From Geodermatophilus obscurus (GTDB lineage Bacteria > Actinomycetota > Actinomycetes > Mycobacteriales > Geodermatophilaceae), in the NCBI RefSeq assembly GCF_900115395.1, contig NZ_FOWE01000009.1:124001-188000 (forward strand): DNA of 64,000 nt, given 5' to 3'. Of the stretch, positions 1 to 64,000 are shown piece after piece. The notes beneath the pieces were generated by a model, which worked only from the letters and a program-made list of their open reading frames with translations, was not told the origin of the DNA and did no database searches. The translations under genes were made by a program, and so were the position numbers. Numbering within the stretch: position 1 is the first letter of the stretch; every line of letters begins with the position of its first letter.

Positions 1-1917
1 ATCCAGCCGGGCCAGCGCTACGGCTACCGCGTCCACGGCCCCTACGACCCGGAGAACGGGCAGCGCTGCAACCCCAACAAGCTGCTGCTCGACCCCTACG
101 CCAAGGCGATCGACGGCGCCATCGACTGGGACGAGGCCTGCTTCGGCTACCGGTTCGGCAGCGGTGAGCGCAACGACGACGACTCCGCGCCGCACATGCC
201 GCGCTCCGTCGTCGTCAACCCCTACTTCGACTGGGGCGTCGACCGCCCGCCGCGGACGCCCTACAACAAGACGGTCATCTACGAGGCCCACGTCAAGGGC
301 CTGACGATGACCCACCCGCGCATCCCCGACGACCTGCGCGGCACCTACGCCGGCGTCGCCCACCCGGCGGTGATCGAGCACCTGCAGTCGCTGGGGATCA
401 CCGCGATCGAGCTCATGCCGGTGCACCAGTTCGTGCAGGACGACACCCTGCTGCAGAAGGGCCTGCGCAACTACTGGGGCTACAACACGATCGGCTTCTT
501 CGCCCCGCACAACGAGTACGCCCAGCAGACCGACGGCCAGCAGGTGCAGGAGTTCAAGGGCATGGTCCGGGCGATGCACGAGGCCGGCATCGAGGTGATC
601 CTCGACGTCGTCTACAACCACACCGCCGAGGGCAACCACAACGGCCCGACGCTGTCGCTCAAGGGCATCGACAACCGCGCCTACTACCGGCTGGTCGAGG
701 GCGACGAGCAGTACTACATGGACACCACGGGCACCGGGAACTCGCTCAACGTCCGCAACCCCCAGTCACTGCAGCTCATCATGGACTCGCTGCGCTACTG
801 GGTCACCGAGATGCACGTCGACGGTTTCCGGTTCGACCTGGCCTCCACCCTGGCCCGCCAGTTCCACGAGGTGGACCGGCTCTCGGCGTTCTTCGACCTG
901 GTGCACCAGGACCCGATCGTCAGCCAGGTCAAGCTCATCGCCGAGCCCTGGGACGTCGGCGACGGCGGCTACCAGGTGGGCAACTTCCCGGCGCTGTGGA
1001 CGGAGTGGAACGGCAAGTACCGCGACACCGTCCGCGACTTCTGGCGCGGCGAGGACGCCACCATCGGCGAGTTCGCCAGCCGGATCTCCGGGTCGGCCGA
1101 CCTCTACAAGCACTCCGGACGGCGGCCGGTCGCCAGCATCAACTTCGTCACCGCCCACGACGGGTTCACCCTCAACGACCTCGTCTCCTACAACGAGAAG
1201 CACAACGAGGCCAACGGCGAGGGCAACAACGACGGCGAGAGCCACAACCGCAGCTGGAACTGCGGCGTCGAGGGCGAGACCGACGACCCCGAGGTGCTGG
1301 AGCTGCGCGCCCGGCAGCGGCGCAACTTCCTGGTCACGCTCATGCTCAGCCAGGGCGTGCCGATGCTGCTGCACGGCGACGAGCTCGGCCGCAGCCAGGG
1401 GGGCAACAACAACGGCTACTGCCAGGACTCCGAGTTGACCTGGATCGACTGGGAGTCGGTCGACGAGGGCCTGCTGGAGTTCACCAAGCTGGTCACCCGG
1501 CTGCGCACCGAGCACCCGACGTTCCGCCGCCGCCGGTTCTTCCACGGCCGGCCGGTGCGCCGCGAGGAGGGCGACCCGGTGCAGGACATCGCCTGGTTCG
1601 CGCCCGGCGGCGAGGTCATGACCGATGAGGACTGGGACGCCGGCACCGCCAAGTCGCTGGCGATGTACCTCAACGGGCACGGCATCCGGGAGACCGACGA
1701 GCGCGGCGAGGACGTGATCGACGACTGCTTCTACCTGGCGTTCAACGCCCACCACGAGCCGATCGAGTACACGCTGCCCACCGGCGAGTACGCCGAGGGC
1801 TGGACCGTGGTGGTCGACACCGCAGAGCTCGGTGAGGTGGAGCCGGTGCAGCTCAAGGCCGGGGACACCCTCACCGTCGCTGCCCGCGCCACCGTCGTCC
1901 TGCAGGCGGCCTCGTGA
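1..1917 (+). CDS. glgX: Glycogen debranching enzyme GlgX/TreX (5' end cut by window)
   Basis: The reading frame is open from base 1, so the N-terminus lies outside the window; 638 codons are visible. It hydrolyses alpha-1,6 branches of glycogen in the cytosol, releasing linear maltodextrins for TreY and TreZ. The visible start carries the end of the CBM48-like N-terminal domain (RYGYRVHGPYDP). The GH13 signatures follow: VIYEAHVKG, DVVYNHTAEG, the nucleophile segment DGFRFDLAS, the acid/base segment LIAEPWDVG, and TAHDGFTLNDLVSYNEKHN with an NHNGP loop. This is the isoamylase/GlgX pattern rather than pullulanase. Its stop overlaps the treY start by 4 bases (GTGA), so the two are translationally coupled. 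Function is secure from motifs and context; the total length cannot be judged. Confidence 0.95.
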   Translation: MQPGQRYGYRVHGPYDPENGQRCNPNKLLLDPYAKAIDGAIDWDEACFGYRFGSGERNDDDSAPHMPRSVVVNPYFDWGVDRPPRTPYNKTVIYEAHVKGLTMTHPRIPDDLRGTYAGVAHPAVIEHLQSLGITAIELMPVHQFVQDDTLLQKGLRNYWGYNTIGFFAPHNEYAQQTDGQQVQEFKGMVRAMHEAGIEVILDVVYNHTAEGNHNGPTLSLKGIDNRAYYRLVEGDEQYYMDTTGTGNSLNVRNPQSLQLIMDSLRYWVTEMHVDGFRFDLASTLARQFHEVDRLSAFFDLVHQDPIVSQVKLIAEPWDVGDGGYQVGNFPALWTEWNGKYRDTVRDFWRGEDATIGEFASRISGSADLYKHSGRRPVASINFVTAHDGFTLNDLVSYNEKHNEANGEGNNDGESHNRSWNCGVEGETDDPEVLELRARQRRNFLVTLMLSQGVPMLLHGDELGRSQGGNNNGYCQDSELTWIDWESVDEGLLEFTKLVTRLRTEHPTFRRRRFFHGRPVRREEGDPVQDIAWFAPGGEVMTDEDWDAGTAKSLAMYLNGHGIRETDERGEDVIDDCFYLAFNAHHEPIEYTLPTGEYAEGWTVVVDTAELGEVEPVQLKAGDTLTVAARATVVLQAAS

Positions 1918-4229
1918 CCGGGGAGGAGCGCCGGCGCGCGAGGCCGACGGCGACCTACCGGCTGCAGGTGACCGCGGACTTCACCCTCGACGACGCCGCG
2001 GCGGTGGCCGGGTACCTCGCCGACCTGGGCGTCAGCCACGCCTACTCCTCCCCGCTGCTGCGCGCGGCGGCGGGGAGCACGCACGGCTACGACACCGTCG
2101 ACCACGCGCACGTCGACGAGTCGCGGGGCGGGCAGGCCGGCTTCGACCGGTTCGTCGCGGCGCTGCACGAGCAGGGGCTGGGCCTCGTGCTCGACCTGGT
2201 GCCCAACCACATGGGCGTGGCCGACCCGGCCGAGGCGCCGTGGTGGTGGGACGTCCTGCAGCACGGGCGCGGCAGCGCACACGCGGCGGCGTTCGACGTC
2301 GACTGGGACTTCGGCGGCGGGCGGATCCGCATCCCGGTGCTGGGCTCGGCCGACGACGTCGAGAAGCTGGAGGTGGTGGACGGGGAGCTGCGGTACTACG
2401 ACAACCGTTTCCCCCTCGCGCCCGGCACGGAGGAGGGCACCCCGCAGGAGGTGCACGACCGGCAGCACTACGAGCTGGTCGACTGGCGGCGCGCCGACTC
2501 CGACCTCAACTACCGCCGGTTCTTCGCGATCAACACCCTCGCCGGGCTGCGCGTGGAGGACCCGGCGGTCTTCGACGCCACGCACGAGCTGGTGTTGCGC
2601 ATGGTGGCCGACGGCGCCGTCGACGCGCTGCGCATCGACCACCCCGACGGCCTGGCCGACCCGAGGGGCTACCTCGACCGGCTGGCCGATGCCTCGGGCG
2701 GGCGCTGGACGGTGGTCGAGAAGATCCTCGAGCCCGGCGAGGACCTGCCGGAGAGCTGGCGCACCGCCGGCACCACCGGCTACGACGCGCTCGCCGAGGT
2801 CGACGGCGTGCTGGTCGACCCGGCCGGCGAGGACGCCCTGACCGCGCTGGACACCGAGCTGTCGGGCGGCCCGGTCGACTACGCCCGGCTGGTGCACGAC
2901 TGCAAGCGCGAGGTCACCGACGGCAGCCTCGGCTCGGAGGTCGCCCGGCTGGTCCGGGTGATCGGCGAGCTGCCCGGCGTCGACGCGGCGACCCAGGAGG
3001 AGGCGCTGGCCGAGCTGCTGGCCACCTTCTCCGTCTACCGCACCTACCTGCCCGACGGGCGCGAGCACCTCGACGCCGCGGTGGCCGACGTCCGCGACCG
3101 CCGCCCCGACCTGGTGGCCGCCGTCGACGCGCTGCACCCGGTGCTGGCGCGGGCGGGCACCGAGGCGGCCACCCGCTTCGAGCAGACCAGCGGCCCGGTC
3201 ATGGCCAAGGGCGTCGAGGACAGCGCCTACTACCGGTGGGCCCGCTTCGTGGTGCTCAACGAGGTCGGCGGCGACCCGTCCCGCTTCGGGACCACCGTGG
3301 AGGAGTTCCACGAGGCGCAGGCCCGGCGGCTGGAGCGCCGTCCGGCGTCGATGACCACGCTGACCACGCACGACACCAAGCGCAGCGAGGACACGCGGGC
3401 CTGCCTCGCCGTCCTCGCGGAGGTGCCCGGCGAGTGGGCGGAGCTCGTGCGCCGGCTGCTCCACCGGCACCCGCTCCCCGACCGGCCGCTGGCGCACCTG
3501 GTGTGGCAGAACCTGGTCGGCGCCTGGCCGCTGTCGCGCGAGCGGGCGCACGCCTACGCCGAGAAGGCCGCGCGCGAGGCCGGGCTGTCGACGACGTGGA
3601 CCGACGTCGACGACGAGTTCGAGAGCCGGCTGCACGCGGTGGTGGACGCCGCCTACGACGACCCGGCGACCAGCGCCGAGATCGAGGCGTTCGTCGCCCG
3701 CACCGCCCCGGCGGGGCGTTCCAACGGGCTGGCGCAGAAGCTGCTGCAGCTGACGATGCCCGGCGTCCCGGACGTCTACCAGGGCACCGAGCTGTGGGAC
3801 CACTCGCTGGTCGACCCCGACAACCGCCGGCCGGTCGACTACGACGCGCGCAGGGCGCTGCTGGCCCGGCTCGACGAGGGCTGGGTGCCCGGGGTCGACG
3901 AGACCGGTGCGGCCAAGCTGCTCGTCGTCTCGCGGGCGCTGCGGCTGCGGCGGGACTCCCCGGAGCTGTTCACCGGTTACTCGCCGGTTGCGGCCACCGG
4001 GTCGGCGGCCCGGAACGTCGTCGCCTTCGACCGGGGCGGCGCGGTGACCGTGGCGACGCGGCTGCCGGTAGCGCTCGCGGCCACCGGCTGGGGCGACACC
4101 GCGCTGGCGCTGCCCACCGGTGCGTGGCGGGACGTGCTCACCGGCGGGCGGGTGGTGGCCGACGCCGCCGGCGTGCTGGTGGGCGACCTGCTGGCCCGCC
4201 TGCCGGTGGCCCTGCTGGTCCGCGACTGA
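1914..4229 (+). CDS. treY: Malto-oligosyltrehalose synthase TreY
   Basis: 771 aa, usual family size. It isomerises the reducing-end alpha-1,4 bond of maltodextrins to alpha,alpha-1,1, giving maltooligosyltrehalose. The N-terminus has the family hallmark TYRLQVTADFTLDD. GH13 motifs follow: DLVPNHMGV, the nucleophile segment DALRIDHPDGL, VVEKILEPGE and TTLTTHDTKRSEDTRA. The C-terminal part has PGVPDVYQGTELWD. The GTG start at 1914 overlaps the glgX stop. A strong terminator follows within 5 bases of the stop. The partner treZ lies 4.3 kb downstream rather than adjacent, with an export operon and an rpf gene between. Confidence 0.95.
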   Translation: MTGEERRRARPTATYRLQVTADFTLDDAAAVAGYLADLGVSHAYSSPLLRAAAGSTHGYDTVDHAHVDESRGGQAGFDRFVAALHEQGLGLVLDLVPNHMGVADPAEAPWWWDVLQHGRGSAHAAAFDVDWDFGGGRIRIPVLGSADDVEKLEVVDGELRYYDNRFPLAPGTEEGTPQEVHDRQHYELVDWRRADSDLNYRRFFAINTLAGLRVEDPAVFDATHELVLRMVADGAVDALRIDHPDGLADPRGYLDRLADASGGRWTVVEKILEPGEDLPESWRTAGTTGYDALAEVDGVLVDPAGEDALTALDTELSGGPVDYARLVHDCKREVTDGSLGSEVARLVRVIGELPGVDAATQEEALAELLATFSVYRTYLPDGREHLDAAVADVRDRRPDLVAAVDALHPVLARAGTEAATRFEQTSGPVMAKGVEDSAYYRWARFVVLNEVGGDPSRFGTTVEEFHEAQARRLERRPASMTTLTTHDTKRSEDTRACLAVLAEVPGEWAELVRRLLHRHPLPDRPLAHLVWQNLVGAWPLSRERAHAYAEKAAREAGLSTTWTDVDDEFESRLHAVVDAAYDDPATSAEIEAFVARTAPAGRSNGLAQKLLQLTMPGVPDVYQGTELWDHSLVDPDNRRPVDYDARRALLARLDEGWVPGVDETGAAKLLVVSRALRLRRDSPELFTGYSPVAATGSAARNVVAFDRGGAVTVATRLPVALAATGWGDTALALPTGAWRDVLTGGRVVADAAGVLVGDLLARLPVALLVRD

Positions 4230-4232
4230 GGA

Positions 4233-4288
4233 AGGACCCCCGTGCCCCCCGCCGCGAGCCTGCGAGCGGCGGGGGGCACGGGGGTCCT
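4233..4288. terminator. Strong bidirectional terminator hairpin
   Basis: Bases 4233-4255 and 4266-4288 form a perfect 23-bp inverted repeat around a 10-base loop, between the convergent treY and permease genes. There is no clear T-tract, as is common in high-GC actinobacteria. Confidence 0.85.
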
Positions 4289-4289
4289 C

Positions 4290-5507
4290 TCAGAAGCGGA
4301 TGGCGTCGATGACGCGGGCGCGGACGGCGATGACGGCGGGCAGCAGCCCGGCGAGCGCGCCGACCGCGGTCGCGGCGACCATGCCCTCGACGGCCGCCTC
4401 GAACGGGAAGCCGGGGTCGTCGGCGAGCGGGACGCCGTCGGCCAGCCACTCCGTCAGCGGCAGGTTGCGGACCAGCAGCACCGCGGCCGCCACCGCCGCG
4501 ACGCCGGCGAGCGCGGTGGCGCAGACGCTCTCCAGCATGACCGCGGAGAAGATCCGCGCCGAGCTGGCCCCGAAGCTGCGCCGGACGCCGATCTCGCGGA
4601 TCCGCTGCCGCACGGTGACCAGGCCGACGTTGAGCACACCCAGGCCGCCGAGCACGAGGGCGACCACGCCGGCGCCGCGGATCGCCGTCCGCAGGGTGCT
4701 GATGGAGTCGCCGATGCCCTGGTCGTCGGTGCGGTAGACGTCGACCTGGGAGCCGGGCAGCGACAGCGCGAGGTCGTTGCGGACGGTCGCCATGACGGCG
4801 TCGGCCTGCCCGGGCGGCACCCACAGCTCCAGCGTCGGCGGGCCGTAGAACCCGGGCCCGGGCCCGCCGCCGGACGCGGCCGCGGCATCACCACCGGAGC
4901 GGTCGACCCGGTAGACCAGCGGCTGGTCGAAGCCCTCGCGGACGACGCCGACGACGGTCGCGGTGACCGGCTGCGGGCCGCCGATGACCACGGTCGGCCG
5001 GGCGGAGAGGTCGCTGTGCCCCAGCAGGGACAGGAAGGCCTCGTTGACCACCAGCGCAGGCGACAGGCTGGCCCGGTCGCCCTCGCGCAGCCACCGCCCG
5101 TGCACCGGGCGGATGCGGTGCAGCGGCCCGTAGGAGGGGCTGACCCGCGTCGTCTGCACGGTCTGGGTCCCGCCGGGCAGCCGGTAGAGGCCGTCGGCGT
5201 AGCTGACGGTGGCCGAGCCGGTGATGCCGTAGCGGTCGACGAGGCCGGCGACGGCGGCGTCCCAGCGGGCGGCGTCCACCCCCGCGCCGGTGGTGGTGTC
5301 GAAGGCGGTGACGGCGAGGGTGGCCGGCCGCCCGCCCCAGCGCTCGGCCTGCTCCTGCTGCGACTGGGCGACGATCGCGCCGAGCGCGGTCACCGTGGTC
5401 AGGGCGAAGACGGCGAGGAAGACACCGACCAGCGACAGGACGACGCGGGCCTTGTGCACCCGCACCTCGTCCCACGCCTCGGCGAAGGCGCCGAGCAGGC
5501 CGGTCAC
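4290..5507 (-). CDS. MacB/FtsX-type ABC transporter permease
   Basis: 405 aa. The N-terminal segment (residues about 15-45, ARVVLSLVGVFLAVFALTTV) is the first membrane helix, followed by a large extracytoplasmic MacB periplasmic core-like region (about 50-260). Three helices near the C-terminus (VVALVLGGLGVLNVGLVTVR, then two more) form the FtsX domain. The IREIGVRRSFGASSARIF motif is the coupling-helix signature of this family. The GTG start at 5507 overlaps the stop of the ATPase gene. It is the last gene of an adaptor-ATPase-permease operon on the minus strand. The substrate is unknown; such systems export peptides, lipids or antibiotics. Confidence 0.9.
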   Translation of the reverse strand: MTGLLGAFAEAWDEVRVHKARVVLSLVGVFLAVFALTTVTALGAIVAQSQQEQAERWGGRPATLAVTAFDTTTGAGVDAARWDAAVAGLVDRYGITGSATVSYADGLYRLPGGTQTVQTTRVSPSYGPLHRIRPVHGRWLREGDRASLSPALVVNEAFLSLLGHSDLSARPTVVIGGPQPVTATVVGVVREGFDQPLVYRVDRSGGDAAAASGGGPGPGFYGPPTLELWVPPGQADAVMATVRNDLALSLPGSQVDVYRTDDQGIGDSISTLRTAIRGAGVVALVLGGLGVLNVGLVTVRQRIREIGVRRSFGASSARIFSAVMLESVCATALAGVAAVAAAVLLVRNLPLTEWLADGVPLADDPGFPFEAAVEGMVAATAVGALAGLLPAVIAVRARVIDAIRF

Positions 5508-6250
5508 GCGGTCCGCCCGGCGGTGCGGGGGTCCCGGTGGGCGGTCGCGGCGTCGAGCGCGGCGCCGCCGTCGAGGGGGGTGAGCCGGCCGGCGTCCAGG
5601 CGGAACCGGCGGTCGGCGAGCGCGGCGACGGACAGGTCGTGGGTGATGGTGACCAGCGCGGCGCCGTTCTCTGCGGCGGCCCGAGCGAGCAGGGCCATGA
5701 CCTGGGCACCGGTCTCGACGTCGAGCGCACCGGTCGGCTCGTCGGCCAGGACCACCCGCGGGGAGCGCACCAGAGCGCGGGCGATGGCCACACGCTGCTG
5801 CTCGCCGCCGGAGAGCCGCTCGGGCACCTGGTCGGCGCGCGCGCCGAGCCCGACCCGGTCGAGCATCTCCCGGGCGGTGCGCCGGCGGAGCAGGTAGTCG
5901 CGGCCGCGGGCGTAGAGCAGGGGCGCGGCGACGTTCTCCGCGGCCGTGCGCCGCGGCAGCAGGTTGAACTGCTGGAACACGAACCCGAACACCTCGCCGC
6001 GCAGCCGCGCCCGCCGCCGGGCGCGCAGCCGGTCGGTCGGCTCGCCGTCGAGCAGGTAGCTGCCGGCCGTGGGCGTGTCCAGCAGCCCGAGCAGGTTGAG
6101 CAGCGTCGACTTGCCCGAGCCCGACCGCCCGACGACGGCGACGTGCTCGCCGGCCGCCACGTCGAGGTCGACGCCGGTCAGCACCGGCAGCAGCGACCCG
6201 TCGGGCAGGCGCACCTCGCGGCCCACGCCGCGCAGGTGGAGCAGGCTCAC
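5504..6250 (-). CDS. MacB/LolD-type ABC transporter ATP-binding protein
   Basis: 248 aa, typical LolD/MacB ATPase. Visible motifs are Walker A GRSGSGKST, Q-loop FVFQQFNLLPRRTAAENV, signature LSGGEQQRVAIARAL, Walker B VVLADEPTGALD and switch TITHDLSVAAL. It powers the permease encoded immediately downstream (5507-4290) and is translationally coupled on both sides: its GTG start at 6250 overlaps the adaptor stop, and its stop overlaps the permease start. Confidence 0.93.
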   Translation of the reverse strand: MSLLHLRGVGREVRLPDGSLLPVLTGVDLDVAAGEHVAVVGRSGSGKSTLLNLLGLLDTPTAGSYLLDGEPTDRLRARRRARLRGEVFGFVFQQFNLLPRRTAAENVAAPLLYARGRDYLLRRRTAREMLDRVGLGARADQVPERLSGGEQQRVAIARALVRSPRVVLADEPTGALDVETGAQVMALLARAAAENGAALVTITHDLSVAALADRRFRLDAGRLTPLDGGAALDAATAHRDPRTAGRTA

Positions 6251-7317
6251 CCGCCGACCCCGCCCATCGGCTGCCCGGTCATCGGGTCGACCGGGGTGTC
6301 GTCGGGCACCGGCACGAACTGCAGCACCTGGTCGCCCTCGGCGAGGCCCTCGCGGATCTCGACCACGCTGCCGTCGGTGAGGCCGAGCGCGACCGGCCGC
6401 TCCTCCTGCGCCCCGTCGGGCCCGACCACCCAGACGACGCCGTTCTGCACCGACCCCTGCGCCGCGGTGACCGGGACGACGAGCACGTCCTCGGCCAGGC
6501 CCGCCTGCACGGCCATGGTGGCGCCCATGCCGGCGAACACCGTCGTCCCGGGCGGCACGGCGCAGCGCGCGGTCGTGCCCGCGCCGCCGCCGGCCGGGAG
6601 CGGCATGCCGGTCATCGGGTCGATGCCGCCGCCGGCTCCGCCGTCCCCGCCGTCGCCGCCGTCATCCCCGGTCGCGGGGGCGCCGAGCACCAGGCCGGCG
6701 CACTCGAACGGCGCCGGGCCGCCCTGGACGGTGACCTCGGCGGTGGCCGGCGGGGTGAGCAGCCGGAACTGCTCGTCCTGGGTGAGGGTCGCGGTCACCG
6801 ACAGGGTGCCCGGCGAGACGGCGCCGACGGGGTCGCCGACGGCGACGGCCTGCTCGACGAGGACGTCGAGGTCGGTCAGCCGCCCGGCGGCCGGCGCGGG
6901 CACGGTGGCGGTGCGCACCCGCGGCTGCTGCGGCGTCACCGTCGGCTCGCCCTCGGGACCGGTGCCGGTGACCGGGGCGACCTCCTCCTCCCACCGGATC
7001 TCCAGCAGCGGCTGCCCGGCGGTGACGTCGGCGCCCTCGTCGACCAGCAACCGGCGGACGGTGCCGGCCTTGGTGGCCCGCACCGGGACGGCCGCGTCGG
7101 CGACGACGGTGCCCGAGACGCTGACGGTGTTGGACACCGTCCCGCGGGCGACCGCCACCGTCGGGGAGGAGAGGTCGACGGTCGGCGCGCCAGGTCCGGC
7201 GACGGCACCGCCGTCGGACCCGCCGCCGCGGAAGGCGAGGACGACGAGCGCGGCGGCGATGACCGCCCACACCAGGAGGCGGAGGACCGGGAGGACGAGG
7301 GTTCGGACTGCGGACAT
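6247..7317 (-). CDS. HlyD/RND-type membrane-fusion adaptor of the ABC exporter
   Basis: 356 aa from the ATG at 7317. That start was chosen because it places a single N-terminal membrane helix (LVLPVLRLLVWAVIAAALVV) directly after a short basic head; an in-frame ATG 48 bases upstream is possible but adds an odd leader. The body has the split biotinyl-lipoyl halves (VVADAAVPVRATKAGTVRRL ... VPAPAAGRLTDLDVLVEQAV), then a beta-barrel and a C-terminal domain (EERPVALGLTDGSVVEIREG) typical of the MacA/RND adaptor family. A Gly/Pro-rich segment (GGDGGDGGAGGGIDPMTGMP) interrupts it. First gene of the operon; the CRP-like site at 7433-7448 lies 116 bp upstream of its start. Confidence 0.85.
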   Translation of the reverse strand: MSAVRTLVLPVLRLLVWAVIAAALVVLAFRGGGSDGGAVAGPGAPTVDLSSPTVAVARGTVSNTVSVSGTVVADAAVPVRATKAGTVRRLLVDEGADVTAGQPLLEIRWEEEVAPVTGTGPEGEPTVTPQQPRVRTATVPAPAAGRLTDLDVLVEQAVAVGDPVGAVSPGTLSVTATLTQDEQFRLLTPPATAEVTVQGGPAPFECAGLVLGAPATGDDGGDGGDGGAGGGIDPMTGMPLPAGGGAGTTARCAVPPGTTVFAGMGATMAVQAGLAEDVLVVPVTAAQGSVQNGVVWVVGPDGAQEERPVALGLTDGSVVEIREGLAEGDQVLQFVPVPDDTPVDPMTGQPMGGVGG

Positions 7318-7432
7318 GCACGCTCCCCGCGCGCTCGGCCACTCACCAGTGGCGGTCGGCGGCACGCTAGCGGCACCGGACGACGCCGAGGGGCGGGTGC
7401 GGCCCGGCGCGCCGCCGACCGTCCCCCGGCCG

Positions 7433-7448
7433 TGTGACCGAGCTCACC
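7433..7448. promoter_or_regulatory. CRP/GlxR-like operator between adaptor gene and rpf
   Basis: TGTGA-N6-TCACC, one base off the consensus TGTGA-N6-TCACA. It sits in the divergent region between the adaptor gene (start 7317, minus) and rpf (start 7818, plus). CRP-family control of rpf genes is known in mycobacteria and corynebacteria; binding here is inference. Confidence 0.5.
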
Positions 7449-7551
7449 CAGGAGCCCCCGCAGGGGACGTGACCAGCGGTTCGGCCCCGGCCGGCGTCCC
7501 GCGGGCGGCGCCGACCCGTGTGACGGGAGGGGCGCGCCGTGACCTCTCCGT

Positions 7552-7557
7552 TACCGT
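7552..7557 (+). promoter_or_regulatory. rpf: Possible -10 element of rpf
   Basis: TACCGT fits the actinobacterial TANNNT pattern and lies about 56 bases before the riboswitch 5' stem. No good -35 is visible. The same hexamer is used at three other promoters in this window. Confidence 0.3.
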
Positions 7558-7559
7558 GA

Positions 7560-8420
<861 letters not shown>

Positions 8421-8426
8421 GTCCCC

Positions 8427-8458
8427 GGCGGCCGGGGGAGGCTCCTCCCCCGGCCGCC
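8427..8458 (+). terminator. rpf terminator
   Basis: 15-bp inverted repeat, 8427-8441 with 8444-8458, starting 7 bases after the rpf stop. Confidence 0.8.
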
Positions 8459-8530
8459 TCCGGCGGTTGACCGGGCGCCCCGCGGGCAAGACGGTCCGGT
8501 CACCCCGTTCGTCCTCCCGGAGGCCCCCGC

Positions 8531-10282
8531 ATGTCCGCACCCGTCGAGTTCGCCGTCTGGGCGCCCGTGCCCGAGCGGGTCCGCCTGCAGGTCGACGGCG
8601 CCCTGCACGATATGCGCCGCGACGACGGCGGCTGGTGGCGCGCCGAGGTCGAGGCCGCCCCCGAGGCCGACTACGGCTACCTGCTGGGCGACGACGACAC
8701 ACCGCGGCCGGACCCGCGCTCGCGGCGGCAGCCCGACGGCGTCCACGGCCTCTCCCGCCGGTTCGACCCGGCGGCCTACCCGTGGGGCGACGGCGCGTGG
8801 ACCGGGCGCCCGCTGGCCGGCGCCGTCGTCTACGAGATGCACGTCGGGACGTTCACCCCCGAGGGCACTCTCGACTCGGCCGTCGACCGGCTCGACCACC
8901 TCGTCGACCTCGGCGTCGACCTCGTCGAGCTGCTGCCGGTCAACGGCTTCGACGGCACCCACAACTGGGGCTACGACGGCGTCCTCTGGTACACCGTCCA
9001 GGAGAGCTACGGCGGGCCGGCGGCCTACCAGCGCTTCGTCGACGCCTGCCACCAGCGCGGCCTCGGCGTGATCCAGGACGTCGTCTACAACCACCTCGGC
9101 CCGTCGGGCAACTACCTGCCGTTGTTCATGCCGGTGTTCAGCGAGGGCGGTCCCAACCCGTGGGGCTCCTCGATGAACCTGTCGGGGCCGGACTCCGACG
9201 AGGTGCGGCGGTACGTCCTGGACAACGCGCTCATGTGGCTGCGCGACATGCACGTGGACGGCCTGCGGCTCGACGCCGTGCACGCGCTGGTCGACGAGCG
9301 GGCCACGCACGTGCTGGAGGAGATGGCGCAGGAGGTCGACCGGCTCTCGGTGGCGCTCGGCCGGCCGCTGAGCCTCGTCGCCGAGAGCGACCTCAACGAC
9401 CCGCGGATGGTGACGCCGCGGGTCGCCGGCGGCCTCGGGATGGACGCGCAGTGGAGCGACGACTTCCATCACGCGCTGCACGCCGTGCTCACCGGCGAGG
9501 GGCAGGGCTACTACGGCGACTTCGCCGAGGCGGGCCTGGCCGGGCTGGCCAAGACGCTCACCGGCGCCTACTTCCACGACGGCACCTGGTCGAGCTTCCG
9601 GCGCCGGCACCACGGCCGGCCGGTCGACACCGCCCGCCTGCCGGGGTGGAGGTTCCTCGGGTACCTGCAGGACCACGACCAGATCGGCAACCGCGCGGTC
9701 GGCGACCGCGTCTCGGCCACCCTGTCCCCGGGCCTGCTCGCCGTCGGCGCCACGCTCGTGCTCACCAGCCCGTTCACGCCGATGCTGTTCATGGGCGAGG
9801 AGTGGGGCGCCTCGACGCCGTGGCAGTTCTTCACCAGCCACACCGACCCCGAGATCGGCCGGGCGACGGCGGAGGGCCGCAAGGGCGAGTTCGCCGAGCA
9901 CGGGTGGGACGCCGACGAGGTGCCCGACCCGCAGGACCCCGCGACCTTCACCCGCTCGAAGCTCGACTGGGCCGAGCTCGACCGGGAGCCGCACGCGCGG
10001 CTGCTCGCGACCACCCGGGCGCTGCTGGCGCTGCGCCGGGCGCACCCCGACCTCGTCGACCCCGACCTGTCGGCGGTGGAGGTCGGCTGGGACGACGAGG
10101 ACCGCCTGCTCGTGGTGCACCGCGGTGCGCTGCGGGTGGTCGCGAACCTCGCCGGCGAGGAGGCCGAGGTCGACCTCGACCGGCCGGCCACCGGCGTGCT
10201 GTTCGCGACCGCGGACGAGCCGTCGGTCGACGGGACCACGGTGACGCTGCCGGCCGAGAGCGCGGCCGTGTTCACGACCTGA
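8531..10282 (+). CDS. treZ: Malto-oligosyltrehalose trehalohydrolase TreZ
   Basis: 583 aa, usual size. It hydrolyses maltooligosyltrehalose to free trehalose, completing the GlgX-TreY-TreZ route. The N-terminal domain opens [17 protein letters not shown], followed by [28 protein letters not shown], nucleophile segment [22 protein letters not shown] and [13 protein letters not shown], all TreZ-specific GH13 motifs. The ATG at 8531 follows GGAGG. The stop overlaps the ATG of the next gene (TGATG), an unusual coupling to a reductase. Confidence 0.95.
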
Positions 10283-11016
10283 TGCGCCGGCTGCTGCCCG
10301 ACCCCGCACCGGTCGGGGACGACCTCGACGACCACGCCGCGCTCGCCGACGCCTACCGGCTCCCGCCCGGCCGGTCGGTGCGGGTGGACTTCGTCGTCTC
10401 CCTCGACGGCGCGATCGCCGTCGACGGGCGCAGCGCCGGCCTGGGCTCCCCGGGGGACCGGCGGGTGTTCCAGGTGCTGCGCGCGCTGGCCGACGCGGTG
10501 CTCGTCGGGCACGGCACGGCGGCGGCCGAGGGGTACCGGCCGGCGGCCGCCGAGCCCGGGCTGGTGCGGCTGCGCGCCTCGCTCGGCCGGCCGGCGGAGG
10601 CGCCGGTCGTCGTCGTCTCGCGGCGGGCGTCGCTGACCCCAGGCGACCGGCTGGCCGTGCCGTCGACGGTGCTGGTCACCTGCGCGGCCACCGACCCGTC
10701 CCGCCGCGCCGCGCTGACCGACGCCGGGGTGGCCGTCCTCGTCTGCGGGGACGACGACGTCGACCTGCCGCTCGCGCTGGACCGGCTGGCCGACCGCGGG
10801 CTGGAGCAGCTGGTGTGCGAGGGCGGCCCGGCGCTGCTGACCTCGCTGCTCGACGCCGGGGTGGTCGACGAGCTCGACCTCACCCTCTCCCCCGCGCTGG
10901 TGGGCGGGCCGGCGCGACTGCTCGACCGGGCGCTCGGCGACGTCGTCCGCCCGCGGCTGGTGCAGCTGCTGGAGGAGGACGGCGTCCTGTTCACCCGCTA
11001 CGCGGTCGGTCGGTAG
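10282..11016 (+). CDS. RibD C-terminal-domain reductase (pyrimidine reductase family)
   Basis: 244 aa, NADPH-dependent reductase fold of the RibD-C/dihydrofolate-reductase-like family. Family motifs include VRVDFVVSLDGAIAVDGRSA near the N-terminus, ADAVLVGHGTAAAEGYRP, and LVCEGGPALLTSLLDAGVVD. The ATG at 10282 overlaps the treZ stop. In actinobacteria such stand-alone proteins are often annotated as pyrimidine reductases, but no riboflavin genes are nearby, so the substrate is open. Confidence 0.8.
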   Translation: MRRLLPDPAPVGDDLDDHAALADAYRLPPGRSVRVDFVVSLDGAIAVDGRSAGLGSPGDRRVFQVLRALADAVLVGHGTAAAEGYRPAAAEPGLVRLRASLGRPAEAPVVVVSRRASLTPGDRLAVPSTVLVTCAATDPSRRAALTDAGVAVLVCGDDDVDLPLALDRLADRGLEQLVCEGGPALLTSLLDAGVVDELDLTLSPALVGGPARLLDRALGDVVRPRLVQLLEEDGVLFTRYAVGR

Positions 11017-11025
11017 CGGCAGCGC

Positions 11026-11416
11026 TCAGCCGACGAGCCGGACGACGTCCCCGTATCCGAGCAGGCGGTCGTCGGCCGTCAGCAGCACGGCGCCCTCGGC
11101 GACAGCCTGGGCCACCAGGAGCCGGTCGAACGGGTCGCGGTGCACGTCGGGCAGGTGCTCGACCGACGCGGCGTGCTCGGCGGTGATCGGGAGGTGGTCG
11201 AGCGCCAGCTCACGGGTCACCCGTCGCGTCCACGTCCGGACGTCCACGCCGACCGACAGTCTGCCGAGCCGCTGCTCGATCGCCAGCTCCCACACGCACG
11301 CACACGGCCGACAGGAGTCGACGGTCGGCATCAGCGAGCACCGCGAGGCTCGTGCCGAGCCGCTCCGGGGTGGTGGCAGCCCACACGAGCACGTGCGTGT
11401 CGAGGAGGACCGTCAC
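11026..11416 (-). pseudogene. vapC-type PIN toxin split by a frameshift
   Basis: Two overlapping frames together make one PIN-domain toxin. The first frame (11416 down to about 11300) gives MTVLLDTHVLVWAATTPERL, with the first catalytic Asp, and reaches ADRRLLSAVCV. The second frame continues VWELAIEQRLGRL ... HRDPFDRLLVAQAVAEGAVL ... LLTADDRLLGYGDVVRLVG. The break coincides with a doubled 4-base unit (ACGCACGC, about 11293-11302); deleting 4 bases there restores AVCVWELA. The adjacent antitoxin appears lost: only an in-frame acidic tail (DDFDDLPDDLQRAFEEEG) without a start codon precedes the GTG at 11416. The reading could also reflect a sequencing error at the repeat. Confidence 0.75.
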
Positions 11417-11525
11417 CCCTCTTCCTCGAACGCCCGCTGCAGGTCGTCGGGGAGGTCGTCGAAGTCGTCGGCGTCGTCGCCGTGCCCGCCACGGAGTGGA
11501 CCGCGATCCCAGGGGCCGGTGGCGT

Positions 11526-13043
11526 TCAGTCGTCGTTGCCGCCGTTCCCGCGGCCGTTCCCGTTGCCGTTCCCGTTGCCGTTCCCGTTGCCGTTGCCGTT
11601 CCCGTTGTCCTGGTTGTCCTCGTCGCCGTTGCCGCCGCCGTCGTCGCCGCCCTCGTCCTCCTCCTCGGGGGCCGGCGCCGGAGCGGACGGCGGGGCCGTC
11701 GACGGCGGGGGGGTGGAGGGCGGCGGAGGGGGCGCGGTGGCGTGCGTGACCGTCAGCGCGCTGCCGGGGGCCAGCTCACCGGCCGGGTCGACGGTGAGCA
11801 CCTGCCCGTCGGGGACGTCGGAGGTGCGCACGGGGCGCAGCTGCACGGCCAGCCCCAGCGCCTCGAGCTCGGCCTGCACCTCGGCCACCGGCCGGCCCAC
11901 GAGGTCGGCGGCCTCGACCTGCACCGTCGGGTCCTCGCTGGGGGCGGCCGGCTCCGACGTCGTCGCCGGGTCGGCCGCCGTGCCGTCCCCGGTCGCCTGC
12001 AGCACCCCGGCGACGACCGCCGCCACGACCAGCAGCGCCGCGAGGGCGGCGAGGAGGCGGCGACGGGCCCGACCCGGCGCCGGAGCCCGGCCGGGGTCCA
12101 CGGCGGCCGCGGGCCCGGCGGGGACGGGCGACGCGGCGACGGGGAGCACCCGCGTCACCGGCGGAACCGCACCGGACGACAGCGGCGCGGTGTCCGCGGA
12201 GCCGTGGCCCAGGGCGGCCAGCACGCCGTCGAGCGCCGCGGCGAGCGCCGTCCCGTCCGGGAAGCGCTGCGCCGGGTCCTTGGCCAGCGCCCGCTCGACG
12301 AGGGCCCGCAGCGGTGCCGGGACGTCGGCGGGCAGGGGCGGCGGGTCGGCCTGCATCTGCATGACGACGACCTGCAGCGAGTTGTCGCCGTCGAAGGCGC
12401 GGCGGCCGGCCAGGCACTCGTAGCCGACCAGGCCCAGCGCGTAGACGTCGCTGGCCGGGCCCGCCGGGCGGCCTGCGGCCTGCTCGGGCGACAGGTAGTG
12501 CGCGGTGCCGATGACCTGGCCGGTCCCGGTCAGGGCCGCGCTCGACGCGGACCAGGCGATCCCGAAGTCGGTGACCTTGACGGTGCCGTCGGCGGCGACC
12601 AGGAGGTTGCCCGGCTTGACGTCGCGGTGGACCACGCCGGCCGCGTGGGCGGCGCCGAGGCCGGCGGCCGCCTGCCGCACCAGGTGCGCCGTCCGCAGTG
12701 GGTCCAGCCGCCCGCGCGCCAGCACCGCGGCGAGCGACTCCCCCTGCACCAGCTCCATGACCAGCCACGCCACCCGCTCCCCGCCGGGGACGCCGACGCC
12801 GGTCTCGCCGTAGTCGTGCAGCATCGCGATGTTCGGGTGGGCGAGGCCGGCGGTGTGCCGGGCCTCCGCGCGGAAGCGGGCGAGGAAGGTCGGGTCGCCG
12901 GTGTACTCGCTGCGCAGGACCTTGACCGCGACGTCGCGGCCCAGCACCGTGTCGCGGCCCCGCCAGACCTGCCCCATCCCGCCGGTCGCGAGCAGGGACT
13001 CCAGCGTGTAGCGGCCGCCGAGCGTGCGCACCCCCGGTTCCAT
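11526..13043 (-). CDS. PknB-like serine/threonine kinase with one PASTA domain
   Basis: 505 aa membrane kinase. Kinase domain is residues about 11-265: glycine loop GGMGQVWRG, ATP-binding Lys41, catalytic HRDVKPGN with Asp141, and VTDFGIAWS. One membrane helix lies near 329-348. A single PASTA domain (about 373-436, EAADLVGRPVAEVQAELEAL) probably senses peptidoglycan fragments outside the cell. The C-terminus is a Pro-rich stretch and then a Gly-Asn repeat tail encoded by a hexanucleotide-type repeat (about 11530-11610). The ATG at 13043 has GGGAGGGG upstream. It is divergent from ligC across an inverted repeat. Confidence 0.92.
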   Translation of the reverse strand: MEPGVRTLGGRYTLESLLATGGMGQVWRGRDTVLGRDVAVKVLRSEYTGDPTFLARFRAEARHTAGLAHPNIAMLHDYGETGVGVPGGERVAWLVMELVQGESLAAVLARGRLDPLRTAHLVRQAAAGLGAAHAAGVVHRDVKPGNLLVAADGTVKVTDFGIAWSASSAALTGTGQVIGTAHYLSPEQAAGRPAGPASDVYALGLVGYECLAGRRAFDGDNSLQVVVMQMQADPPPLPADVPAPLRALVERALAKDPAQRFPDGTALAAALDGVLAALGHGSADTAPLSSGAVPPVTRVLPVAASPVPAGPAAAVDPGRAPAPGRARRRLLAALAALLVVAAVVAGVLQATGDGTAADPATTSEPAAPSEDPTVQVEAADLVGRPVAEVQAELEALGLAVQLRPVRTSDVPDGQVLTVDPAGELAPGSALTVTHATAPPPPPSTPPPSTAPPSAPAPAPEEEDEGGDDGGGNGDEDNQDNGNGNGNGNGNGNGNGNGRGNGGNDD

Positions 13044-13104
13044 GCCCCTCCCCCACCCGCGCGGCCCGGCCGGTCCCCCCAGCGGGTGACGGGCGCGGCC
13101 GTCC

Positions 13105-13144
13105 AGTCAACCAGGACTCCGCCGTCATCGGCGGCTGGTTGACT
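13105..13144. promoter_or_regulatory. Large dyad between kinase and ligC
   Basis: AGTCAACCAG (13105-13114) and CTGGTTGACT (13135-13144) are perfect inverted 10-mers. Inside them CCGCCG (13119-13124) pairs with CGGCGG (13129-13134). The site ends 7 bases before the ligC start, in the intergenic region of divergent genes, so it may be an operator or an RNA hairpin over the ligC leader. Confidence 0.55.
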
Positions 13145-13151
13145 GACCTGC

Positions 13152-14222
13152 ATGGACCTGCCCGTGCTCCCGCCGGTCAAGCCGATGCTGGCGAAGGCCA
13201 CCACGAAGCTGCCTACCGCAGAGGGGCTGTTCTACGAGCCCAAGTGGGACGGGTTCCGCTGCATCGTGTTCCGCGACGGTGACGAGGTCGAGCTCGGCAG
13301 CCGCAACGAGCGCCCGCTCACCCGCTACTTCCCCGAGGTCGTGGCCGCGGTCAAGGAGGCGCTGCCGGAGCGCTGCGTCGTCGACGGCGAGATCGTCGTC
13401 CCCCAGGGCGACCGGCTGCACTTCGAGTCGCTGCTGCAGCGCATCCACCCGGCGAGGTCGCGGGTGGACCTGCTGGCCGAGCAGACGCCGGCGCACCTGG
13501 TCGCCTTCGACCTGCTGGCGATCGGCGACGAGTCGCTGATGGAGACGCCGTTCGCGCAGCGCCGGGCGCGGCTGCGGGAGGTGCTGTCCGGCACCCACGA
13601 GCGGGTGCACGTCACGGCCGTCACCCAGGACGCCGCCACCGCGCAGCGCTGGTTCGACGAGTTCGAGGGCGCCGGTCTCGACGGCGTCGTCGCCAAGGCC
13701 CCCGACCTGCCCTACGGGCCCGACCAGCGGCTGATGACCAAGGTCAAGCACGTGCGCACCGCCGACTGCGTGGTCGCCGGGTTCCGCTGGCACAAGAGCG
13801 GTCCGATCGTCGGGTCGCTGCTGCTCGGTCTCTACGACGACGGCGGCCTGCAGCACATCGGCGTCGCGGCGTCGTTCCCGATGGCGCGGCGCGCGGAGCT
13901 GGTCGAGGAGCTGGCGCCCTACCGCACCGACGCCCTCGACACCCACCCCTGGCGGGAGTGGGCGAACGCGGAGCTGCAGGCCGACGGCGAGCACCGGATG
14001 CCCGGCGCGCAGAGCCGGTGGAACGCGAAGAAGGACCTGTCCTGGGTGCCGCTGCGGCCCGAGCTCGTCGTCGAGGTCAAGTACGACCAGCTGGAGGGCC
14101 GGCGGCTGCGGCACACCGGGCAGTTCCTGCGCTGGCGGCCCGACCGCGAGCCGGGCAGCTGCACCTACGACCAGCTCGACGTCCCGGTGCGCTACGACCT
14201 GGCCGAGGTGTTCTCGGGATGA
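13152..14222 (+). CDS. ligC: ATP-dependent DNA ligase LigC
   Basis: 356 aa, the size of stand-alone mycobacterial-type LigC. Motif I EPKWDGFR places the adenylated lysine at residue 31; motif III (CVVDGEIVVP), motif IV (DGVVAKAPDLPYG) and motif V (MTKVKHVRTADCVV) follow. A C-terminal OB-fold carries GSLLLGLYDDGGLQHIG. It seals nicks in DNA repair. The LigD polymerase domain is encoded 1.6 kb downstream on the same strand, so the two make a split NHEJ or gap-repair set; no Ku gene is visible in the window. Confidence 0.92.
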   Translation: MDLPVLPPVKPMLAKATTKLPTAEGLFYEPKWDGFRCIVFRDGDEVELGSRNERPLTRYFPEVVAAVKEALPERCVVDGEIVVPQGDRLHFESLLQRIHPARSRVDLLAEQTPAHLVAFDLLAIGDESLMETPFAQRRARLREVLSGTHERVHVTAVTQDAATAQRWFDEFEGAGLDGVVAKAPDLPYGPDQRLMTKVKHVRTADCVVAGFRWHKSGPIVGSLLLGLYDDGGLQHIGVAASFPMARRAELVEELAPYRTDALDTHPWREWANAELQADGEHRMPGAQSRWNAKKDLSWVPLRPELVVEVKYDQLEGRRLRHTGQFLRWRPDREPGSCTYDQLDVPVRYDLAEVFSG

Positions 14223-14245
14223 AGGACGGCCTTACCGTGGAGATC

Positions 14246-15811
14246 ATGCGTCTGCGCCGCGGCCTGCTCGCCGCCTCGACCGGGCTCCTCCTGGCGGTCA
14301 CCGGGTGCGCCTCGTTCACCGAGTCCGCCGACCAGGCCACCTCGTCGTCCTCCGCCACGCCGTCCACCCCGGCCGAGCCGGAGGCCGCGCCCATCACCTG
14401 GACCGACTGCGACGCCGAGATCACCGAGCTGCTCGCCGGCGCGCCCGGCAGCGAGCGCGACCTGCTCTTCGAGTGCGGCCGCACCGAGGTGCCCATCGAC
14501 CACGACGAGCCCGACGGCGCCACGCTGCCGCTCTTCCTCGTCCGCGCCCAGCTCGCCGGGCAGACCGACCAGATCGGCTCGCTGCTGGTCAACCCGGGCG
14601 GCCCGGGCGGCTCGGGCGCCGACGCCGCGCTCGGCCTGGCGCTGTCGATGCCCGAGGACGTGCTGCGCCGCTTCGACCTGGTCGGCTTCGACCCGCGCGG
14701 GGTGGGCCTGTCCACCCCGGTCGAGTGCATCCCGGCGGAGCTGAAGGACCGCTCGATCGCCGCGGAGCCGCGGCCGACGACGCAGGAGCAGCTCGACGAG
14801 GTGCTGGCGCTCACCGACGAGGCCGCCGAGGCCTGCGCCGAGGAGTACGGGGACGCCCTCGGCACCTTCAACACCGTCGACACCGCGCGCGACATGGACC
14901 TGCTGCGGGAGTCGCTCGGCGACGAGCAGCTGACCTACCTCGGCTACTCCTACGGGACGACGCTGGGCTCCACCTACGCCGAGCTGTTCCCGGAGAACGT
15001 CCGGGCGCTGGTGCTCGACGCCGCCGTCGACCCCGACGCCGACCCGCAGGCAGACGCCGAGGCGCAGGCCGCCGGGCTGGAGGCCTCCTTCGACGCCTTC
15101 GCGGCCAACTGCACGAGCCTGGTCTCGGGCTGCCCGCTGGGCGGGGACCCCCGGCTGTTCCTGAACGACGTGTTGACGCAGGCCGCCGGCACCCCGATCC
15201 CGAGCAGCAGGCAGGGCGAGACGCGGACGGCGACGCCCGGCGTGGTCATGACGGCGGTGCTCGCCGCGATGTACGACCCGGGCTCGTGGCCGCAGCTGTC
15301 GCAGTCGCTGGCCGCGGCCCGAAACGGCGACGCGGCGGGGCTGTTCTCGCTGGCCGACAGCTACGCCGGCCGGCTCGAGGACGGCACGTACACCAACCTG
15401 TTCGACGCCAACATCGCGATCAACTGCGCCGACACCCCGGAGGACCAGGCCTTCTCCGCCGACGAGGTGCTGCCGCTGGCGCAGGACTGGTCGACCCGCT
15501 ACCCGCTGTTCGGCGCGAGCTCGGCGGTGGGCCTCTACACCTGCACGCCGTGGGAGGCCGAGCGCACCCCGCTGCCGGAGCGCGACGCCGAGGGCAGCGC
15601 GCCGATCGTCGTCGTCGGCAACACCGGCGACCCGGTGACCCCGCTGCCGGGCGCGGAGGACCTGGCCGCCGACCTCACCGCCGGCGTGCTGGTGGTCTGG
15701 CAGGGGCAGGGCCACACCGCCTACCCGAAGACCGACTGCGTCACGGCCGCCGTCAACGCCTACCTCATCGACCTCACCGCGCCGCAGGACGGGCTGCAGT
15801 GCCCGGCCTGA
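14246..15811 (+). CDS. Secreted lipoprotein alpha/beta hydrolase, tripeptidyl aminopeptidase (S33) type
   Basis: 521 aa from the ATG at 14246, chosen because it starts just before a signal peptide with lipobox (LLLAVTGC, Cys21); an ATG at 14219 overlapping the ligC stop is possible but adds nine odd residues. Nucleophile elbow is GYSYG (Ser235) after the oxyanion segment NPGGPGGSG. The acid is in GNTGDPVTPLPGA and the histidine in GQGHTAYPKTDCV, within a TAP-like C-terminal domain. It would release short N-terminal peptides outside the cell. It sits between ligC and ligD with no evident functional tie. Confidence 0.88.
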   Translation: MRLRRGLLAASTGLLLAVTGCASFTESADQATSSSSATPSTPAEPEAAPITWTDCDAEITELLAGAPGSERDLLFECGRTEVPIDHDEPDGATLPLFLVRAQLAGQTDQIGSLLVNPGGPGGSGADAALGLALSMPEDVLRRFDLVGFDPRGVGLSTPVECIPAELKDRSIAAEPRPTTQEQLDEVLALTDEAAEACAEEYGDALGTFNTVDTARDMDLLRESLGDEQLTYLGYSYGTTLGSTYAELFPENVRALVLDAAVDPDADPQADAEAQAAGLEASFDAFAANCTSLVSGCPLGGDPRLFLNDVLTQAAGTPIPSSRQGETRTATPGVVMTAVLAAMYDPGSWPQLSQSLAAARNGDAAGLFSLADSYAGRLEDGTYTNLFDANIAINCADTPEDQAFSADEVLPLAQDWSTRYPLFGASSAVGLYTCTPWEAERTPLPERDAEGSAPIVVVGNTGDPVTPLPGAEDLAADLTAGVLVVWQGQGHTAYPKTDCVTAAVNAYLIDLTAPQDGLQCPA

Positions 15812-15837
15812 GCCGCCCCGCCGACGGGAGCTGACCG

Positions 15838-16905
15838 GTGGCCGCCAGTAAGGACGCCGTCGTCCTGACCGTCGACGGGCGCGAGGTGCGGGTCTCCAAC
15901 CCGGAGAAGCCGTACTTCGCCGAGCGCGGCATCCGCAAGATCGACGTCGTCGAGTACTTCGTCGCCGTGGGTGAGGGCATCCTGTTCGCCCTGCGGGACC
16001 GGCCGACGACGCTGGAGCGCTGGCCGGGCGGGGTGTTCGAGGGCGCCCGGCTGTCGACCCGCATGGACAACACCGGCGACGCCTTCTACCAGAAGCGGGT
16101 GCCCAAGAACGCGCCCGACTGGGTGCCCACGGCGCACATCAGCTTCCCGAGCGGGCGGACCGCCGACGAGATCGCGCCGGACTCGGTCGCCGTCGTGGCG
16201 TGGTGCGCCAACCTCGGGACGCTGACCTTCCACCCGTGGCCGGTGAGCAGGGGCGACGTCGAGCAGCCCGACCAGATCCGCATCGACCTCGACCCGCAGC
16301 CGGGCACCGACTTCTCCGACGCCGTGTGGGTGGCCCCCCACGTGCGCGAGCTGCTGCACGAGCTCGGCATGGAGGGCTGGCCGAAGACCTCCGGCGGGCG
16401 CGGCGTGCACGTCTACGTGCCGATCCAGCCGCGCTGGACCTTCCCCGAGGTGCGCCGGGCGGTGATCGCCTTCGGCCGCGAGCTGGAACGCCGCATCCCC
16501 GACCGCGTGACGATGTCGTGGTGGAAGGAGGAGCGCGGCGAGAAGATCTTCATCGACTACAACCAGATGGCCCGGGACCGCACGATCGCCAGCGCCTACT
16601 CGATCCGGCCCAAGCCGCACGCGCCGGTGTCGGCGCCCCTGGACTGGGACGAGCTGCCCGGCGTCTCGCCGTTCGACTTCGACGTGCTGACCATGCCCGC
16701 GCGGTTCCGGGAGGTGGGTGACAAGCACGCCGGGATGGCCGGGCACGCCTTCGGCATCGAGCCGCTGCTGGAGCTGGCCGAGCGCCAGGCGAGGGACCAG
16801 GGCCTCGGCGATCTGCCCTATCCGCCCGACTACCCGAAGATGCCGGGAGAGCCCATGCGGGTCCAACCGAGCAGGGCCAGGCGTCCTACCAGCGCATACG
16901 AGTGA
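15838..16905 (+). CDS. ligD: LigD-type NHEJ polymerase/primase domain protein
   Basis: 355 aa, a stand-alone LigD polymerase domain (AEP primase fold) that fills gaps at double-strand breaks. Key motifs are DQIRIDLDPQPGT (metal-binding Asp pair), SGGRGVHVYVP, and DYNQMARDRTIASAYSIRP. The GTG at 15838 follows GGGAGC. The C-terminus PKMPGEPMRVQPSRARR is the normal family ending; the DNA coding for it recurs four more times across the next 36 kb. A decayed integrase remnant directly follows the stop. This gene's 3' end is therefore proposed as the insertion target of the island. Confidence 0.93.
   Translation: MAASKDAVVLTVDGREVRVSNPEKPYFAERGIRKIDVVEYFVAVGEGILFALRDRPTTLERWPGGVFEGARLSTRMDNTGDAFYQKRVPKNAPDWVPTAHISFPSGRTADEIAPDSVAVVAWCANLGTLTFHPWPVSRGDVEQPDQIRIDLDPQPGTDFSDAVWVAPHVRELLHELGMEGWPKTSGGRGVHVYVPIQPRWTFPEVRRAVIAFGRELERRIPDRVTMSWWKEERGEKIFIDYNQMARDRTIASAYSIRPKPHAPVSAPLDWDELPGVSPFDFDVLTMPARFREVGDKHAGMAGHAFGIEPLLELAERQARDQGLGDLPYPPDYPKMPGEPMRVQPSRARRPTSAYE
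16833..16905 (+). repeat. ligD-tail repeat, copy A (inside ligD; proposed attachment site)
   Basis: The last 73 bases of ligD. The same stretch recurs at 18710 (B), 47065 (C), 50110 (D) and 52476 (E), all on the plus strand. Every copy keeps the coding frame, and A, B, C and E end in an in-frame stop. Confidence 0.75.
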
Positions 16906-17110
16906 TCCGGCGCTCGACGCAAGCAAGGCACAACGCTCACTCGACGGACAACCCCCGTCCTCCGGTGTCGCTTGCGTACCCCTCCAGTCGCTCTTCGGAC
17001 GCGACAGCAGCCGTTGCCAAGGCGCCGCCCGCCATCGTGCTCTATAGCTGAAGGGTGCGGTATGACAGCCGCTGGCTGACCGACCGCGGCCGCAGCGCGG
17101 TGCTCGACGA
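16906..17110 (+). pseudogene. Element arm A and decayed integrase start
   Basis: Bases 16906-16985 match 47138-47220 closely (shared CGACGGACAACCCCCGTCCT) and contain an inverted repeat, ACGCAAGC (16917-16924) with GCTTGCGT (16970-16977). From about 17018 the sequence resembles the integrase start found at 50238 (CAAGGCGCCG ... CCGCTGGCTGA) but with stops and small deletions. Confidence 0.5.
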
Positions 17111-17122
17111 GGGCCGTGCTAT

Positions 17123-17293
17123 TCACCGACCGAGCAGCCAGCGGCGGAACTCCTCTTCCAGGTGGCCCATCTCGGCGTCGTACTCAGGCGTGTGGACGAG
17201 GCCGCGGCGGCGCTCTGCGTCCCACGCCTGAAGCGGGCGGAACTGCTTGGGCAGCTTGCGGACGCGGCTGTACGGAGTGTCGGAGTCGGTCAT
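17123..17293 (-). CDS. Small conserved-looking protein, 56 aa
   Basis: ATG at 17293, stop at 17123. The product begins MTDSDTPYSRVRKLPKQFRP and ends EEEFRRWLLGR. It is charged, with no signal or membrane segment. It looks like the small single-domain hypotheticals common in soil actinobacteria, but I do not recognise a function. It is the only plausible gene between integrase remnant A and the toxin-antitoxin pair. Confidence 0.5.
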   Translation of the reverse strand: MTDSDTPYSRVRKLPKQFRPLQAWDAERRRGLVHTPEYDAEMGHLEEEFRRWLLGR

Positions 17294-17877
17294 CCGCGCA
17301 TCGTGCTCTCGAAGCGGAGGCTGCGGAAGAGACGCCTGCGCCAGCGTCCCGGCAGGGAAACGACCTGCGACCTTCGCCGAACCGCTCACTGAGCGCCCCC
17401 TGCGGACGTGACCGGCGTGGTCCTTGAGGAGCGCACCGGCCCCGGCCGCCGAGGGTGCAACTGAGGTCCCAATCCGGGTTCTCCGTCCGGACGGCGGCGG
17501 CTCGGGATCCCCGGCTGCTCGACATCCACGGTGGCGCCTCCTGCGACCATCGATCCGAGGACGAACCCAACAGGGGCATCGGCCCCTTGTGGCCGACGGC
17601 GACGGAGTTCGGCATCCGCCCGACGGGACGATCGGCTCCGCGGCGCTGCGTTGCCTCAGCCCAGGAGGTCGACGCGCCTGGTGGGTCGTTCCCTGCGGCT
17701 GGCTGTTCACGGCGTCGGCGGCTGTGGGTCAGGGAGGATCCGGTTCTCGGGTGCGCAACTGAGGCCGTTGTCGGGGAGCATGTCGCGCTCCTCCCGCCAC
17801 AGGCTGGGACGGGTCCTGACCCGCCCGGCGCGCCTCGGCGAACCGAGCGAGCCGTGCTTGACCGCAGCTGGCCGGCT
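17294..17877. other. Gene-poor stretch
   Basis: No convincing gene. The open frames lack ribosome sites and recognisable sequence. The words GGGTGCAACTGAGG (about 17452) and GGGTGCGCAACTGAGG (about 17748) recur, suggesting an old local duplication. Confidence 0.5.
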
Positions 17878-17893
17878 GACCACAATTGTGGTC
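17878..17893. promoter_or_regulatory. Palindromic operator of the toxin-antitoxin operon
   Basis: GACCACAATTGTGGTC, a perfect 16-bp palindrome ending one base before the antitoxin ATG. It fits autorepression by a YefM/Phd-type antitoxin and is unusually AT-rich at its centre. The second copy of the locus has lost the symmetry (49668-49683). Confidence 0.75.
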
Positions 17894-18169
17894 ATGACGA
17901 CGCAGTCGCTGGCGGCGGTCAAGGCGCACTTCAGCCAGGTGATCGACGAGGTCGCCAGCACGCACGAACGCGTCACCGTCACCAAGAACGGCAACCCGGT
18001 CGCGGTCATCCTCGCCGTCGAGGACTACGAGTCCCTGGTCGAGACCCTGGAGATCCTCTCCGATCCTCGAGCACGCTCGGACATCAGACAGGCCGAGGAG
18101 GCGATGGCCGCCGGTGAGGTCCACGGCGAGGCCGAGGTGCGGGCCGCACTCGCGGCCCGCCGGCGGTGA
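17894..18169 (+). CDS. YefM/Phd-family antitoxin, copy 1
   Basis: 91 aa. N-terminal DNA-binding part has the family pattern AAVKAHFSQVIDEVASTHER then VTVTKNGNPVAVILAVEDYE. The C-terminal part (LSDPRARSDIRQAEEAM) should wrap the toxin. Starts at the ATG following the palindrome; its stop overlaps the toxin GTG by 4 bases. An identical protein is encoded at 49684-49959, with only one base different in the coding region (the third base of the second codon). Confidence 0.9.
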   Translation: MTTQSLAAVKAHFSQVIDEVASTHERVTVTKNGNPVAVILAVEDYESLVETLEILSDPRARSDIRQAEEAMAAGEVHGEAEVRAALAARRR

Positions 18170-18441
18170 CCGGCCCTCCTCGGTTCACCGTCGTCCTCTC
18201 GGCAGCGGCCAAGCGTGCCATCGAGCGCGACCTCCCCGAGCCGGTGGCTGTCGCGGTCGTCGACTTCCTCTTCGGGCCGCTGGCTGCGGACCCCTACCGC
18301 GTCGGGAAGCCACTGCGCTTCGATCTCGAGGGCTACTGGTCCGCGCGACGGGGCCGGTACCGCGTCATCTACTCGATCCACGACGACGAGGTCCTCGTCA
18401 GGGTCGTGCGCATCTCGCACCGCGCCGACGTCTACGGCTGA
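18166..18441 (+). CDS. RelE/ParE-family toxin
   Basis: 91 aa, full length. The pattern is typical: TVVLSAAAKRAIERDLPEP at the start, then PYRVGKPLRFDLEGYWSARR, and the core RGRYRVIYSIHDDEVLVRVV ending ISHRADVYG. It would cleave mRNA on the ribosome and be held in check by the preceding antitoxin. GTG start coupled to the antitoxin stop. The twin at 49956 is cut after about 22 codons. Confidence 0.9.
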   Translation: MTGPPRFTVVLSAAAKRAIERDLPEPVAVAVVDFLFGPLAADPYRVGKPLRFDLEGYWSARRGRYRVIYSIHDDEVLVRVVRISHRADVYG

Positions 18442-18621
18442 CCGGTGCCTCCGCGCCGGCATGGCGTGGGCGGAAGCGCTGCGCTCCTCCTCGGACACAG
18501 CAGGGAGGCCCGCGGTCGGTGCCCCCTCGCGACGCCCGCACCAGACGGATGGATGGCGGCTCGACGACAGGACGAGGATCAGGACCGGGAGGGCACGGGA
18601 CGGCATCCGGGCGATCTCCGG
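18442..18621 (+). other. Spacer after the toxin
   Basis: No gene recognised. This segment plus most of the toxin is what the second copy of the locus lacks. Confidence 0.5.
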
Positions 18622-18836
18622 GCGCGGGAACTCGCCCGACAACCACCCGATCCCGCTCACGGGCGACCTGGCCTCTTGTCGCGCTGGACAGCGCTTCCGG
18701 GTTTCGCTCCCCGAAGATGCCGGGCGAGCCGATGCGCGTCCAGCCCAGCCGCGCCAGGCGTCCTACCAGCGAGGATGCCTGATCCGGCCGTCGGCGGAGG
18801 GGTAGCACAGCGCTGTTCCCCGGATGACCTGCCGCC
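18622..18836 (+). repeat. ligD-tail repeat, copy B with left arm and int leader
   Basis: Left arm (18622-18709) begins GCGCGGGAACTCGCCCGAC and carries CAGCGCTTCCGGGTTTCGCT. The ligD-like core follows at 18710-18782; it still reads KMPGEPMRVQPSRARRPTS and ends in an in-frame stop. The right arm includes the palindrome ACAGCGCTGT. Nearly identical to copy D at 50022. Confidence 0.8.
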
Positions 18837-18959
18837 GTGGCGATCCGGCTGGAGGACCTGCTGGCGTCCCTCCGGCGGCACCTGCGAGCCGCCGTCAAGG
18901 CGCCGCGGACCATCGAGCTCTACAGCCGGCCGGTGCGGTACTCCAGCCGAAGGTCCTGA
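18837..18959 (+). pseudogene. Tyrosine integrase, N-terminal remnant B
   Basis: GTG-started frame MAIRLEDLLASLRRHLRAAV...KAPRTIELYS that stops after 40 codons. It matches the first part of the longer fragment at 50238, i.e. the core-binding (SAM-like) domain of a tyrosine recombinase. Confidence 0.7.
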
Positions 18960-19514
18960 CCGGCTGCCGGGACCGAACACCACCTGGCTGCGTTGCGGTG
19001 TGGATGCCGACGCGACCGCCACAGGCCGGCTCCTCACTTCCGGCTCCCGGCAACCTCCGGGCCCGATGACGTGCCGGGGGCGTTCCTGCACGCCCCCAAG
19101 CCGCAGTCGTACGGTCGGTCACGGACCTGCTGCAGATCCGTCAGGAGGTCGATGCCGTCGCGTTGTGCTCGAGCGTCGGGCGGTACACCGCTCGACGGAG
19201 GGCTCGGCGGGCGACCCGGACGACCCGGACGACCTGCTCGGTGCTCCCGACGGGGACAGCAGCCCGGACGATGGGTCCGCCCGGGACCACGTCGGTGGAA
19301 GCCACGGCATCTCACAGGGCAACCGACGTGTCACATGGCGACGACGGCTCCTCCCCGCATGACACGGGGTTGCCCACAGTCCAGCGGAAGGGGCTACTCG
19401 CGTGGGGTCGGCGGCGATGCCGATGGGGGCCGGTAGTCGGGCGGGCGCGCACCGTGGCCGGGGCTCCGAGAACTCGACCGATCGCGCGGAGACCGCGTCC
19501 CCGGGAGTCCGTAC
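18960..19514. other. Gene-poor stretch with orphan copy of another gene's leader
   Basis: No gene seen. Bases about 19031-19165 resemble the upstream region of the membrane-protein gene at 43509: shared CCCGGCAAC, GTACGGTCG and CGTCAGGAGGTCG in the same order. Confidence 0.45.
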
Positions 19515-21596
19515 GTGTCCGTCCTGACCCGGTCCACGGCTCGTGGCGTCCCCGGAGCCGGCCGGAGCCGGCGACGGACGGAGCTCGACGGCCTGCGCGC
19601 CATCGCGGTGACCCTGGTCGTGGCCTATCACGTCTCCAGCGGGAGGGTCTCCGGCGGCGTCGACGTCTTCCTGGTCCTCAGCGGCTTCTTCCTCGTCCAG
19701 GTGGTGAGCGGGCACATCCGCCGCGAGGGCCGTGTGCCGGTCCTGCGGGCGGTCACGCGGAGCCTGTCCCGGTTGCTGCCCACCGCCTTGCTCGTCCTCC
19801 TGGCGACCGTGGTCGCGAGCGTGTGGGTGGTTCCGCACAGCCGGTGGCGCGAGCTGGCGCTGCACCTGCTGTCCTCGGTGACCTTCACCGAGAACGCACG
19901 GCTGGTGGACGAGGCGGTCGACTACAGCGCGAGCAACGCCGCCGCCAGCCCCATGCAGCAGTTCTGGTCCCTGTCGATCCAGGTCCAGGTGCTGGTACTG
20001 GCACCGGTCGCCGTCGCGGCGGGAGCCGCCGTCCTCCGGTGGGCCGGCTGGGCCCACTTCGCCCGGCAGGCGGTCGTGGGTTCCGTGGCGCTGGTGACCG
20101 CGGCGTCGTTCGCCTGGTCGGTCGTGGCCACCGCCACCAACCAGCAGCAGGCGTACTTCTCCTCCCTGCCCCGGCTGTGGGAGCTGGGTGCCGGTGCCCT
20201 GGTGGCCCTGCTGCTGCGCGACGTCCGCCCGGGACCGCGCTCAGCAGCGGCGCTCGGCTGGAGCGGTGTGGTCGCGCTCGTCGCCTGCGGCGCCGTCCTC
20301 GACGGAGCTCACGAGTTCCCCGGTTGGCAGGCGGGGTGGCCGGTGCTGTGCGCCGTGGCCGTGCTCGTCGCCGCCGACCACGGAGGCCGGCTGGGGGTCC
20401 ACCGGGTCCTCGGTGCTGCCCCGATGCGCTGGCTGGGCGCCCGCTCCTACCCCCTCTATCTGTGGCACTGGCCCGTGCTGGTCCTCTACCTGGTCCACAC
20501 GCAGCGGGAGACCCCCTCGCCTCGGGGTGCGGCCGCCGTCGTCGTCCTGTCCCTCGGCCTCGCCGCGGTGACCCACCGGCTGGTCGAGCGGCCGGCCGGG
20601 GACCGGCTCCGGGCCCGTCCCCCGGTCGGCGCCCTGGCCCTCGTCGTGGTCGCGGCCCTGCCGCTGGCCGCGACGGGCGGGCTCGTGCTGACGTGGCTGG
20701 ACCGGGAGGCCGCCCGCGTCGCGACGGCAGCAGACGATCCCGCATACCCGGGGGCGGCCGCGCTGGGCAGCCCCGTGGTCCACACCGGCGGCGCCGATGG
20801 CGTGGAGCCGCTCCCGTCGATGTCGGTGATCCGCGACGACTGGCCGCGGCTCCCCGGGGCGACGTGCCGGAGCGAGGACGAGCTCGGGTGGCAGCCCACG
20901 GGGACGGAGGTCTGCGTCCTCGGGTCCGACGACCGCCCGCGCCGCGTCGTCGTCGTCGGTGACTCACACGTCGCCCACTGGCTACCTCCGCTGGCCGCGA
21001 TGGCCGAGACGCACTCGTGGCAGGTCGTGGGGATGGTGCGCGGCGGCTGCAACCTGTCGACGGAGTCCGAGTTCATCCAGGAGGGCTGGCCGGAGTACGA
21101 GGAGTGCGCGACCTGGCGTGCCCACCTGGTCGAGCGAATCGTGTCCCTGGAACCGGATCTCGTCGTCTCGCTCGGGACGCGGACCGGGTTCGGGCCGGGC
21201 GAGGAGTCCGTCCCGCCCGGGTTCCTGGCGGCCTGGGCTCAGTTGTCGGATGCCGGCCTGCGCGTGATCGCCCTGCGGGACAGCCCGCGGCACGTGCACG
21301 ACGTCCCCGACTGCACGGCGCGGTGGGGTGACACGTCGGCGGCCTGCGAGGTGCCGCGCTCGTCGGTCTACACCGAGCCACTCCTCGCGGAGGTCGAGCC
21401 GTCGTTGCCCCCGCGGGTGAGCATCCTGGACACCAGTCCCTACTTCTGCACGGACACCACGTGCCCCGCGTTGATCGGCAACGTGCGGGTCTACATGGAC
21501 AACGCGCACGTCACCGCCACCTACATGAGCACGGTGCGGGCGGTGGTGGAGGACGACCTCCTCGCCCTCGCGGACTGCGCGTTGGCGCCGTGCTGA
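19515..21596 (+). CDS. OafA/YrhL-type acyltransferase with SGNH domain
   Basis: 693 aa integral membrane O-acyltransferase. The acyltransferase-3 domain (about 20-370) starts with RRTELDGLRAIAVTLVVAYH and has GGVDVFLVLSGFFLV, with about ten membrane helices and WLGARSYPLYLWHWPVL. The extracytoplasmic SGNH domain (about 450-690) has the block I RRVVVVGDSHVAHW and the catalytic Asp-His block DNAHVTATYM. Such proteins acetylate cell-surface polysaccharides or peptidoglycan. The GTG at 19515 was chosen because the N-terminal basic head leads directly into the family motif. The gene stands alone in the island. Confidence 0.9.
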   Translation: MSVLTRSTARGVPGAGRSRRRTELDGLRAIAVTLVVAYHVSSGRVSGGVDVFLVLSGFFLVQVVSGHIRREGRVPVLRAVTRSLSRLLPTALLVLLATVVASVWVVPHSRWRELALHLLSSVTFTENARLVDEAVDYSASNAAASPMQQFWSLSIQVQVLVLAPVAVAAGAAVLRWAGWAHFARQAVVGSVALVTAASFAWSVVATATNQQQAYFSSLPRLWELGAGALVALLLRDVRPGPRSAAALGWSGVVALVACGAVLDGAHEFPGWQAGWPVLCAVAVLVAADHGGRLGVHRVLGAAPMRWLGARSYPLYLWHWPVLVLYLVHTQRETPSPRGAAAVVVLSLGLAAVTHRLVERPAGDRLRARPPVGALALVVVAALPLAATGGLVLTWLDREAARVATAADDPAYPGAAALGSPVVHTGGADGVEPLPSMSVIRDDWPRLPGATCRSEDELGWQPTGTEVCVLGSDDRPRRVVVVGDSHVAHWLPPLAAMAETHSWQVVGMVRGGCNLSTESEFIQEGWPEYEECATWRAHLVERIVSLEPDLVVSLGTRTGFGPGEESVPPGFLAAWAQLSDAGLRVIALRDSPRHVHDVPDCTARWGDTSAACEVPRSSVYTEPLLAEVEPSLPPRVSILDTSPYFCTDTTCPALIGNVRVYMDNAHVTATYMSTVRAVVEDDLLALADCALAPC

Positions 21597-21610
21597 CCGG
21601 CTCCCGTCGC

Positions 21611-22966
21611 TCAGCCGGCCGGTCCCGCCGAGCCGGCCGGGTACTCCTGCAGCGGCACCTCGCCGGCGGCCCATGCCGCCAGGACCGGTTCGACGATCCG
21701 CCAGCTCTCCTCCGCCTCGACGTCACTGATGGACAACGTGGTGTCGCCCTCGAGCAGCTCGCGCAGCAGCAGTCCGTAGGCGGGCAGGTCGTGCGGCGCC
21801 ATCCGCGCCGTGAGCACCTGCCGTTCTAGGTCGAACGGGTCGCCCGCTCCGTTGAGATTGACCTCCAGCGCGATGGCGTCGGGGGACAGCGAGAGCCGCA
21901 GCACGTCGGGCTCGGGCGCGGCGCCGAGGAACGGCAGGTGCGGCACCGGTCGGAAGCGGACGACGATCTCCTGCCGGCCGGCGCCCAGCGCCTTGCCGGT
22001 GCGCAACCGGAACGGGACGCCCGCCCACCGCCAGTTCTCCACCGTCAGCGTGAGCTCGGCGTAGGTCTCGGTCCCGCGGGCGGGGTCGACGCCGTCCTCG
22101 TCGACGTAGTCGGGCAGCGACCGGCCGTCCACCGTCCCCGCCGTGTACCGCCCCCGCACGCTGCCGGTCCGCACGTCGGCCGGCGGCCGGACAGCCCGCA
22201 GCACGTCGGCCTTGCGGGCGGGCAGCGAGGAGGCGTCCACGGCCAGCGGGGGCTCCATCGCGACGATCGCCAGCAGCTGCAGCAGGTGGTTCTGCAGCAT
22301 GTCCCTCAGGGCGCCGGCCCGGTCGTAGTAGCCGGCCCGCCCCTCCAGCCCGAGGGTCTCGTCGGCCACGATGTCCACCCGCTCGACGTGCGTGGCGTTC
22401 CAGATCGGCTCGAAGACCCGGTTGGCGAACCGCAGGCCGAGGACGTTGAGCACGGTCTGCTTGGCGAGGAAGTGGTCGACCCGGAACACCGCCTCCTCCG
22501 GCAGCGACCGGTGCAGCAGCTCGTTGAGCGCCCGGGCGTCGGCCCGGTCGGTGCCGAAGGGCTTCTCGACGACCACGCGCGCGCCCTCGGGCAGCCCGAC
22601 CTCGGCCAGCGCGGTCAGGGTGGGCCGGAACAGGGTGTGCGGCAGGGCCAGGTAGACCACCGGCTCGCCGTCCACCCCGGCCAGCGCGGCACGCAGGTCG
22701 GTGGCGTCGGTGACGTCCCCCTGCAGGTAGCGCAGGCGGCCGAGGAGGCGGTCGTGCGAGTCCGCCGGCAGGTCGCCGGCGTGCGCGACCAGCCGGTCGC
22801 GCGCCCAGCCGCGGTACGCGTCGTCGTCCCACTCCTCGCGGGCCACGGCGAGCAGCTGGCTGCCCTCGGGGAGGACGCCGCTGTCGTACAGCCGGGCCAG
22901 CGAGGGCAGCAGCAACCGGCCGGTGAGGTCCCCGGTACCGCCCAGGACGACGAACGAGCGGGTCAC
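21611..22966 (-). CDS. zwf: Glucose-6-phosphate dehydrogenase, divergent
   Basis: 451 aa. NADP-binding GGTGDLTGRLLLPSL is at the N-terminus; VVVEKPFGTD and the active-site block RVDHFLAKQTVLN follow. The usual family block is RIDHYLGKE, so residues around the catalytic His-Asp are partly changed (FLAKQ). It is slightly shorter than housekeeping Zwf (about 500 aa). The GTG start at 22966 overlaps the stop of the GH15 gene by 4 bases. Coupling with a glucose-releasing hydrolase suggests glucose is fed into the pentose phosphate route for NADPH. A second zwf probably exists elsewhere. Confidence 0.85.
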   Translation of the reverse strand: MTRSFVVLGGTGDLTGRLLLPSLARLYDSGVLPEGSQLLAVAREEWDDDAYRGWARDRLVAHAGDLPADSHDRLLGRLRYLQGDVTDATDLRAALAGVDGEPVVYLALPHTLFRPTLTALAEVGLPEGARVVVEKPFGTDRADARALNELLHRSLPEEAVFRVDHFLAKQTVLNVLGLRFANRVFEPIWNATHVERVDIVADETLGLEGRAGYYDRAGALRDMLQNHLLQLLAIVAMEPPLAVDASSLPARKADVLRAVRPPADVRTGSVRGRYTAGTVDGRSLPDYVDEDGVDPARGTETYAELTLTVENWRWAGVPFRLRTGKALGAGRQEIVVRFRPVPHLPFLGAAPEPDVLRLSLSPDAIALEVNLNGAGDPFDLERQVLTARMAPHDLPAYGLLLRELLEGDTTLSISDVEAEESWRIVEPVLAAWAAGEVPLQEYPAGSAGPAG

Positions 22967-24822
22967 CGGGCGTCCCGCTGCTCGGCCTCGGCGCGGGCCA
23001 GCGTGACCCCGCTGGCGATCAGTCCCAGGTGGCTGAACGCCTGCGGGAAGTTGCCGAGGAACGCGCCGCTGCCCGGGTCGATCTCCTCGGACAGCAGGCC
23101 CAGGTGGTTGGTCCGGCCGCAGAGCGAGTCGAAGAGGTCGTGGGCCTCGTCCAGGCGTCCCTGACCGGTCAGGTTGTCGACGAGCCAGAAGCTGCAGAGG
23201 AGGAACGCGCCCTCCCCACCGGGCAGCCCGTCGTCGGACTCCTCGTGCCGGTAGCGGTAGAGCAGGCCGTCCCCGGCGTCGAGGTGCCGGCGCACCGCCT
23301 CGGTGGTCGCCACCATCCGCGGGTCGTCGACGGCCACCACGCCGCGCAGCGGGAGGGCGAGCAGAGAGGCGTCCAGCCCGCCGCGGCCACCCCCGTCGTC
23401 GTCGGCGAGCTGCTCGGTGAACGTCCCCCGGTCCGGGTCCCACGCCCGCTCGAGCACCGCGGTGCGGATGCGGTCGAGCTCCGTGCGCCACCGGTCGCGC
23501 GGGTGGTCCAGGCCCCGCGCCTCGGCGATCCGCAGCGCCCGCTCGACCGCGACGGCGCACATGGCGACCGAGTAGGTGAACGGCCGCCCCGAGCTGCGCA
23601 CCTCCCAGATCCCGTGGTCGGGCGTCGTCCAGTTCTCGATCGCGGCCTCGGTCAGGTCGCACAGCACGCGCCACAGGTGGTCGTCGACCGGCCCGCCGGA
23701 GCCGACCCACCCCCAGGCGACGTCGAGCAGCTCGCCGTAGACGTCGTGCTGGGTCTGCCCGGCCGCGCCGTTGCCCCAGCGCACCGGCCCCGAGCCGCGA
23801 TATCCCGACAGCACGGCGTCCTCCGTCTCGGGCGGCGGCTGCCCGCCGTCGAGGGCGTACATCAGGTGCGGCCGCCCGTCCCGCTCGACGTTGGTCAGGG
23901 TCCACGCCAGGAACGCACTCGACTCGGCGGGCATGCCGACCCTGCGCAGCGCATAGGTCGAGAAGGCGGCGTCGCGCACCCAGGTGTAGCGGTAGTCCCA
24001 GTTGCGCACGCCGCCGATCTCCTCGGGCAGCGACGACGTCGCCGCCGCCATGATCGCTCCGCTCGGCACGTGGTCGAGCGCCTTGAGCGCGAGCGCCGAG
24101 CGCAGCACCAGGCCGCGCTGGGGGCCCTCGTACTCCAGCTTCCCCGCCCAGGCCCGCCATGCCTGGGCGGTCTGGTGCACGAGCCGGGCGGGGTCGACGC
24201 GGTCCAGCAGGCGGGTGCTGCCCGACCAGTGCAGCGAGGCGGTCAGCCGCTCACCGGCGCGCAGCCGCGCGCGCGCCCCGATCGACCCGTCGGGGGCGAC
24301 GTCGAGGTCGTGGGAACACCAGAGCACCACGACCAGGTCGGGACGAGCGGGCCAGTGGATGCGCCAGGCGCCGCTCTCGCGGGTGACGCGGACGTCGTCG
24401 CGCGGAGCCAGCCGCACCTCCAGCTCGGCCGAGCCGGAGACGACCCGCGCCACCCGCAGCAACTCGCTGCGGCCGGCCGGGACGAGCTCCTCGAGGTCGG
24501 CCCCCGACCGCAGCGTCATGCAGTCGGTGAGCTCCACGACTCCGTCGAGCCCCTCGAGCACGGTGACCAGCACGTTGCTCTCGTCCAGGTAGCGCTGACC
24601 ACCCGCGCGCAGGCCGCGTGGCGCCAGGGTGAAGGTCCCGCCGCGGTCGGCGTCGAGCAGCCCGGCCAGGAACGGCGGGCTGTCGAACTCGGGCAGGCAC
24701 AGCCACGGGATGGACCCGTCCCGGCCCACCAGCGCGCAGGTGGCGCCGTCACCGACGAGCCCGTGGTCCTCGATGGGCAGGAAGCCGTCGACGCGGGTCA
24801 ACGGGTGGGTGGTTCCGGGCAT
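22963..24822 (-). CDS. GH15 glucoamylase/trehalase-like hydrolase
   Basis: 619 aa. The N-terminal beta domain begins DGFLPIEDHGLVGDGATCALVGRDG; the alpha/alpha-barrel has EIGGVRNWDYRYTWVRDAAF and the C-terminal catalytic block LLSEEIDPGSGAFLGNFPQAF. This architecture is shared by actinobacterial glucoamylase-like proteins, some of which are GH15 trehalases, so the substrate may be trehalose or maltodextrins. The ATG at 24822 has GAGG 6 bases before; the ATG directly upstream (24825) is equally in frame. Coupled to zwf. Confidence 0.87.
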   Translation of the reverse strand: MPGTTHPLTRVDGFLPIEDHGLVGDGATCALVGRDGSIPWLCLPEFDSPPFLAGLLDADRGGTFTLAPRGLRAGGQRYLDESNVLVTVLEGLDGVVELTDCMTLRSGADLEELVPAGRSELLRVARVVSGSAELEVRLAPRDDVRVTRESGAWRIHWPARPDLVVVLWCSHDLDVAPDGSIGARARLRAGERLTASLHWSGSTRLLDRVDPARLVHQTAQAWRAWAGKLEYEGPQRGLVLRSALALKALDHVPSGAIMAAATSSLPEEIGGVRNWDYRYTWVRDAAFSTYALRRVGMPAESSAFLAWTLTNVERDGRPHLMYALDGGQPPPETEDAVLSGYRGSGPVRWGNGAAGQTQHDVYGELLDVAWGWVGSGGPVDDHLWRVLCDLTEAAIENWTTPDHGIWEVRSSGRPFTYSVAMCAVAVERALRIAEARGLDHPRDRWRTELDRIRTAVLERAWDPDRGTFTEQLADDDGGGRGGLDASLLALPLRGVVAVDDPRMVATTEAVRRHLDAGDGLLYRYRHEESDDGLPGGEGAFLLCSFWLVDNLTGQGRLDEAHDLFDSLCGRTNHLGLLSEEIDPGSGAFLGNFPQAFSHLGLIASGVTLARAEAEQRDAR

Positions 24823-24877
24823 CATGGTCCTCGGCTCGGGAGCGGACGGAGACGACGGGTACGACGCAGCGCTACCC

Positions 24878-24908
24878 GGCGCGGCCGGCGTCATCCGCCG
24901 GCCGCGCC
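24878..24908 (-). terminator. Terminator hairpin
   Basis: Perfect 13-bp inverted repeat (24878-24890 with 24896-24908), loop TCATC, just after the small membrane protein gene and before the GH15 gene. Confidence 0.7.
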
Positions 24909-24957
24909 GCCGGCTGCTCCCGCGTCCCGGGTCGCCGGCCGGCCCGCGCCGGCCCGG

Positions 24958-25134
24958 TCACCGACCGGTCCGGTGGACGGACCTGCCGGGTGCCTCCACC
25001 GCACGCCGCACGACCACCCCGACCACGGTGAGCCCCAGCACGGTCAGGACGACCGCCCAGAGCGCGAACTCCAGCAGCGCCCCCAGGACGCCGCCGGCGA
25101 GCGCCAGCAGCAGGACGAGCACGATCCACAGCAC
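24958..25134 (-). CDS. Small membrane protein, 58 aa
   Basis: GTG at 25134 preceded by GAGGAGG at 5 bases. The product is two hydrophobic helices (LWIVLVLLLALAGGVLGALL and LWAVVLTVLGLTVVGVVV) with a basic tail RRAVEAPGRSVHRTGR. It matches the type of tiny hydrophobic proteins found beside stress genes in actinobacteria; function unknown. Followed by a terminator. Confidence 0.65.
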   Translation of the reverse strand: MLWIVLVLLLALAGGVLGALLEFALWAVVLTVLGLTVVGVVVRRAVEAPGRSVHRTGR

Positions 25135-25262
25135 AACGACCTCCTCGTTGCCATCGGTCCACCTCCTGCCCGGTCCCGTCCGCACCGCACCGGTGCCGCC
25201 GGCCACAGCTGCGGATCCGGTCGTTGCCGGGTCCCGGCACGCCGGTGGGGACGCGCGGCCGG

Positions 25263-25901
25263 TCAGGCCCGGCCGTCGGGCGGCGCGGCCAGCAGCACCG
25301 GGCACCGTGCCCTCGCGGTGAGCGTCGACGCCGCGCTGCCGAGCACCGTCCGGGACAGTCCGCGTCCCCGCCGTCCCACGACGAGGAGGTCCACGCCCTC
25401 GGTCTCGGCCAGCTCGAGGAGAGCGGCGGCCGGCTGACCGGCCAGGATCTGCGTCTCCACGACCGCCCGGCCCTGCGGCAACCGGCGGCGGTACCGGGAC
25501 AGCAGGTCGCGGGCGTGCGCGCGCTCGTCGTCGTGCGCCCCGTCGGCGGCGTCGGCGCTGACCACGGTCGCCAGCACGAGCCGCCCGGCGGCCGGCGCCA
25601 CCAGCCGGGCGGCAGCCCGGACGGCCTCCTCCGACTCCGGCGACCCGTCGACCCCGATGAGGACGGCCGGCCGCCGTCCGGGGCCGGCCCCGCCGACGAC
25701 CGGCTCCACCCGCCGGTCCAGCCGCCGGGACCCCCGGGCCGCGCGCTCGACGGCGATCGGCAGGACCAGCGGGCCGAGGACGCCCCCGAGGAGCAGCCAG
25801 CTCCCCTCGCGGTGACCACGCCGGTAGAGGAGGACGACCACGGCGCCCAGTCCGATCGCCACCCAGGGCACCAGCAGCAGCGCCCAGTACGGGGAGCTCA
25901 C
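25263..25901 (-). CDS. Membrane-anchored universal stress protein
   Basis: 212 aa. The GTG at 25901 is preceded by GGAGGG. Residues about 5-55 form two membrane helices (YWALLLVPWVAIGLGAVVVL and a second), then the UspA domain starts RPAVLIGVDGSPESEEAVRA and ends with VDLLVVGRRGRGLSRTVLGS, the ATP-binding G-2X-G-9X-G(S/T) type motif. Most UspA proteins are soluble, so the anchor is unusual. Neighbours are also small membrane and stress genes. Confidence 0.82.
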   Translation of the reverse strand: MSSPYWALLLVPWVAIGLGAVVVLLYRRGHREGSWLLLGGVLGPLVLPIAVERAARGSRRLDRRVEPVVGGAGPGRRPAVLIGVDGSPESEEAVRAAARLVAPAAGRLVLATVVSADAADGAHDDERAHARDLLSRYRRRLPQGRAVVETQILAGQPAAALLELAETEGVDLLVVGRRGRGLSRTVLGSAASTLTARARCPVLLAAPPDGRA

Positions 25902-25960
25902 GTCCGCCCTCCCCGCCCCGTCGCGACCGCGGCACCGGGGGCGTGGGAGCACCGATCCGG

Positions 25961-26248
25961 TCAGACACGGCGGTCGCGCGGCAGCGCCCCCCGGCGCGCC
26001 GTCCACCGGTCGTAGGCCAGCAGCACGATCACCGCACCTATCACCGAGCCGATCAGGCCAGCGGGGCCGAAGCCCCGGTCGCGGAGCCCGCCGGTCAGTA
26101 GCCCCAGCAGGAGTCCACCGACGAGGGAGCCGGCCACCCCCAGGACCAGGGTGGCGAGCAGGCTCATGGAGTCCTTGCCCGGCACGACCAAGCGCGCCAG
26201 CAGGCCCGCGACCATACCGATGAGCAACAGCCAGAGCAGAGAGAGCAC
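25961..26248 (-). CDS. GlsB/YeaQ/YmgE-family small membrane protein
   Basis: 95 aa, three membrane helices, with the family pattern GMVAGLLARLVVPGKDSM, LGVAGSLVGGLLLG and AGLIGSVIGAVIVLL. These proteins are linked to general stress in many bacteria, though their biochemistry is unclear. The ATG at 26248 follows GGAGG. A triple 12-bp repeat lies 41 bases upstream of the start. Confidence 0.88.
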   Translation of the reverse strand: MLSLLWLLLIGMVAGLLARLVVPGKDSMSLLATLVLGVAGSLVGGLLLGLLTGGLRDRGFGPAGLIGSVIGAVIVLLAYDRWTARRGALPRDRRV

Positions 26249-26288
26249 GGGTCCTCCAGGTGTCGTGGACGTCGTCGTATCGATGGGC

Positions 26289-26324
26289 GTGGCGCTGGAC
26301 GTGGCGCTGGACGTGGCGCTGGAC
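26289..26324. repeat. Three exact 12-bp tandem repeats upstream of glsB-like gene
   Basis: GTGGCGCTGGAC repeated exactly three times (26289-26300, 26301-26312, 26313-26324) in the 124-base space between the GlsB-like start and the STAS gene stop. Confidence 0.85.
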
Positions 26325-26372
26325 GGCGCCGGCCGGCGTCGGGTCGGTTCCGTGGCCGACCTGCCCGTGCGG

Positions 26373-26792
26373 TCAGCCCGGTACGGGCCCGCTCGGTGCC
26401 TGCCGCGGGGAGGGGATGTCCAGCGCCGTCAGCAGTCGTCTGACCACCGGCGAGGTCCGCCGGATGGTCACCTGTCCGTCCAGCAGTGGCGCCAGGCCGT
26501 GGCTGTCGGCGTAGTGGACTCGGCTCAGGTCGACCTCGGCAGCTGCGCGCTCGGACCGCCGGACCTGGTCGAGCACGGCCGAGAGGAGGGCGGCCCCACA
26601 GGTGTCGAGCGCGCCGGCCACCGTGACCACCGGCCGGGGACTGCAGTGGCTGACGAACGCCCTGAGTTCGGCCTCGTGGTCGGGCGCCGCGCTGGTCCCG
26701 TCGAGGTCGTCGTCCTGACCTCCGCGGGGAACGCCGGTCAGAACTCGACCGGAACGTGTCCGGTGTCGGTGTGGTTGCGTCCTCCCTCGCAT
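26373..26792 (-). CDS. STAS-domain protein 1 (anti-sigma antagonist-like)
   Basis: 139 aa. A basic head leads to a STAS fold: RPVVTVAGALDTCGAALLSA, AEVDLSRVHYADSHGLAPLL, and RTSPVVRRLLTALDI. The segment YADSHGL carries the Asp-Ser pair at the place where SpoIIAA-type antagonists are phosphorylated. No kinase or phosphatase partner is adjacent. The ATG at 26792 lies 10 bases after a TACCGT -10 element, so the mRNA may be nearly leaderless. Two paralogues lie at 35711 and 42579 with similar upstream DNA. Confidence 0.83.
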   Translation of the reverse strand: MRGRTQPHRHRTRSGRVLTGVPRGGQDDDLDGTSAAPDHEAELRAFVSHCSPRPVVTVAGALDTCGAALLSAVLDQVRRSERAAAEVDLSRVHYADSHGLAPLLDGQVTIRRTSPVVRRLLTALDIPSPRQAPSGPVPG

Positions 26793-26810
26793 GTGCCGGA
26801 CGGTAGGCAC
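26793..26810 (-). promoter_or_regulatory. Promoter with dyad, STAS gene 1
   Basis: Read on the minus strand: GTGCC-TACCGTCC-GGCAC directly before the ATG. TACCGT fits a -10 hexamer; the flanking 5-mers are inverted repeats. The STAS 2 promoter has GTCCC-TACCGTCC-GGGAC: the changed pair is compensated. Confidence 0.6.
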
Positions 26811-26984
26811 CGGCCCGCACCGCCGGCGACGGTGACGCCGGGACGACATGGGCGCCCGGCGTTGCCGACTGCGGGCAAGTCGGCCGGTGATCACTCCTCC
26901 ACGGGGTTCCCGCGGGTAGGTCAGCAGCCGTCTCCGGTGCGACGGCGGCCTGACCGACCGGACCGCGGCCTGTCGTACAGCGAC

Positions 26985-27455
26985 GTCAGGTCCTGTTCCG
27001 AGGACGCGGCGACTGCTCCGCCACGCGTCACACAACTCCGGGGTGGACAGAGAGCTCGGGGAGGGCGGTACCGCCCCGACAGCCGGCGTGCGCTGTCGCG
27101 GCCGCGGACCTCGAGGCCGCACGGCCGCTGCAACGGCCCGCGGAGGCTCGCTCCTGGCGACCTCCGGCGTCCCCTCGTCCGACCTCCGCCTGCAGCGATG
27201 GAGAACCGGGAGGGCAGCGCAGCCGAGGCCGGCGAGCACGAGGAGACCTCCGCTGCCCGGGGCGGCGACCAGCCCCGTCACCGCGGACGTGGTCCCACCG
27301 AGGACGGCCCCCGAAGCCAGCACCCGCGAGCGGAGATGGGCGTCATCAGGGCCCCAGATCACCCAGCCGCACAGCCGCAGACCGTCGCCGTCCCCGCGGC
27401 CAGCCACCACAGCCGCTGGTCGCCGGCCACCCCACCGCGCGCGTCCCCCGCCCAT
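26985..27455 (-). pseudogene. Possible membrane-protein gene or remnant in the STAS 1 leader region
   Basis: The minus-strand frame from an ATG at 27455 holds two likely membrane helices (LASGAVLGGTTSAVTGLVA, GGLLVLAGLGCAALPVL), a linker, and LSTPELCDAWRSSRRVL, which resembles a motif near the C-terminus of small actinobacterial membrane proteins. After that the similarity fades and the frame runs without a stop into the STAS gene. No ribosome site is visible. It may be a decayed gene, or an open frame by chance. Confidence 0.3.
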
Positions 27456-28036
27456 CCACACGACCGGTTCCGCCGCCGACCGGTCGACGTGCGTCAGGTC
27501 GACCACCGGGGGAAGGCGTCCGCCCACGAGGAACGCTGGCGACGAAGAGGCCGCCCGACGTGCCGGATCCGCATCACGTGGCTCCGGCGGGCGACCTGCC
27601 CTGCCGCGCACCGCAGCGGCCACTGCTGCGCTCCACCGGCGGGCGGTCCCGGTCGGCACTGCGGGGCGCCGTCGTGGTGGAGCACGCAGTGACGCGCTGA
27701 CCGACGACACCCGACCGGCCAGGACGGGCGTCCCGTGGTCGGACCGACAGGACGGCGTCCTGTGCCGGTCCCTGTCCTGGCAGCTCGCCCGGACAGGCAC
27801 CTGACGTCGCCGGCGGTGGCGACCGGCCAGGGCCCGGGACTGCCCATCGTCCCGGCCCCACAGCGGTGAGCCGCGGGATCCACCCAGGACCCCGTCGGGC
27901 CGCACGGCTCGACACGGGCGTGAGCCCAGCGCCGTGCTCAGGGCACCGGACCATCCCGGGTGGTGTCCTGCGGCGCCCACGGAAACGGGCACACCGGTCC
28001 CGCGACCGCGGCTGGTTTCCCGCGCTCGGCAACGTC
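27456..28036. other. Gene-poor stretch
   Basis: No gene recognised on either strand; long open frames reflect the high GC content. Confidence 0.45.
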
Positions 28037-28045
28037 CTCCCTGTC

Positions 28046-28096
28046 TTCTTCGCCGACCGGCGTCCTCCCCGGCGTCACGTACCGGACCTAACGTCC
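28046..28096 (+). promoter_or_regulatory. Promoter-like block shared with the eRF1-like gene
   Basis: TTCGCCGACCG, GTCCT, CCCCGGCG and CCTAACGTCC occur in the same order and nearly the same spacing as in 40420-40470 (TTCGCCGACCG ... CTTAGCGTCC). TAACGT may be a -10 element. It lies about 150 bases upstream of the HPF-like gene. Confidence 0.5.
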
Positions 28097-28244
28097 GGGA
28101 CAGCGCTCCAGGAGGGCAGAGCCCGACCCGGGTCGCCGTCGTCGGCACACGTCGACACGCGCTGCCCGACCTGGTCGGCGCCAGGTCGATGAACGCTGAT
28201 CCCCCGCACCCCGGCCTCGTGCCCATGGCAGAACCGGAGACGAT

Positions 28245-28778
28245 GTGAGCCGCGCCCCCGCCGACGAGCCGCTGTTCAGCAGCCCGGCCGGCTCTCCACG
28301 TGGCCCCGAGCCTGGGGGCGGCGGGGGGTCGGCCAGGGTGGCGCAGTCCCTCCGCCTGGCCGGGGGCATCGCCGCCGCCGAACGTGCTGGACTGGTCGCG
28401 CGGCTCAGCGCTCTGGACGACCAGCTGGCCCGGTACCCCGCCGAGGCGGTGGAACTGGAGCTCTCGGTTGAGGCCCGCGGGACGCGCGGCCAGCGCCTGA
28501 CCCTCGAGTGCTCGATCTCCGGGATGGTCCGGATGGTGGCCGCGTCGGCCGAGTGGGATCTCCGCGCGGCGCTGATGCGTGTCCGGGAGGGCATGCGTCG
28601 CCAGCTCGACGACGCCGCGACTCGGCGCGAGCCCCGCAACGACCGCCACCTGCGTCGGTCGGTCCTCGACTCCGACGGATCCTCCCACCGGCGAGCCCTC
28701 GCGGGGCAGGGCGTGCTGCGCTGCCCGGTCGGGCCGTCGGGCTCCGCGGGCAGGCCGTCTCACCGGAGCTCCCGGTGA
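28245..28778 (+). CDS. HPF/RaiA-like ribosome-binding protein 1
   Basis: 177 aa. A low-complexity head is followed by a domain (about 35-140) with the HPF pattern: VELELSVEARGTRGQRLTLE, VAASAEWDLRAALMRVREGM and RRQLDDAATRREPRNDR. HPF proteins dimerise or silence ribosomes in stationary phase. The canonical long-form C-terminal dimerisation domain is absent; the tail is Ser/Arg-rich instead. GTG at 28245 with GGAG 9 bases upstream. Overlaps the next gene by GTGA. Paralogue at 41659. Assignment rests on the pattern only. Confidence 0.62.
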   Translation: MSRAPADEPLFSSPAGSPRGPEPGGGGGSARVAQSLRLAGGIAAAERAGLVARLSALDDQLARYPAEAVELELSVEARGTRGQRLTLECSISGMVRMVAASAEWDLRAALMRVREGMRRQLDDAATRREPRNDRHLRRSVLDSDGSSHRRALAGQGVLRCPVGPSGSAGRPSHRSSR

Positions 28779-29485
28779 GGGCTGGCCGGGCTCCTGCCGT
28801 CCAGCGCTGCCTGGTGCGTCTGGCCGTCGGCGCGCTCGTCACGTCGTACGTGGCGGTGGCGATGCTCGGTGCCCTGTACACCCCCCTCGTGACCCTGCTG
28901 TTGCTCGCTCCCGTGCTCGGCGCGCTCGGCGCCGCGGTCGGGCGCTCGGTCCACCGGACGGTGTACCGCGACTTCCCGGAGACCTGGACGGGAGCCTGGC
29001 CCACGGCGGTCGCGGCCGCGCTGTTCGTGCCGTTCGCCGCCGGTGTGCACGCGCTCGGCGAGGCCGGGGGCCACCTGGTGATGGTCCTGGTGCTGCTGTT
29101 CAGCGTCCTGTCCACCGTCTGGGCGCACGGCCTGGAGATCCCGCATGCGCCGTCGCGCACGACGACCGAACCGCCGCGGCCGGCCACGCAACAGCCCGAG
29201 TGGCCGGACGGGTCGTCGTCCCACGAGCTGCTGCGGGCGCTGTCCGTCGACGACCTGATCGCCGAGTGGCGCAGCAGCGGCGAACAGTTGCACCCCTCCT
29301 CGGGCGCTCCTCGGCACACCGCCGTCCGCTGGCGGGAGGCACTGCTGGAGGAGCTCCGGCGCCGCGACCCACAGGGTTTCGACAACTGGGTGCTCGATGG
29401 CATGCGACGGGGCCCCGAGCACCACATCGCTGCCGACCCCGACGACGCGCCCGGGGACGGCCCCGACGTGCTCCCCGCCCGCTGA
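28775..29485 (+). CDS. Membrane protein with C-terminal EWR/RRDPxGF domain, copy 1
   Basis: 236 aa; no named family recognised. Four membrane helices lie in residues about 15-120 (ALVTSYVAVAMLGALYTPLV, LLLAPVLGALGAAVG, VAAALFVPFAAGVHALG, LVMVLVLLFSVLSTVWA). The cytosolic tail has VDDLIAEWRSSGEQL and LLEELRRRDPQGFDNWVLDG. The same helix plan and tail occur at 43509, and the first half at 42126. Translationally coupled to the HPF-like gene, which suggests a shared role in a starvation or dormancy response. Confidence 0.7.
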   Translation: MRAGRAPAVQRCLVRLAVGALVTSYVAVAMLGALYTPLVTLLLLAPVLGALGAAVGRSVHRTVYRDFPETWTGAWPTAVAAALFVPFAAGVHALGEAGGHLVMVLVLLFSVLSTVWAHGLEIPHAPSRTTTEPPRPATQQPEWPDGSSSHELLRALSVDDLIAEWRSSGEQLHPSSGAPRHTAVRWREALLEELRRRDPQGFDNWVLDGMRRGPEHHIAADPDDAPGDGPDVLPAR

Positions 29486-29766
29486 CCGCCGACGCCCCTC
29501 CCGCGTTGCCGCCCCCCGGCAAGCGGGCGTCCGCGACCTCTGCCGGCACCCTCGCGGGGAGGCCGGGGTCTGCGGGAGCACCCGGGGAGTCGGGACGGTC
29601 CGGGCAGCCGTGGTGCGGCCCCCGGAGGAGGTGCCGTGAGCCCGGACGGGCGTCCCGGACGACCTGACCGTGTGACGCGCGAGAGGACGGCGACGGTGGG
29701 CCTGGCGCGAGGGGGCGGTGCTGCCCGCGCCGTGGCGTGCTCCCGGTCGGCGACGGGGGGGACGGC

Positions 29767-32637
29767 GTGATCCTCGTCCTCTCCCTGGCGGCCATGCTGC
29801 TCCTGGCCGCTGCGGCTCCCCCGGTGCACCGCAGGCTCGGACGTACCACCGGCTACGTGCTGGCCGCCGGGTTCGCGGGCGTCGGCGGTCTGCTGGCGAC
29901 CCAGGTGCCGACCGTGCTCGACGGCGGAGCGGTGACCACCTCGTGGCAGTGGATGCCCTCCCTGCAGGTGTCGTTCTCCCTACGGCTCGACGGCCTGGCC
30001 GGGCTGTTCTGCCTGATCGTGCTGGGCGTCGGTGTCCTGGTCATGGCCTACTGCCCGCGGTACATGGGCGACAGCGGTCGCAACGGGGTCGTGTACGGAC
30101 TCCTGACCCTCTTCGCCGGCACGATGCTCGGCCTGGTCCTCGCCGCTGACCTCGTGCTGCTGTACGTGTTCTGGGAGCTGACCACGATCTGCTCCTTCTT
30201 CCTCATCGCGACGGCGGGGCAGGTGGCGGTGCGGCCGGCGCGGCGGGCGCTGCTGGTCACGGCGGCCGGGGGGCTCGCGCTGCTCGTCGCGGTGGTGATG
30301 CTGTCGGTCGTCGTCGGGACCACGGACCTGGCCACCGTCCTCGCCGAGCGTGAGCGGGTGCTCGCCTCGCCGCTGGCCTGGCCGATCGGGGGGCTCATCG
30401 CCTTCGCGGCGTTCACGAAGTCCGCGCAGCTGCCCCTGCACTTCTGGCTGCCCGGCGCCATGGTCGCGATGACCCCGGTGAGCGCGTACCTGCACGCGGC
30501 CACCATGGTCAAGGCCGGGATCTACCTGCTCATGCGGACCACTCCGCTGTTCGCCGGCCAACCGGCCTGGTCGGCGCTGCTGATCACCGTCGGGCTCGCC
30601 TCCGCCGTCGGCGGTGCGTTCATGGCGCTCCGCGAGCACGACCTCAAGGCCATCCTGGCGCAGTCGACGGTGAGCCAGCTGGGCCTGCTGATCGCCGTCA
30701 TCGGCGTCGGTACGCCCGTGGCGCTGGCCGCGGCGATGCTGCACACCTTCGCCCACGCGCTGTTCAAGGCGACGCTGTTCATGCTGGTCGGCGTCATCGA
30801 CCGGGAGACCGGCAGCCGCGACATCCGCGAGCTGTCCGGCCTGCGCCGGGTCATGCCGGTCACCGCTACGGTCACCGCCCTCGCGGCCCTGTCCATGGCC
30901 GGCGTGCCGCCGATGCTCGGGTTCGTCAGCAAGGAGTACCTGTTCCAGGGCCTGCTGGAGGCGGACGTCACCTCCTGGTCCGGCGTCGTCGCCGGCGCGC
31001 TGGGCGTCACCGCCTCGGCCCTGACCTTCGCCTACGGCATGCGGATCGTGCACGGGGCCTTCGGCGGGCCGACCCGGCAGCCGGACCTCTACGAGCCGTC
31101 CGCGGCCTTCCTGGCGCCCGCCGCACTGGCCGCGCTGGCCGGGGTGGTGCTGGGTCCCGGCATCGACCTGCTGAACCCGATGGTGACCCGTGCCGCCGCG
31201 GACGTGGTGTACGCCGGGGCGGTACCGGAGTTCTCGTTCTGGCACGGGCTGAGTCCCGAGGTGGTCATGTCGGCGATCACCATCGCCGTCGGGACGGTGC
31301 TGTTCCTGCGACGGGACGCGGTCGACCGGGCGCTGCAGCGCGTGCGGCTGCCCGACGGCGGGGCTCTGTTCGACCGCACCCACGACGCGGTCCTTGCGCT
31401 CGGCACCGCCGTCGGCCGGCCCGACCGGTCCACCGACCTCACCGGGCACCTCGCGCGCCCGCTGATCGCCCTGGTCGTGCTGGGCGCCGTGGGGACCGTC
31501 GCGGTCGACGGGTTGCCGTCCCGCGGACCGACCGACCGGCTCCTCGACTGGCCGGTGCTGGCGCTGCTCGCCCTGGCCGTCCTCGGCACCGTCCTCACCC
31601 GGTCGCTGCTCGCCGCGGTGGGCCTCGTGGGCGTCGTCGGCCTGGTCGTGGCGGTGTGGTTCCTGCTGGCGGGCGCGGTGGACGTCGCCCTGACCCTGCT
31701 GCTGGTGGAGGTGCTGACCGCCGTGGTCGCCGTCCTCGTGCTCCGTCGCCTGCCCACGCGCCTGCGGCGGGCCGCTGCCCCGCGGAGGGCCGTCGCCGCG
31801 GCACTCGGGGTGGCGGTCGGCGTCGCGGCCGCGGTCGCCACGCTCGCCCTGACCGGACGCCGCGACCTGTCCGGGACCGGCGGCTACTTCCTCGACGCCG
31901 CCGAACCGGAGACGGGGGGCACGAACGTGGTCAACACGATCCTCGTGGACTTCCGCGGCATGGACACCCTCGGTGAGGCGATCGTCCTGGGCGCCGCCGC
32001 GGTCGGACTGCTCGTCCTGCTGGGCAGCGAACCGGGCGCGCCCCGGTCCGGCACGCCGCCGGCCGGGCCGACCCCGGCCCCACGGGCCGACGGCGGCCTC
32101 GTGCTGCAGGTCGCCGCCCAGGTCCTCGTCCCCGGGATGGCGGTGCTGTCGGCGTACCTGCTGTGGCGCGGCCACGACGAACCCGGCGGTGGTTTCATCG
32201 CCGCGCTGGTCGGGGGGATCGCCGTCGGGCTGCACCAGGTCGCCCACGCCTTCCCCGGGCTGCCGCGGTACCTGCGGCCCGCACCGCTCGTGGGGGCCGG
32301 CCTGCTGCTGGCACTCGGGACCGGCGCCGCGGCAGCGCTGCAGGGACGGCCCTTCCTCACCCCGTTCGACATCCCGGTGCTGGGGGCCGTCGGCATCGGC
32401 TCGCCCCTGCTGTTCGACCTGGGCGTCTACCTGCTGGTGTTGGCGCTGCTGGTGACCGCCTTCGACCGGCTCGGTGCCGACCCCGCCGGATCTGCCCCCG
32501 CCGGATCTGCCCCCGCGGCGGAGGACGCGGCACCGCCGGCACCGTCCGGACCGGCTGGGGCCCAGGTCCCGGACCACCGACCACCCGCGGGACGGGCGGC
32601 CGCCGCCGCGCCCCCGACCCGGAGGGGACCGCGGTGA
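29767..32637 (+). CDS. mrpA: Mrp Na+/H+ antiporter subunit A with fused B domain
   Basis: 956 aa from the GTG at 29767, which gives a direct hydrophobic start; an ATG 30 bases upstream is possible. The NuoL-like core has [34 protein letters not shown] and [10 protein letters not shown]. The C-terminal part (from about residue 770: [37 protein letters not shown]) is the MnhB domain, so subunits A and B are one protein. It drives Na+(K+)/H+ exchange for alkaline and salt tolerance. First gene of mrpA-C-D-E-F-G, all linked by GTGA overlaps. Confidence 0.95.
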
Positions 32638-32999
32638 CCGCCGCGATCGCCGTGGGACTCCTCGTCGCCGGCGGCGTCTACCTGGTCCTCCAGCGGAACC
32701 TGATCCGGGTGGTCGTCGGGTTCGTCCTGCTCGGCCACGCGGTCAACGTGCTGGTCGTCTCGGCCGGGGGGATGGACCGGCGCGGACTGCCGCTGATCGG
32801 ACAGGGCGACCCGGGCCAGGCCGCGGACCCACTGCCGCAGGCCTTCGTGCTGACCGCCATCGTCATCACCTTCGGCATCACCGTCCACCTGCTCGCCCTG
32901 GTGCAGGCAGGCGGTCCCGCCGACGACGAGGAGCGGCCCGACGAGGAGCGGCCCGACGAGGAGCGCGCGCCGTCCGGGCCCGAGCGGGGTCAGCGGTGA
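32634..32999 (+). CDS. mrpC: Mrp antiporter subunit C (NuoK-like)
   Basis: 121 aa, three helices: [40 protein letters not shown] and [20 protein letters not shown], the standard NuoK/MnhC pattern. The tail has an acidic-basic repeat ([14 protein letters not shown]). GTG start overlaps the mrpA stop, stop overlaps mrpD. Confidence 0.94.
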
Positions 33000-34558
33000 G
33001 CGGCGGGCTGCTCGCGCTCCCCGTCGTCGCCCCGCTCGCGGCCGCCGGCCTGCTGGTCCTGCTCGGCTCGAGGAGGGCCGGCACGTCCCCGTTCCTGCGG
33101 CGGGCCGTCGGCACGGTCGTCAGCTCCGGCGTCGTGGTCGTGGGCGCCGTCCTGCTGGTGGCCACCACGGACGGCCGGCGGCCGGTGCTGCGACTCGGCG
33201 ACTGGCCGCCGGGGATCGCGATCACGCTGGTCGCCGACGTCCTCAGCGCCCTGCTGCTGACCGTCACCGCCGTCCTGGTCACCGCGTCCCTGGCCTTCGC
33301 GGCGGCGACGCGCGAGGACGAGGAGACGCCGTTCTTCGTGCCCGCGGCCCTGGTGCTGTCCGCGGGGGTCTACGGCGCGCTGCTGACCGCCGACCTGTTC
33401 AACCTCTTCGTCTTCGTCGAGGTGATGCTCGTCCCCAGCTACGTGCTGCTGGCCGCCGGGGGCGGCCGGCAGCGGCTGGCCGCGAGCCGGCTCTACGTGA
33501 CGGTCAACCTGCTGGCCTCGACCGTCTTCCTGGCCGGGGTCGGGCTGGTGTACGGCGTGACCGGCACCGTCGACCTGGGCCGGCTGGCCGGGGTGGCCGC
33601 CGAGGTGCCCGCCGCCGCGGCCGCCGGTGCGGTGATCCTGCTGGCGATGGCGGTCAAGGCCGCCGTGGTGCCCCTGCACAGCTGGCTGCCCGGCACCTAC
33701 TCGGTCACCGGGCCGGCGGTGACCGTGCTGTTCTCCGGCCTGCTCACCAAGGTGGGCCTCTACGCCCTGGTCCGCGTCTACGCCGTGGTCTTCGACGGCG
33801 ACCCGCGGTTCCTGTGGCTGCTCCTGGCCGCCGCGCTGCTCACCATGGTCGTCGGCGTCCTCGGCGCCGTCGGTGAGAAGGCCGTGCGGCCGGTGCTCAC
33901 CTTCCACATGGTCAGCCAGGTCGGCTACGTGCTGCTCGGCCTGGCCCTGTTCACGCAGGCCGGGCTGGCCGCGGCCGTCTTCTTCCTGGTCCAGTACGTG
34001 CTCGCGAAGGCGGCGCTGCTGATGGTCGCCGGAGCGGTCGAGGTGGGATACGGCACGGGTGGACTGGACCGGCTGGGCGGGCTGGCGCGCCGGGAGCCGG
34101 CACTGGCCGCGGCGTTCGCCGTCTCGGCGCTGGCGCTGGTCGGCATCCCGCCGCTGTCGGGGTTCGTGGCGAAGCTGGGGCTGACCACGGCCGCGGTGGC
34201 AGAGGAGCAGTACCTGGCCGCGGCCGCCGTGGTCGGGGTCAGCCTGCTGACGCTGACCTCGATGCTCAAAATGTGGAACGCGGCCTTCTGGCAGGCGGCC
34301 CCCGAGGAGGACCGGGACGACCAGGGCCGGCACGACGCGGACCCACGCGGGCCAGGCCCGCACGAGGACGCCGGAGGCACCGCCGCGACCGGGGTGCGCA
34401 CCCGGCTGCGGCCGGCGCTGACGGTCCCCGCCCTGCTGCTGGCCGCGTCCGCCGTGGTGCTCGGCGTGTGGGCCGGGCCGCTGCTCGTGGCCGCCGACGC
34501 GGCCGCCGCGGGGCTGGTCGACACGGCGGTCTACGTGGCGGCGGTGACCGGACCGTGA
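32996..34558 (+). CDS. mrpD: Mrp antiporter subunit D (NuoN-like)
   Basis: 520 aa, about 14 helices. Core motifs are ADLFNLFVFVEVMLVPSYVL, the proton-channel region KAAVVPLHSWLPGTYSVTGP, FSGLLTKVGLYALVRVY and LVGIPPLSGFVAKLGL. A hydrophilic, Asp/His-rich insert (about 440-470) precedes the last helix. Coupled to mrpC and mrpE. Confidence 0.95.
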   Translation: MSGGLLALPVVAPLAAAGLLVLLGSRRAGTSPFLRRAVGTVVSSGVVVVGAVLLVATTDGRRPVLRLGDWPPGIAITLVADVLSALLLTVTAVLVTASLAFAAATREDEETPFFVPAALVLSAGVYGALLTADLFNLFVFVEVMLVPSYVLLAAGGGRQRLAASRLYVTVNLLASTVFLAGVGLVYGVTGTVDLGRLAGVAAEVPAAAAAGAVILLAMAVKAAVVPLHSWLPGTYSVTGPAVTVLFSGLLTKVGLYALVRVYAVVFDGDPRFLWLLLAAALLTMVVGVLGAVGEKAVRPVLTFHMVSQVGYVLLGLALFTQAGLAAAVFFLVQYVLAKAALLMVAGAVEVGYGTGGLDRLGGLARREPALAAAFAVSALALVGIPPLSGFVAKLGLTTAAVAEEQYLAAAAVVGVSLLTLTSMLKMWNAAFWQAAPEEDRDDQGRHDADPRGPGPHEDAGGTAATGVRTRLRPALTVPALLLAASAVVLGVWAGPLLVAADAAAAGLVDTAVYVAAVTGP

Positions 34559-34965
34559 CGCCGTCGACCGCACCGCGTCGCGCACTGGCCCGGAGCCGGC
34601 GGATCGCCGCGTTCTCCGCCGCGTACCTGCTGCGGTTCCTGCGGGCCAACTACGAGGTGGCGCGGGAGGTCGTCACCCCCGGGAACGGTCTGGCACCGGC
34701 CGTCGTCGAGGTGCCGCTGCTCAGCGGCAGCCCGTTCGAGATCGCCTCCTTCACGAGCCTGGTCACGCTGACGCCCGGGACCATGGCGCTGGAGCTCAGC
34801 GACGACCGGTCCCGGCTGACCGTGCACGGGATGCACGTCGCGGACCCGGAGGCCTTCCGCGCCGACCTCCGCGAGCTGGAGGAACGGATGCTGCGCGCCT
34901 GGCGTCCGGTGACGTCCCGCCATGACGCCCACACGCACCACCCCACCCGGAGGAGGACCCCGTGA
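34555..34965 (+). CDS. mrpE: Mrp antiporter subunit E
   Basis: 136 aa. Typical MnhE elements: FSAAYLLRFLRANYEVAREV, then VVEVPLLSGSPFEIASFTSL and VTLTPGTMALELSDDRSRL. The N-terminal helix is shorter than usual, so it may be a shortened variant with a single membrane contact. The tail is His/Arg-rich. GTG start overlaps mrpD. Confidence 0.92.
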   Translation: MTPSTAPRRALARSRRIAAFSAAYLLRFLRANYEVAREVVTPGNGLAPAVVEVPLLSGSPFEIASFTSLVTLTPGTMALELSDDRSRLTVHGMHVADPEAFRADLRELEERMLRAWRPVTSRHDAHTHHPTRRRTP

Positions 34966-35222
34966 TCCTGGTCGACGCCGCCCTCGTCGTGCTCGCCCTC
35001 GCCCTGGCGGTGGCGACGCTGCGGTTGGCGGTCGGTCCCACCGATGCCGACCGGGTGCTCGCGGTGGACTTCGGCTTCGCGGTGGTCCTCGCCGCCATCG
35101 CGCTGCTCGCCGTGCGCCTGGACGCGTCGGCCCTGCTGGACCTGGTCCTGGTCGGCACCCTGGTCGGCTTCCTGTCCACGGTGGCCCTCGCCCGCCTCGT
35201 GGCCGCGAGGTCGTCGTCGTGA
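34962..35222 (+). CDS. mrpF: Mrp antiporter subunit F
   Basis: 86 aa, three helices, with the family motif LRLAVGPTDADRVLAVDF in the first loop. GTG start overlaps mrpE; stop overlaps mrpG. Confidence 0.94.
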   Translation: MILVDAALVVLALALAVATLRLAVGPTDADRVLAVDFGFAVVLAAIALLAVRLDASALLDLVLVGTLVGFLSTVALARLVAARSSS

Positions 35223-35560
35223 CGGCTCAGACGGTGCTCGGCGACGTCTTCGTCGCGCTCGGGGTCCTGCTCATCGGCGTCGGCGCGGTCGGCCTGCTCC
35301 GCCTGCCCGACGTCTACAACCGTGCCAACGCGGTCGCCAAGGCCGCGAGCCTGGGCCTGGTGTCGGTGCTGCTCGGCGTCGTGGTGCTCGCCCCCAACGC
35401 GACGGCGGTGGTGGTGCTCGTCGTCGCCATCGTCCTGCAGCTGTTCACCGTGCCCATCTCCGGCCACGAGATCGGCCGGGCCGCCCACCGGTCCGGCGCG
35501 CCGCTGGTGGCCGGCACCCGACAGGAGGGGACGGATGCCGGCGGGTCGTCCCCACCGTGA
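35219..35560 (+). CDS. mrpG: Mrp antiporter subunit G
   Basis: 113 aa. MnhG pattern: LIGVGAVGLLRLPDVYNRAN, AVAKAASLGLVSVLLGVVV, and TVPISGHEIGRAAHRSG. GTG start overlaps mrpF. Completes an intact antiporter operon. Confidence 0.94.
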   Translation: MTAQTVLGDVFVALGVLLIGVGAVGLLRLPDVYNRANAVAKAASLGLVSVLLGVVVLAPNATAVVVLVVAIVLQLFTVPISGHEIGRAAHRSGAPLVAGTRQEGTDAGGSSPP

Positions 35561-35710
35561 GTCGTCACCGGCTCCCGGCGGTCCCGTCCCGGCGGAGCCG
35601 CGGGCGCACTGCCGGCGGTGGGCGGGCTCCGGCGAGACGGTCGCCGAACGGCCACGGCCTGCCCCTCGGTCCACGCCGAACGGTCGGCACTCAGACGGTG
35701 CCGACGGGCC

Positions 35711-36079
35711 TCACACCGGCTGCGGGCACGGCTCCTGCAGGATGTCGAGGATCCGCCGGACCTGCGGAGAGGCACCGCTGATGGTCGCCCGCCCGTCGAG
35801 CACGGGAGCCAGTCCGTGACTGTCGGCGTAGTCCACGTCGGTGAGGTCCACCTCGGCGGGCGGACCCTGCGCCTCCCCGACGTGCTCGAGCATGGCGGAC
35901 AGCAGCGCGGCGCCGGACACGTCGAGGGCGCCGCTCACGGTGATCAGCGGTCGGCGGCCCCGGCGGGTGATCTGCACGGTCAGCTCGGCCGGTCGGTCGA
36001 GGAGCGATCCGGCCGGCCGAGGCCGCAGCCCTCGCCGCTGGGAACCCGACCCGACCGACCACTCCGCCTGGACTCGCAT
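35711..36079 (-). CDS. STAS-domain protein 2
   Basis: 122 aa. Same plan as STAS 1: RPLITVSGALDVSGAALLSA, AEVDLTDVDYADSHGLAPVL, and SPQVRRILDIL. The YADSHGL segment again has the Asp-Ser pair. ATG at 36079 follows the promoter block by 10 bases. It is convergent with mrpG and downstream of the PucR-type gene, but its own promoter suggests separate expression. Confidence 0.83.
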   Translation of the reverse strand: MRVQAEWSVGSGSQRRGLRPRPAGSLLDRPAELTVQITRRGRRPLITVSGALDVSGAALLSAMLEHVGEAQGPPAEVDLTDVDYADSHGLAPVLDGRATISGASPQVRRILDILQEPCPQPV

Positions 36080-36097
36080 GTCCCGGACGGTAGGGAC
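36080..36097 (-). promoter_or_regulatory. Promoter with dyad, STAS gene 2
   Basis: Minus strand reads GTCCC-TACCGTCC-GGGAC then ATG. About 50 bases of upstream DNA also match STAS 1, including GTCGTCCCGG and ACCGTCGCC. Confidence 0.6.
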
Positions 36098-36177
36098 CGG
36101 CTCCGCGGGAGGGCGACGGTCCGACCGGGACGACTCCCGGCCGGTGGACTGCCGTCTGCCGGCATCGACGCCGGTCG

Positions 36178-37422
36178 TCACTCGCTCACCAGCTGGCGCC
36201 GTGGCCAGCCGAGCAGCCGGGCACCGGTCACGGCGACCAGCAGGGTCAGGTGCTGTGACGGCCTGCCGGGGCTGTACCCGGTCAGCTCCTGCACCCGCTG
36301 CAGCCGGTAGGTGACGGCCCGGACGCTCAGGTGCAACCGACGAGCCGCCTCGGCGGCGTTGCTGCCGGCGGCGAAGTAGGCCTGCAACGTCTCGACCAAC
36401 GGCTCGGCTCCCCCGCGGGCGGTGGTCAGGGGTTCGAGCACCGTCCGGACGAGGTCGGCCAAGGCCGCCTCGTCCCGCCCGAGGACGCGGTACACCAAGA
36501 GGTCGGCGGCGTGGACGACCCGGTGCGGCAGGCGGAGACGGGTAGCCGTCTCCAGCGCCTCCATGGCCTCCTGGAAGGAGCGCTGCACTCCCCGCGGGCC
36601 GGCGTAGGGACGGCCGATCCCCGACCGCCAGCGCCCCTGCTGCACCGAGGCGGACATGGCCCGCCCGGCCAGGTCGGCCACCTGGTCCCCGACGTCGCCG
36701 GCTCTGTCGCCACCCGGCGCGGAGGACACGACGCACACCAGCCGACCGTCCTTGGCCTCGACGAGGAGGCCCCTGGTGGCGAAACGGGCGCGGAGGGCCT
36801 CCTCCACGGATCCGCGGACAGCGCTGCCCGAGTCGATGGGCTGCCCGTCCTCCACCACGACCACGAGGTGACCGCCGCTCAGCTGCAGCCCGAACAGTTC
36901 CGCGCGCTCGATCAGCGGACCGATCGGGGACCGACCGGTCAGCAGATCGTCGACGAACTCGCGCCGGAACTCCTCCTCGCGGCGGACCACGAGCCGTTGG
37001 GCCTCGACGTAGCCGGCGGTCAGCGCGGCCAGCGCGGCATCCGCGGCCCGCCACACCGCCTCCCCCACACCCACGAGTTCCGTCGGACGCAGCGGGCGCT
37101 CCCGCACCGCGGTCAGCAGCTCGGGCAGCCGGGACCACAACCGGCGCGACGCGTGCATGTGGACCGCGACGAGCGCGGGGAGGCCCACGCCCATCGCCAC
37201 CGCCTGACCCCCCAGGCGGCGGCAAGTGGCCTCCTGCTCGGCGCTGAGTCCGCGCCCGGTCCGCGCCACCGTCAGCAGGGCGTGGGGATAGCCGTCCAGT
37301 AGCTCGACGGGGACGCCGCTGCGCGCGCTGGCGGCCTCCGCCAGCTCGGACAGCACCCCGGTGACCTCCCCGCCGCTGCCACGCCCCGTGCGCACGGCCG
37401 GCTCGTTCGTGATGGTGGTCAT
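36178..37422 (-). CDS. PucR/CdaR-family transcriptional regulator
   Basis: 414 aa. Central GGDEF-like/CdaR region (about 170-310), C-terminal PucR helix-turn-helix with the signature LVETLQAYFAAGSNAAEAAR, RLHLSVRAVTYRLQRVQELT. These regulators respond to metabolites and often control purine, proline or sugar genes. ATG at 37422 overlaps the response-regulator stop (ATGA), so sensor kinase, regulator and PucR protein form one operon. Confidence 0.88.
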   Translation of the reverse strand: MTTITNEPAVRTGRGSGGEVTGVLSELAEAASARSGVPVELLDGYPHALLTVARTGRGLSAEQEATCRRLGGQAVAMGVGLPALVAVHMHASRRLWSRLPELLTAVRERPLRPTELVGVGEAVWRAADAALAALTAGYVEAQRLVVRREEEFRREFVDDLLTGRSPIGPLIERAELFGLQLSGGHLVVVVEDGQPIDSGSAVRGSVEEALRARFATRGLLVEAKDGRLVCVVSSAPGGDRAGDVGDQVADLAGRAMSASVQQGRWRSGIGRPYAGPRGVQRSFQEAMEALETATRLRLPHRVVHAADLLVYRVLGRDEAALADLVRTVLEPLTTARGGAEPLVETLQAYFAAGSNAAEAARRLHLSVRAVTYRLQRVQELTGYSPGRPSQHLTLLVAVTGARLLGWPRRQLVSE

Positions 37423-38078
37423 GGCTCGATCAGTCCCGTTCTGATGGCGTAGCGGGTGAGCTGCGTGCGATCTCGCATGCCGAGCTTCTGCAGCACGTTG
37501 GCCCGGTGCCGCTCGACCGTCTTGACGCTGATGACCAGGAGCGCGGCGATCTGCCTCGACGAGCAGCCCTCGGCGATGAGCTTGACGACCTCGGACTCCC
37601 GGCCGGTCAGGACGCTGTCGGGGAGGCGCTCCCCGCGAGCGGCCCGTTGGACGTACTCCCGCATGAGAGAGGTGTACGCGTCCGGGTAGATGAACGGCTC
37701 GTCCCGCACTGCGGCCCGGCAGGCCGCGACCAGGTCACGATCGGCGACGGACTTCAGGACGTACCCGGACGCCCCGGCCCTGAGCGCCTCGAAGAAGTAC
37801 TGGTCGTTGTCGTACATCGACAACATGAGGATGCGCAGCCCCGGCGACCTCCTGGACATCTCGCGGGCCGCCTGCAGGCCGGTCAACCGGGGCATGGCGA
37901 CGTCGAGGACGGCCAGGTCGACGTCCACGTCACGTGCGCGAGCGACCGCCTCGGCCCCGTCAGCTGCCTCCGCCACGACCCGGAAGTCGGGCTCCCGGTC
38001 GAGGATCAGGCGGACACCGCGACGGACGAGCGCGTGGTCGTCCGCGAGGAGGATCCGCGTCGGCTGGCCGTTCCTCAT
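37419..38078 (-). CDS. NarL/FixJ-family response regulator
   Basis: 219 aa. Receiver domain with acidic pocket ILLADDHALVRRGVRLIL, phospho-acceptor Asp59 (LAVLDVAMP) and Lys in YVLKSVADRD. The LuxR-type helix-turn-helix is LTGRESEVVKLIAEGCSSRQ and VKTVERHRANVLQKL. ATG at 38078 overlaps the kinase stop. The size and class match DevR/DosR as well as many other NarL proteins. Confidence 0.93.
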   Translation of the reverse strand: MRNGQPTRILLADDHALVRRGVRLILDREPDFRVVAEAADGAEAVARARDVDVDLAVLDVAMPRLTGLQAAREMSRRSPGLRILMLSMYDNDQYFFEALRAGASGYVLKSVADRDLVAACRAAVRDEPFIYPDAYTSLMREYVQRAARGERLPDSVLTGRESEVVKLIAEGCSSRQIAALLVISVKTVERHRANVLQKLGMRDRTQLTRYAIRTGLIEP

Positions 38079-39076
38079 GACCCGTCCTCTCGTGGGTGCA
38101 GCGGGATGCGCAGGCGGACGTCCGTTCCTCCGGACTCGTGGGGACCGACGGTCAGGGTCGCCCCGACGAGGAGGGCCCGTTCCCGCATCCCCCGCACACC
38201 GGCTCCCTCCTCGCTGCCGTCCACTCCCCGCCCGTCGTCCAGGACCCGCAGCACCACTGCATCCCCCGAAGAGGTCTCGGTGAGCTCGACCAGGACCCGG
38301 CGGGCACTCGCGTGCCTGGCGGCGTTCGTCAGTGCTTCCTGTGCTACCCGGTAGACGACGAGCTCGGTCTGTGGATCGAGAGGAGGGAGTGAGGTGCTGA
38401 AGCGACGCTGCACATCCGCGCCGGTGAGCCAGGCGTGCTCGTTGACCAGAGAGGTCAGAGCGCTGCACAGTCCCAGGTCGTCCAACACGCCGGGGCGGAG
38501 TCGGCGGACCACCTGGCGTACCTCGTCCAGGCTGCTGCGGGCCGCCTCCTGCACCATGACCACCTCCTCGGCGAGAGCGGGGGGAGCCCGGTCCGCCACC
38601 CCACGCAACCCGAGGAGCACGGCGGTCAGGCTCTGCCCGACCTCGTCGTGCAGCTCCCGGGCCACGCGACGCCGCTCCCCCTCCTGGGCCGCGAGCGCGC
38701 GACCGGTGCTCAGGGCACGCTCGGCCTCCAGCCGGGCGAGCATCGCGTTGAAGGTGCGGATGACGTCGGCGACCGCGCCGTTGCCCTGCTCGGGGAGGCG
38801 CTGCCCGGGTTGGAGGAGGTCGACGTCCTCCATCAGGCTCCGCAGGCGGTCGAGTGGCCCCAGGACGGCGCGCAGCAGCACCGCGTTCGCGACCAGGATC
38901 ACCGCCAGCCCCACGAGGAGCACGAGGAACTCCCCCAGTGCGACCGGGGAGGACACCGTGGCCGGGGACACGGCCAGGACAGCCACCCCCGCCGCGAAGA
39001 CCGCGGCGTTGACCAGGCAGACCCGCCAGAACAGCGAACCACCGATCCGCTGCAGCCAACGACTACGGTCTCCCAT
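38075..39076 (-). CDS. NarL-type sensor histidine kinase
   Basis: 333 aa. Two membrane helices (about 17-38 and 48-72) flank a short outer loop, then a HAMP-like region (LGPLDRLRSLMEDVDLLQPG). The HisKA_3 dimerisation helix has RRRVARELHDEVGQSL with His143, and the ATPase domain NEALTNAARHASA-type block plus DDGRGVDGSEEGAGVRGMRE. ATG at 39076 has GGAG 6 bases upstream; a longer start at 39133 lacks a ribosome site. Pairs with the following regulator. Confidence 0.9.
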   Translation of the reverse strand: MGDRSRWLQRIGGSLFWRVCLVNAAVFAAGVAVLAVSPATVSSPVALGEFLVLLVGLAVILVANAVLLRAVLGPLDRLRSLMEDVDLLQPGQRLPEQGNGAVADVIRTFNAMLARLEAERALSTGRALAAQEGERRRVARELHDEVGQSLTAVLLGLRGVADRAPPALAEEVVMVQEAARSSLDEVRQVVRRLRPGVLDDLGLCSALTSLVNEHAWLTGADVQRRFSTSLPPLDPQTELVVYRVAQEALTNAARHASARRVLVELTETSSGDAVVLRVLDDGRGVDGSEEGAGVRGMRERALLVGATLTVGPHESGGTDVRLRIPLHPREDGS

Positions 39077-39379
39077 CACCCACTCCGCCCGGTCGGGATC
39101 GGCACGTCCCCGACGAACACGAGCCTGATCCACGGCCGACGGCCGGTCCAGCGAACCGCGTCAAGATGGGGCCGGGACCCCATCCGGCCGGCTCACCTGC
39201 GACCGCGGGGCATGCGGGCCCGATGTCGAGCGCCCTGCGGTCCCACCGTGCCCGTACACGGTGTCTGGCCCGGTCACGGGCGCGACACCGTGGCTCTGGA
39301 GGGGCCGGCTGCAGGGATCCGGCAACGCGGAGGTGCACACGTCGTCCCGCCGCGGGCGTACCCCCGTGCCGGGATCGTC

Positions 39380-39389
39380 CCTACCGTCC
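39380..39389 (+). promoter_or_regulatory. CCTACCGTCC promoter motif
   Basis: The same 10-mer as in the STAS 1 and 2 promoters, here on the plus strand about 73 bases upstream of the lipoprotein start. No flanking dyad. Confidence 0.4.
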
Positions 39390-39461
39390 GGCTCGGGGAC
39401 CAGTCAGGACGTCGGCTCCGCGCGTCATGCGGAGCCGGGCACGCGGGGCGGTGATGCCGGG

Positions 39462-40223
39462 GTGACACGACACGCGCGACGTTCGACGGCGGTGGCACGA
39501 AGCGAGTGCCGCTGCCCCGACGGCCGGGATCCCGCACCGTTCACGCAGGCGCAGGCGCAGGCGCGGGCGCCGGGTCGCGGCACTGCTCCGCGGTCCGCAG
39601 CCGCCGTCCTCCTGGTCCTGTCGTCGCTGTTCCTCGCCGGCTGCAGCGCCGGTCAGGTCGCCCAGACCGCGACGCAGGAGCGTGACAGGACCGGTGGGAC
39701 CGGCCAGGTGGGAGACCTCACCATCCGTGCCGTGCAGCTCGCCCACCCGACCGGCGTCGCCCACGAGGCGGGCGACGAGGTGGAGCTGACGATGGCGATC
39801 GTGAACAGCGGGACCGTCGACGACCGTCTGGTCGGGGTCTCCGGTCCCGACTTCGGCGGCGCCGCGGTCGGCGATCCCCCCGTGGCCGCGGCCACGACTG
39901 CGGATCCGAGCTCCTCCGACCCCGACGACGCCCTGGCCCACCGCACCCAGCCGGCGGCGGACAGGACCGCCGTGGACGTCCTCCTCCCCGCGCGCGAGGC
40001 CGTCCTCATCGGCACCGACGCACCGGTCGTCGTGTTGTCCGAGCTGGACCGCCGCATCGACGCGGCGCACTCGGTGGCGCTGACCCTGACGTTCGCCCGG
40101 GCCGGTGAGACCACCGTGCTGGCCGTCGTGGCACCGCCGTCCGACGTCCGGCCCCGTGGCCCCCTCCACGACTTCCACGGCCCCGACTTCCACGGCCCCG
40201 ACTCGCACGACCCCGACTCCTGA
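39462..40223 (+). CDS. Lipoprotein related to PCu(A)C copper chaperones
   Basis: 253 aa from the GTG at 39462. A long basic head leads to a lipobox (LSSLFLAGC). The domain (about 75-235) has the PCu(A)C/DUF461-like pattern: GDEVELTMAIVNSGTVDDRL, LIGTDAPVVVLSELDRRI, VALTLTFARAGETTVLAVV. The usual Met/His copper ligands are not seen in the domain. The tail is instead built of His/Asp units (DFHGPDFHGPDSHDPDS), which could bind metal. Start choice is tentative. Confidence 0.65.
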   Translation: MTRHARRSTAVARSECRCPDGRDPAPFTQAQAQARAPGRGTAPRSAAAVLLVLSSLFLAGCSAGQVAQTATQERDRTGGTGQVGDLTIRAVQLAHPTGVAHEAGDEVELTMAIVNSGTVDDRLVGVSGPDFGGAAVGDPPVAAATTADPSSSDPDDALAHRTQPAADRTAVDVLLPAREAVLIGTDAPVVVLSELDRRIDAAHSVALTLTFARAGETTVLAVVAPPSDVRPRGPLHDFHGPDFHGPDSHDPDS

Positions 40224-40419
40224 GGCGACGAGCCGCGCCGTGTGAGGCAGGCCGGGGCGACGCGGGCCGGGGTGGGGCGACCCCTCCTGGCGGCTCTGCT
40301 CCCCCGGACGACCCGGCCCTTCGGGCGGAGCGTGGCGGTGCGGCACGCGGCCTCGACGACCGGGCAGCGGCCGCGGGCCACCACGCCGCTGCGCACCGTC
40401 GGCAAGGTGGCCGGTGGGT

Positions 40420-40470
40420 TGTTCGCCGACCGCCGTCCTGCCCCGGCGCCCGTGCCCGTCCTTAGCGTCC
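40420..40470 (+). promoter_or_regulatory. Promoter-like block of the eRF1-like operon
   Basis: TTCGCCGACCG ... CCCCGGCG ... CTTAGCGTCC, the counterpart of 28046-28096. About 68 bases before the gene start. Confidence 0.45.
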
Positions 40471-40537
40471 GCTCTGCAGCCGCAGGCCGGCGGGACCGGC
40501 CGCGGGGCGTCGACGTCCGACCCGTCAGGAGGCCAGG

Positions 40538-41662
40538 ATGACCACCTTCACGCCGAGATCCCCGGACCACGCGACCCGACCACCGGCTCCGTGGCAGCCG
40601 ACGACCCAGGTGCACGAGTTGGCGCAGGCGGGACCGGTGGCGTCGGTCTACCTCGGGACGCGCACCGGCGTCCGTGACGGCGCCGACCAGGTGCTGACGA
40701 GGTGGCAGGTGTTGCGCCGCCGGCTGCGGGACGAGGGCGCACCGGAGGCGATGCTGGCGGCGCTCGACGAGTGCATGCACCGGGCGCCGCTGCGCGGACA
40801 GACGATGGCCGCCTTCGCCGACGCCGACGGCCGCAGCCACCTCGACCACCTCCCGTGCTCGGTGGAGGAGGAAGCCACCCTCGGTCCGTTCCCGCACCTG
40901 TCTCCCCTGCTCACCGCACGACACCGGGAGGTGCCGGTGGTGGTCGTCGTGAGCACCGGTCGGCCGGGCGCGGATCTGCTCCTCGTCGAACCCGGAGCCC
41001 CGGACCTCGTCTGCCAGGTCGTCGGCGAGGACCTCCTGGTCGGAGGGCCTGCCCCCGTCAGCCCGAACCGGCGACTGGCCCGCGCCGAGCAGCAGTGGAG
41101 GGCCGACGCCCGGGCCGTCGGCGAGGCGCTGACCTGGCTGGTGGGCTGCAGCGGGGCCCGGCTCGTCCTCATCGGCGGCCATGCCGGCACCCTGGACCTC
41201 CTCCGCCCACGGCTCGAGCCCCGCATCCGGGCCCTGCTCGTCGGCGTCCGGGGCCCCTCCGACCCTGGCTCGCTGGCCGCCCGGGCACGGCTCATGGCCG
41301 CAGACGTCGCCGCGCTGGAGGAGGCCGCGGTCGTCGAGGAACTGCTCGCCGCGCTCCCCGGTGGCCGCGCCTGCGTCGGGTCGGTAGCGACGCTGCAGGC
41401 CGTCGTGCACGGGCAGGCCGAGGAGGTGCTCGTCGCACCGGCGCAGGCGGACCGCCACTGGGTGCGACAGCTGGTGCCCGACGGTGCCGGTGCCACCGGT
41501 CGTCCCGCCCGCCTGTCCGACGTCCTCGTGCACGCCGCGTGCACCACGTCCACCACCGTGCGGACCATCCGGGACGGCCGGCGACTCACGGCAGGCGTGG
41601 GCGCCGTCCTGCGCGACTCGGCCAGCGTCCCCCGGACCTCCAGGAAGCGAGTCCTGTCATGA
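40538..41662 (+). CDS. Bacterial eRF1/Vms1-like protein (Rv2629-type)
   Basis: 374 aa. The pattern fits the actinobacterial eRF1-like family (Rv2629 relatives): an N-terminal domain with GPVASVYLGTRTGVRDGADQ, a middle domain with VVVVVSTGRPGADLLLVEPG, and a C-terminal RNase-H-like/L7Ae-like part, GCSGARLVLIGGHAGTLDLL and GSVATLQAVVHGQAEEVLVA. No GGQ motif is visible. In Mycobacterium tuberculosis Rv2629 belongs to the dormancy (DosR) regulon. Perfect AGGAGG 6 bases before the ATG. Coupled (ATGA) to the HPF-like gene. Confidence 0.65.
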   Translation: MTTFTPRSPDHATRPPAPWQPTTQVHELAQAGPVASVYLGTRTGVRDGADQVLTRWQVLRRRLRDEGAPEAMLAALDECMHRAPLRGQTMAAFADADGRSHLDHLPCSVEEEATLGPFPHLSPLLTARHREVPVVVVVSTGRPGADLLLVEPGAPDLVCQVVGEDLLVGGPAPVSPNRRLARAEQQWRADARAVGEALTWLVGCSGARLVLIGGHAGTLDLLRPRLEPRIRALLVGVRGPSDPGSLAARARLMAADVAALEEAAVVEELLAALPGGRACVGSVATLQAVVHGQAEEVLVAPAQADRHWVRQLVPDGAGATGRPARLSDVLVHAACTTSTTVRTIRDGRRLTAGVGAVLRDSASVPRTSRKRVLS

Positions 41663-42129
41663 ACTCCCCCGACCCCGCCCGACCTGCCCGCGGGGACGCC
41701 CGGACCAGGGCCACCGAGCCGGCCACCGTCGTCGACTCGCTGCGCCTCGCCGCCGGCCTGACCCAGCAGGAGCGCCTCGTCCTCGTCCGCATGCTGGCGC
41801 GCCTGGACGCACAGTTGGCCCGCTACCCGGCGGGCCGCGTCGAGCTCGAGGTCTCCCTCAAGGACCGCGGCTCACCGGGCCAGCGCCTCACCCTCGAGTG
41901 CTGGATCCCCGGGCGGCCTCGTCTGGTGGCCAGCTCGGCGCAGCGCCACCTCGACGACGCGGTCAGGAAGGTGTGCGAGGGGCTGCGCCGGCAGCTCGAC
42001 GACACGGCCACGCGCCGTGAGCCGCGCAACAACCGGCTGCTGCGGCGCAGGCCGCCCGCTGCACCGATCGATGCCCCCGGCGCCACGGACGGCTCCCCCG
42101 TCCCCACGGCCGAGGGGCGGGTCCGGTGA
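41659..42129 (+). CDS. HPF/RaiA-like ribosome-binding protein 2
   Basis: 156 aa. Paralogue of 28245: VDSLRLAAGLTQQERLVLVR, LDAQLARYPAGRVELEVSLK, SPGQRLTLECWIPGRPRLVA and LRRQLDDTATRREPRNNRLL. The second half matches the first copy almost position for position, ending in a Pro-rich tail. ATG overlaps the eRF1-like stop, and its stop overlaps the next start, so translation of a release-factor-like protein and a ribosome-binding protein is linked. Confidence 0.62.
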   Translation: MNSPDPARPARGDARTRATEPATVVDSLRLAAGLTQQERLVLVRMLARLDAQLARYPAGRVELEVSLKDRGSPGQRLTLECWIPGRPRLVASSAQRHLDDAVRKVCEGLRRQLDDTATRREPRNNRLLRRRPPAAPIDAPGATDGSPVPTAEGRVR

Positions 42130-42410
42130 TCGCGATGTACGGCGCTCCGGTCCGTCGGCTGGGGCGCTTCCTCCTCCGTCTGGGCAGGGCGGCGGTCGGA
42201 ACGTCCTACGTGGCCGTGGCGCTGATCGGCACGCTGTACACCGGCCCGCAGGGCCTCCTCGTCGCCCTCGGCTTCGGTGCCGTCGGCTGGGCCGTGGCCC
42301 GGTCGGTCGGGTGCCTGGTCGACTCGGTCAGAGACCGGGTCGACGGCGCCGCTCCTCCCCTCTCCAGCGGCCTGCCGGTGGCGACCGGAGCCGCTCTGTT
42401 CGCATCGTGA
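42126..42410 (+). pseudogene. Truncated membrane protein of the EWR family, copy 2
   Basis: 94 aa. AVGTSYVAVALIGTLYTGPQ matches the first helix of the 28775 product, but the frame ends at ATGAALFAS where the full-length protein continues. A neighbouring frame (IVRALGRPSGDLTAA) resembles the next segment, pointing to a frameshift. The C-terminal EWR/RRDP domain is missing. Confidence 0.6.
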
Positions 42411-42578
42411 GGGCACTCGGCAGGCCGTCGGGTGACCTGACCGCAGCGGCAACCTGGCCGCCCACCTGACCCGCGCTGTCGTGGCTCCGGTGCTGGTGCC
42501 CGATGCCGTCGGCGTGACCACGGTCGCTGCCATCCCGCAGAGCGATCGACCTTGCGCTGGACCAGCCAGTGCGCGACC

Positions 42579-42995
42579 TCACCGGCGCAGCGGTGGTCGC
42601 AGCGCGGGTCGACGGCGGTGGGGGTGTGCCCGCGGACGACGGTCCCGGGGTCGCGCCGGTGCCGGGTCCGGCGCGGACGGTTCGTCAGCATCGGTCACAC
42701 CGAGGAGGCGGAGCAGCCGCTGGACCTGTGATGACGTACGTCGGATCACCACACCGTCGCGCAGGAGCGGTGCCAGTCCGTGGGTGTCGACGTACGGGAC
42801 GCCGGTCAGGTCGACGGCCACCGGCCGGCCGTAGACGGTCTCGACGTGATCCACCATGGCGGCGACCAGGGGCGCACAGCCGTGGTCCAGTTCACCGTCG
42901 ATCTGCAGGACCGGCCAGGTCCCCCCGCACCGGACGGTCACCTCGAGGTCCCATCCCGACGCGCCGGTGGTCTCATCCGCGTTCCGGTAGCCCAT
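42579..42995 (-). CDS. STAS-domain protein 3
   Basis: 138 aa from the ATG at 42995, chosen by comparison with the other two STAS promoters; an upstream ATG at 43025 would remove the promoter. The domain has WPVLQIDGELDHGCAPLVAA, VAVDLTGVPYVDTHGLAPLL and RTSSQVQRLLRLLGV. The phospho-acceptor Ser of copies 1 and 2 is replaced by Thr (YVDTHGL). The C-terminal tail is strongly basic and low-complexity. The gene is convergent with the truncated membrane protein. Confidence 0.8.
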   Translation of the reverse strand: MGYRNADETTGASGWDLEVTVRCGGTWPVLQIDGELDHGCAPLVAAMVDHVETVYGRPVAVDLTGVPYVDTHGLAPLLRDGVVIRRTSSQVQRLLRLLGVTDADEPSAPDPAPARPRDRRPRAHPHRRRPALRPPLRR

Positions 42996-43015
42996 GCCGG
43001 GAAGGTAGGCAGGCC
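42996..43015 (-). promoter_or_regulatory. Promoter-like block, STAS gene 3
   Basis: Minus strand reads TGCC-TACCTTCCC-GGCA overlapping the ATG. Same layout as STAS 1 and 2 but with a shorter, 4-bp dyad. Confidence 0.45.
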
Positions 43016-43508
43016 GCCCGGCCACGGCCCACCGCCGGAACCGGACGGGAGTCCCACCGCTTGGCTGCCTGGACCCTGCAGATACACATCGAACCGGCCG
43101 CTGCGGATATGCAGCCCCGCTCGCTCACCGTCTGTGTGCCGCCACCTGGCGGCATGCGTGTGGGCAGCGTGAATCACGGGACGCGGCGAAGGGGTGGTGG
43201 TCGGCGGCCGGGCCGGGCGGAGGGGACACACCGAGCGCGTCGATTCGTCGCCGAGCAGCCCGGTGTCCCGCTCGCACCGCTCCTCGAGGCGATCAAGTCA
43301 GGTCCCTGCCACTCGGCCCGGCTTCCGGTTCCCGGCAACATCCGCGGCCGGCGAGGTTCCGAACCCGTCCCTCAACGCAGCTCGGCCCCGGACGTACGGT
43401 CGACCGCCTGCCCACGCTGACGCCGTCAGGAGGTCGGATGCCATCGCGTCCCCGGCGCTCGCTGCAGCGCTGCCCTCACCGCGCCCCTCCCCTCGACCGG
43501 CCGCCGAC
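43016..43508. other. Regulatory stretch before membrane protein 3
   Basis: No gene recognised. Bases about 43305-43450 match the orphan block at 19031-19165 (CCCGGCAAC, GTACGGTCG, CGTCAGGAGGTCGG). GTACGGT may hold a -10 element. Confidence 0.45.
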
Positions 43509-44228
43509 GTGAGCAGTTCGCACGGACGCCCCGGCTGGACGACCGGTGCGGGGCACGGCTCGTCGGGGGTCCTGCTGGCCCTGAACCGCGTGGTCACCCG
43601 GGTACTGGCCACGGTCTTCGTGCTGGTGGCGCTGCTCGGCGTGCTGGTCGCCGGGACACCGCTGCTGCTCATCGCTGTGCTCGTCGGCGGGGCGGGGGGC
43701 GCCTGGCTCGCCCAGCTCGTCCACTGGGCCTTCGAGCCGGGAGGGAGAGCACCGTTGCAGACCCGCCTGACCGTGGGTGCCGCGACCGGCTTGTTCTTCC
43801 CGTTCATCAGTGGGACGGAGGTCCTGGGCGAGCGCGGGAGCCAGCTGTCCGTGGTCGTCATCCTGCTGACCACCCTCATCGGCATCAACTGGGTCGCTCA
43901 GGTCTCCCGCCAGGTCGTCCCCACGGTCGCGCCCTCACGGGAGTCACGGGATCCCGGCCAGTCCTCGCTGCGGCCACTGCTCCAGCAGCTGCCGCTCGAC
44001 GACCTACTGGACGAGTGGCGGTGCACCGGCGAGGGGCTGCCCATCGACGGATCCTCCTCGGTCCAGGCGCGGGAGTTGCTGCTCGAGGAGATCCAGCGTC
44101 GGGACCCGGGGGGTTTCCGGCGCTGGCTCGGCGAGGGGCTCGGCAAGGACCCGAGGCCCTTCATCCGGAACGCCGACCCCGCTCTGCCGACGGCGGAGCC
44201 ACCCGAGGAGCCGACCTCGGAGCGCTGA
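43509..44228 (+). CDS. Membrane protein with C-terminal EWR/RRDPxGF domain, copy 3
   Basis: 239 aa. Four helices (VLATVFVLVALLGVLVAG, LLLIAVLVGGAGGAWLA, GAATGLFFPFISGTEVLG, VVVILLTTLIGINWVA), then a tail with LDDLLDEWRCTGEGL and LLLEEIQRRDPGGFRRWLGE. Matches copy 1 in plan and tail motif. GTG at 43509 is the first start that leads directly into the helices; the frame is open further upstream but without a ribosome site. Standalone gene followed by an integrase scar. Confidence 0.7.
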   Translation: MSSSHGRPGWTTGAGHGSSGVLLALNRVVTRVLATVFVLVALLGVLVAGTPLLLIAVLVGGAGGAWLAQLVHWAFEPGGRAPLQTRLTVGAATGLFFPFISGTEVLGERGSQLSVVVILLTTLIGINWVAQVSRQVVPTVAPSRESRDPGQSSLRPLLQQLPLDDLLDEWRCTGEGLPIDGSSSVQARELLLEEIQRRDPGGFRRWLGEGLGKDPRPFIRNADPALPTAEPPEEPTSER

Positions 44229-44289
44229 GGACCGCCGGTCCGATCCAGCGCCATCTGCACCGGCGGACGCCACGAGGCGTCGCTGCAGA

Positions 44290-44505
44290 AGGGCACGCGA
44301 CCGTCCCGCCAGCGTGATGTCGAGCCACGGTGTCCTGCTCGAGGTGGTGTCCGAGATCCTCGGCCGCTCGTCGATCGCCATCACCGGCGACGTCTGGGGC
44401 ACGTCGCACCCGACGTCTCGCGCGAGGCGATGGACGTCCTCGGTGCCGCCTTCGGCGAGTGGGGGTGGCCTCATGGTGGTCAAGAAGGTGGTCAACGCCC
44501 TCGGG
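44290..44505 (+). pseudogene. Tyrosine integrase, C-terminal remnant
   Basis: ASVMSSHGVLLEVVSEILGR followed by SSIAITGDVWG is the region around the catalytic His/Tyr of a tyrosine recombinase. The catalytic tyrosine is mutated or shifted (DVWGTSHPTS for the usual DVYGH). A frameshift then joins a second frame reading REAMDVLGAAFGEW. No intact recombinase remains. Confidence 0.75.
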
Positions 44506-44559
44506 AAGCAGTCAGGGGCTGCCCGACTCCCGTCGAAACGCCCCCTGACCTGCGGTGTC

Positions 44560-44602
44560 CTACTGTCGGGCTGACCGGATCCGGACCTGCAACCCCTTGA
44601 CC
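44560..44602 (-). repeat. tRNA 3'-end-like fragment (possible attachment remnant)
   Basis: On the minus strand GGGGTTGCAGGTCCGGATCC resembles a T-arm (GCAGG-TTCGAAT-CCTGC) with changes, followed by an acceptor-like TCAGCCCGACA. It directly follows the integrase remnant, as expected for an attachment site. No anticodon arm is present. Confidence 0.35.
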
Positions 44603-44617
44603 CCACAGAATGGCGGT

Positions 44618-45334
44618 ATGGCACCGGAGGCCCACTATGTCGCGCTCGGCGACTCCATCTCGATCGACGACTATTCGGGTGGCCCCGGCCGGGGCGGGGC
44701 GAGCCTCCTGCACCGCAACCGCGACGACGACTTCGCCGAGTGGCGCGGCCGCGATCTCCTCACCGTCGACCCCGACACGACGTTCTCGCTGCTGGCCACG
44801 GACGGCGCGACGACGCGGAGCCTGCTCGAAGTCCAGCTGCCACGGCTGGCCGCGCTCACGCGCCGGCCGACGATCGTCACCGTCACCATCGGTGGGAACG
44901 ACCTGCTCGGCGCGTTCGGGGACACCTCCGCGGCGCGCAAGGTGATCCTGCGGGTGCGCAACGCCGTGGCCAGCGCCCTGCCCGTGATCGACGAGCTGCT
45001 CGCGCCGGGCGGGCGGATCGTCCTCGGCACCGTCTACGACCCCAGCGACGGCACCGGGGACGCCGCCCGACTCGGGCTCCCGCCCTGGGACGACGCCGTC
45101 GCGGTTATCGCCGAGCTCAACGCGTCGCTCCGCAGCGTCGCCGGAGAGCACGGCGCGACGGTTGCCGAGATCGCCGAGCGCTTCGCCGGCCACGGGCTCC
45201 TCGCGGGGGACCCGACGCGGCCGGAGGCGCGGCCGGCCGAGCGGGCGCTGTGGTTCTGCCACCTGATCGAGCCGAATGCGTGGGGCGCCGGCGGCGTCCG
45301 TGCGGCCTTCTGGGACGCCATCCACGACAACTGA
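44618..45334 (+). CDS. SGNH/GDSL hydrolase-like protein
   Basis: 238 aa, no signal peptide. Block I YVALGDSISIDDYSGG has the nucleophile Ser. Block III VTIGGNDLLGAFGD has the Gly-Asn. The final block is CHLIEPNAWGAGG, where the canonical Asp-x-x-His is replaced by a His-Leu-Ile-Glu order, so the catalytic acid-base pair should be checked. The ATG at 44618 was chosen since upstream codons run into the tRNA-like fragment. Confidence 0.8.
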   Translation: MAPEAHYVALGDSISIDDYSGGPGRGGASLLHRNRDDDFAEWRGRDLLTVDPDTTFSLLATDGATTRSLLEVQLPRLAALTRRPTIVTVTIGGNDLLGAFGDTSAARKVILRVRNAVASALPVIDELLAPGGRIVLGTVYDPSDGTGDAARLGLPPWDDAVAVIAELNASLRSVAGEHGATVAEIAERFAGHGLLAGDPTRPEARPAERALWFCHLIEPNAWGAGGVRAAFWDAIHDN

Positions 45335-45866
45335 GGGAGCCCACACCTCCTCGACCATGCGTCTCCCGTTCGGACGGAGTGGGCCACCCCAGACGGCTCC
45401 TCGTCCACGTCCATCCACCCGTCACAGTGGGACCGCGCACGCGCCGGCTGACCTGTCCGCCGCGCCCACGGACTCGCAGCAGGACGCGCTCGCCGGCGGG
45501 CTGGAGGATTGCCAGAGATCTCGCCACCTGTACCGCTTGAGCCTGCCCGGACACTCGACCCAGCACCGCCGCACATCGGACAGCACCCCGCCCCCGCACA
45601 CCGCCCGCCGACCGGTCAGAGCCCTCTCGGCCGTCACGGGGACTTCGAGATCGCGAGGTATCACACCTCTTGTATCTGCGGATCCTCCAACTCGTCGGAC
45701 GGGTTCCTGGAGGTCGTCCCGGACGCTGAGCGCATGGCAGTCGGAAGGAGCGCCAGCTACCGAGCTCGCCGGCGTGCGGCCGAACGGCGACGGCGGGAGC
45801 AGACCGCGCGGCGAGACGCCACTGACCAGTCCGCGGAAGTCGACGTAGCGGCGCCCAGGTCGTCTC
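45335..45866. other. Gene-poor stretch with possible excisionase scar
   Basis: No intact gene. Around 45700-45790 the plus strand reads FLEVVPDAERMAVGRSASYR, similar to the helix-turn-helix of excisionase/AlpA proteins (VPEAAERLGVGRS...YR), without a proper start or end. Confidence 0.35.
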
Positions 45867-46247
45867 ATGGCGGTGCTCGGCGGGCAGCCGCTGCGTCCTG
45901 TTCCGGGGTGCGGTGACGCAATCACGCCACGGTCCCGAGGGCCCATCCCGAAGTGGTGCTCGGCCAACTGCCGACGCCGTGCATGGGAGCCGACGCGGGC
46001 CGCCGCGTCCGGCCGCTCGGCCGTCCAGGTCGTCGAGCGCCGGGTCGAGGTCCGCACGCCCGTCACGCCCACCCGAGCGGATTGGGCGCCGCTGCTCACC
46101 GAGCTGGCCCGCCAACTGGACGACGGCCGAATCTACGACCGCGACCTCGCAGCACTCACCGCGGCACTGCGGACCGTCCTCGCTGCCCACAGTCGACGCC
46201 CGTGGGTGCAAGGTCGGAGATCCGGAGGAACCGCCCGCCCGTGGTGA
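45867..46247 (+). CDS. Small zinc-ribbon-like hypothetical protein
   Basis: 126 aa. The middle part has GPIPKWCSANCRRRAWEPTR, a Cys pair plus an upstream Cys (PGCGDAI), resembling a small actinobacterial family with a CGxxL...KWCSxxCR ribbon. It is followed by SGRSAVQVVERRVEVRT and LLTELARQLDDGRIYDRDL. The first residues are atypical and may come from a shortened or shifted 5' end. Function unknown. Confidence 0.5.
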   Translation: MAVLGGQPLRPVPGCGDAITPRSRGPIPKWCSANCRRRAWEPTRAAASGRSAVQVVERRVEVRTPVTPTRADWAPLLTELARQLDDGRIYDRDLAALTAALRTVLAAHSRRPWVQGRRSGGTARPW

Positions 46248-46471
46248 CACTCCGTATGGCATGCGATCCCCCGCCCGGACCTCCAGTCGTCCTGCCGCCC
46301 AGCAGGCGGCTACCGGACAGCGGCCCGGTAACCCCGGCTACCTGGGGGCCTGCAGTCCACGTCCCCGGGATGCAAGAAACCGGAGGTCTTCGATTCTCCT
46401 GTCCGGCGGATCCGCGCACGAGTCGTCTCACCAGGAGACGGACCGGAGAACGGGGACGCAGCCTGGTCTGC

Positions 46472-46765
46472 ATGACGGCCGATCGCTCGCTGATCGCGCG
46501 GCTTGCCGCGCACGAGTCGTGGGCCAGGACCACCGATCCCAGCGCGCGGACCGAACCGGCGCGGCGCGCCCTGCTGGACCGCTTCGAGCGCGAGGTCGAC
46601 CCCGACGGCGTGCTGTCACCGGCCGAACGGGCACGCCGAGCCGGACACGCCCGGACGGCCTACTTGACCCGCCTCGCGCTTCGATCGACCCAGGCCCGGC
46701 GGAAGACCTCCGGCGCCGGCGACGAGTCCGGGCGGTCGAGCGCACCCGACGACCAGCCGGTGTAG
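46472..46765 (+). CDS. Conserved hypothetical protein, 97 aa
   Basis: ATG at 46472. RSLIARLAAHESWARTTDPS, ARTEPARRALLDRFEREVDP, and ERARRAGHARTAYLTRLALR form a fully helical, charged small protein of a type widespread in high-GC actinobacteria. Function unknown. The region between 46248 and 46471 holds nothing recognisable. Confidence 0.7.
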   Translation: MTADRSLIARLAAHESWARTTDPSARTEPARRALLDRFEREVDPDGVLSPAERARRAGHARTAYLTRLALRSTQARRKTSGAGDESGRSSAPDDQPV

Positions 46766-46977
46766 CCGGACCGCGCTCATCGCACTGGACGAGCGGCCTC
46801 CCGGCAGCCCGCGATGCTCGTTTCGGTGATGCCCAACCGCAAAGGGTCGGGCGCCGGGACCTCTCCCCGTGGAGCACCGAAGGCGACGCGATCGGCGTCA
46901 GGTGCAGTAGCCGGCACCACTACCGTGAACGGTGCTCGTGAGGGCACGGGCAGCTGTTTCGAGCGCTGACCAGTGAG

Positions 46978-47225
46978 TGGGAACTCGCCCGGTAACCTCC
47001 CCATTTCGCTCACCCGCGCGACGTGGCCTTTTGCCGCTCTGAACAGCGCTTTCGGGTTTCGCTCCCCGAAGATGCCGGGAGAGCCGATGCGCGTCCAGCC
47101 CAGCCGCGCCAGGCGGTCTGCCAGTGCAGACGAGTGATCCGGCGCTCGACGCAAGCAAAGCGCAGGGCTCACTCGACGGACAACCCCCGTCCTCCGGTGC
47201 TGCTCGCGTACTCCCGTCGCTCCGG
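46978..47225 (+). repeat. ligD-tail repeat, copy C
   Basis: Left arm with GGGAACTCGCCCGG and CAGCGCTTTCGGGTTTCGCT. The ligD-like core at 47065-47137 reads KMPGEPMRVQPSRARR and then SASADE before an in-frame stop. The right arm matches copy A (GGCGCTCGACGCAAGCAA, CGACGGACAACCCCCGTCCT), not copies B and D. The preceding 46766-46977 has no gene. Confidence 0.75.
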
Positions 47226-47252
47226 CGCACACTTCTCCCTCCGGAGGTCGCC

Positions 47253-47402
47253 ATGGATCTCAGAGACCGTCTGCTCCGGTCCGCGATCGCGACCGCCGCG
47301 GCCGTCGTGGCAGGCCTGCTGACCCGGTCGATGGTGAAGGCCGTGAGCGCTCCCGAGGACGGGACCATCGGCTCCCTTCCTCACGCGGGTGATCCTGACT
47401 GA
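47253..47402 (+). CDS. Very small membrane protein, 49 aa
   Basis: ATG at 47253 with GGAGG 5 bases upstream. One helix (SAIATAAAVVAGLLTRSM) with a basic start and an acidic tail. No family recognised; the good ribosome site is the main support. Confidence 0.45.
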   Translation: MDLRDRLLRSAIATAAAVVAGLLTRSMVKAVSAPEDGTIGSLPHAGDPD

Positions 47403-47411
47403 GCAACCGGC

Positions 47412-47663
47412 ATGGTCCGCGTGTCAGCGGGCACGACCTCACGGGTGGAGGACGACTGGAGAAGCCTGCTGGCGGGCCTACCGCTTGAGCAGCGCCTGAA
47501 GGCGCTCGCCGTGTACGAGCTGGCAAGGGATCGAGCGATGGGCCAGCCGCCCGAGACGGCGGCAGCGACCCTGCGCGCCGCAGCTACCGCCGAGGGACTC
47601 GATGCCGGTCACGACTGGATCCCGGCGGCCGCGGCCCGCATCAGCGCTGACACGGGCCCATGA
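47412..47663 (+). CDS. Hypothetical protein, 83 aa
   Basis: Soluble, helical: WRSLLAGLPLEQRLKALAVY, ELARDRAMGQPPETAAATLR, TAEGLDAGHDWIPAAAARIS. Looks compositionally like a real actinobacterial protein but I do not recognise it. Follows the small membrane protein by 9 bases, perhaps one transcript. Confidence 0.5.
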   Translation: MVRVSAGTTSRVEDDWRSLLAGLPLEQRLKALAVYELARDRAMGQPPETAAATLRAAATAEGLDAGHDWIPAAAARISADTGP

Positions 47664-47714
47664 CCACGCAGGGCCGGCTGACCGCTGCCCGGCGGCGCGG
47701 TGGGGAGGGAGGGA

Positions 47715-47900
47715 TCAGGCAGCCTTCCGACTGCTCTTGGCGAGCACCTTGTCGGCCTTGTCCAGCTTGACCAGGCGGCGCTTCTTGACCGTGTAGCCCG
47801 GCGGGAGCGTCCCCTCGGCGAGGGCGCGGAGCGGACACCGCTTGCAGCGCGGCCTGTCCTCGCAGCACTTCTTCTTGGGCATGCCCGCCGACTTGGCCAC
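47715..47900 (-). CDS. Cys-rich small conserved protein
   Basis: 61 aa, or 55 aa from the second Met. KKKCCEDRPRCKRCPL has four cysteines in a C-C-x5-C-x2-C pattern, fitting a small metal-binding motif, followed by a Lys-rich tail. This pattern is common in actinobacteria next to DNA-repair or ferritin-type genes; function unknown. Divergent from the ferritin gene. Confidence 0.65.
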   Translation of the reverse strand: MAKSAGMPKKKCCEDRPRCKRCPLRALAEGTLPPGYTVKKRRLVKLDKADKVLAKSSRKAA

Positions 47901-47998
47901 CCGGTGAGGCTAGCCTTCCCTTTGCGGGTGATCCACGGGCACCGGCGGGTCACCGGATAACGTCCGGGGACCGCCACCGCACACGTCCGGGAGTCCCG

Positions 47999-48523
47999 AT
48001 GGCCGCCCCCGCCTTCGTCGACCTGCTCAACACGCAGATCGGCAACGAATTCGCCGCGCACCAGCAGTACGTCTCCTGCGCCGTGTACTTCGACCAGCTG
48101 ACCATGCCCCGGACGGCGCAGCTCTTCTTCGACCAGGCGCTCGAAGAGCGGCAGCACGCCATGATGATGGTCCGCTACCTGCTCGACTCCGACGCGCCGG
48201 TGCGCATCCCCGCCGTCGCGGCGCCGGTCAACGAGTTCCCCGACGTCGTCGCGCCGGTTGCCCTGGCGCTGGAGCAGGAGAAGCGGGTCACCGAGCAGAT
48301 CGGCGCGCTGATCGGGATCGCGCGGCGGGAGAACGACTTCGCCTCCGACCAGTTCATGCAGTGGTTCATCAAGGAGCAGATCGAGGAGGTCAGCAAGATG
48401 AGCGACCTGCTCACGATCGTGAAGCGCTCCACCCACGACCTGGAGACCATCGAGGACTACGTGCTCCGGGAGGTCACGGCCGAGGCCGCCGACCCCACCG
48501 CGCCACCGGTGGCAGGGGCCTGA
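47999..48523 (+). CDS. Ferritin
   Basis: 174 aa, four-helix iron-storage protein. Ferroxidase ligands are visible: NEFAAHQQYVSCAVYFD (Glu, Tyr), EERQHAMMMVRY (Glu, Glu-x-x-His) and the later Glu/Gln in EQEKRVTEQI and FIKEQIEEV. This is the non-haem BfrB/Ftn type of actinobacteria. ATG at 47999 preceded by GGGAG. Confidence 0.93.
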   Translation: MAAPAFVDLLNTQIGNEFAAHQQYVSCAVYFDQLTMPRTAQLFFDQALEERQHAMMMVRYLLDSDAPVRIPAVAAPVNEFPDVVAPVALALEQEKRVTEQIGALIGIARRENDFASDQFMQWFIKEQIEEVSKMSDLLTIVKRSTHDLETIEDYVLREVTAEAADPTAPPVAGA

Positions 48524-48657
48524 GCCGAGGGCATCCCGCTGACCGACCTGTTGGCTCCGGTGCGCATCCTCGTCGCGCTCGTGCCGGCGTTCGTCCTCGT
48601 GCAGACGTTCTCGTCGTACGAGGACGCCACGACGCCGCCGACGACGAGGCCGGCGCC

Positions 48658-48972
48658 GTGGCGACGCGAGCCGTAGGGGCGGCGCTCCTCCCGTCGCCGA
48701 CCGGTCCCGACCTCGGCGGCCTGCTGCGCTGCTATGCCCGCGCCGTCGCCCGGCCGGGCTGGGCTTCGCCCGAGGCGACCCGCCACACGTCGTCGATCTC
48801 CAGTGACCCCGATGCGCGGGTCGCGGCCGCGGTCGCCCGAGCGCAGCAGGCCGGCATCAGCGAGACCCTGGTGGCCCAGGTCGTGGCAGCCGAGCGCGGC
48901 CGCGTCACAGCGCGGTGGGACCGTCTCGCCGAGGCTCGCCATCGGCGCCGGCCATCGCGACGGCGCTCCTGA
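48658..48972 (+). CDS. Doubtful hypothetical protein
   Basis: 104 aa from a GTG at 48658. Part of it (DARVAAAVARAQQAGISETL, VAQVVAAERGRVTARWDRL) looks like real protein sequence; the head and the tail are low-complexity. It leads directly into the DUF4239-like pseudogene and may be a remnant fused to it by decay. Confidence 0.25.
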   Translation: MATRAVGAALLPSPTGPDLGGLLRCYARAVARPGWASPEATRHTSSISSDPDARVAAAVARAQQAGISETLVAQVVAAERGRVTARWDRLAEARHRRRPSRRRS

Positions 48973-48974
48973 TC

Positions 48975-49190
48975 GGCTGCGTCGCCATCACCGTCGCGTC
49001 CACGGCCGCGTTCGCCGGCCGCGACATGCGCCCGAGCTGCGGTCGACGCTTCTCGGCGTCACCGCGCTCATCTTCACGGCGTCGCTGCTCGTGATCCTCA
49101 ACCTCGACCAACCCTTGGCGGCATGGCCAGGATCGATCCCACGGCCATGCGCGCCGTAAAGGAGCAGATCGGCACCTCGCCCTTCGGCGC
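48975..49190 (+). pseudogene. DUF4239-like membrane protein, C-terminal remnant
   Basis: LRSTLLGVTALIFTASLLVI then LNLDQP is the last helix and conserved LDxPF block of DUF4239 (bestrophin-like) proteins. One missing base after CCC shifts the frame; in the next frame GGMARIDPTAMRAVKEQI completes the usual ending. The N-terminal two thirds are absent or unreadable. Confidence 0.55.
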
Positions 49191-49667
49191 CAACCCTCCG
49201 TGTGACCTGTCAGGTGCCCGCCGGTAGGTGAACTGGGGCGCGTCTCGGCTGCCGGACGGCGGCATCAACCGATCCCGGCCAAGACGCGGAACTCGTCGCC
49301 CTCCGTCGGCGGCGACCCTTCACGGCACTTTGCCTCGCCCACGAGGGCGGGCGTCACCGAGAGCTGGAGGCGCGCGGCCTAAGCCGCATGCGGGCCGCCG
49401 AGTGATGGCGGAGTCGGCGTCCTGAGCTGACGCGACACGGGCGGCCAGAGCCCGAGGCCTACTTCTGCAACGTCTTCTCTGCCTCTGCGAGCAGTCCGCC
49501 ATCACGCACTGACGATCCTTCCGAGCAGTGCACGACCGCGCACGGACGCCGGCTGCCGTGGTCTCCTCACCTGCCGGTCGTGGCCCAACCACCCCTCCCG
49601 CGGCAGCGAAGCCACACCGCATCCCCCGGCGACCTTGGCCCAGCTCCTTGACCGTAGCTAGCCCGGT
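49191..49667. other. Gene-poor stretch
   Basis: No gene recognised on either strand. Confidence 0.5.
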
Positions 49668-49683
49668 GACCACAATTTAGGTC
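49668..49683. promoter_or_regulatory. Degenerate operator of antitoxin copy 2
   Basis: GACCACAATTTAGGTC; compared with the perfect palindrome at 17878-17893, two centre-right bases differ and the dyad is broken. Confidence 0.65.
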
Positions 49684-49959
49684 ATGACCACGCAGTCGCT
49701 GGCGGCGGTCAAGGCGCACTTCAGCCAGGTGATCGACGAGGTCGCCAGCACGCACGAACGCGTCACCGTCACCAAGAACGGCAACCCGGTCGCGGTCATC
49801 CTCGCCGTCGAGGACTACGAGTCCCTGGTCGAGACCCTGGAGATCCTCTCCGATCCTCGAGCACGCTCGGACATCAGACAGGCCGAGGAGGCGATGGCCG
49901 CCGGTGAGGTCCACGGCGAGGCCGAGGTGCGGGCCGCACTCGCGGCCCGCCGGCGGTGA
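49684..49959 (+). CDS. YefM/Phd-family antitoxin, copy 2 (orphan)
   Basis: 91 aa, identical in sequence to the product of 17894-18169; the two DNAs differ by one base within the gene. The toxin that follows is truncated, so this is an orphan antitoxin. It could still neutralise the toxin made at 18166. The near identity contrasts with the decayed surroundings and points to a recent duplication or gene conversion. Confidence 0.88.
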   Translation: MTTQSLAAVKAHFSQVIDEVASTHERVTVTKNGNPVAVILAVEDYESLVETLEILSDPRARSDIRQAEEAMAAGEVHGEAEVRAALAARRR

Positions 49960-50021
49960 CCGGCCCTCCTCGACACACCGTCGTCCTCTCGGCAGCGGCC
50001 AAGCGGGCCACCGAGCGTGAC
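49956..50021 (+). pseudogene. RelE/ParE-family toxin remnant
   Basis: The first 22 codons match the toxin at 18166 (TVVLSAAAKRATERD). The sequence then jumps straight to GCGCGGGAACTCG, which in the first locus is 390 bases further on. The catalytic half is deleted. Confidence 0.85.
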
Positions 50022-50237
50022 GCGCGGGAACTCGCCCGACAACCACCCGATCCCGCTCACGGGCGACCTGGCCTCTTGTCGCGCTGGACAGCGCTTCCGG
50101 GTTTCGCTCCCCGAAGATGCCGGGCGAGCCGATGCGCGTCCAGCCCAGCCGCGCCAGACGTCCTACCAGCGAGGATGCCTCATCCGGCCGTCGGCGGAGG
50201 GGTAGCACAGCGCTGTTTCCCCGGATGACCTGCCGCC
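50022..50237 (+). repeat. ligD-tail repeat, copy D with left arm and int leader
   Basis: Nearly identical to copy B. Core at 50110-50182; the stop codon of B (TGA) is TCA here, so the frame reads on. The palindrome ACAGCGCTGT precedes the integrase start. Confidence 0.8.
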
Positions 50238-50582
50238 GTGGCGATCCGGCTCGAGGACCTGCTCGCGTCCTCCCGGCGGCATCTGCGGGCCGCCACCAAG
50301 GCGCCGCGGACGATCGAGTTCTACAGCCAGTCCGTCGTCTCCTTCAGCCGCTGGCTGAGCGACCGGAACCGGCCGGCGACGCTGGACGAGCTGACCCGGC
50401 ACGCGATCTCTGCTTGGCCGGCCGAGCTCGCCGAGACGAACGAACCCTCCACCGTCGGCACCCGGCTGCGCGGGATGCGCCGGTCCTGCCGCTGGCTGGT
50501 CACTGAAGGAGAACTGGAGAAGGCCCCCACCGACGGCGTCGAGATCCCCAGCCCGCCCGACAAGCCGGTGCTGCCTGGGTGG
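50238..50582 (+). pseudogene. Tyrosine integrase, N-terminal remnant D (longest)
   Basis: 115 codons of the core-binding domain: MAIRLEDLLASSRRHLRAAT, KAPRTIEFYSQSVVSFSRWL, LDELTRHAISAWPAELAE, TVGTRLRGMRRSCRWLVTEG and EIPSPPDKPVLPGW. This is the SAM-like N-terminal arm of XerD/phage-type integrases. The catalytic domain is missing; the frame then enters DNA belonging to the next gene's 3' side. Confidence 0.8.
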
Positions 50583-50622
50583 CGGCCGAGAAGGACAGGA
50601 CGTGCCGTCCCGCTCTCGCCAG

Positions 50623-51687
50623 TCACCGGCCCCGGAGGAGGTCGATCACCCGGTCCGTGGCGTGACCGTCCTCCAGGTGGCACCACAGTTCCCGGAAGGC
50701 GGCATACCGGTCCCGGTACTCGTGCTGCGTGGCGTCCAGCCGGGACAGCGCGTCGAGCAGCGTGGGCATCGTCTCCACCACCGGCCCGGGCGCCTCGGGG
50801 ATGAAGTCGAAGTAGAACCCCCGCACCGAGTCCCGGTAGTGGGCCAGGTCGTAGGTGTAGAAGATCATCGGCTTGCCGGTGACGGCGAAGTCGAACATCG
50901 CCGAGGAGTAATCGGTGACCATGACGTCGGCGGCCAGGTACAGGTCACGGATGTCCGGGTAGTAGGACACGTCGCGCACCCTCGGGTCGTTCTGCGGCAG
51001 CGCGAAGCGATCGGCCATGTAGTAGTGGATCCGGGGCAGCAGGCACCAGCCCTCACCCATGTTGTCGGTGAACTGCTCGACGTCCAGGCCGAGGGCGACG
51101 TCCTGGGCGTAGTACTCGTCGTCGCGCCACGTCGGTACGTACAACACGGCCGTGGTGCCGTCGTCGAGACCGAGCTCCGCTCGCACGTCCGCCCGACGGC
51201 GATCCCGGTCGCCGGCGAGCAGCAGGTCGTTGCGCGGATAGCCGGTCTCCACCACCGTGCCCTCGTACCGGAACGCCTTCCGCAGCCGCTCGGTGCTGGG
51301 GTGGTTCGGCGAGAGCAGGTAGTCCCAGCGGGCGACGTCGACGTCCAGGAGGGCCAACCGGTTCTCCGGCCCGATGTCGGGCGCGTCGTAGTGGATCCGC
51401 TTCACCGGGGTGCCGTGCCAGGTCTGGAGGTACACCGCCTCTGGGCGCTTGGTCCAGTCCAACTCCAGGTAGGTGTTGCTGACCACGGCATCCGCCCCCT
51501 CCAGGGCCGCGCGGCACTCCTCACTGCCGATCGTCACGGTGTCGGCCTCCGCCGGGAAGCTGTGTTCGTGTCCTTCCCCTACCAGCCACACGTGGCTGTG
51601 GTCACCCTCGATCCCGAGCAGGCGTTCGTAGATGGCCCGCGGACTGTCGGAGTACCGGCCGTAGAACGAGTTGTAGACGAAGCGCAC
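50623..51687 (-). CDS. CDP-glycerol glycerophosphotransferase (TagB/TagF-type)
   Basis: 354 aa from the GTG at 51687, the first start ahead of conserved sequence (RFVYNSFYGRYSDSPRAIYE). The catalytic fold is clear: LQTWHGTPVKRIHYD, PNHPSTERLRKAFRYEGTVV, VLYVPTWRDDEYY, ADVMVTDYSSAMFDFAVTGK with PMIFYTYDL. It would polymerise or attach glycerol-phosphate units of teichoic-acid-type wall polymers. No partner genes nearby. Its 3' end abuts the integrase scar, and it is divergent from ppa. Confidence 0.9.
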   Translation of the reverse strand: MRFVYNSFYGRYSDSPRAIYERLLGIEGDHSHVWLVGEGHEHSFPAEADTVTIGSEECRAALEGADAVVSNTYLELDWTKRPEAVYLQTWHGTPVKRIHYDAPDIGPENRLALLDVDVARWDYLLSPNHPSTERLRKAFRYEGTVVETGYPRNDLLLAGDRDRRRADVRAELGLDDGTTAVLYVPTWRDDEYYAQDVALGLDVEQFTDNMGEGWCLLPRIHYYMADRFALPQNDPRVRDVSYYPDIRDLYLAADVMVTDYSSAMFDFAVTGKPMIFYTYDLAHYRDSVRGFYFDFIPEAPGPVVETMPTLLDALSRLDATQHEYRDRYAAFRELWCHLEDGHATDRVIDLLRGR

Positions 51688-51837
51688 GGGTGCATCATCG
51701 CCTGCCCGCGTCCGCACGGTGGACCGGCGCTTGTTCCGGGGCCGTCCTGGTCGCTGCCGGTTCCGGCCGTACCACGGACAGGCGTGCGATGCGTCCGACC
51801 GTCGATCCGCCGCCTTCCGGCACGGGACACTGCGCGA

Positions 51838-52314
51838 GTGGCTGCACACTCCGAGGTCGAGATCGTCATCGAGACGCCGCGCAACAGCCGCAACAAGTAC
51901 GAAGTCGACGAGCAGGGAGTGGTGCGCTTCGATCGGCGCCTGCCGGGCGCGTTCGCCTTTCCCGCCGATTACGGCTTCATCCCGGGCGCGGTCGGCACCG
52001 ATGGCGAGCCGCTGGATGCTCTGGTGCTCATGGTCGAGCCCACCTACCCCGGTGTTCGGGTGCGGGCCCGGGTGGTGGGCGTGATCTGGGTGCGCACCGG
52101 CCACGGCCGAGAGGCCAAGCTGGTCTGCGTCCCGATGGGTGATCCGGCGTACCGTGAGGTGCAGGATCTGGGGCAGTTGCCGGATCACCTGGTACGTGAG
52201 ATCACGCACTTCTTCGACATCTACCGCGACCTCGATCCGGGCAAGGACGTCTCCTTCGCCGGCTCGGACGGGGTGGACGTCGCCATCGAGACTCTCCAGC
52301 GGGCCCGCGGCTGA
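51838..52314 (+). CDS. ppa: Inorganic pyrophosphatase
   Basis: 158 aa, family I soluble PPase. VIETPRNSRNKYEVDEQGVV at the start, the metal-binding block DGEPLDALVLM and later DPAYREVQDL and HFFDIYRDLDPGK with conserved Asp and Lys residues. GTG start at 51838 is the only one that leaves the full N-terminal strand. Cleaves pyrophosphate and is usually essential, so its position inside the repeat-bounded region is notable. Confidence 0.94.
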   Translation: MAAHSEVEIVIETPRNSRNKYEVDEQGVVRFDRRLPGAFAFPADYGFIPGAVGTDGEPLDALVLMVEPTYPGVRVRARVVGVIWVRTGHGREAKLVCVPMGDPAYREVQDLGQLPDHLVREITHFFDIYRDLDPGKDVSFAGSDGVDVAIETLQRARG

Positions 52315-52388
52315 GTCGGGGTGGCCGGCTCGACGGCGGCGCGAGACTCAGGACCCGGGAGGCACGGACGGGCACTCGCGCAGATCCG

Positions 52389-52555
52389 GGGGTGCGAACT
52401 CACCTGATGACCCACCCACTCGCGCTCGCGCCGCCTGCGGTTTCGCCGCTCTGGACAGCGCTTCCGGGTTCCGCTCCCGGAGATGCCGGGCGCGATGCGG
52501 GTGCAGCCCGATCGCGCCAGGAAGCCGGCCGGCGCAGACGAGTAGTCCGGCCTTC
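52389..52555 (+). repeat. ligD-tail repeat, copy E
   Basis: More diverged than A-D. Left arm with GCGAACTCACCTGATGACC and CAGCGCTTCCGGGTTCCGCT; core 52476-52545 reads EMPGAMRVQPDRARKPAGAD and ends in an in-frame stop. One codon is missing relative to ligD. No integrase start follows. Confidence 0.65.
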
Positions 52556-52567
52556 GATGGATGGTGC

Positions 52568-53731
52568 TCAGGAACGATCCGGCGGGTGCAGCAGCGCCCG
52601 ACCCGTGGCGGGGTCGAAGACGTGCGCGCGCGTGGCGTCGACGGTGATCCGCACCGCGTCCCCGGAGCGGATCACCGCCCGTGGGGGGAAGAAGGAGTGC
52701 AGGGTGCCGCCGGAGGGACCGCCTCCGAGCAGCCCGCCGCCCGGGTCGTCCGGCGCTGCCTCCACCTGGACCGCGACCACGTTCTGCCGTCCGGTGTACT
52801 CGACGTGGCTCACCACCGCGTCCAGCGCGACGGCGTCCGGGTCACGCCCGGCCTCGGCGGGGTGCACGTCCTCGGCACGCAGGCCGAGGACCACCTCACG
52901 GCCGACGTGGCCGAGCAGCGGCGGTGGCACCGCCTGCCACAGGGGCAGGGTCCGGGCGCCCACCCGGAACCCGGCCTGTCCACCGGCGGACACCAGCCGG
53001 GCGGGCAGCAGCCCGATCTGCGGGGCGCCGATGAACTCGGCGACGAACAGGTCCACCGGCCGCTCGTACAACTCCCTGGGCCTGCCCACCTGCACGATGC
53101 GGCCCTCGTGCAGCAGCGCGACCCGATCGGCGATCGCCAGACCCTCGGCCGGATCGTGCGTGACGTAGAACGTCGGGACGCCGAGGGACCGGGCGACCTC
53201 GACGATCTGACGCCGCACCTCGACGCGCTGCACGGCGTCGAGGTCGCCGAGCGGCTCGTCGAGCAGGAGGACGTCCGGGACCTGCACGAGCGCCCGGCCG
53301 ATGCCGACCAGGCCTCGCTCGCCCCCGGACAGCTGGCCCGGTCGACGGCCCAGCAGGCGGCTGAGCCGCAACTGCCGAGCCCGGCCGCTGACCCGCTCCT
53401 GCACCTCTGCTTCCGGCCGGTGCTGCACACGCAGGCTCCACCCGAGGTTGTGCGCCACGTCGAGGAACGGGAGCAGGGCGGACGACTGGAACACCATGGC
53501 CACGTGTCGCTCACCGGACGGCAGCCTGGTGACCCGGCGGCCCCTGATCAGCACCTCACCGGAGCTGACCCCGTCGAGCCCCGCGACGACCCGCAGCAGC
53601 GTCGTCTTGCCGCTGCCCGACGAGCCCAGCACCACGATCAGTTCGCCGTCGGCCGCCAGCAGCGTCACGTCGCGCAGCACCGTCGCGCCGCCGCGGACCA
53701 CGGTCACGCCGTCCACGCCCGTATCCGTCAT
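52568..53731 (-). CDS. MalK/MsiK-type sugar ABC transporter ATPase
   Basis: 387 aa from the ATG at 53731. Walker A GSSGSGKT (36-43), Q-loop MVFQSSALLPFLDVAHNLGW, signature LSGGERGLVGIGRALVQVPD, Walker B LLLDEPLGDLD and switch FYVTHDPAEGLAIADRV. A C-terminal TOBE-type regulatory region (from about 240) is present. The signature residue usually Q is G here (GGERGLV), a mild deviation. No permease adjoins it; the importer at 56042-59179 lacks an ATPase and may use it. Confidence 0.88.
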   Translation of the reverse strand: MTDTGVDGVTVVRGGATVLRDVTLLAADGELIVVLGSSGSGKTTLLRVVAGLDGVSSGEVLIRGRRVTRLPSGERHVAMVFQSSALLPFLDVAHNLGWSLRVQHRPEAEVQERVSGRARQLRLSRLLGRRPGQLSGGERGLVGIGRALVQVPDVLLLDEPLGDLDAVQRVEVRRQIVEVARSLGVPTFYVTHDPAEGLAIADRVALLHEGRIVQVGRPRELYERPVDLFVAEFIGAPQIGLLPARLVSAGGQAGFRVGARTLPLWQAVPPPLLGHVGREVVLGLRAEDVHPAEAGRDPDAVALDAVVSHVEYTGRQNVVAVQVEAAPDDPGGGLLGGGPSGGTLHSFFPPRAVIRSGDAVRITVDATRAHVFDPATGRALLHPPDRS

Positions 53732-53985
53732 CGGTCCCGCCCGCCGCCTCGTCCCGCCAGATCGTCCCGCCCGGTCTCCCCGCCCGATCGCCCCGTGGGA
53801 GGGAGTGTGCACCGAGGACGGGGTGGCGAGCTGCGCGGCAGCAGCACCCGTGGTGCGGAGCGGCCGGCTGATCGGCATGGTCCGCCTCAGGTCGTGCGCG
53901 GGCCCGCAGCACCGGCCCCCGCGGGTCGGGGGCTCGGCACGTCCCGGGCGCCGACGCAGCGACGCTGCCCAACGACCGCTCCGGG
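53732..53985. other. Upstream region of the ATPase gene
   Basis: No gene recognised; the ATPase frame is open further upstream but lacks conserved sequence. Confidence 0.45.
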
Positions 53986-54200
53986 TCGGGGACCGCCCGA
54001 TGACCCGCCCCTGCTCGCGCGCGACCCGCGGTCCTGCTGCTCCGAACAGCGCTCCCGGATCCCGCTCGCCCTCCCGGCCTCAGCTCCGGGCCGCCGGGAA
54101 GGCGCGGGGACGATCGAGCCGGAGAGCCGGCCGGTGCGGCACTCCAGCCATCGGCTGACCCTCCGTGACCGGCCGACGCCCCTGGATGAGCTCACCCACC
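53986..54200 (+). repeat. Degenerate repeat F, left arm plus integrase remnant
   Basis: Left arm with CCGCCCGATGACCCGCCC and GAACAGCGCTCCCGGATCCC, like copies B-E, but the ligD tail is deleted. From 54098 it matches the integrase start region (GGACGATCGAG ... AGCCGGCCGGTGCGG ... GGATGAGCTCACC). Right boundary of the repeat-marked island. Confidence 0.55.
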
Positions 54201-54224
54201 CCAGGGGCCGGCCGGGAGCCGCGG

Positions 54225-55835
54225 TCAGTCGCGACTGAGCAGGAGCTCCTCGGTGTCGATCTCGCGCATGATGTCGGTGAGGACCTCCTCCTCGATGCGG
54301 CCCTCGTCCCTCGCGCGGAGGAACACCGCCCGCTCCACGGCCAGCATCTCCCGCCGCAGCCGGCGGTAGGCGTGCGACGGCAGCTCGCGGTCCTGGCTGC
54401 CGAGCCGCTCCCAGGCGAACAGCCCCCGGATCTCGGCCTTGTCCCGCAGCCGGTCGACCACCTCCGAGGGCACCTCGCCGTCGCCGGCGACGAGCTCGTC
54501 GAGCCGCTCGACCGCCGCCTCGGCCGCCTCGTGCTGGACGGCGGCCTCCTGCAGCGCGTCCTCGGTGGCACTGGGTCCCGGCAGCGCCAGCCGCCGGATC
54601 AGCCACGGCAGCGTCAGCCCCTGCCCGACGAGGGTGGCGACCACGACGACGAACGTGATGAACGTGAGCAGCTCGCCCTGCGGCACCCCTTCCAGGTAGG
54701 CCAGGGCCGCCGCCAGCGAGACGACGCCGCGCATGCCGGCCCAGGAGATGACGGCGGGGAACTGCCACGGCGGGGCCGGGTCGCGCCGGCGCACGCGCGG
54801 CACCAGCCGCGCCAGGTAGGTCGCCGGGAAGACCCACAGCGCGCGGCTGAGCACCACGGCGAGCGTCACGGTGACCGCGCTGCCGACGACGGTGCCCAGC
54901 GGCAGGCCCCGGATGCCGTCGAGGATGGCCGGCAGCTCCAGGCCGATGAGCACGAACACGAGCCCGGTGAGGACGAAGTCGATGACGGTCCACAGCGGGT
55001 CGGCCAGCGTCCGCGACGCCGCGGAGAAGGTGCGGTACCACCGGGTGCTCAGCCACAGCCCGGTGCTCACCACGGCGACGACGCCGGAGGCGTGCACGGC
55101 CTCGGCGAGCAGGTACGAGGTGAACGGCGTCAGGAGGGTGAGGACGACGTCGATCATCGGCTCGTCGTTGCGCCGGTGCAGCTGCGCGGCGACCCAGGCG
55201 GTGGCCAGCCCGATCGCGGCTCCCCCGGCCGCGGCGAGGACGAACTCCCCGGCGAAGTCCATGACCGTCACCGACCCGGCGACCGCGGCGATCGCCACGC
55301 GCAGCGTGGTCAGCGCGGTCGCGTCGTTCACCAGGCTCTCGCCCTCGAGGATGCTGACCACCCGCCGGGGCAGGCCGGTGCGCCGGGCGACCGCCGTCGC
55401 GGCGACGGCGTCGGGCGGGGCCACGATCGCGCCGAGCGCGAACGCCGCGGCGAGCGGGAGACCGGGGACCACCGCCCAGGCCACCAGCCCGACGACGAGC
55501 GTGGTGAACAGCACCAGCCCGACCGACAGCAGGGCGATGGGGCGCAGGTTCGCGCGCAGCGACCGGTTCGAGGTCCGCCAGGCCGCGGAGTACAGCAGCG
55601 GCGGGAGGAAGAGCAGCAGCACGACGTTGGGGTCGATCCGGTACTCCGGCACACCGGGCACGTAGGACAGCGCGAAGCCGACCAGCACGCACAGGATCGG
55701 GCCGGCCACCGGCACCCGGCGGCTCAGCGCCGCCACGGCCACGACGATGACGACCAGCCCCAGGATCTCGAACAGGCCCCCGACCGTGACCGCGCTGTCC
55801 GCCGCGGCCGCCAGGGTCGTCCCGTCCGTCGCCAT
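54225..55835 (-). CDS. CPA1-family Na+/H+ antiporter (NhaP-like)
   Basis: 536 aa, about 12 helices. Motifs include LLLFLPPLLYSAAWRTSNRS, ALGAIVAPPDAVAATAVARR with the ion-binding Asp, LEGESLVNDATALTTLRVAI and FPAVISWAGMRGVVSLAAAL. The C-terminal 120 residues form a long helical cytosolic domain rich in Glu and Arg, ending MREIDTEELLLSRD. ATG at 55835 with GAGGAGG 5 bases before. Adds to the Mrp system in cation and pH control. Confidence 0.92.
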   Translation of the reverse strand: MATDGTTLAAAADSAVTVGGLFEILGLVVIVVAVAALSRRVPVAGPILCVLVGFALSYVPGVPEYRIDPNVVLLLFLPPLLYSAAWRTSNRSLRANLRPIALLSVGLVLFTTLVVGLVAWAVVPGLPLAAAFALGAIVAPPDAVAATAVARRTGLPRRVVSILEGESLVNDATALTTLRVAIAAVAGSVTVMDFAGEFVLAAAGGAAIGLATAWVAAQLHRRNDEPMIDVVLTLLTPFTSYLLAEAVHASGVVAVVSTGLWLSTRWYRTFSAASRTLADPLWTVIDFVLTGLVFVLIGLELPAILDGIRGLPLGTVVGSAVTVTLAVVLSRALWVFPATYLARLVPRVRRRDPAPPWQFPAVISWAGMRGVVSLAAALAYLEGVPQGELLTFITFVVVVATLVGQGLTLPWLIRRLALPGPSATEDALQEAAVQHEAAEAAVERLDELVAGDGEVPSEVVDRLRDKAEIRGLFAWERLGSQDRELPSHAYRRLRREMLAVERAVFLRARDEGRIEEEVLTDIMREIDTEELLLSRD

Positions 55836-56041
55836 GGAGCCTCCTCGGGGTCGCCCGGGGGTCGCTCCCCCGCGAGCAGTATCCCGGCCCCGCGACGGAC
55901 CCTGGGTGTCGTGGGCAGGGGGCGGCCCGCGGTCACGGGTCGGTGACGGAACTGCCCGTTCCTTGACGCCGTCTCCCGCCCCGACGGACGATGCGCGCTC
56001 CGCGCGACCCGCGGTCCTCACGACGTCGAAAGGGCCAGTCC

Positions 56042-57319
56042 GTGCGCTCCTCCCCGAAGGTCCTGATGGTGTCCGCGTGCCTGCTGGCGACGGCCTGCAC
56101 CGGCCAGACCGGCTCCGACGACGGCGGTGGCGGCGGTGGCGGCGACGGGGCGAACACCCTGCGCTACCTCATCGAGCAGCTGGAGGACGCCGACGAGCTC
56201 ACCCGGCTCGAGGAGCACCTGGCCGACTTCGAGGAGTCCTCGGGCATCGACGTCCAGGTGCAGCAGCTCGACGTCGACACCATGCGCACCGTGCTCCAGA
56301 CGCAGCTGCGCGCCGACGACGGCCCCGACGTCATCAGCTGGGGCTCGGGCCCGGGCAGCGGCGGGGCCCTCGCGGAGGCGGGACTGCTGTACGACCTCAC
56401 CGACGCCTACGAGGAGAACGGCTGGGAGGTCTACGACTTCGCCAAGGAGCGGGTCACCTACGACGGCAGGGTGTACGGCATCCCCGGTGAGCTGGAGACG
56501 GTCGGGCTCTACTACAACACCCAGGTCCTCGCAGACGTGGGCATCGACCCGCCCCGGACGCTCGACGAGCTGCGCGCCGCCTGCCGGACCATCAGCGAGG
56601 CGGGCCTGGTCCCGATGGCCTTCGGCGACCAGGAGGGCTGGCCGGGCAGCCACCTGCTGAGCATGGCGCTGTCGAGCGCCCTGGGATCCGACGGCATGCA
56701 GGCGCTGCTGGCCGGCGAGGGTTCCTGGGAGTCCCCGGAGGTCGTCGACGCGCTCACCTTCTGGCAGGAGGCGAACACCAACGGGTGGCTCGGGGAGTCG
56801 CCGGTGTCGATCGACTACGACACCATGACGGCCCTCTACATCTCCGGCGAGGCGGCGATGATCCCCACCGGCAGCTGGTTCGTGAACGACCTGGCCATCG
56901 GCGCGGACTTCGAGTCCGGCTACGTCCCCTTCCCCGCGCCGGACGGCGAGGGCGTCTTCGCCAGCGGCCTGGGCTCGGGCCCCTTCGTCTCGGCCAACAC
57001 CGACAACCCCGAGGGCGCGATCGAACTGCTGGACTTCCTGGCCTCCGAGGAGCACGCCCAGTGGGTGGTGGAGAACTTGCAGACCATCCCGGCCCGCCCC
57101 GTGGACACCGCGGGACTCGACGTCGACCCGCTGCTGGCGCAGGTGCTCGAGGAGGTCTCCGCGCTGTCGGAGGGCGGCGGCGGGCTCGGCTACAACATCG
57201 ACGTCCTCATGCCCGAGGCCTTCAACGACGTGATGTTCGACGGCGTCCAGGCCGTGCTGACCGGCCAGTCGACACCGGCCGAGGTGGCGGCCGCGCTGCA
57301 GGCGGCGTCCGAGCAGTGA
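56042..57319 (+). CDS. Sugar ABC transporter substrate-binding lipoprotein
   Basis: 425 aa from the GTG at 56042; signal peptide with lipobox (SACLLATAC), then a Gly-rich spacer. Family-1 binding protein features: TLRYLIEQLEDADEL, VYGIPGELETVGLYYNTQVL, SGEAAMIPTGSWFVNDLAIG and FVSANTDNPEGAIELLDFLA. Likely captures an oligosaccharide or glucoside. First gene of a three-gene importer operon without its own ATPase. Confidence 0.92.
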   Translation: MRSSPKVLMVSACLLATACTGQTGSDDGGGGGGGDGANTLRYLIEQLEDADELTRLEEHLADFEESSGIDVQVQQLDVDTMRTVLQTQLRADDGPDVISWGSGPGSGGALAEAGLLYDLTDAYEENGWEVYDFAKERVTYDGRVYGIPGELETVGLYYNTQVLADVGIDPPRTLDELRAACRTISEAGLVPMAFGDQEGWPGSHLLSMALSSALGSDGMQALLAGEGSWESPEVVDALTFWQEANTNGWLGESPVSIDYDTMTALYISGEAAMIPTGSWFVNDLAIGADFESGYVPFPAPDGEGVFASGLGSGPFVSANTDNPEGAIELLDFLASEEHAQWVVENLQTIPARPVDTAGLDVDPLLAQVLEEVSALSEGGGGLGYNIDVLMPEAFNDVMFDGVQAVLTGQSTPAEVAAALQAASEQ

Positions 57320-57347
57320 GCCCGGGCGGAGGCGGCGGGGGGCCGGC

Positions 57348-58337
57348 GTGAGCGCGGCGCCCGCCCCGACGGTGACAGCGGTGCCCGCCGCGCCGGGGCG
57401 GCCGGGCCGCCGGGGACGGCGCCCGGCGCGGCTGGGCGTCTCGGCGGCCACCCGCCGGCAGCAGGCCCGCCTGGGCGTCCTGCTCGTCGCGCCGGCGGTG
57501 GCGCTGATGCTGGTGTTCCTCGTCTTCCCGGTGCTCAACGCCGTCTACTACGTCTTCGTCGACTTCGACGGCCTCGACGTCACGCCACCGTGGGTGGGCC
57601 TCGGCAACTTCACCGAGCTGGCGCAGGACCGGCAGGTGTGGGCGGCGGCCTGGAACAACCTGATCTGGATCGTGCTCGGCACCGTCGGGCCACTGGTCCT
57701 GGGACTGACCCTGGCGCTGCTGCTGTGGGGGGTGCGGCGCGGCTCGACCCTCTACCGCATCGTCTTCTTCCTCCCGTACGTGCTGCCCCAGGTGGCAGTC
57801 GGCGTGGTGTGGGGCTGGATCTACGCACCCACCCGCGGCTGGCTCAACCGCGGGCTCGAGGCGGTCGGCCTCGGCGGGCTGGCCCGGGGCTGGCTCGGCG
57901 ACCCGGACACCGCCCTCTACGCGGTGATCGCCACGGCGGTGTGGACGGCCACCGGCTTCGTCTTCGTGATCATCCTGTCGGCGCTGCGCAACGTCGACAC
58001 CGAGCAGGTCGACGCGGCCATGCTCGACGGCGCGGGGTACCTGCAGCGGCTGCGCTACGTCGTCCTGCCCCAGATCAGGCCCGTCTTCCTCATGGTCACC
58101 GCGCTCACGCTCATCGGCGGGTTCGCCGTCTTCGACCTCGTCTTCGTGATGACCGGGGGCGGCCCGGCGAACGCCACGGAGGTCCTCGGCACCTACGCCT
58201 ACAGCAACGCCTTCCAGCTCAGCCGGATCAGCTACGGCACCACCCTCGCCCTCGTGGTGACGGCACTGGCGGTGCCGGTCGCGGTGTGGCTCGACCGGCT
58301 GCAGCGGCGGGCCGCCCTGGACGGAGGAGGGGCGTGA
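57348..58337 (+). CDS. Sugar ABC transporter permease (MalF/UgpA-type)
   Basis: 329 aa, six helices after a basic head. ATPase-contact EAA loop: VDAAMLDGAGYLQRLRYVVL with PQIRPVFLMV. GTG at 57348, 29 bases after the binding-protein stop. Stop overlaps the second permease start (GTGA). Confidence 0.92.
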   Translation: MSAAPAPTVTAVPAAPGRPGRRGRRPARLGVSAATRRQQARLGVLLVAPAVALMLVFLVFPVLNAVYYVFVDFDGLDVTPPWVGLGNFTELAQDRQVWAAAWNNLIWIVLGTVGPLVLGLTLALLLWGVRRGSTLYRIVFFLPYVLPQVAVGVVWGWIYAPTRGWLNRGLEAVGLGGLARGWLGDPDTALYAVIATAVWTATGFVFVIILSALRNVDTEQVDAAMLDGAGYLQRLRYVVLPQIRPVFLMVTALTLIGGFAVFDLVFVMTGGGPANATEVLGTYAYSNAFQLSRISYGTTLALVVTALAVPVAVWLDRLQRRAALDGGGA

Positions 58338-59179
58338 GCCGGCCGCAGCGGGCTTACGTGACCGGCCGGCCGGGCGCGGGGCGCACCGTCGTGCTCGCCC
58401 TGCTCGCCGCCCTGACGCTGTTCCCCGTGGTCCTCGTCGTGTCGACGACGCTGAAGACCACCCAGGACGTGCGCGCCAACCCGTTCGGGCTCTTCAGCAG
58501 CTTCTCGTTGGAGAACCTCGAGACGGCCTGGACGGTCGGCAACTTCGACGAGTACCTGCTCAACAGCCTCCTGCTCAGCGTGCCCAGCACGCTGATCGTG
58601 GTCGTGCTCTCGACCATGGCCGGCTACGCGTTCGCGCGGTTGCCGTTCCCCGGGCGCACCGCCGCGTTCTACGTCGTGGTCTTCGGCCTGCTGGTGCCCT
58701 TCTTCGCCTACATGGTGCCGCTGTACTTCCAGATGCGGTCGATGGGCCTGCTCGACAGCCTGATCGGGGTCAACCTCGTCCTGGCCACGACCCAGCTGTC
58801 GTTCGGTGCCTGGTTCATGCGGGCCTTCTTCTCCGACCTGCCGAGCGAGCTGGAGCAGGCGGCCCGGATGGACGGCGCCAGCGAGTGGCAGCTCTTCCTG
58901 CGGATCATGGTGCCGCTGGTCACCTCCGGCATGGGCGCGCTGGCCGTCTTCACCTTCCTGCAGCAGTGGAACAACTTCCTCGTCCCGCTGCTCTACATGC
59001 CCGGCGGGGAGTACCGGCCACTGACCCTGGGCCTGTACCTGTTCATCGGCGGCCGCTCGGTCGACATCGGCCCGCTGGCCGCCGGCACCCTGATCACGAT
59101 CCTGCCGGTGGTCGTGCTCTACGTCGTCCTGCAGCGCCAGGTCACCCAGGGCTTCCTGTCCGGAGCCGTCAAGGGCTGA
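58334..59179 (+). CDS. Sugar ABC transporter permease (MalG/UgpE-type)
   Basis: 281 aa, six helices. EAA loop: LEQAARMDGASEWQLFLRIM. N-terminal FPVVLVVSTTLKTTQDV is characteristic of the MalG side. Coupled to the preceding permease. Together with the 56042 product it forms the membrane part of the importer. Confidence 0.92.
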   Translation: MSRPQRAYVTGRPGAGRTVVLALLAALTLFPVVLVVSTTLKTTQDVRANPFGLFSSFSLENLETAWTVGNFDEYLLNSLLLSVPSTLIVVVLSTMAGYAFARLPFPGRTAAFYVVVFGLLVPFFAYMVPLYFQMRSMGLLDSLIGVNLVLATTQLSFGAWFMRAFFSDLPSELEQAARMDGASEWQLFLRIMVPLVTSGMGALAVFTFLQQWNNFLVPLLYMPGGEYRPLTLGLYLFIGGRSVDIGPLAAGTLITILPVVVLYVVLQRQVTQGFLSGAVKG

Positions 59180-59421
59180 GCCGACACGGGACGAGAGTCC
59201 GCCGGAGGTCCGTGACCACGGGAAAGGCGAGGTCACGGGCGCATCGTGCCCTCGCTCCCGGCTCCGCATCCGGTGGACTCTGGGTAGCCGCCCGGCTGCC
59301 GTCCGGGTCGACCAGCGGGGCGGACTGTGATTCCGCTCACAGGAGCCTCGCGAGAACCGTCCAGGGAGAGTCCCCTCGTCCCGTTCAGGGACCAACCCAC
59401 GACTCACGGACGGGGACGGGC
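59180..59421 (+). promoter_or_regulatory. Upstream region of the M1 aminopeptidase
   Basis: 242 bases without a gene, holding the CRP-type site described separately. Confidence 0.5.
59326..59341. promoter_or_regulatory. Consensus CRP/GlxR-type operator
   Basis: TGTGA-TTCCGC-TCACA, an exact match to the TGTGA-N6-TCACA consensus, 81 bases before the aminopeptidase start and about 150 bases after the permease stop. Confidence 0.65.
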
Positions 59422-60918
59422 GTGACCCGGAAACTCACGGCAGTGGCGGCAGCGGGCGTACTGGTGGCGATGGGCACCGGCACGGCCGTGGCGGACGGAG
59501 GCGGCGGCGGGGATCCGCAACCCGGGGCGCCGGGCATCGGCGATCCGTACTACCCGCTCGACGGCAACGGCGGGTACGACGTCGACCACTACGACCTCGA
59601 CCTGCGCTACGACCCGGCCACCGACGTCCTCGCGGGCACGGCGACCGTCTCGGCGCACGCCACCCAGGACCTGTCCAGCTTCGACCTCGACCTGCAGGGG
59701 CTGGAGGTCCGCTCGGTCGAGGTGGACGGGCAGGAGGCCGTGTGGAGCCGTCAGGGGCAGGAGCTGGTGATCACGCCGCACCGCCCGCTCCGCGAGGACC
59801 AGGAGTTCACCGTCGGTGTGACCTACGACGGCGTCCCGCAGACCCAGGAGGACGCGCTGGGCATCTCCGGGTTCATCCACACCGACGACGGCGCCGTGGT
59901 CGCCGGCGAGCCGCACGGCGCGGCGACCTGGTTCCCGGCCAACGACCACCCGCGGGACGCCGCGTCGGTGGACGTGCGCGTGGCCGTCCCCGAGGGCCTG
60001 GAGGGCGTCTCCAACGGCGTGCTGTGCGGCTCGTGGACGCACCACGGCTGGACCACGTGGGCGTGGTCTGCCGACGAGCCGATGGCTCCCTACCTGGTGA
60101 CGCTGGCCGTGGGCGAGTTCGACCTGCGCGCCTACGAGGCCGAGGGGCTGGCCTTCTGGGACGCCGTCGACCCCGACCTGGCCACCTTCGACGCCGACCC
60201 GGAGACCGAGGGACCGCTGGTCGGCGAGGTCGTCGACCACGCGCTCGGCCGGCAGGCGGAGATCATCGGGTTCCTCGAGGAGCACTTCGGGCCCTACCCG
60301 TTCAGCGCCGCCGGCGGCATCGTCGACGACACCCCGGACCTGCAGTTCGCCCTCGAGACGCAGACCCGGCCGATCTACGCGCCGTTCTTCTTCGTCGACC
60401 CGGTGTTCGCCGAGGTCGTCGTCACGCACGAGTACGCCCACCAGTGGTACGGCGACTCGGTGCGCCTCGACCTCTGGCGGGACATCTGGCTCAACGAGGG
60501 CTTCGCCACCTACGCCGAGTGGCTGTGGCTCGAGCACGAGGGCCTCTCGACGCCGCAGCAGGAGTTCGACTTCCTGGCCACGCTCTCCGACGAGGAGCTG
60601 GGACCGGACTTCTGGCAGGTCACCATCGGTGACCCGGGTCCGGCGGTCGACCAGCTGTTCCACCCGGCGGTCTACCAGCGCGGCGCGATGACGCTGCACG
60701 CCCTGCGCACGGAGGTCGGCGACGACGCCTTCTTCACGATCCTGCGTGGGTGGGCGGAGTCGAACGCCGGGGAGACGGTGACCACGGAGGAGTTCGTCGC
60801 CTTCGCCGAGGAGGTGTCGGGCCGGGAGCTCGACGAGCTGTTCACCGCGTGGCTCTACACAGCGGGCCGCCCGGCCGGGCTGCCCGAGCAGGCCCCGGCG
60901 CCAGCACCCGCGCCCTGA
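59422..60918 (+). CDS. Secreted M1-family metallopeptidase
   Basis: 498 aa. GTG at 59422; signal peptide TRKLTAVAAAGVLVAMGTG, cut near TAVA|DG. N-terminal M1 saddle domain (HYDLDLRYDPATDVLAGTAT), then the catalytic domain with zinc site HEYAH (336-340) and third ligand Glu359 in IWLNEGFATY. The exopeptidase loop has QFALETQTRPIY instead of the GAMEN motif, which is usual in the secreted actinobacterial branch. The tail is Pro-Ala repeats. Ends in a strong terminator. Confidence 0.92.
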   Translation: MTRKLTAVAAAGVLVAMGTGTAVADGGGGGDPQPGAPGIGDPYYPLDGNGGYDVDHYDLDLRYDPATDVLAGTATVSAHATQDLSSFDLDLQGLEVRSVEVDGQEAVWSRQGQELVITPHRPLREDQEFTVGVTYDGVPQTQEDALGISGFIHTDDGAVVAGEPHGAATWFPANDHPRDAASVDVRVAVPEGLEGVSNGVLCGSWTHHGWTTWAWSADEPMAPYLVTLAVGEFDLRAYEAEGLAFWDAVDPDLATFDADPETEGPLVGEVVDHALGRQAEIIGFLEEHFGPYPFSAAGGIVDDTPDLQFALETQTRPIYAPFFFVDPVFAEVVVTHEYAHQWYGDSVRLDLWRDIWLNEGFATYAEWLWLEHEGLSTPQQEFDFLATLSDEELGPDFWQVTIGDPGPAVDQLFHPAVYQRGAMTLHALRTEVGDDAFFTILRGWAESNAGETVTTEEFVAFAEEVSGRELDELFTAWLYTAGRPAGLPEQAPAPAPAP

Positions 60919-60940
60919 CCGGCCAGCGGTGAGCGCCCCC

Positions 60941-60979
60941 GGGTCCTGACCCCCTCCCCCGTGGCGGGGGTCAGGACCC
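60941..60979. terminator. Bidirectional terminator hairpin
   Basis: Perfect 13-bp inverted repeat (60941-60953 with 60967-60979) between convergent genes. Confidence 0.85.
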
Positions 60980-60990
60980 GGCGGGCCGGC

Positions 60991-61248
60991 TCAGTCGGCC
61001 AGCAGGGCGGCGTGCGCGCCGAGGCGGTGCGCCAGGGCGGCGGCCGTGCCCATCGAGCGCAGGACCTCGCCCAGCAGGGTGGCCGGCTCGTCGCCGGTCC
61101 CGGGGCGCCCGGCGCCGGGGCCGGCGCCAGGGCCGTGGCCGGGGTCGTGGCCGGGGTCGTGGCCGGGGTCGGGGTCGGGGTCGTGGCCGGGGTCGGCCAG
61201 CTCCACCAGCACCAGGGGCGTGCGGGTGGCGGGCGCGGCGGACCCCAT
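60991..61248 (-). CDS. Small protein with PGHD tandem repeats
   Basis: 85 aa. ATG at 61248 with GAGGAG 7 bases upstream. Starts ATRTPLVLVELADP, then tandem PGHDPDPDPGHDPGHDPGHG, encoded by a 12-base-type repeat (about 61139-61199), and ends TLLGEVLRSMGTAAALAHRL. The repeat is His/Asp-rich and could bind metal. No family recognised; the head and tail look like real protein. Confidence 0.5.
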   Translation of the reverse strand: MGSAAPATRTPLVLVELADPGHDPDPDPGHDPGHDPGHGPGAGPGAGRPGTGDEPATLLGEVLRSMGTAAALAHRLGAHAALLAD

Positions 61249-61572
61249 GACGGTGCTCCTCGGGTCGGGCCGGGTCGCTCCCCGGCACCCGCCGACCGTG
61301 GGCGCGCTCCCGCAGCGGTGGCGCGCTGCAACCGCACGATCGGCGCAAGACGCCTCCCGCTCACCCGTCGGGGTGGGACCCGGCCGTCCGGGGTGTGAGC
61401 GGGCCCGGCGCAGTCATCGAGGTTCCCCGTCCGGCACCGGCCGGACACGAGCGGATCCGCACGTCGCAGCCCCGGTCCCCCACGCTGGGCTCCGGACGGC
61501 TAGGGTCGACGCGTCGGGAAGGCCCTGCGCTCTGGCAGGACCCCGATGCACCAACGCAGCTAGGAGCGAGCA

Positions 61573-61776
61573 ATGCCCGAAGGAACTGTCAAGTGGTTCA
61601 ACGCGGAGAAGGGGTTCGGCTTCGCCACCCCTGACGGTGGCGGACCGGATGTGTTCGTCCACTACTCGGCCATCCAGTCCAGCGGGTACCGCTCGCTCGA
61701 TGAGGGCCAGCGGATCTCGTTCGACGTCGAGCAGGGCCAGAAGGGTCCGCAGGCGGCGAACGTCACCCCGCTCTGA
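61573..61776 (+). CDS. cspA: Cold-shock protein
   Basis: 67 aa, a single cold-shock domain with RNP1 [11 protein letters not shown] and RNP2 DVFVHYSAI. Binds single-stranded RNA or DNA. AGGAG upstream of the ATG. A possible -10 (TAGGGT, 61501-61506) gives a leader of about 60 bases, shorter than in E. coli cspA. Followed by a terminator. Confidence 0.95.
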
Positions 61777-61790
61777 TCCTCTAGATCAGC

Positions 61791-61828
61791 ACAGCGCCCC
61801 CGTCCGGTCCGCCGGGCGGGGGCGCTGT
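61791..61828 (+). terminator. cspA terminator
   Basis: Perfect 12-bp inverted repeat (61791-61802 with 61817-61828) 15 bases after the cspA stop. Confidence 0.85.
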
Positions 61829-61849
61829 CGTGTCCGGGGCCGGCCGGGC

Positions 61850-62311
61850 TCAGCGGGCGCGCGGCACGTACCCACCGATGAGGGCGGACATCAGCAGCGC
61901 GCCGTCGTCGGCCCCGACGGCGCTCGCGGCGTCGGCGAGGGCCCGCCAGCGGGACCGCTCGACGTCGGTCGGGGCGTTCGCCGCCCGCGTGGTCACCTGC
62001 TCCACCAGCCGCTCCCACTCCGACTGCGGCGTCGGCCAGAGCCCGGCCAGCCGGCGCGCCTCCGGCGAGATCCCGGTGAACCGGACGATCTCCCCCGAGT
62101 AGGTCGTGAGCACCTCGACGTAGCCGGCGGCGGCCAGCACGCGGGCCGCGGCCAGCACGTCGGGCTTCGGCAGGCCGCTGGCCGGCACCACCTGGCCGAG
62201 ATAGGGGTTGCCGCCGTGCTCGGGGCCGTCGACCAGCCGCGCCACCGCGCGGAGGACGGGCAGGTCGCGGTGGAACCAGGTGTCGGGCAGGGGCCGGTCG
62301 AGGGCGCTCAC
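61850..62311 (-). CDS. Conserved hypothetical protein, 153 aa
   Basis: GTG at 62311. Begins SALDRPLPDTWFHRDLPVLR; the middle (LPKPDVLAAARVLAAAGYVE, VLTTYSGEIVRFTGISPEAR) resembles a winged-helix fold, and the end is helical (WERLVEQVTTRAANAPTDVE). No named function recognised. Confidence 0.65.
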   Translation of the reverse strand: MSALDRPLPDTWFHRDLPVLRAVARLVDGPEHGGNPYLGQVVPASGLPKPDVLAAARVLAAAGYVEVLTTYSGEIVRFTGISPEARRLAGLWPTPQSEWERLVEQVTTRAANAPTDVERSRWRALADAASAVGADDGALLMSALIGGYVPRAR

Positions 62312-62385
62312 CCGGGCAGTCTCCGCCGCGCGCGGCGGCGCCCCGCCACCCGGGTGCACGGGGTGGCGGGGCGCCGGCGGGCGGT

Positions 62386-63039
62386 TCAGTGGTCGCGGGC
62401 CCCGGTCAGCTCGGGCCGGGTGGCCAGGACGACGCCGAGGGCCACGTACCCGACCAGCAGGTGACCGCCGGCGGTGTAGGCCATGAGCTCCGGCGCGATC
62501 TGCGCGACCGGGATGTTCACCGGCGCCCAGCTCTCGGCGACCATCGGCCACCAACGCGCGGCGCCGGTCCAGCGGCCGGCGATCGCGATGCGGATGCCGA
62601 TGAAGAACATGCCGACCATCGACAGCGGCCAGAAGACGTCGAGGGCGAGGTACCAGCCCTCCTCGGCGTACTGCGGCAGGAACGCCGAGCTCAGCGTCGA
62701 CAGCATCGCCAAGCCCAGCAGGGCGTGCTCGAGGTGCAGGAAGAAGCGGGCCAGCCGGCCGGTGCCGGTCGCCCCCGTCCGCAACTGCACGGCGACCAGG
62801 GCGACGAGGCCGAGCTGGAACAGCAGCGCCGTCAGCTCGTAGACCAGGTCCTGCCAGGCGGTCGCGGAGTCGATGCCGAAGGCGAGGGTGGCGGCGGCCC
62901 AGGCCAGCGAACCGGTGGCCACCGCGATGCCGGCGCGGCGGACCGTGCGGGTGGCGACGGGCACGGATGCCGGTGCGCCGCCGCGGGCGGTCGCCGCCGT
63001 GTCGGTGCGGGCGGGGGCGGGGGTGGTGCTGAGGGACAT
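62386..63039 (-). CDS. Conserved membrane protein, 217 aa
   Basis: ATG at 63039 with GGGAG upstream. About six helices, including AGIAVATGSLAWAAATLAFG, YELTALLFQLGLVALVAVQL, MVGMFFIGIRIAIAGRW and AGGHLLVGYVALGVVLATR. Similar membrane proteins of unknown function are common in actinobacteria. It is divergent from the sensor kinase. Confidence 0.65.
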   Translation of the reverse strand: MSLSTTPAPARTDTAATARGGAPASVPVATRTVRRAGIAVATGSLAWAAATLAFGIDSATAWQDLVYELTALLFQLGLVALVAVQLRTGATGTGRLARFFLHLEHALLGLAMLSTLSSAFLPQYAEEGWYLALDVFWPLSMVGMFFIGIRIAIAGRWTGAARWWPMVAESWAPVNIPVAQIAPELMAYTAGGHLLVGYVALGVVLATRPELTGARDH

Positions 63040-63215
63040 CTCGTCTCCCGGGTCGTGGTCGCGGTGCCCTGCGCACCGCCTGGGAGAACCGTCTCGGGGC
63101 GCCGTCCCGGGCAGCCAGGGCGCGCCGCCCCCGATCCGGTCCCGCTCGCCGTCCCGGGGGACACGAGACACCTGCCTCCTGACGGCCGGGACGGGAGTCG
63201 GCGAGGATCGCCCGC

Positions 63216-64000
63216 GTGCACACCCAGGCCCCGGTGACCGGGCGCGCGACGCCACCCGAGGCCCCCTCCCCCACGGAGCCGAAGCCGGAGCCGAGGGACG
63301 CCGCGCCCGGGCTCCGGCTGCTCGGGTGGCTGGTCGTCGCGGTCACCGTCGCGGCAGCGGCGGGGGCCGCCCTGCTCGACGTCCTGACCCCGGCCGCGGC
63401 GCGCGAGGCGGCCGCGGCGACGCCCGGCTGGACCGTCGGGCTCCCGGGCGTCGGGCTCGCCGTCCCCGCGGCGCTCCTGCTGCGCCGCGTGCCGCGCCAC
63501 GCCGTCTCGTGGGTGCTGGGCCTGACGGGACTGCTCTGGGCCCTCGACGGCCTGGCACAGTCGTGGCTGACGTTCGCGGTCCGGCACGACCCGCCGCTGG
63601 CCGGGGCCACGGCGTCCTTCTGGTTCGTCAACCGCTTCGGCGCCTGGTTGCTGCTGGGCCTGCCGCTGCTGCTCCTGCTCTACCCCGACGGCCGGCTGCC
63701 CACCGGCCGCTGGCGCCCGGTCGCGGTGCTGAGCCTGGCGTCGACGGCGCTGCTGCCCACGCTGCTCATGGTCGTGCCGTCCGAGATCGCCGACGCCCGG
63801 GCCGGCAGTCGGGTGCCGGAGGTGTTCCGCGACCTCGACCTCGACCTCGACCCGACGAGCCTGCCGCTGCCCGGAGCGATCGCGCTGCCCCTGCTGCGGC
63901 TGGCGTTCCCGGTGGCCGTCCTCGGTGTGGTGGTGCCGGTCGCGGTCGTCGTCGGCCGGTACCGGCGGTCCGGCGGCGAGGACCGGCGGCGGATGCGGTG
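63216..64000 (+). CDS. Sensor histidine kinase, N-terminal part (cut by window)
   Basis: 261 codons are visible and the frame is open at the end. GTG at 63216. Multiple helices (LLGWLVVAVTVAAAAGAALL and more) and the segment LYPDGRLPTGRWRPVA, which is a typical loop of actinobacterial membrane sensor kinases. The kinase core lies outside, so the class is inferred from that loop alone. Confidence 0.6.
   Translation, partial: MHTQAPVTGRATPPEAPSPTEPKPEPRDAAPGLRLLGWLVVAVTVAAAAGAALLDVLTPAAAREAAAATPGWTVGLPGVGLAVPAALLLRRVPRHAVSWVLGLTGLLWALDGLAQSWLTFAVRHDPPLAGATASFWFVNRFGAWLLLGLPLLLLLYPDGRLPTGRWRPVAVLSLASTALLPTLLMVVPSEIADARAGSRVPEVFRDLDLDLDPTSLPLPGAIALPLLRLAFPVAVLGVVVPVAVVVGRYRRSGGEDRRRMR

Follow-up and report, generated by a model that had tools for sequence, protein, structure and literature searches.

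The 3' end of ligD as a probable attachment site of tyrosine integrases and their cargo islands in the Geodermatophilaceae

In the Geodermatophilaceae, the 3' end of the end-joining gene ligD appears to be the attachment site (attB) of one clade of tyrosine integrases, and the additional copies of the ligD tail found in Geodermatophilus obscurus appear to be the junctions of a decayed tandem array of islands. We give this reading a probability of about 0.94. It is drawn from sequence comparison, which bears on the target, the structure of the junctions, the short and filled sites, the attP with a ligD tail on viral contigs, the positions of the arm motifs, and the separation from tRNA-linked integrases. 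A preliminary description of the same DNA had proposed integrative elements that target the ligD 3' end; the integrases of related genomes, the positions of the extra copies, and the collinearity of attR with empty sites now support this proposal.

Copies of the ligD 3' end in the window

The window is the whole stretch of 64,000 nucleotides that was analysed (contig NZ_FOWE01000009.1, positions 124,001 to 188,000). Its features are given below with their strands. Copy A is ligD itself, and copies B, C, D, E, and F lie at 18710, 47065, 50110, 52476, and about 54 kb, respectively.

15838..16905 (+): ligD polymerase-domain gene (355 aa), the target gene; Pfam LigD_Prim-Pol, E 3e-85
16830..16894 (+): putative attachment core within the ligD 3' end, copy A; repeat family from self-BLAST and alignment
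17010..17111 (+): decayed integrase scar behind ligD; tblastn, residues 18-51, 65%
17888..18441 (+): antitoxin (Phd/YefM) and toxin (RelE-type) on the left side of junction B; Pfam PF02604 and a RelE-like PHROG match
18622..18706 (+): left arm of junction B, with arm motif CTCGCCCGACAACC; copy alignment and arm-motif scan
18707..18771 (+): att core copy B; self-BLAST to 16830-16894, 87.7%, E 3e-14
18837..18950 (+): integrase N-terminal remnant behind B; tblastn, residues 1-38, 84%
19515..45334 (.): cargo between B and C; gene calls and Pfam (nine proteins singly, all as a set)
46979..47061 (+): left arm of junction C; self-BLAST and arm-motif scan
47062..47222 (+): att core copy C and a right flank resembling the flank behind ligD; 86% over 164 bp to 16830-16993, E 4e-43
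49684..50021 (+): second antitoxin gene and truncated toxin; self-BLAST and tblastn
50022..50106 (+): left arm of junction D; self-BLAST and arm-motif scan
50107..50171 (+): att core copy D, without an in-frame stop; self-BLAST, 86%, E 1e-12, and translation
50238..50570 (+): integrase remnant behind D; tblastn, residues 1-111, 89% identical
52319..52521 (+): copy E, att core with its left arm; 76% to 18551-18758
54001..54149 (+): scar F, an integrase piece (54069-54149) with a weakly arm-like stretch ahead; self-BLAST, arm-like part by eye
61490..63100 (.): far-side anchor, the csp gene call (61573-61776) and its neighbours; conserved, and near ligD in short-interval genomes

The tail copies recur in a single orientation, as had been noticed before: all are on the + strand in the self-BLAST, E being linked only through the B and D blocks. 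Copy E has no match to the ligD tail itself in the window self-BLAST and is matched instead by the block around D (50080-50157 versus 52447-52520, 85%, E 1e-13). Translation confirmed an in-frame stop at the end of A, B, C, and E and none in D, and in the copy alignment B, C, D, and E are all preceded by a shared left arm that is not ligD. When the whole genome was searched, the ligD-tail query gave four matches, ligD itself among them, and a 306-base att query gave six, five of them in the window and one, of 22 bp, on contig C3.

The preliminary description had B and D leading into the start of an integrase, and had seen a more decayed integrase at A and F. Both observations hold: the remnants behind B and D begin at residue 1, the scar behind ligD is 65% identical, and the piece at F is 80% identical to 18868-18948 in the self-BLAST. 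In the self-BLAST, 17857-18231 plus 18622-18927 match 49647-50021 plus 50022-50328 at 96-97% identity, which makes B and D two copies of a single junction that includes the Phd/YefM-RelE-type pair. Clusters of this type were found in 8 of the 24 genomes compared, and one RelE-like toxin match in PHROGs, whose matching member is not named, occurs among 39 window proteins. The cargo between B and C encodes an acyltransferase with an SGNH domain, a glucose-6-phosphate dehydrogenase, a GH15 enzyme, and an Mrp-type Na+/H+ antiporter, together with a PucR-type regulator, a histidine kinase, a response regulator, and a GDSL lipase-like protein. As to the idea of serial accretion "pushing older ends downstream", the tandem array stands, but the order of insertion is less certain, because the longest integrase remnant lies at D and not beside ligD.

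Intact integrases behind ligD in related genomes

In four genomes, intact integrases of 307 amino acids start 49-55 bp past the ligD stop; the ligD-linked integrase has a Phage_integrase domain (Pfam), which places a tyrosine integrase beside the att site. A conserved block, TAGCAC...CTCGCCCGATAACCT, followed by the start codon, lies ahead of int. The preliminary description had suggested looking for integrases next to ligD in relatives, and integrases that start with MAIRLEDLLASFRRHLR or a similar sequence do lie there: among the 14 integrase places found at E ≤ 1e-120 in 112 genomes of the family, 10 are directly behind ligD (in one of these, ligD is cut at the contig start), three are behind an isolated tail, and one is in neither position. 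A duplicated ligD tail is also seen wherever an intact integrase follows a whole ligD: of these nine genomes, five (G007, G023, G074, G083, and G115) have the second copy on that contig and four (G001, G005, G061, and G114) have it on a different one.

The ligD-csp interval

The gene on the far side of the array was named csp by eye from its sequence, and in the window genome it lies 44.6 kb from ligD. Among the 94 genomes with ligD, 65 have it paired with csp on one contig, in 22 csp is unpaired or lies on a different contig (G020 lacks a csp match, and the matches in G125 and G126 are csp fragments on other contigs), and seven were not tabulated. The gap is 0.55-4.7 kb in 30 of the 65 genomes and 6-193 kb in the other 35, with an arbitrary cut for short intervals at 5 kb and with intervals and att positions compiled by hand from search tables. 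Short, apparently empty ligD sites (<5 kb), which the preliminary description had suggested looking for, are therefore present in 30/65 genomes, and some align collinearly with attR. In a comparison of five attR with 12 short-interval or reference loci, the attR copies continue collinearly from the core into the flank that lies behind ligD at empty sites. One-block alignments connect G070 (465-3174) with G073 (1072-3718), and G035 (2237-3090) and G083 (13876-14739) with G088; most other attR/empty-site pairs align in several pieces. Relatives thus offer empty sites, and filled loci have a direct repeat at their far end, as is expected of an integrative element that uses a gene 3' end.

Extra att copies were counted at E ≤ 1e-6, and the count leaves aside those found only by the longer 306-base query (e.g., in G025, G026, and G036). 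Across the 65 genomes, 21 of the 25 extra copies fall between ligD and csp, with 0.35 expected by length. Copies scattered away from ligD, the pattern that would have spoken against the original proposal, are uncommon: there are four, three of them far from ligD in a single genome (G023) and the fourth in G069, a 71% match that is mostly to the left-arm part. In G000, an integrase relic that has neither arm nor tail is located on a separate contig.

Viral contigs and other families

The ligD tail is used as a target more widely than had been proposed, on viral contigs and in other families too. Relatives of the integrase sit behind ligD in seven other families, so that ligD-linked members occur in eight in all. 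In a sample of the order, ligD is upstream in 4/4 matches outside the family. In a sample of the class (25 places), five follow ligD, a tRNA gene lies ≤330 bp upstream of 15, four have neither, and the remaining one is the relic of the window genome. In six viral contigs, a ligD tail lies in frame shortly before int (80 loci were kept of 175 relatives), and four of the six have a stop within five codons ahead of int. When the viral collection was scanned for an exact ligD-core pattern, four contigs were returned, all among these six. The attachment site is uninterrupted on the viral contigs, and those with a ligD tail carry phage genes (terminase large subunit; tail fibre, tape measure, and primase families). 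In the phage and plasmid collections, all records are below 60% identity to the query integrase: the best-listed phage has 37% (39% with a viral-contig integrase as the query) and the top-listed plasmid record 32%. A viral attP had no DNA match in the phage collection.

In a tree of 61 rows, including 24 ligD-linked and 25 tRNA-linked integrases (row L307 was labelled ligD by hand from a decayed tail), a 100/100 branch parts the ligD-linked from the tRNA-linked members. Three rows labelled "other" lie inside the ligD clade, and a strict one-clade test is rejected (p 2e-9); in L300 a ligD tail lies slightly beyond the 330-bp window, the sequence of L310 starts at the int gene, and L313 has no readable tail. 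The best match of the left arm motif lies at -83 to -88 from the core in 13/13 non-ligD loci, and that of the right arm motif near +100 in 12/13, where some scores (9-10 of 14) are at the level of chance (at least 10 in 241 of 2000 random stretches) and owe their support to position.

Island cargo, LigD tails, and alternative explanations

The islands might be decayed prophages of ligD-integrating phages, which later lost their phage genes and gained cargo by ordinary recombination. Viral contigs with a matching attP design and related integrases do exist, but we consider this origin unlikely. Three islands, from the window, G007, and G023, were scanned with PHROGs (E ≤ 1e-10). The scans, which took in 47 of the 57 gene calls of one island, 34 of 39 of another, and 39 of 43 of another, found integrase, metabolic, transporter, transposase, toxin-type, and unnamed families, but none named as terminase, capsid, portal, or tail. 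The ten intact or junction integrases of the Geodermatophilaceae form their own subclade in the tree. The cargo of the three islands is mostly metabolic. The PHROGs scans also found no named phage primase or packaging family of the kind expected of a PICI; a TOTE-type primase protein of G023 lay outside these scans and was found by Pfam. There is no FtsK/TraB, relaxase, or Rep among the 25/71, 25/49, and 25/41 Pfam families listed for the three islands, and no conjugation or replication gene among twenty proteins scanned singly, with large islands such as that of 193 kb being outside the annotation.

It is very unlikely that the system is retained for swapping the C-terminal residues of LigD, and thereby altering the function or an interaction of the repair polymerase, whether as regulated gene integrity or as tail diversification. 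A TSE[DN]-type tail occurs in 8/9 genomes with an intact integrase behind ligD versus 0/13 short-interval genomes, in a comparison whose pattern was chosen post hoc, which read 13 of the 30 short-interval genomes and left out long-interval genomes without an intact integrase. Against this, ligD runs to its stop in 48/48 ends read, among 95 ligD places one contains an in-frame TAG (G089) and two are partial, the broader tail type is not significantly linked to interval length (p 0.12, all intervals), and the variable residues lie beyond the matched Pfam domain. Together with the six in-frame viral tails, the 48 complete ends suggest that the target gene is kept whole by an end supplied from attP. 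Unusual synonymous conservation of the core, as from repeated replacement, was also considered and rejected, since conservation at synonymous sites is not elevated at the ligD core.

We regard it as highly improbable that the ligD-csp gap is a mere permissive site that collects unrelated insertions, with the ligD tails incidental to them. No extra att copy was detected in 22/35 long intervals at the search depth used, so that not every insertion there can be attributed to the ligD-site integrase, and IS110-type transposases are present in one island; however, extra copies occur in 0/30 short versus 13/35 long intervals, and a specific integrase lies at the junction. Segmental duplication or homologous recombination around ligD would fit the near-identity of the B and D blocks, as a ready-made junction duplicated within the array, but is extremely improbable as the source of the tail copies, because the left arm takes the place of the ligD body at the core in B-E, attR runs on into the empty-site flank, the arm motifs keep nearly constant positions across viral contigs and islands, and the cognate integrase adjoins the junctions.

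Proposed mechanism of integration

For the preferred reading, integration at ligD, we propose the following scheme. The attP would hold the last ligD codons (K-M-P-G-E-P-x-R-V-Q-P-S...) followed by the element's own end and stop codon. Left and right arms would flank this core, each with an arm-type motif (about CTCGCCCGATAACC) that the integrase presumably binds, and the integrase gene would begin directly after the right arm. The attP would recombine with ligD, probably through catalysis by this integrase at a putative exact crossover, to generate attL, in which an intact ligD with an element-supplied tail is followed by int about 50 bp downstream, and attR, which consists of the left arm, the displaced ligD tail, and the old chromosomal flank; excision may reverse these steps. 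Because every leftover core would be reusable, elements would pile up in tandem between ligD and csp and then decay in place, and we infer that such repeated insertion caused the array. Phage contigs carry integrases of this clade, and so do, in the Geodermatophilaceae, islands of mostly metabolic cargo.

It is an unlikely further reading that LigD was picked as a dock because this ties the mobility of the elements to non-homologous end joining (NHEJ). In the integrated state, int follows ligD at a distance of about 50 bp and with the same orientation, so that transcription of ligD upon DNA breaks or desiccation would enter int; the conserved block ahead of int would make the arm site a candidate int promoter as well, which Int could block; and the elements would excise or spread when the end-joining programme of the host is on.

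Comparison with known systems

Tycheposons may be a comparable cargo-type element. The tRNA-linked integrases of the same class share the layout of target, spacer, and integrase (tRNA gene, roughly 100 bp, int) and differ in being 39-52% identical to the query integrase and in lying on the opposite side of the 100/100 branch. PAISt of Streptomyces turgidiscabies resembles the ligD islands in its actinobacterial host, its tyrosine recombinase, its insertion into the 3' end of a protein-coding gene, the copies of this gene end at its ends and inside, the integrase remnants in relatives, and its modular array; it differs in its bacA target with an 8-bp palindrome, in carrying its integrase at the island's far end, and in its transfer by mating (PMC4057263). 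In the ligD islands, by contrast, the integrase follows the target directly, junctions are numerous, and no transfer genes were seen in the scanned part of three islands. The ssrA islands of Dehalococcoides likewise lie in tandem behind a single gene, carry a copy of its 3' end as the mark of each island, have niche metabolic cargo, are described without conjugation genes, and grow by accretion, whereas they use a serine recombinase, an RNA gene target, and a 20-bp repeat (PMC3146451). For phages and PICIs at genes like icd, fis, and hpt, attP may hold a replacement target end, the integrase clade is coherent with the site, and off-target events and tandems occur; their target genes and hosts are others (PMC10111431), and the ligD islands are without named satellite genes in our scans.

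In the titles and abstracts of the literature searched, we found no report of ligD as an attachment site; in the available portions of two papers, ligD is mentioned only as a gene (PMC12429752, PMC5567305). The ligD islands may be present in an island database that holds 1.75 million islands, 43.4% of them in coding sequences (PMC12424338).

Significance

The ligD 3' end and its cognate integrase clade are a candidate docking system for actinobacteria. As insertion into the ligD tail brings a replacement tail, the spot would be a hotspot that gathers metabolic genes, and ligD-site junctions may serve as a marker for finding islands with catabolic pathways. Viral contigs and cargo islands share one integrase lineage, and because this lineage has ligD-linked members in eight families, on an end-joining gene, it would be directly testable whether break repair and mobile DNA are connected.

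Copies of the ligD end in the window

The preliminary description held that the 3' end of the LigD polymerase gene recurs downstream of ligD, and self-comparison of the window recovered these tail copies at the positions and on the strand proposed: with ligD itself as copy A, they are B (18710), C (47065), D (50110) and E (52476). Copies B, C and D match ligD with E values from 1e-12 to 4e-43, far above chance, and copy E is linked through its matches to B and D. The finer claims also held, as the sequence upstream of the copies is a shared arm and not ligD, an in-frame end is present in A, B, C and E and absent from D, and integrase pieces lie 3' of A, B and D, with another forming scar F (about 54 kb). 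B and D are near-copies of a single junction, including a toxin-antitoxin pair that is also found close behind ligD in several relatives; its second toxin copy is truncated.

17888-18441: Phd/YefM-RelE toxin-antitoxin pair, first copy, adjoining an att junction
49684-50021: Phd/YefM-RelE toxin-antitoxin pair, second copy, adjoining an att junction

Self-comparison of the window also revealed two imperfect palindromes, at 4219-4300 (83%) and 60892-61025 (77%).

Linkage of the integrase to ligD in the Geodermatophilaceae

The host genome assembly has 22 contigs totalling approximately 4.96 Mb. Named loci that carry this integrase come from Geodermatophilus, Blastococcus and Modestobacter, all members of the Geodermatophilaceae, either cultured or metagenome-derived. 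ligD lies directly upstream of the integrase in 12 of 16 such loci (one of these truncated by the contig start), and the remainder have an isolated ligD tail (two loci), a tail 2.6 kb away (L115) or none (one locus). An intact tyrosine integrase of 307 aa begins 49-55 bp past the ligD stop in four genomes. A search of 112 family genomes at E<=1e-120 found 14 places, 10 of them behind ligD, three behind an isolated tail, which we read as internal junctions, and one behind neither. The last is a relic in the window genome itself, beside which no arm or ligD tail was found.

G000:C7:20658-21491 (L155 8665-9492): integrase relic, nearly full (residues 33-307, 88%)

Among more distant integrases examined within the family, 10 of 11 are preceded by tRNA-Met, -Arg or -Val.

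Empty and filled sites

ligD was found in 94 genomes. In 65 of these it shares a contig with the csp block, a conserved far-side anchor (window 61490-63100); in 22 others, csp either lies on another contig or is unpaired, and seven are absent from the table. The ligD-csp gap is shorter than 5 kb in 30 of the 65 genomes (minimum 550 bp) and spans 6-193 kb in the other 35. Extra att copies, counted at E<=1e-6, occur in none of the 30 short gaps, whereas 13 of the 35 long gaps contain them; by length, 0.35 of the 25 extra copies would be expected inside the gap, and 21 are found there. In three genomes (G070, G035 and G083), the attR-type copy and all that follows its core align as a single block with the post-ligD DNA of short-interval genomes, which is what site-specific insertion requires. 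Most other such pairs compared align in several pieces.

Some extra copies in split assemblies are on contigs that contain neither ligD nor csp (e.g., G009, G020 and G091), and G069 has one weak match, chiefly to the left-arm part. G023 carries three att copies with ligD tails distant from ligD (L214 near 3783604; L215 371-374 kb), two of which flank a small unit with a degenerate integrase and a gene call resembling an FAD oxidoreductase.

ligD-linked and tRNA-linked integrases

In the order sample (397 genomes, E<=1e-90), 12 genomes match, and ligD is upstream of the integrase in all four from outside the family. In the class sample (394 genomes, E<=1e-75), 22 genomes match at 25 places: five behind ligD, 15 tRNA-linked (tRNA gene no more than 330 bp upstream, in one case on the opposite strand), four with neither and one the window genome's relic. 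Together, the two samples place a ligD-linked integrase in seven families besides that of the host.

In a tree of 61 integrases, a branch with 100/100 support divides 24 ligD-linked from 25 tRNA-linked rows, with L307 counted as ligD-linked by hand and 12 rows with neither label left out of the count. A strict one-clade test fails because three unlabelled rows fall on the ligD side: L300, in which ligD is slightly further upstream; L310, whose sequence begins at the integrase start; and L313, in which no readable ligD tail was found. The tree is unrooted and gives no order of the ligD and tRNA targets.

Viral contigs

From 175 integrase relatives on viral contigs, 80 loci were kept. In six of them the ligD body is absent and its tail, in frame, lies just upstream of the integrase. 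Searching the viral collection independently with the exact ligD core pattern returned four contigs, all belonging to these six. We read a seventh locus, L307, as carrying a decayed tail. In L306, the site has a tail-fibre-type gene on its left and the integrase and a primase-type gene on its right; in L307, a tape-measure gene lies to the left and a primase/helicase gene to the right. The site is thus uninterrupted in both, matching the arrangement of a genome that has not integrated. From five contigs, namely L307 and four of the six, 30 proteins matched 39 PHROG families, and the 25 families listed include terminase large subunit, tape measure, tail and primase.

Design of the attachment site

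In all 13 non-ligD loci, the best match to a 14-base motif, CTCGCCCGATAACC, lies 83-88 bp to the left of the core (10-13 of 14 bases). On the right side it lies near +100 in 12 of these 13 (9-14 bases) and at +103 in nine attL loci (10-14 bases), whose ligD side scores 8-10. When 2000 stretches of 170 bases were taken at random from the window, a score of at least 10 occurred in 241 and a score of 13 in 19. Of 18 genome attL or junction loci, 16 have GATAAC-like bases at a right-hand position that is constant to within one base, the exceptions being L393 (offset by 12 bases) and L403 (without a match). A conserved block, TAGCAC...CTCGCCCGATAACCT, stands immediately 5' of the integrase start codon in the right arms of L121-L129 and in viral loci L306-L314.

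We infer that the CTCGCCCGATAACC motifs are arm-type binding sites. On our own reading, the right-hand motif may overlap a possible -10 element of the integrase gene, and the TAGCAC...CTCGCCCGATAACCT block could be arm motif and putative promoter at once.

Cargo

Three islands were scanned: those of the window, G007 and G023.

Window, between B and C: acyltransferase/SGNH, glucose-6-phosphate dehydrogenase, GH15 and Mrp-type antiporter genes; also a PucR-type regulator, a kinase with a response regulator, and a GDSL lipase-like gene
G007 island: catabolism of phenylacetate, other aromatics and amines
G023 island: catechol/benzoate genes, two IS110-type transposases and a toxin-like gene
G023 island, far end beside attR (L098 7958-10372): 804-aa defence-type TOTE conflict-system primase and helicase protein

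PHROGs scans of most gene calls in these islands found no named structural phage gene, and no conjugation genes were among the 25 Pfam families listed per island. A 661-aa predicted protein of the G023 island (L087 9464-11449) has no Pfam match at 1e-5. When parts of the intervals of 24 genomes were compared, the commonest recurring genes besides ligD were the integrase, seen in 11 genomes, and the toxin-antitoxin pair, seen in eight, followed by a response-regulator-like protein (six) and csp-side genes (four to five).

Place among known systems

The ligD islands have the same layout as PAISt at bacA (PMC4057263), the Dehalococcoides ssrA islands (PMC3146451), and phages and satellites with a replacement gene end (PMC10111431). 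As far as the literature searched shows, three things are new: the use of ligD as an integration site, a class-wide integrase lineage for it, and the presence of this lineage on viral contigs and metabolic islands alike.
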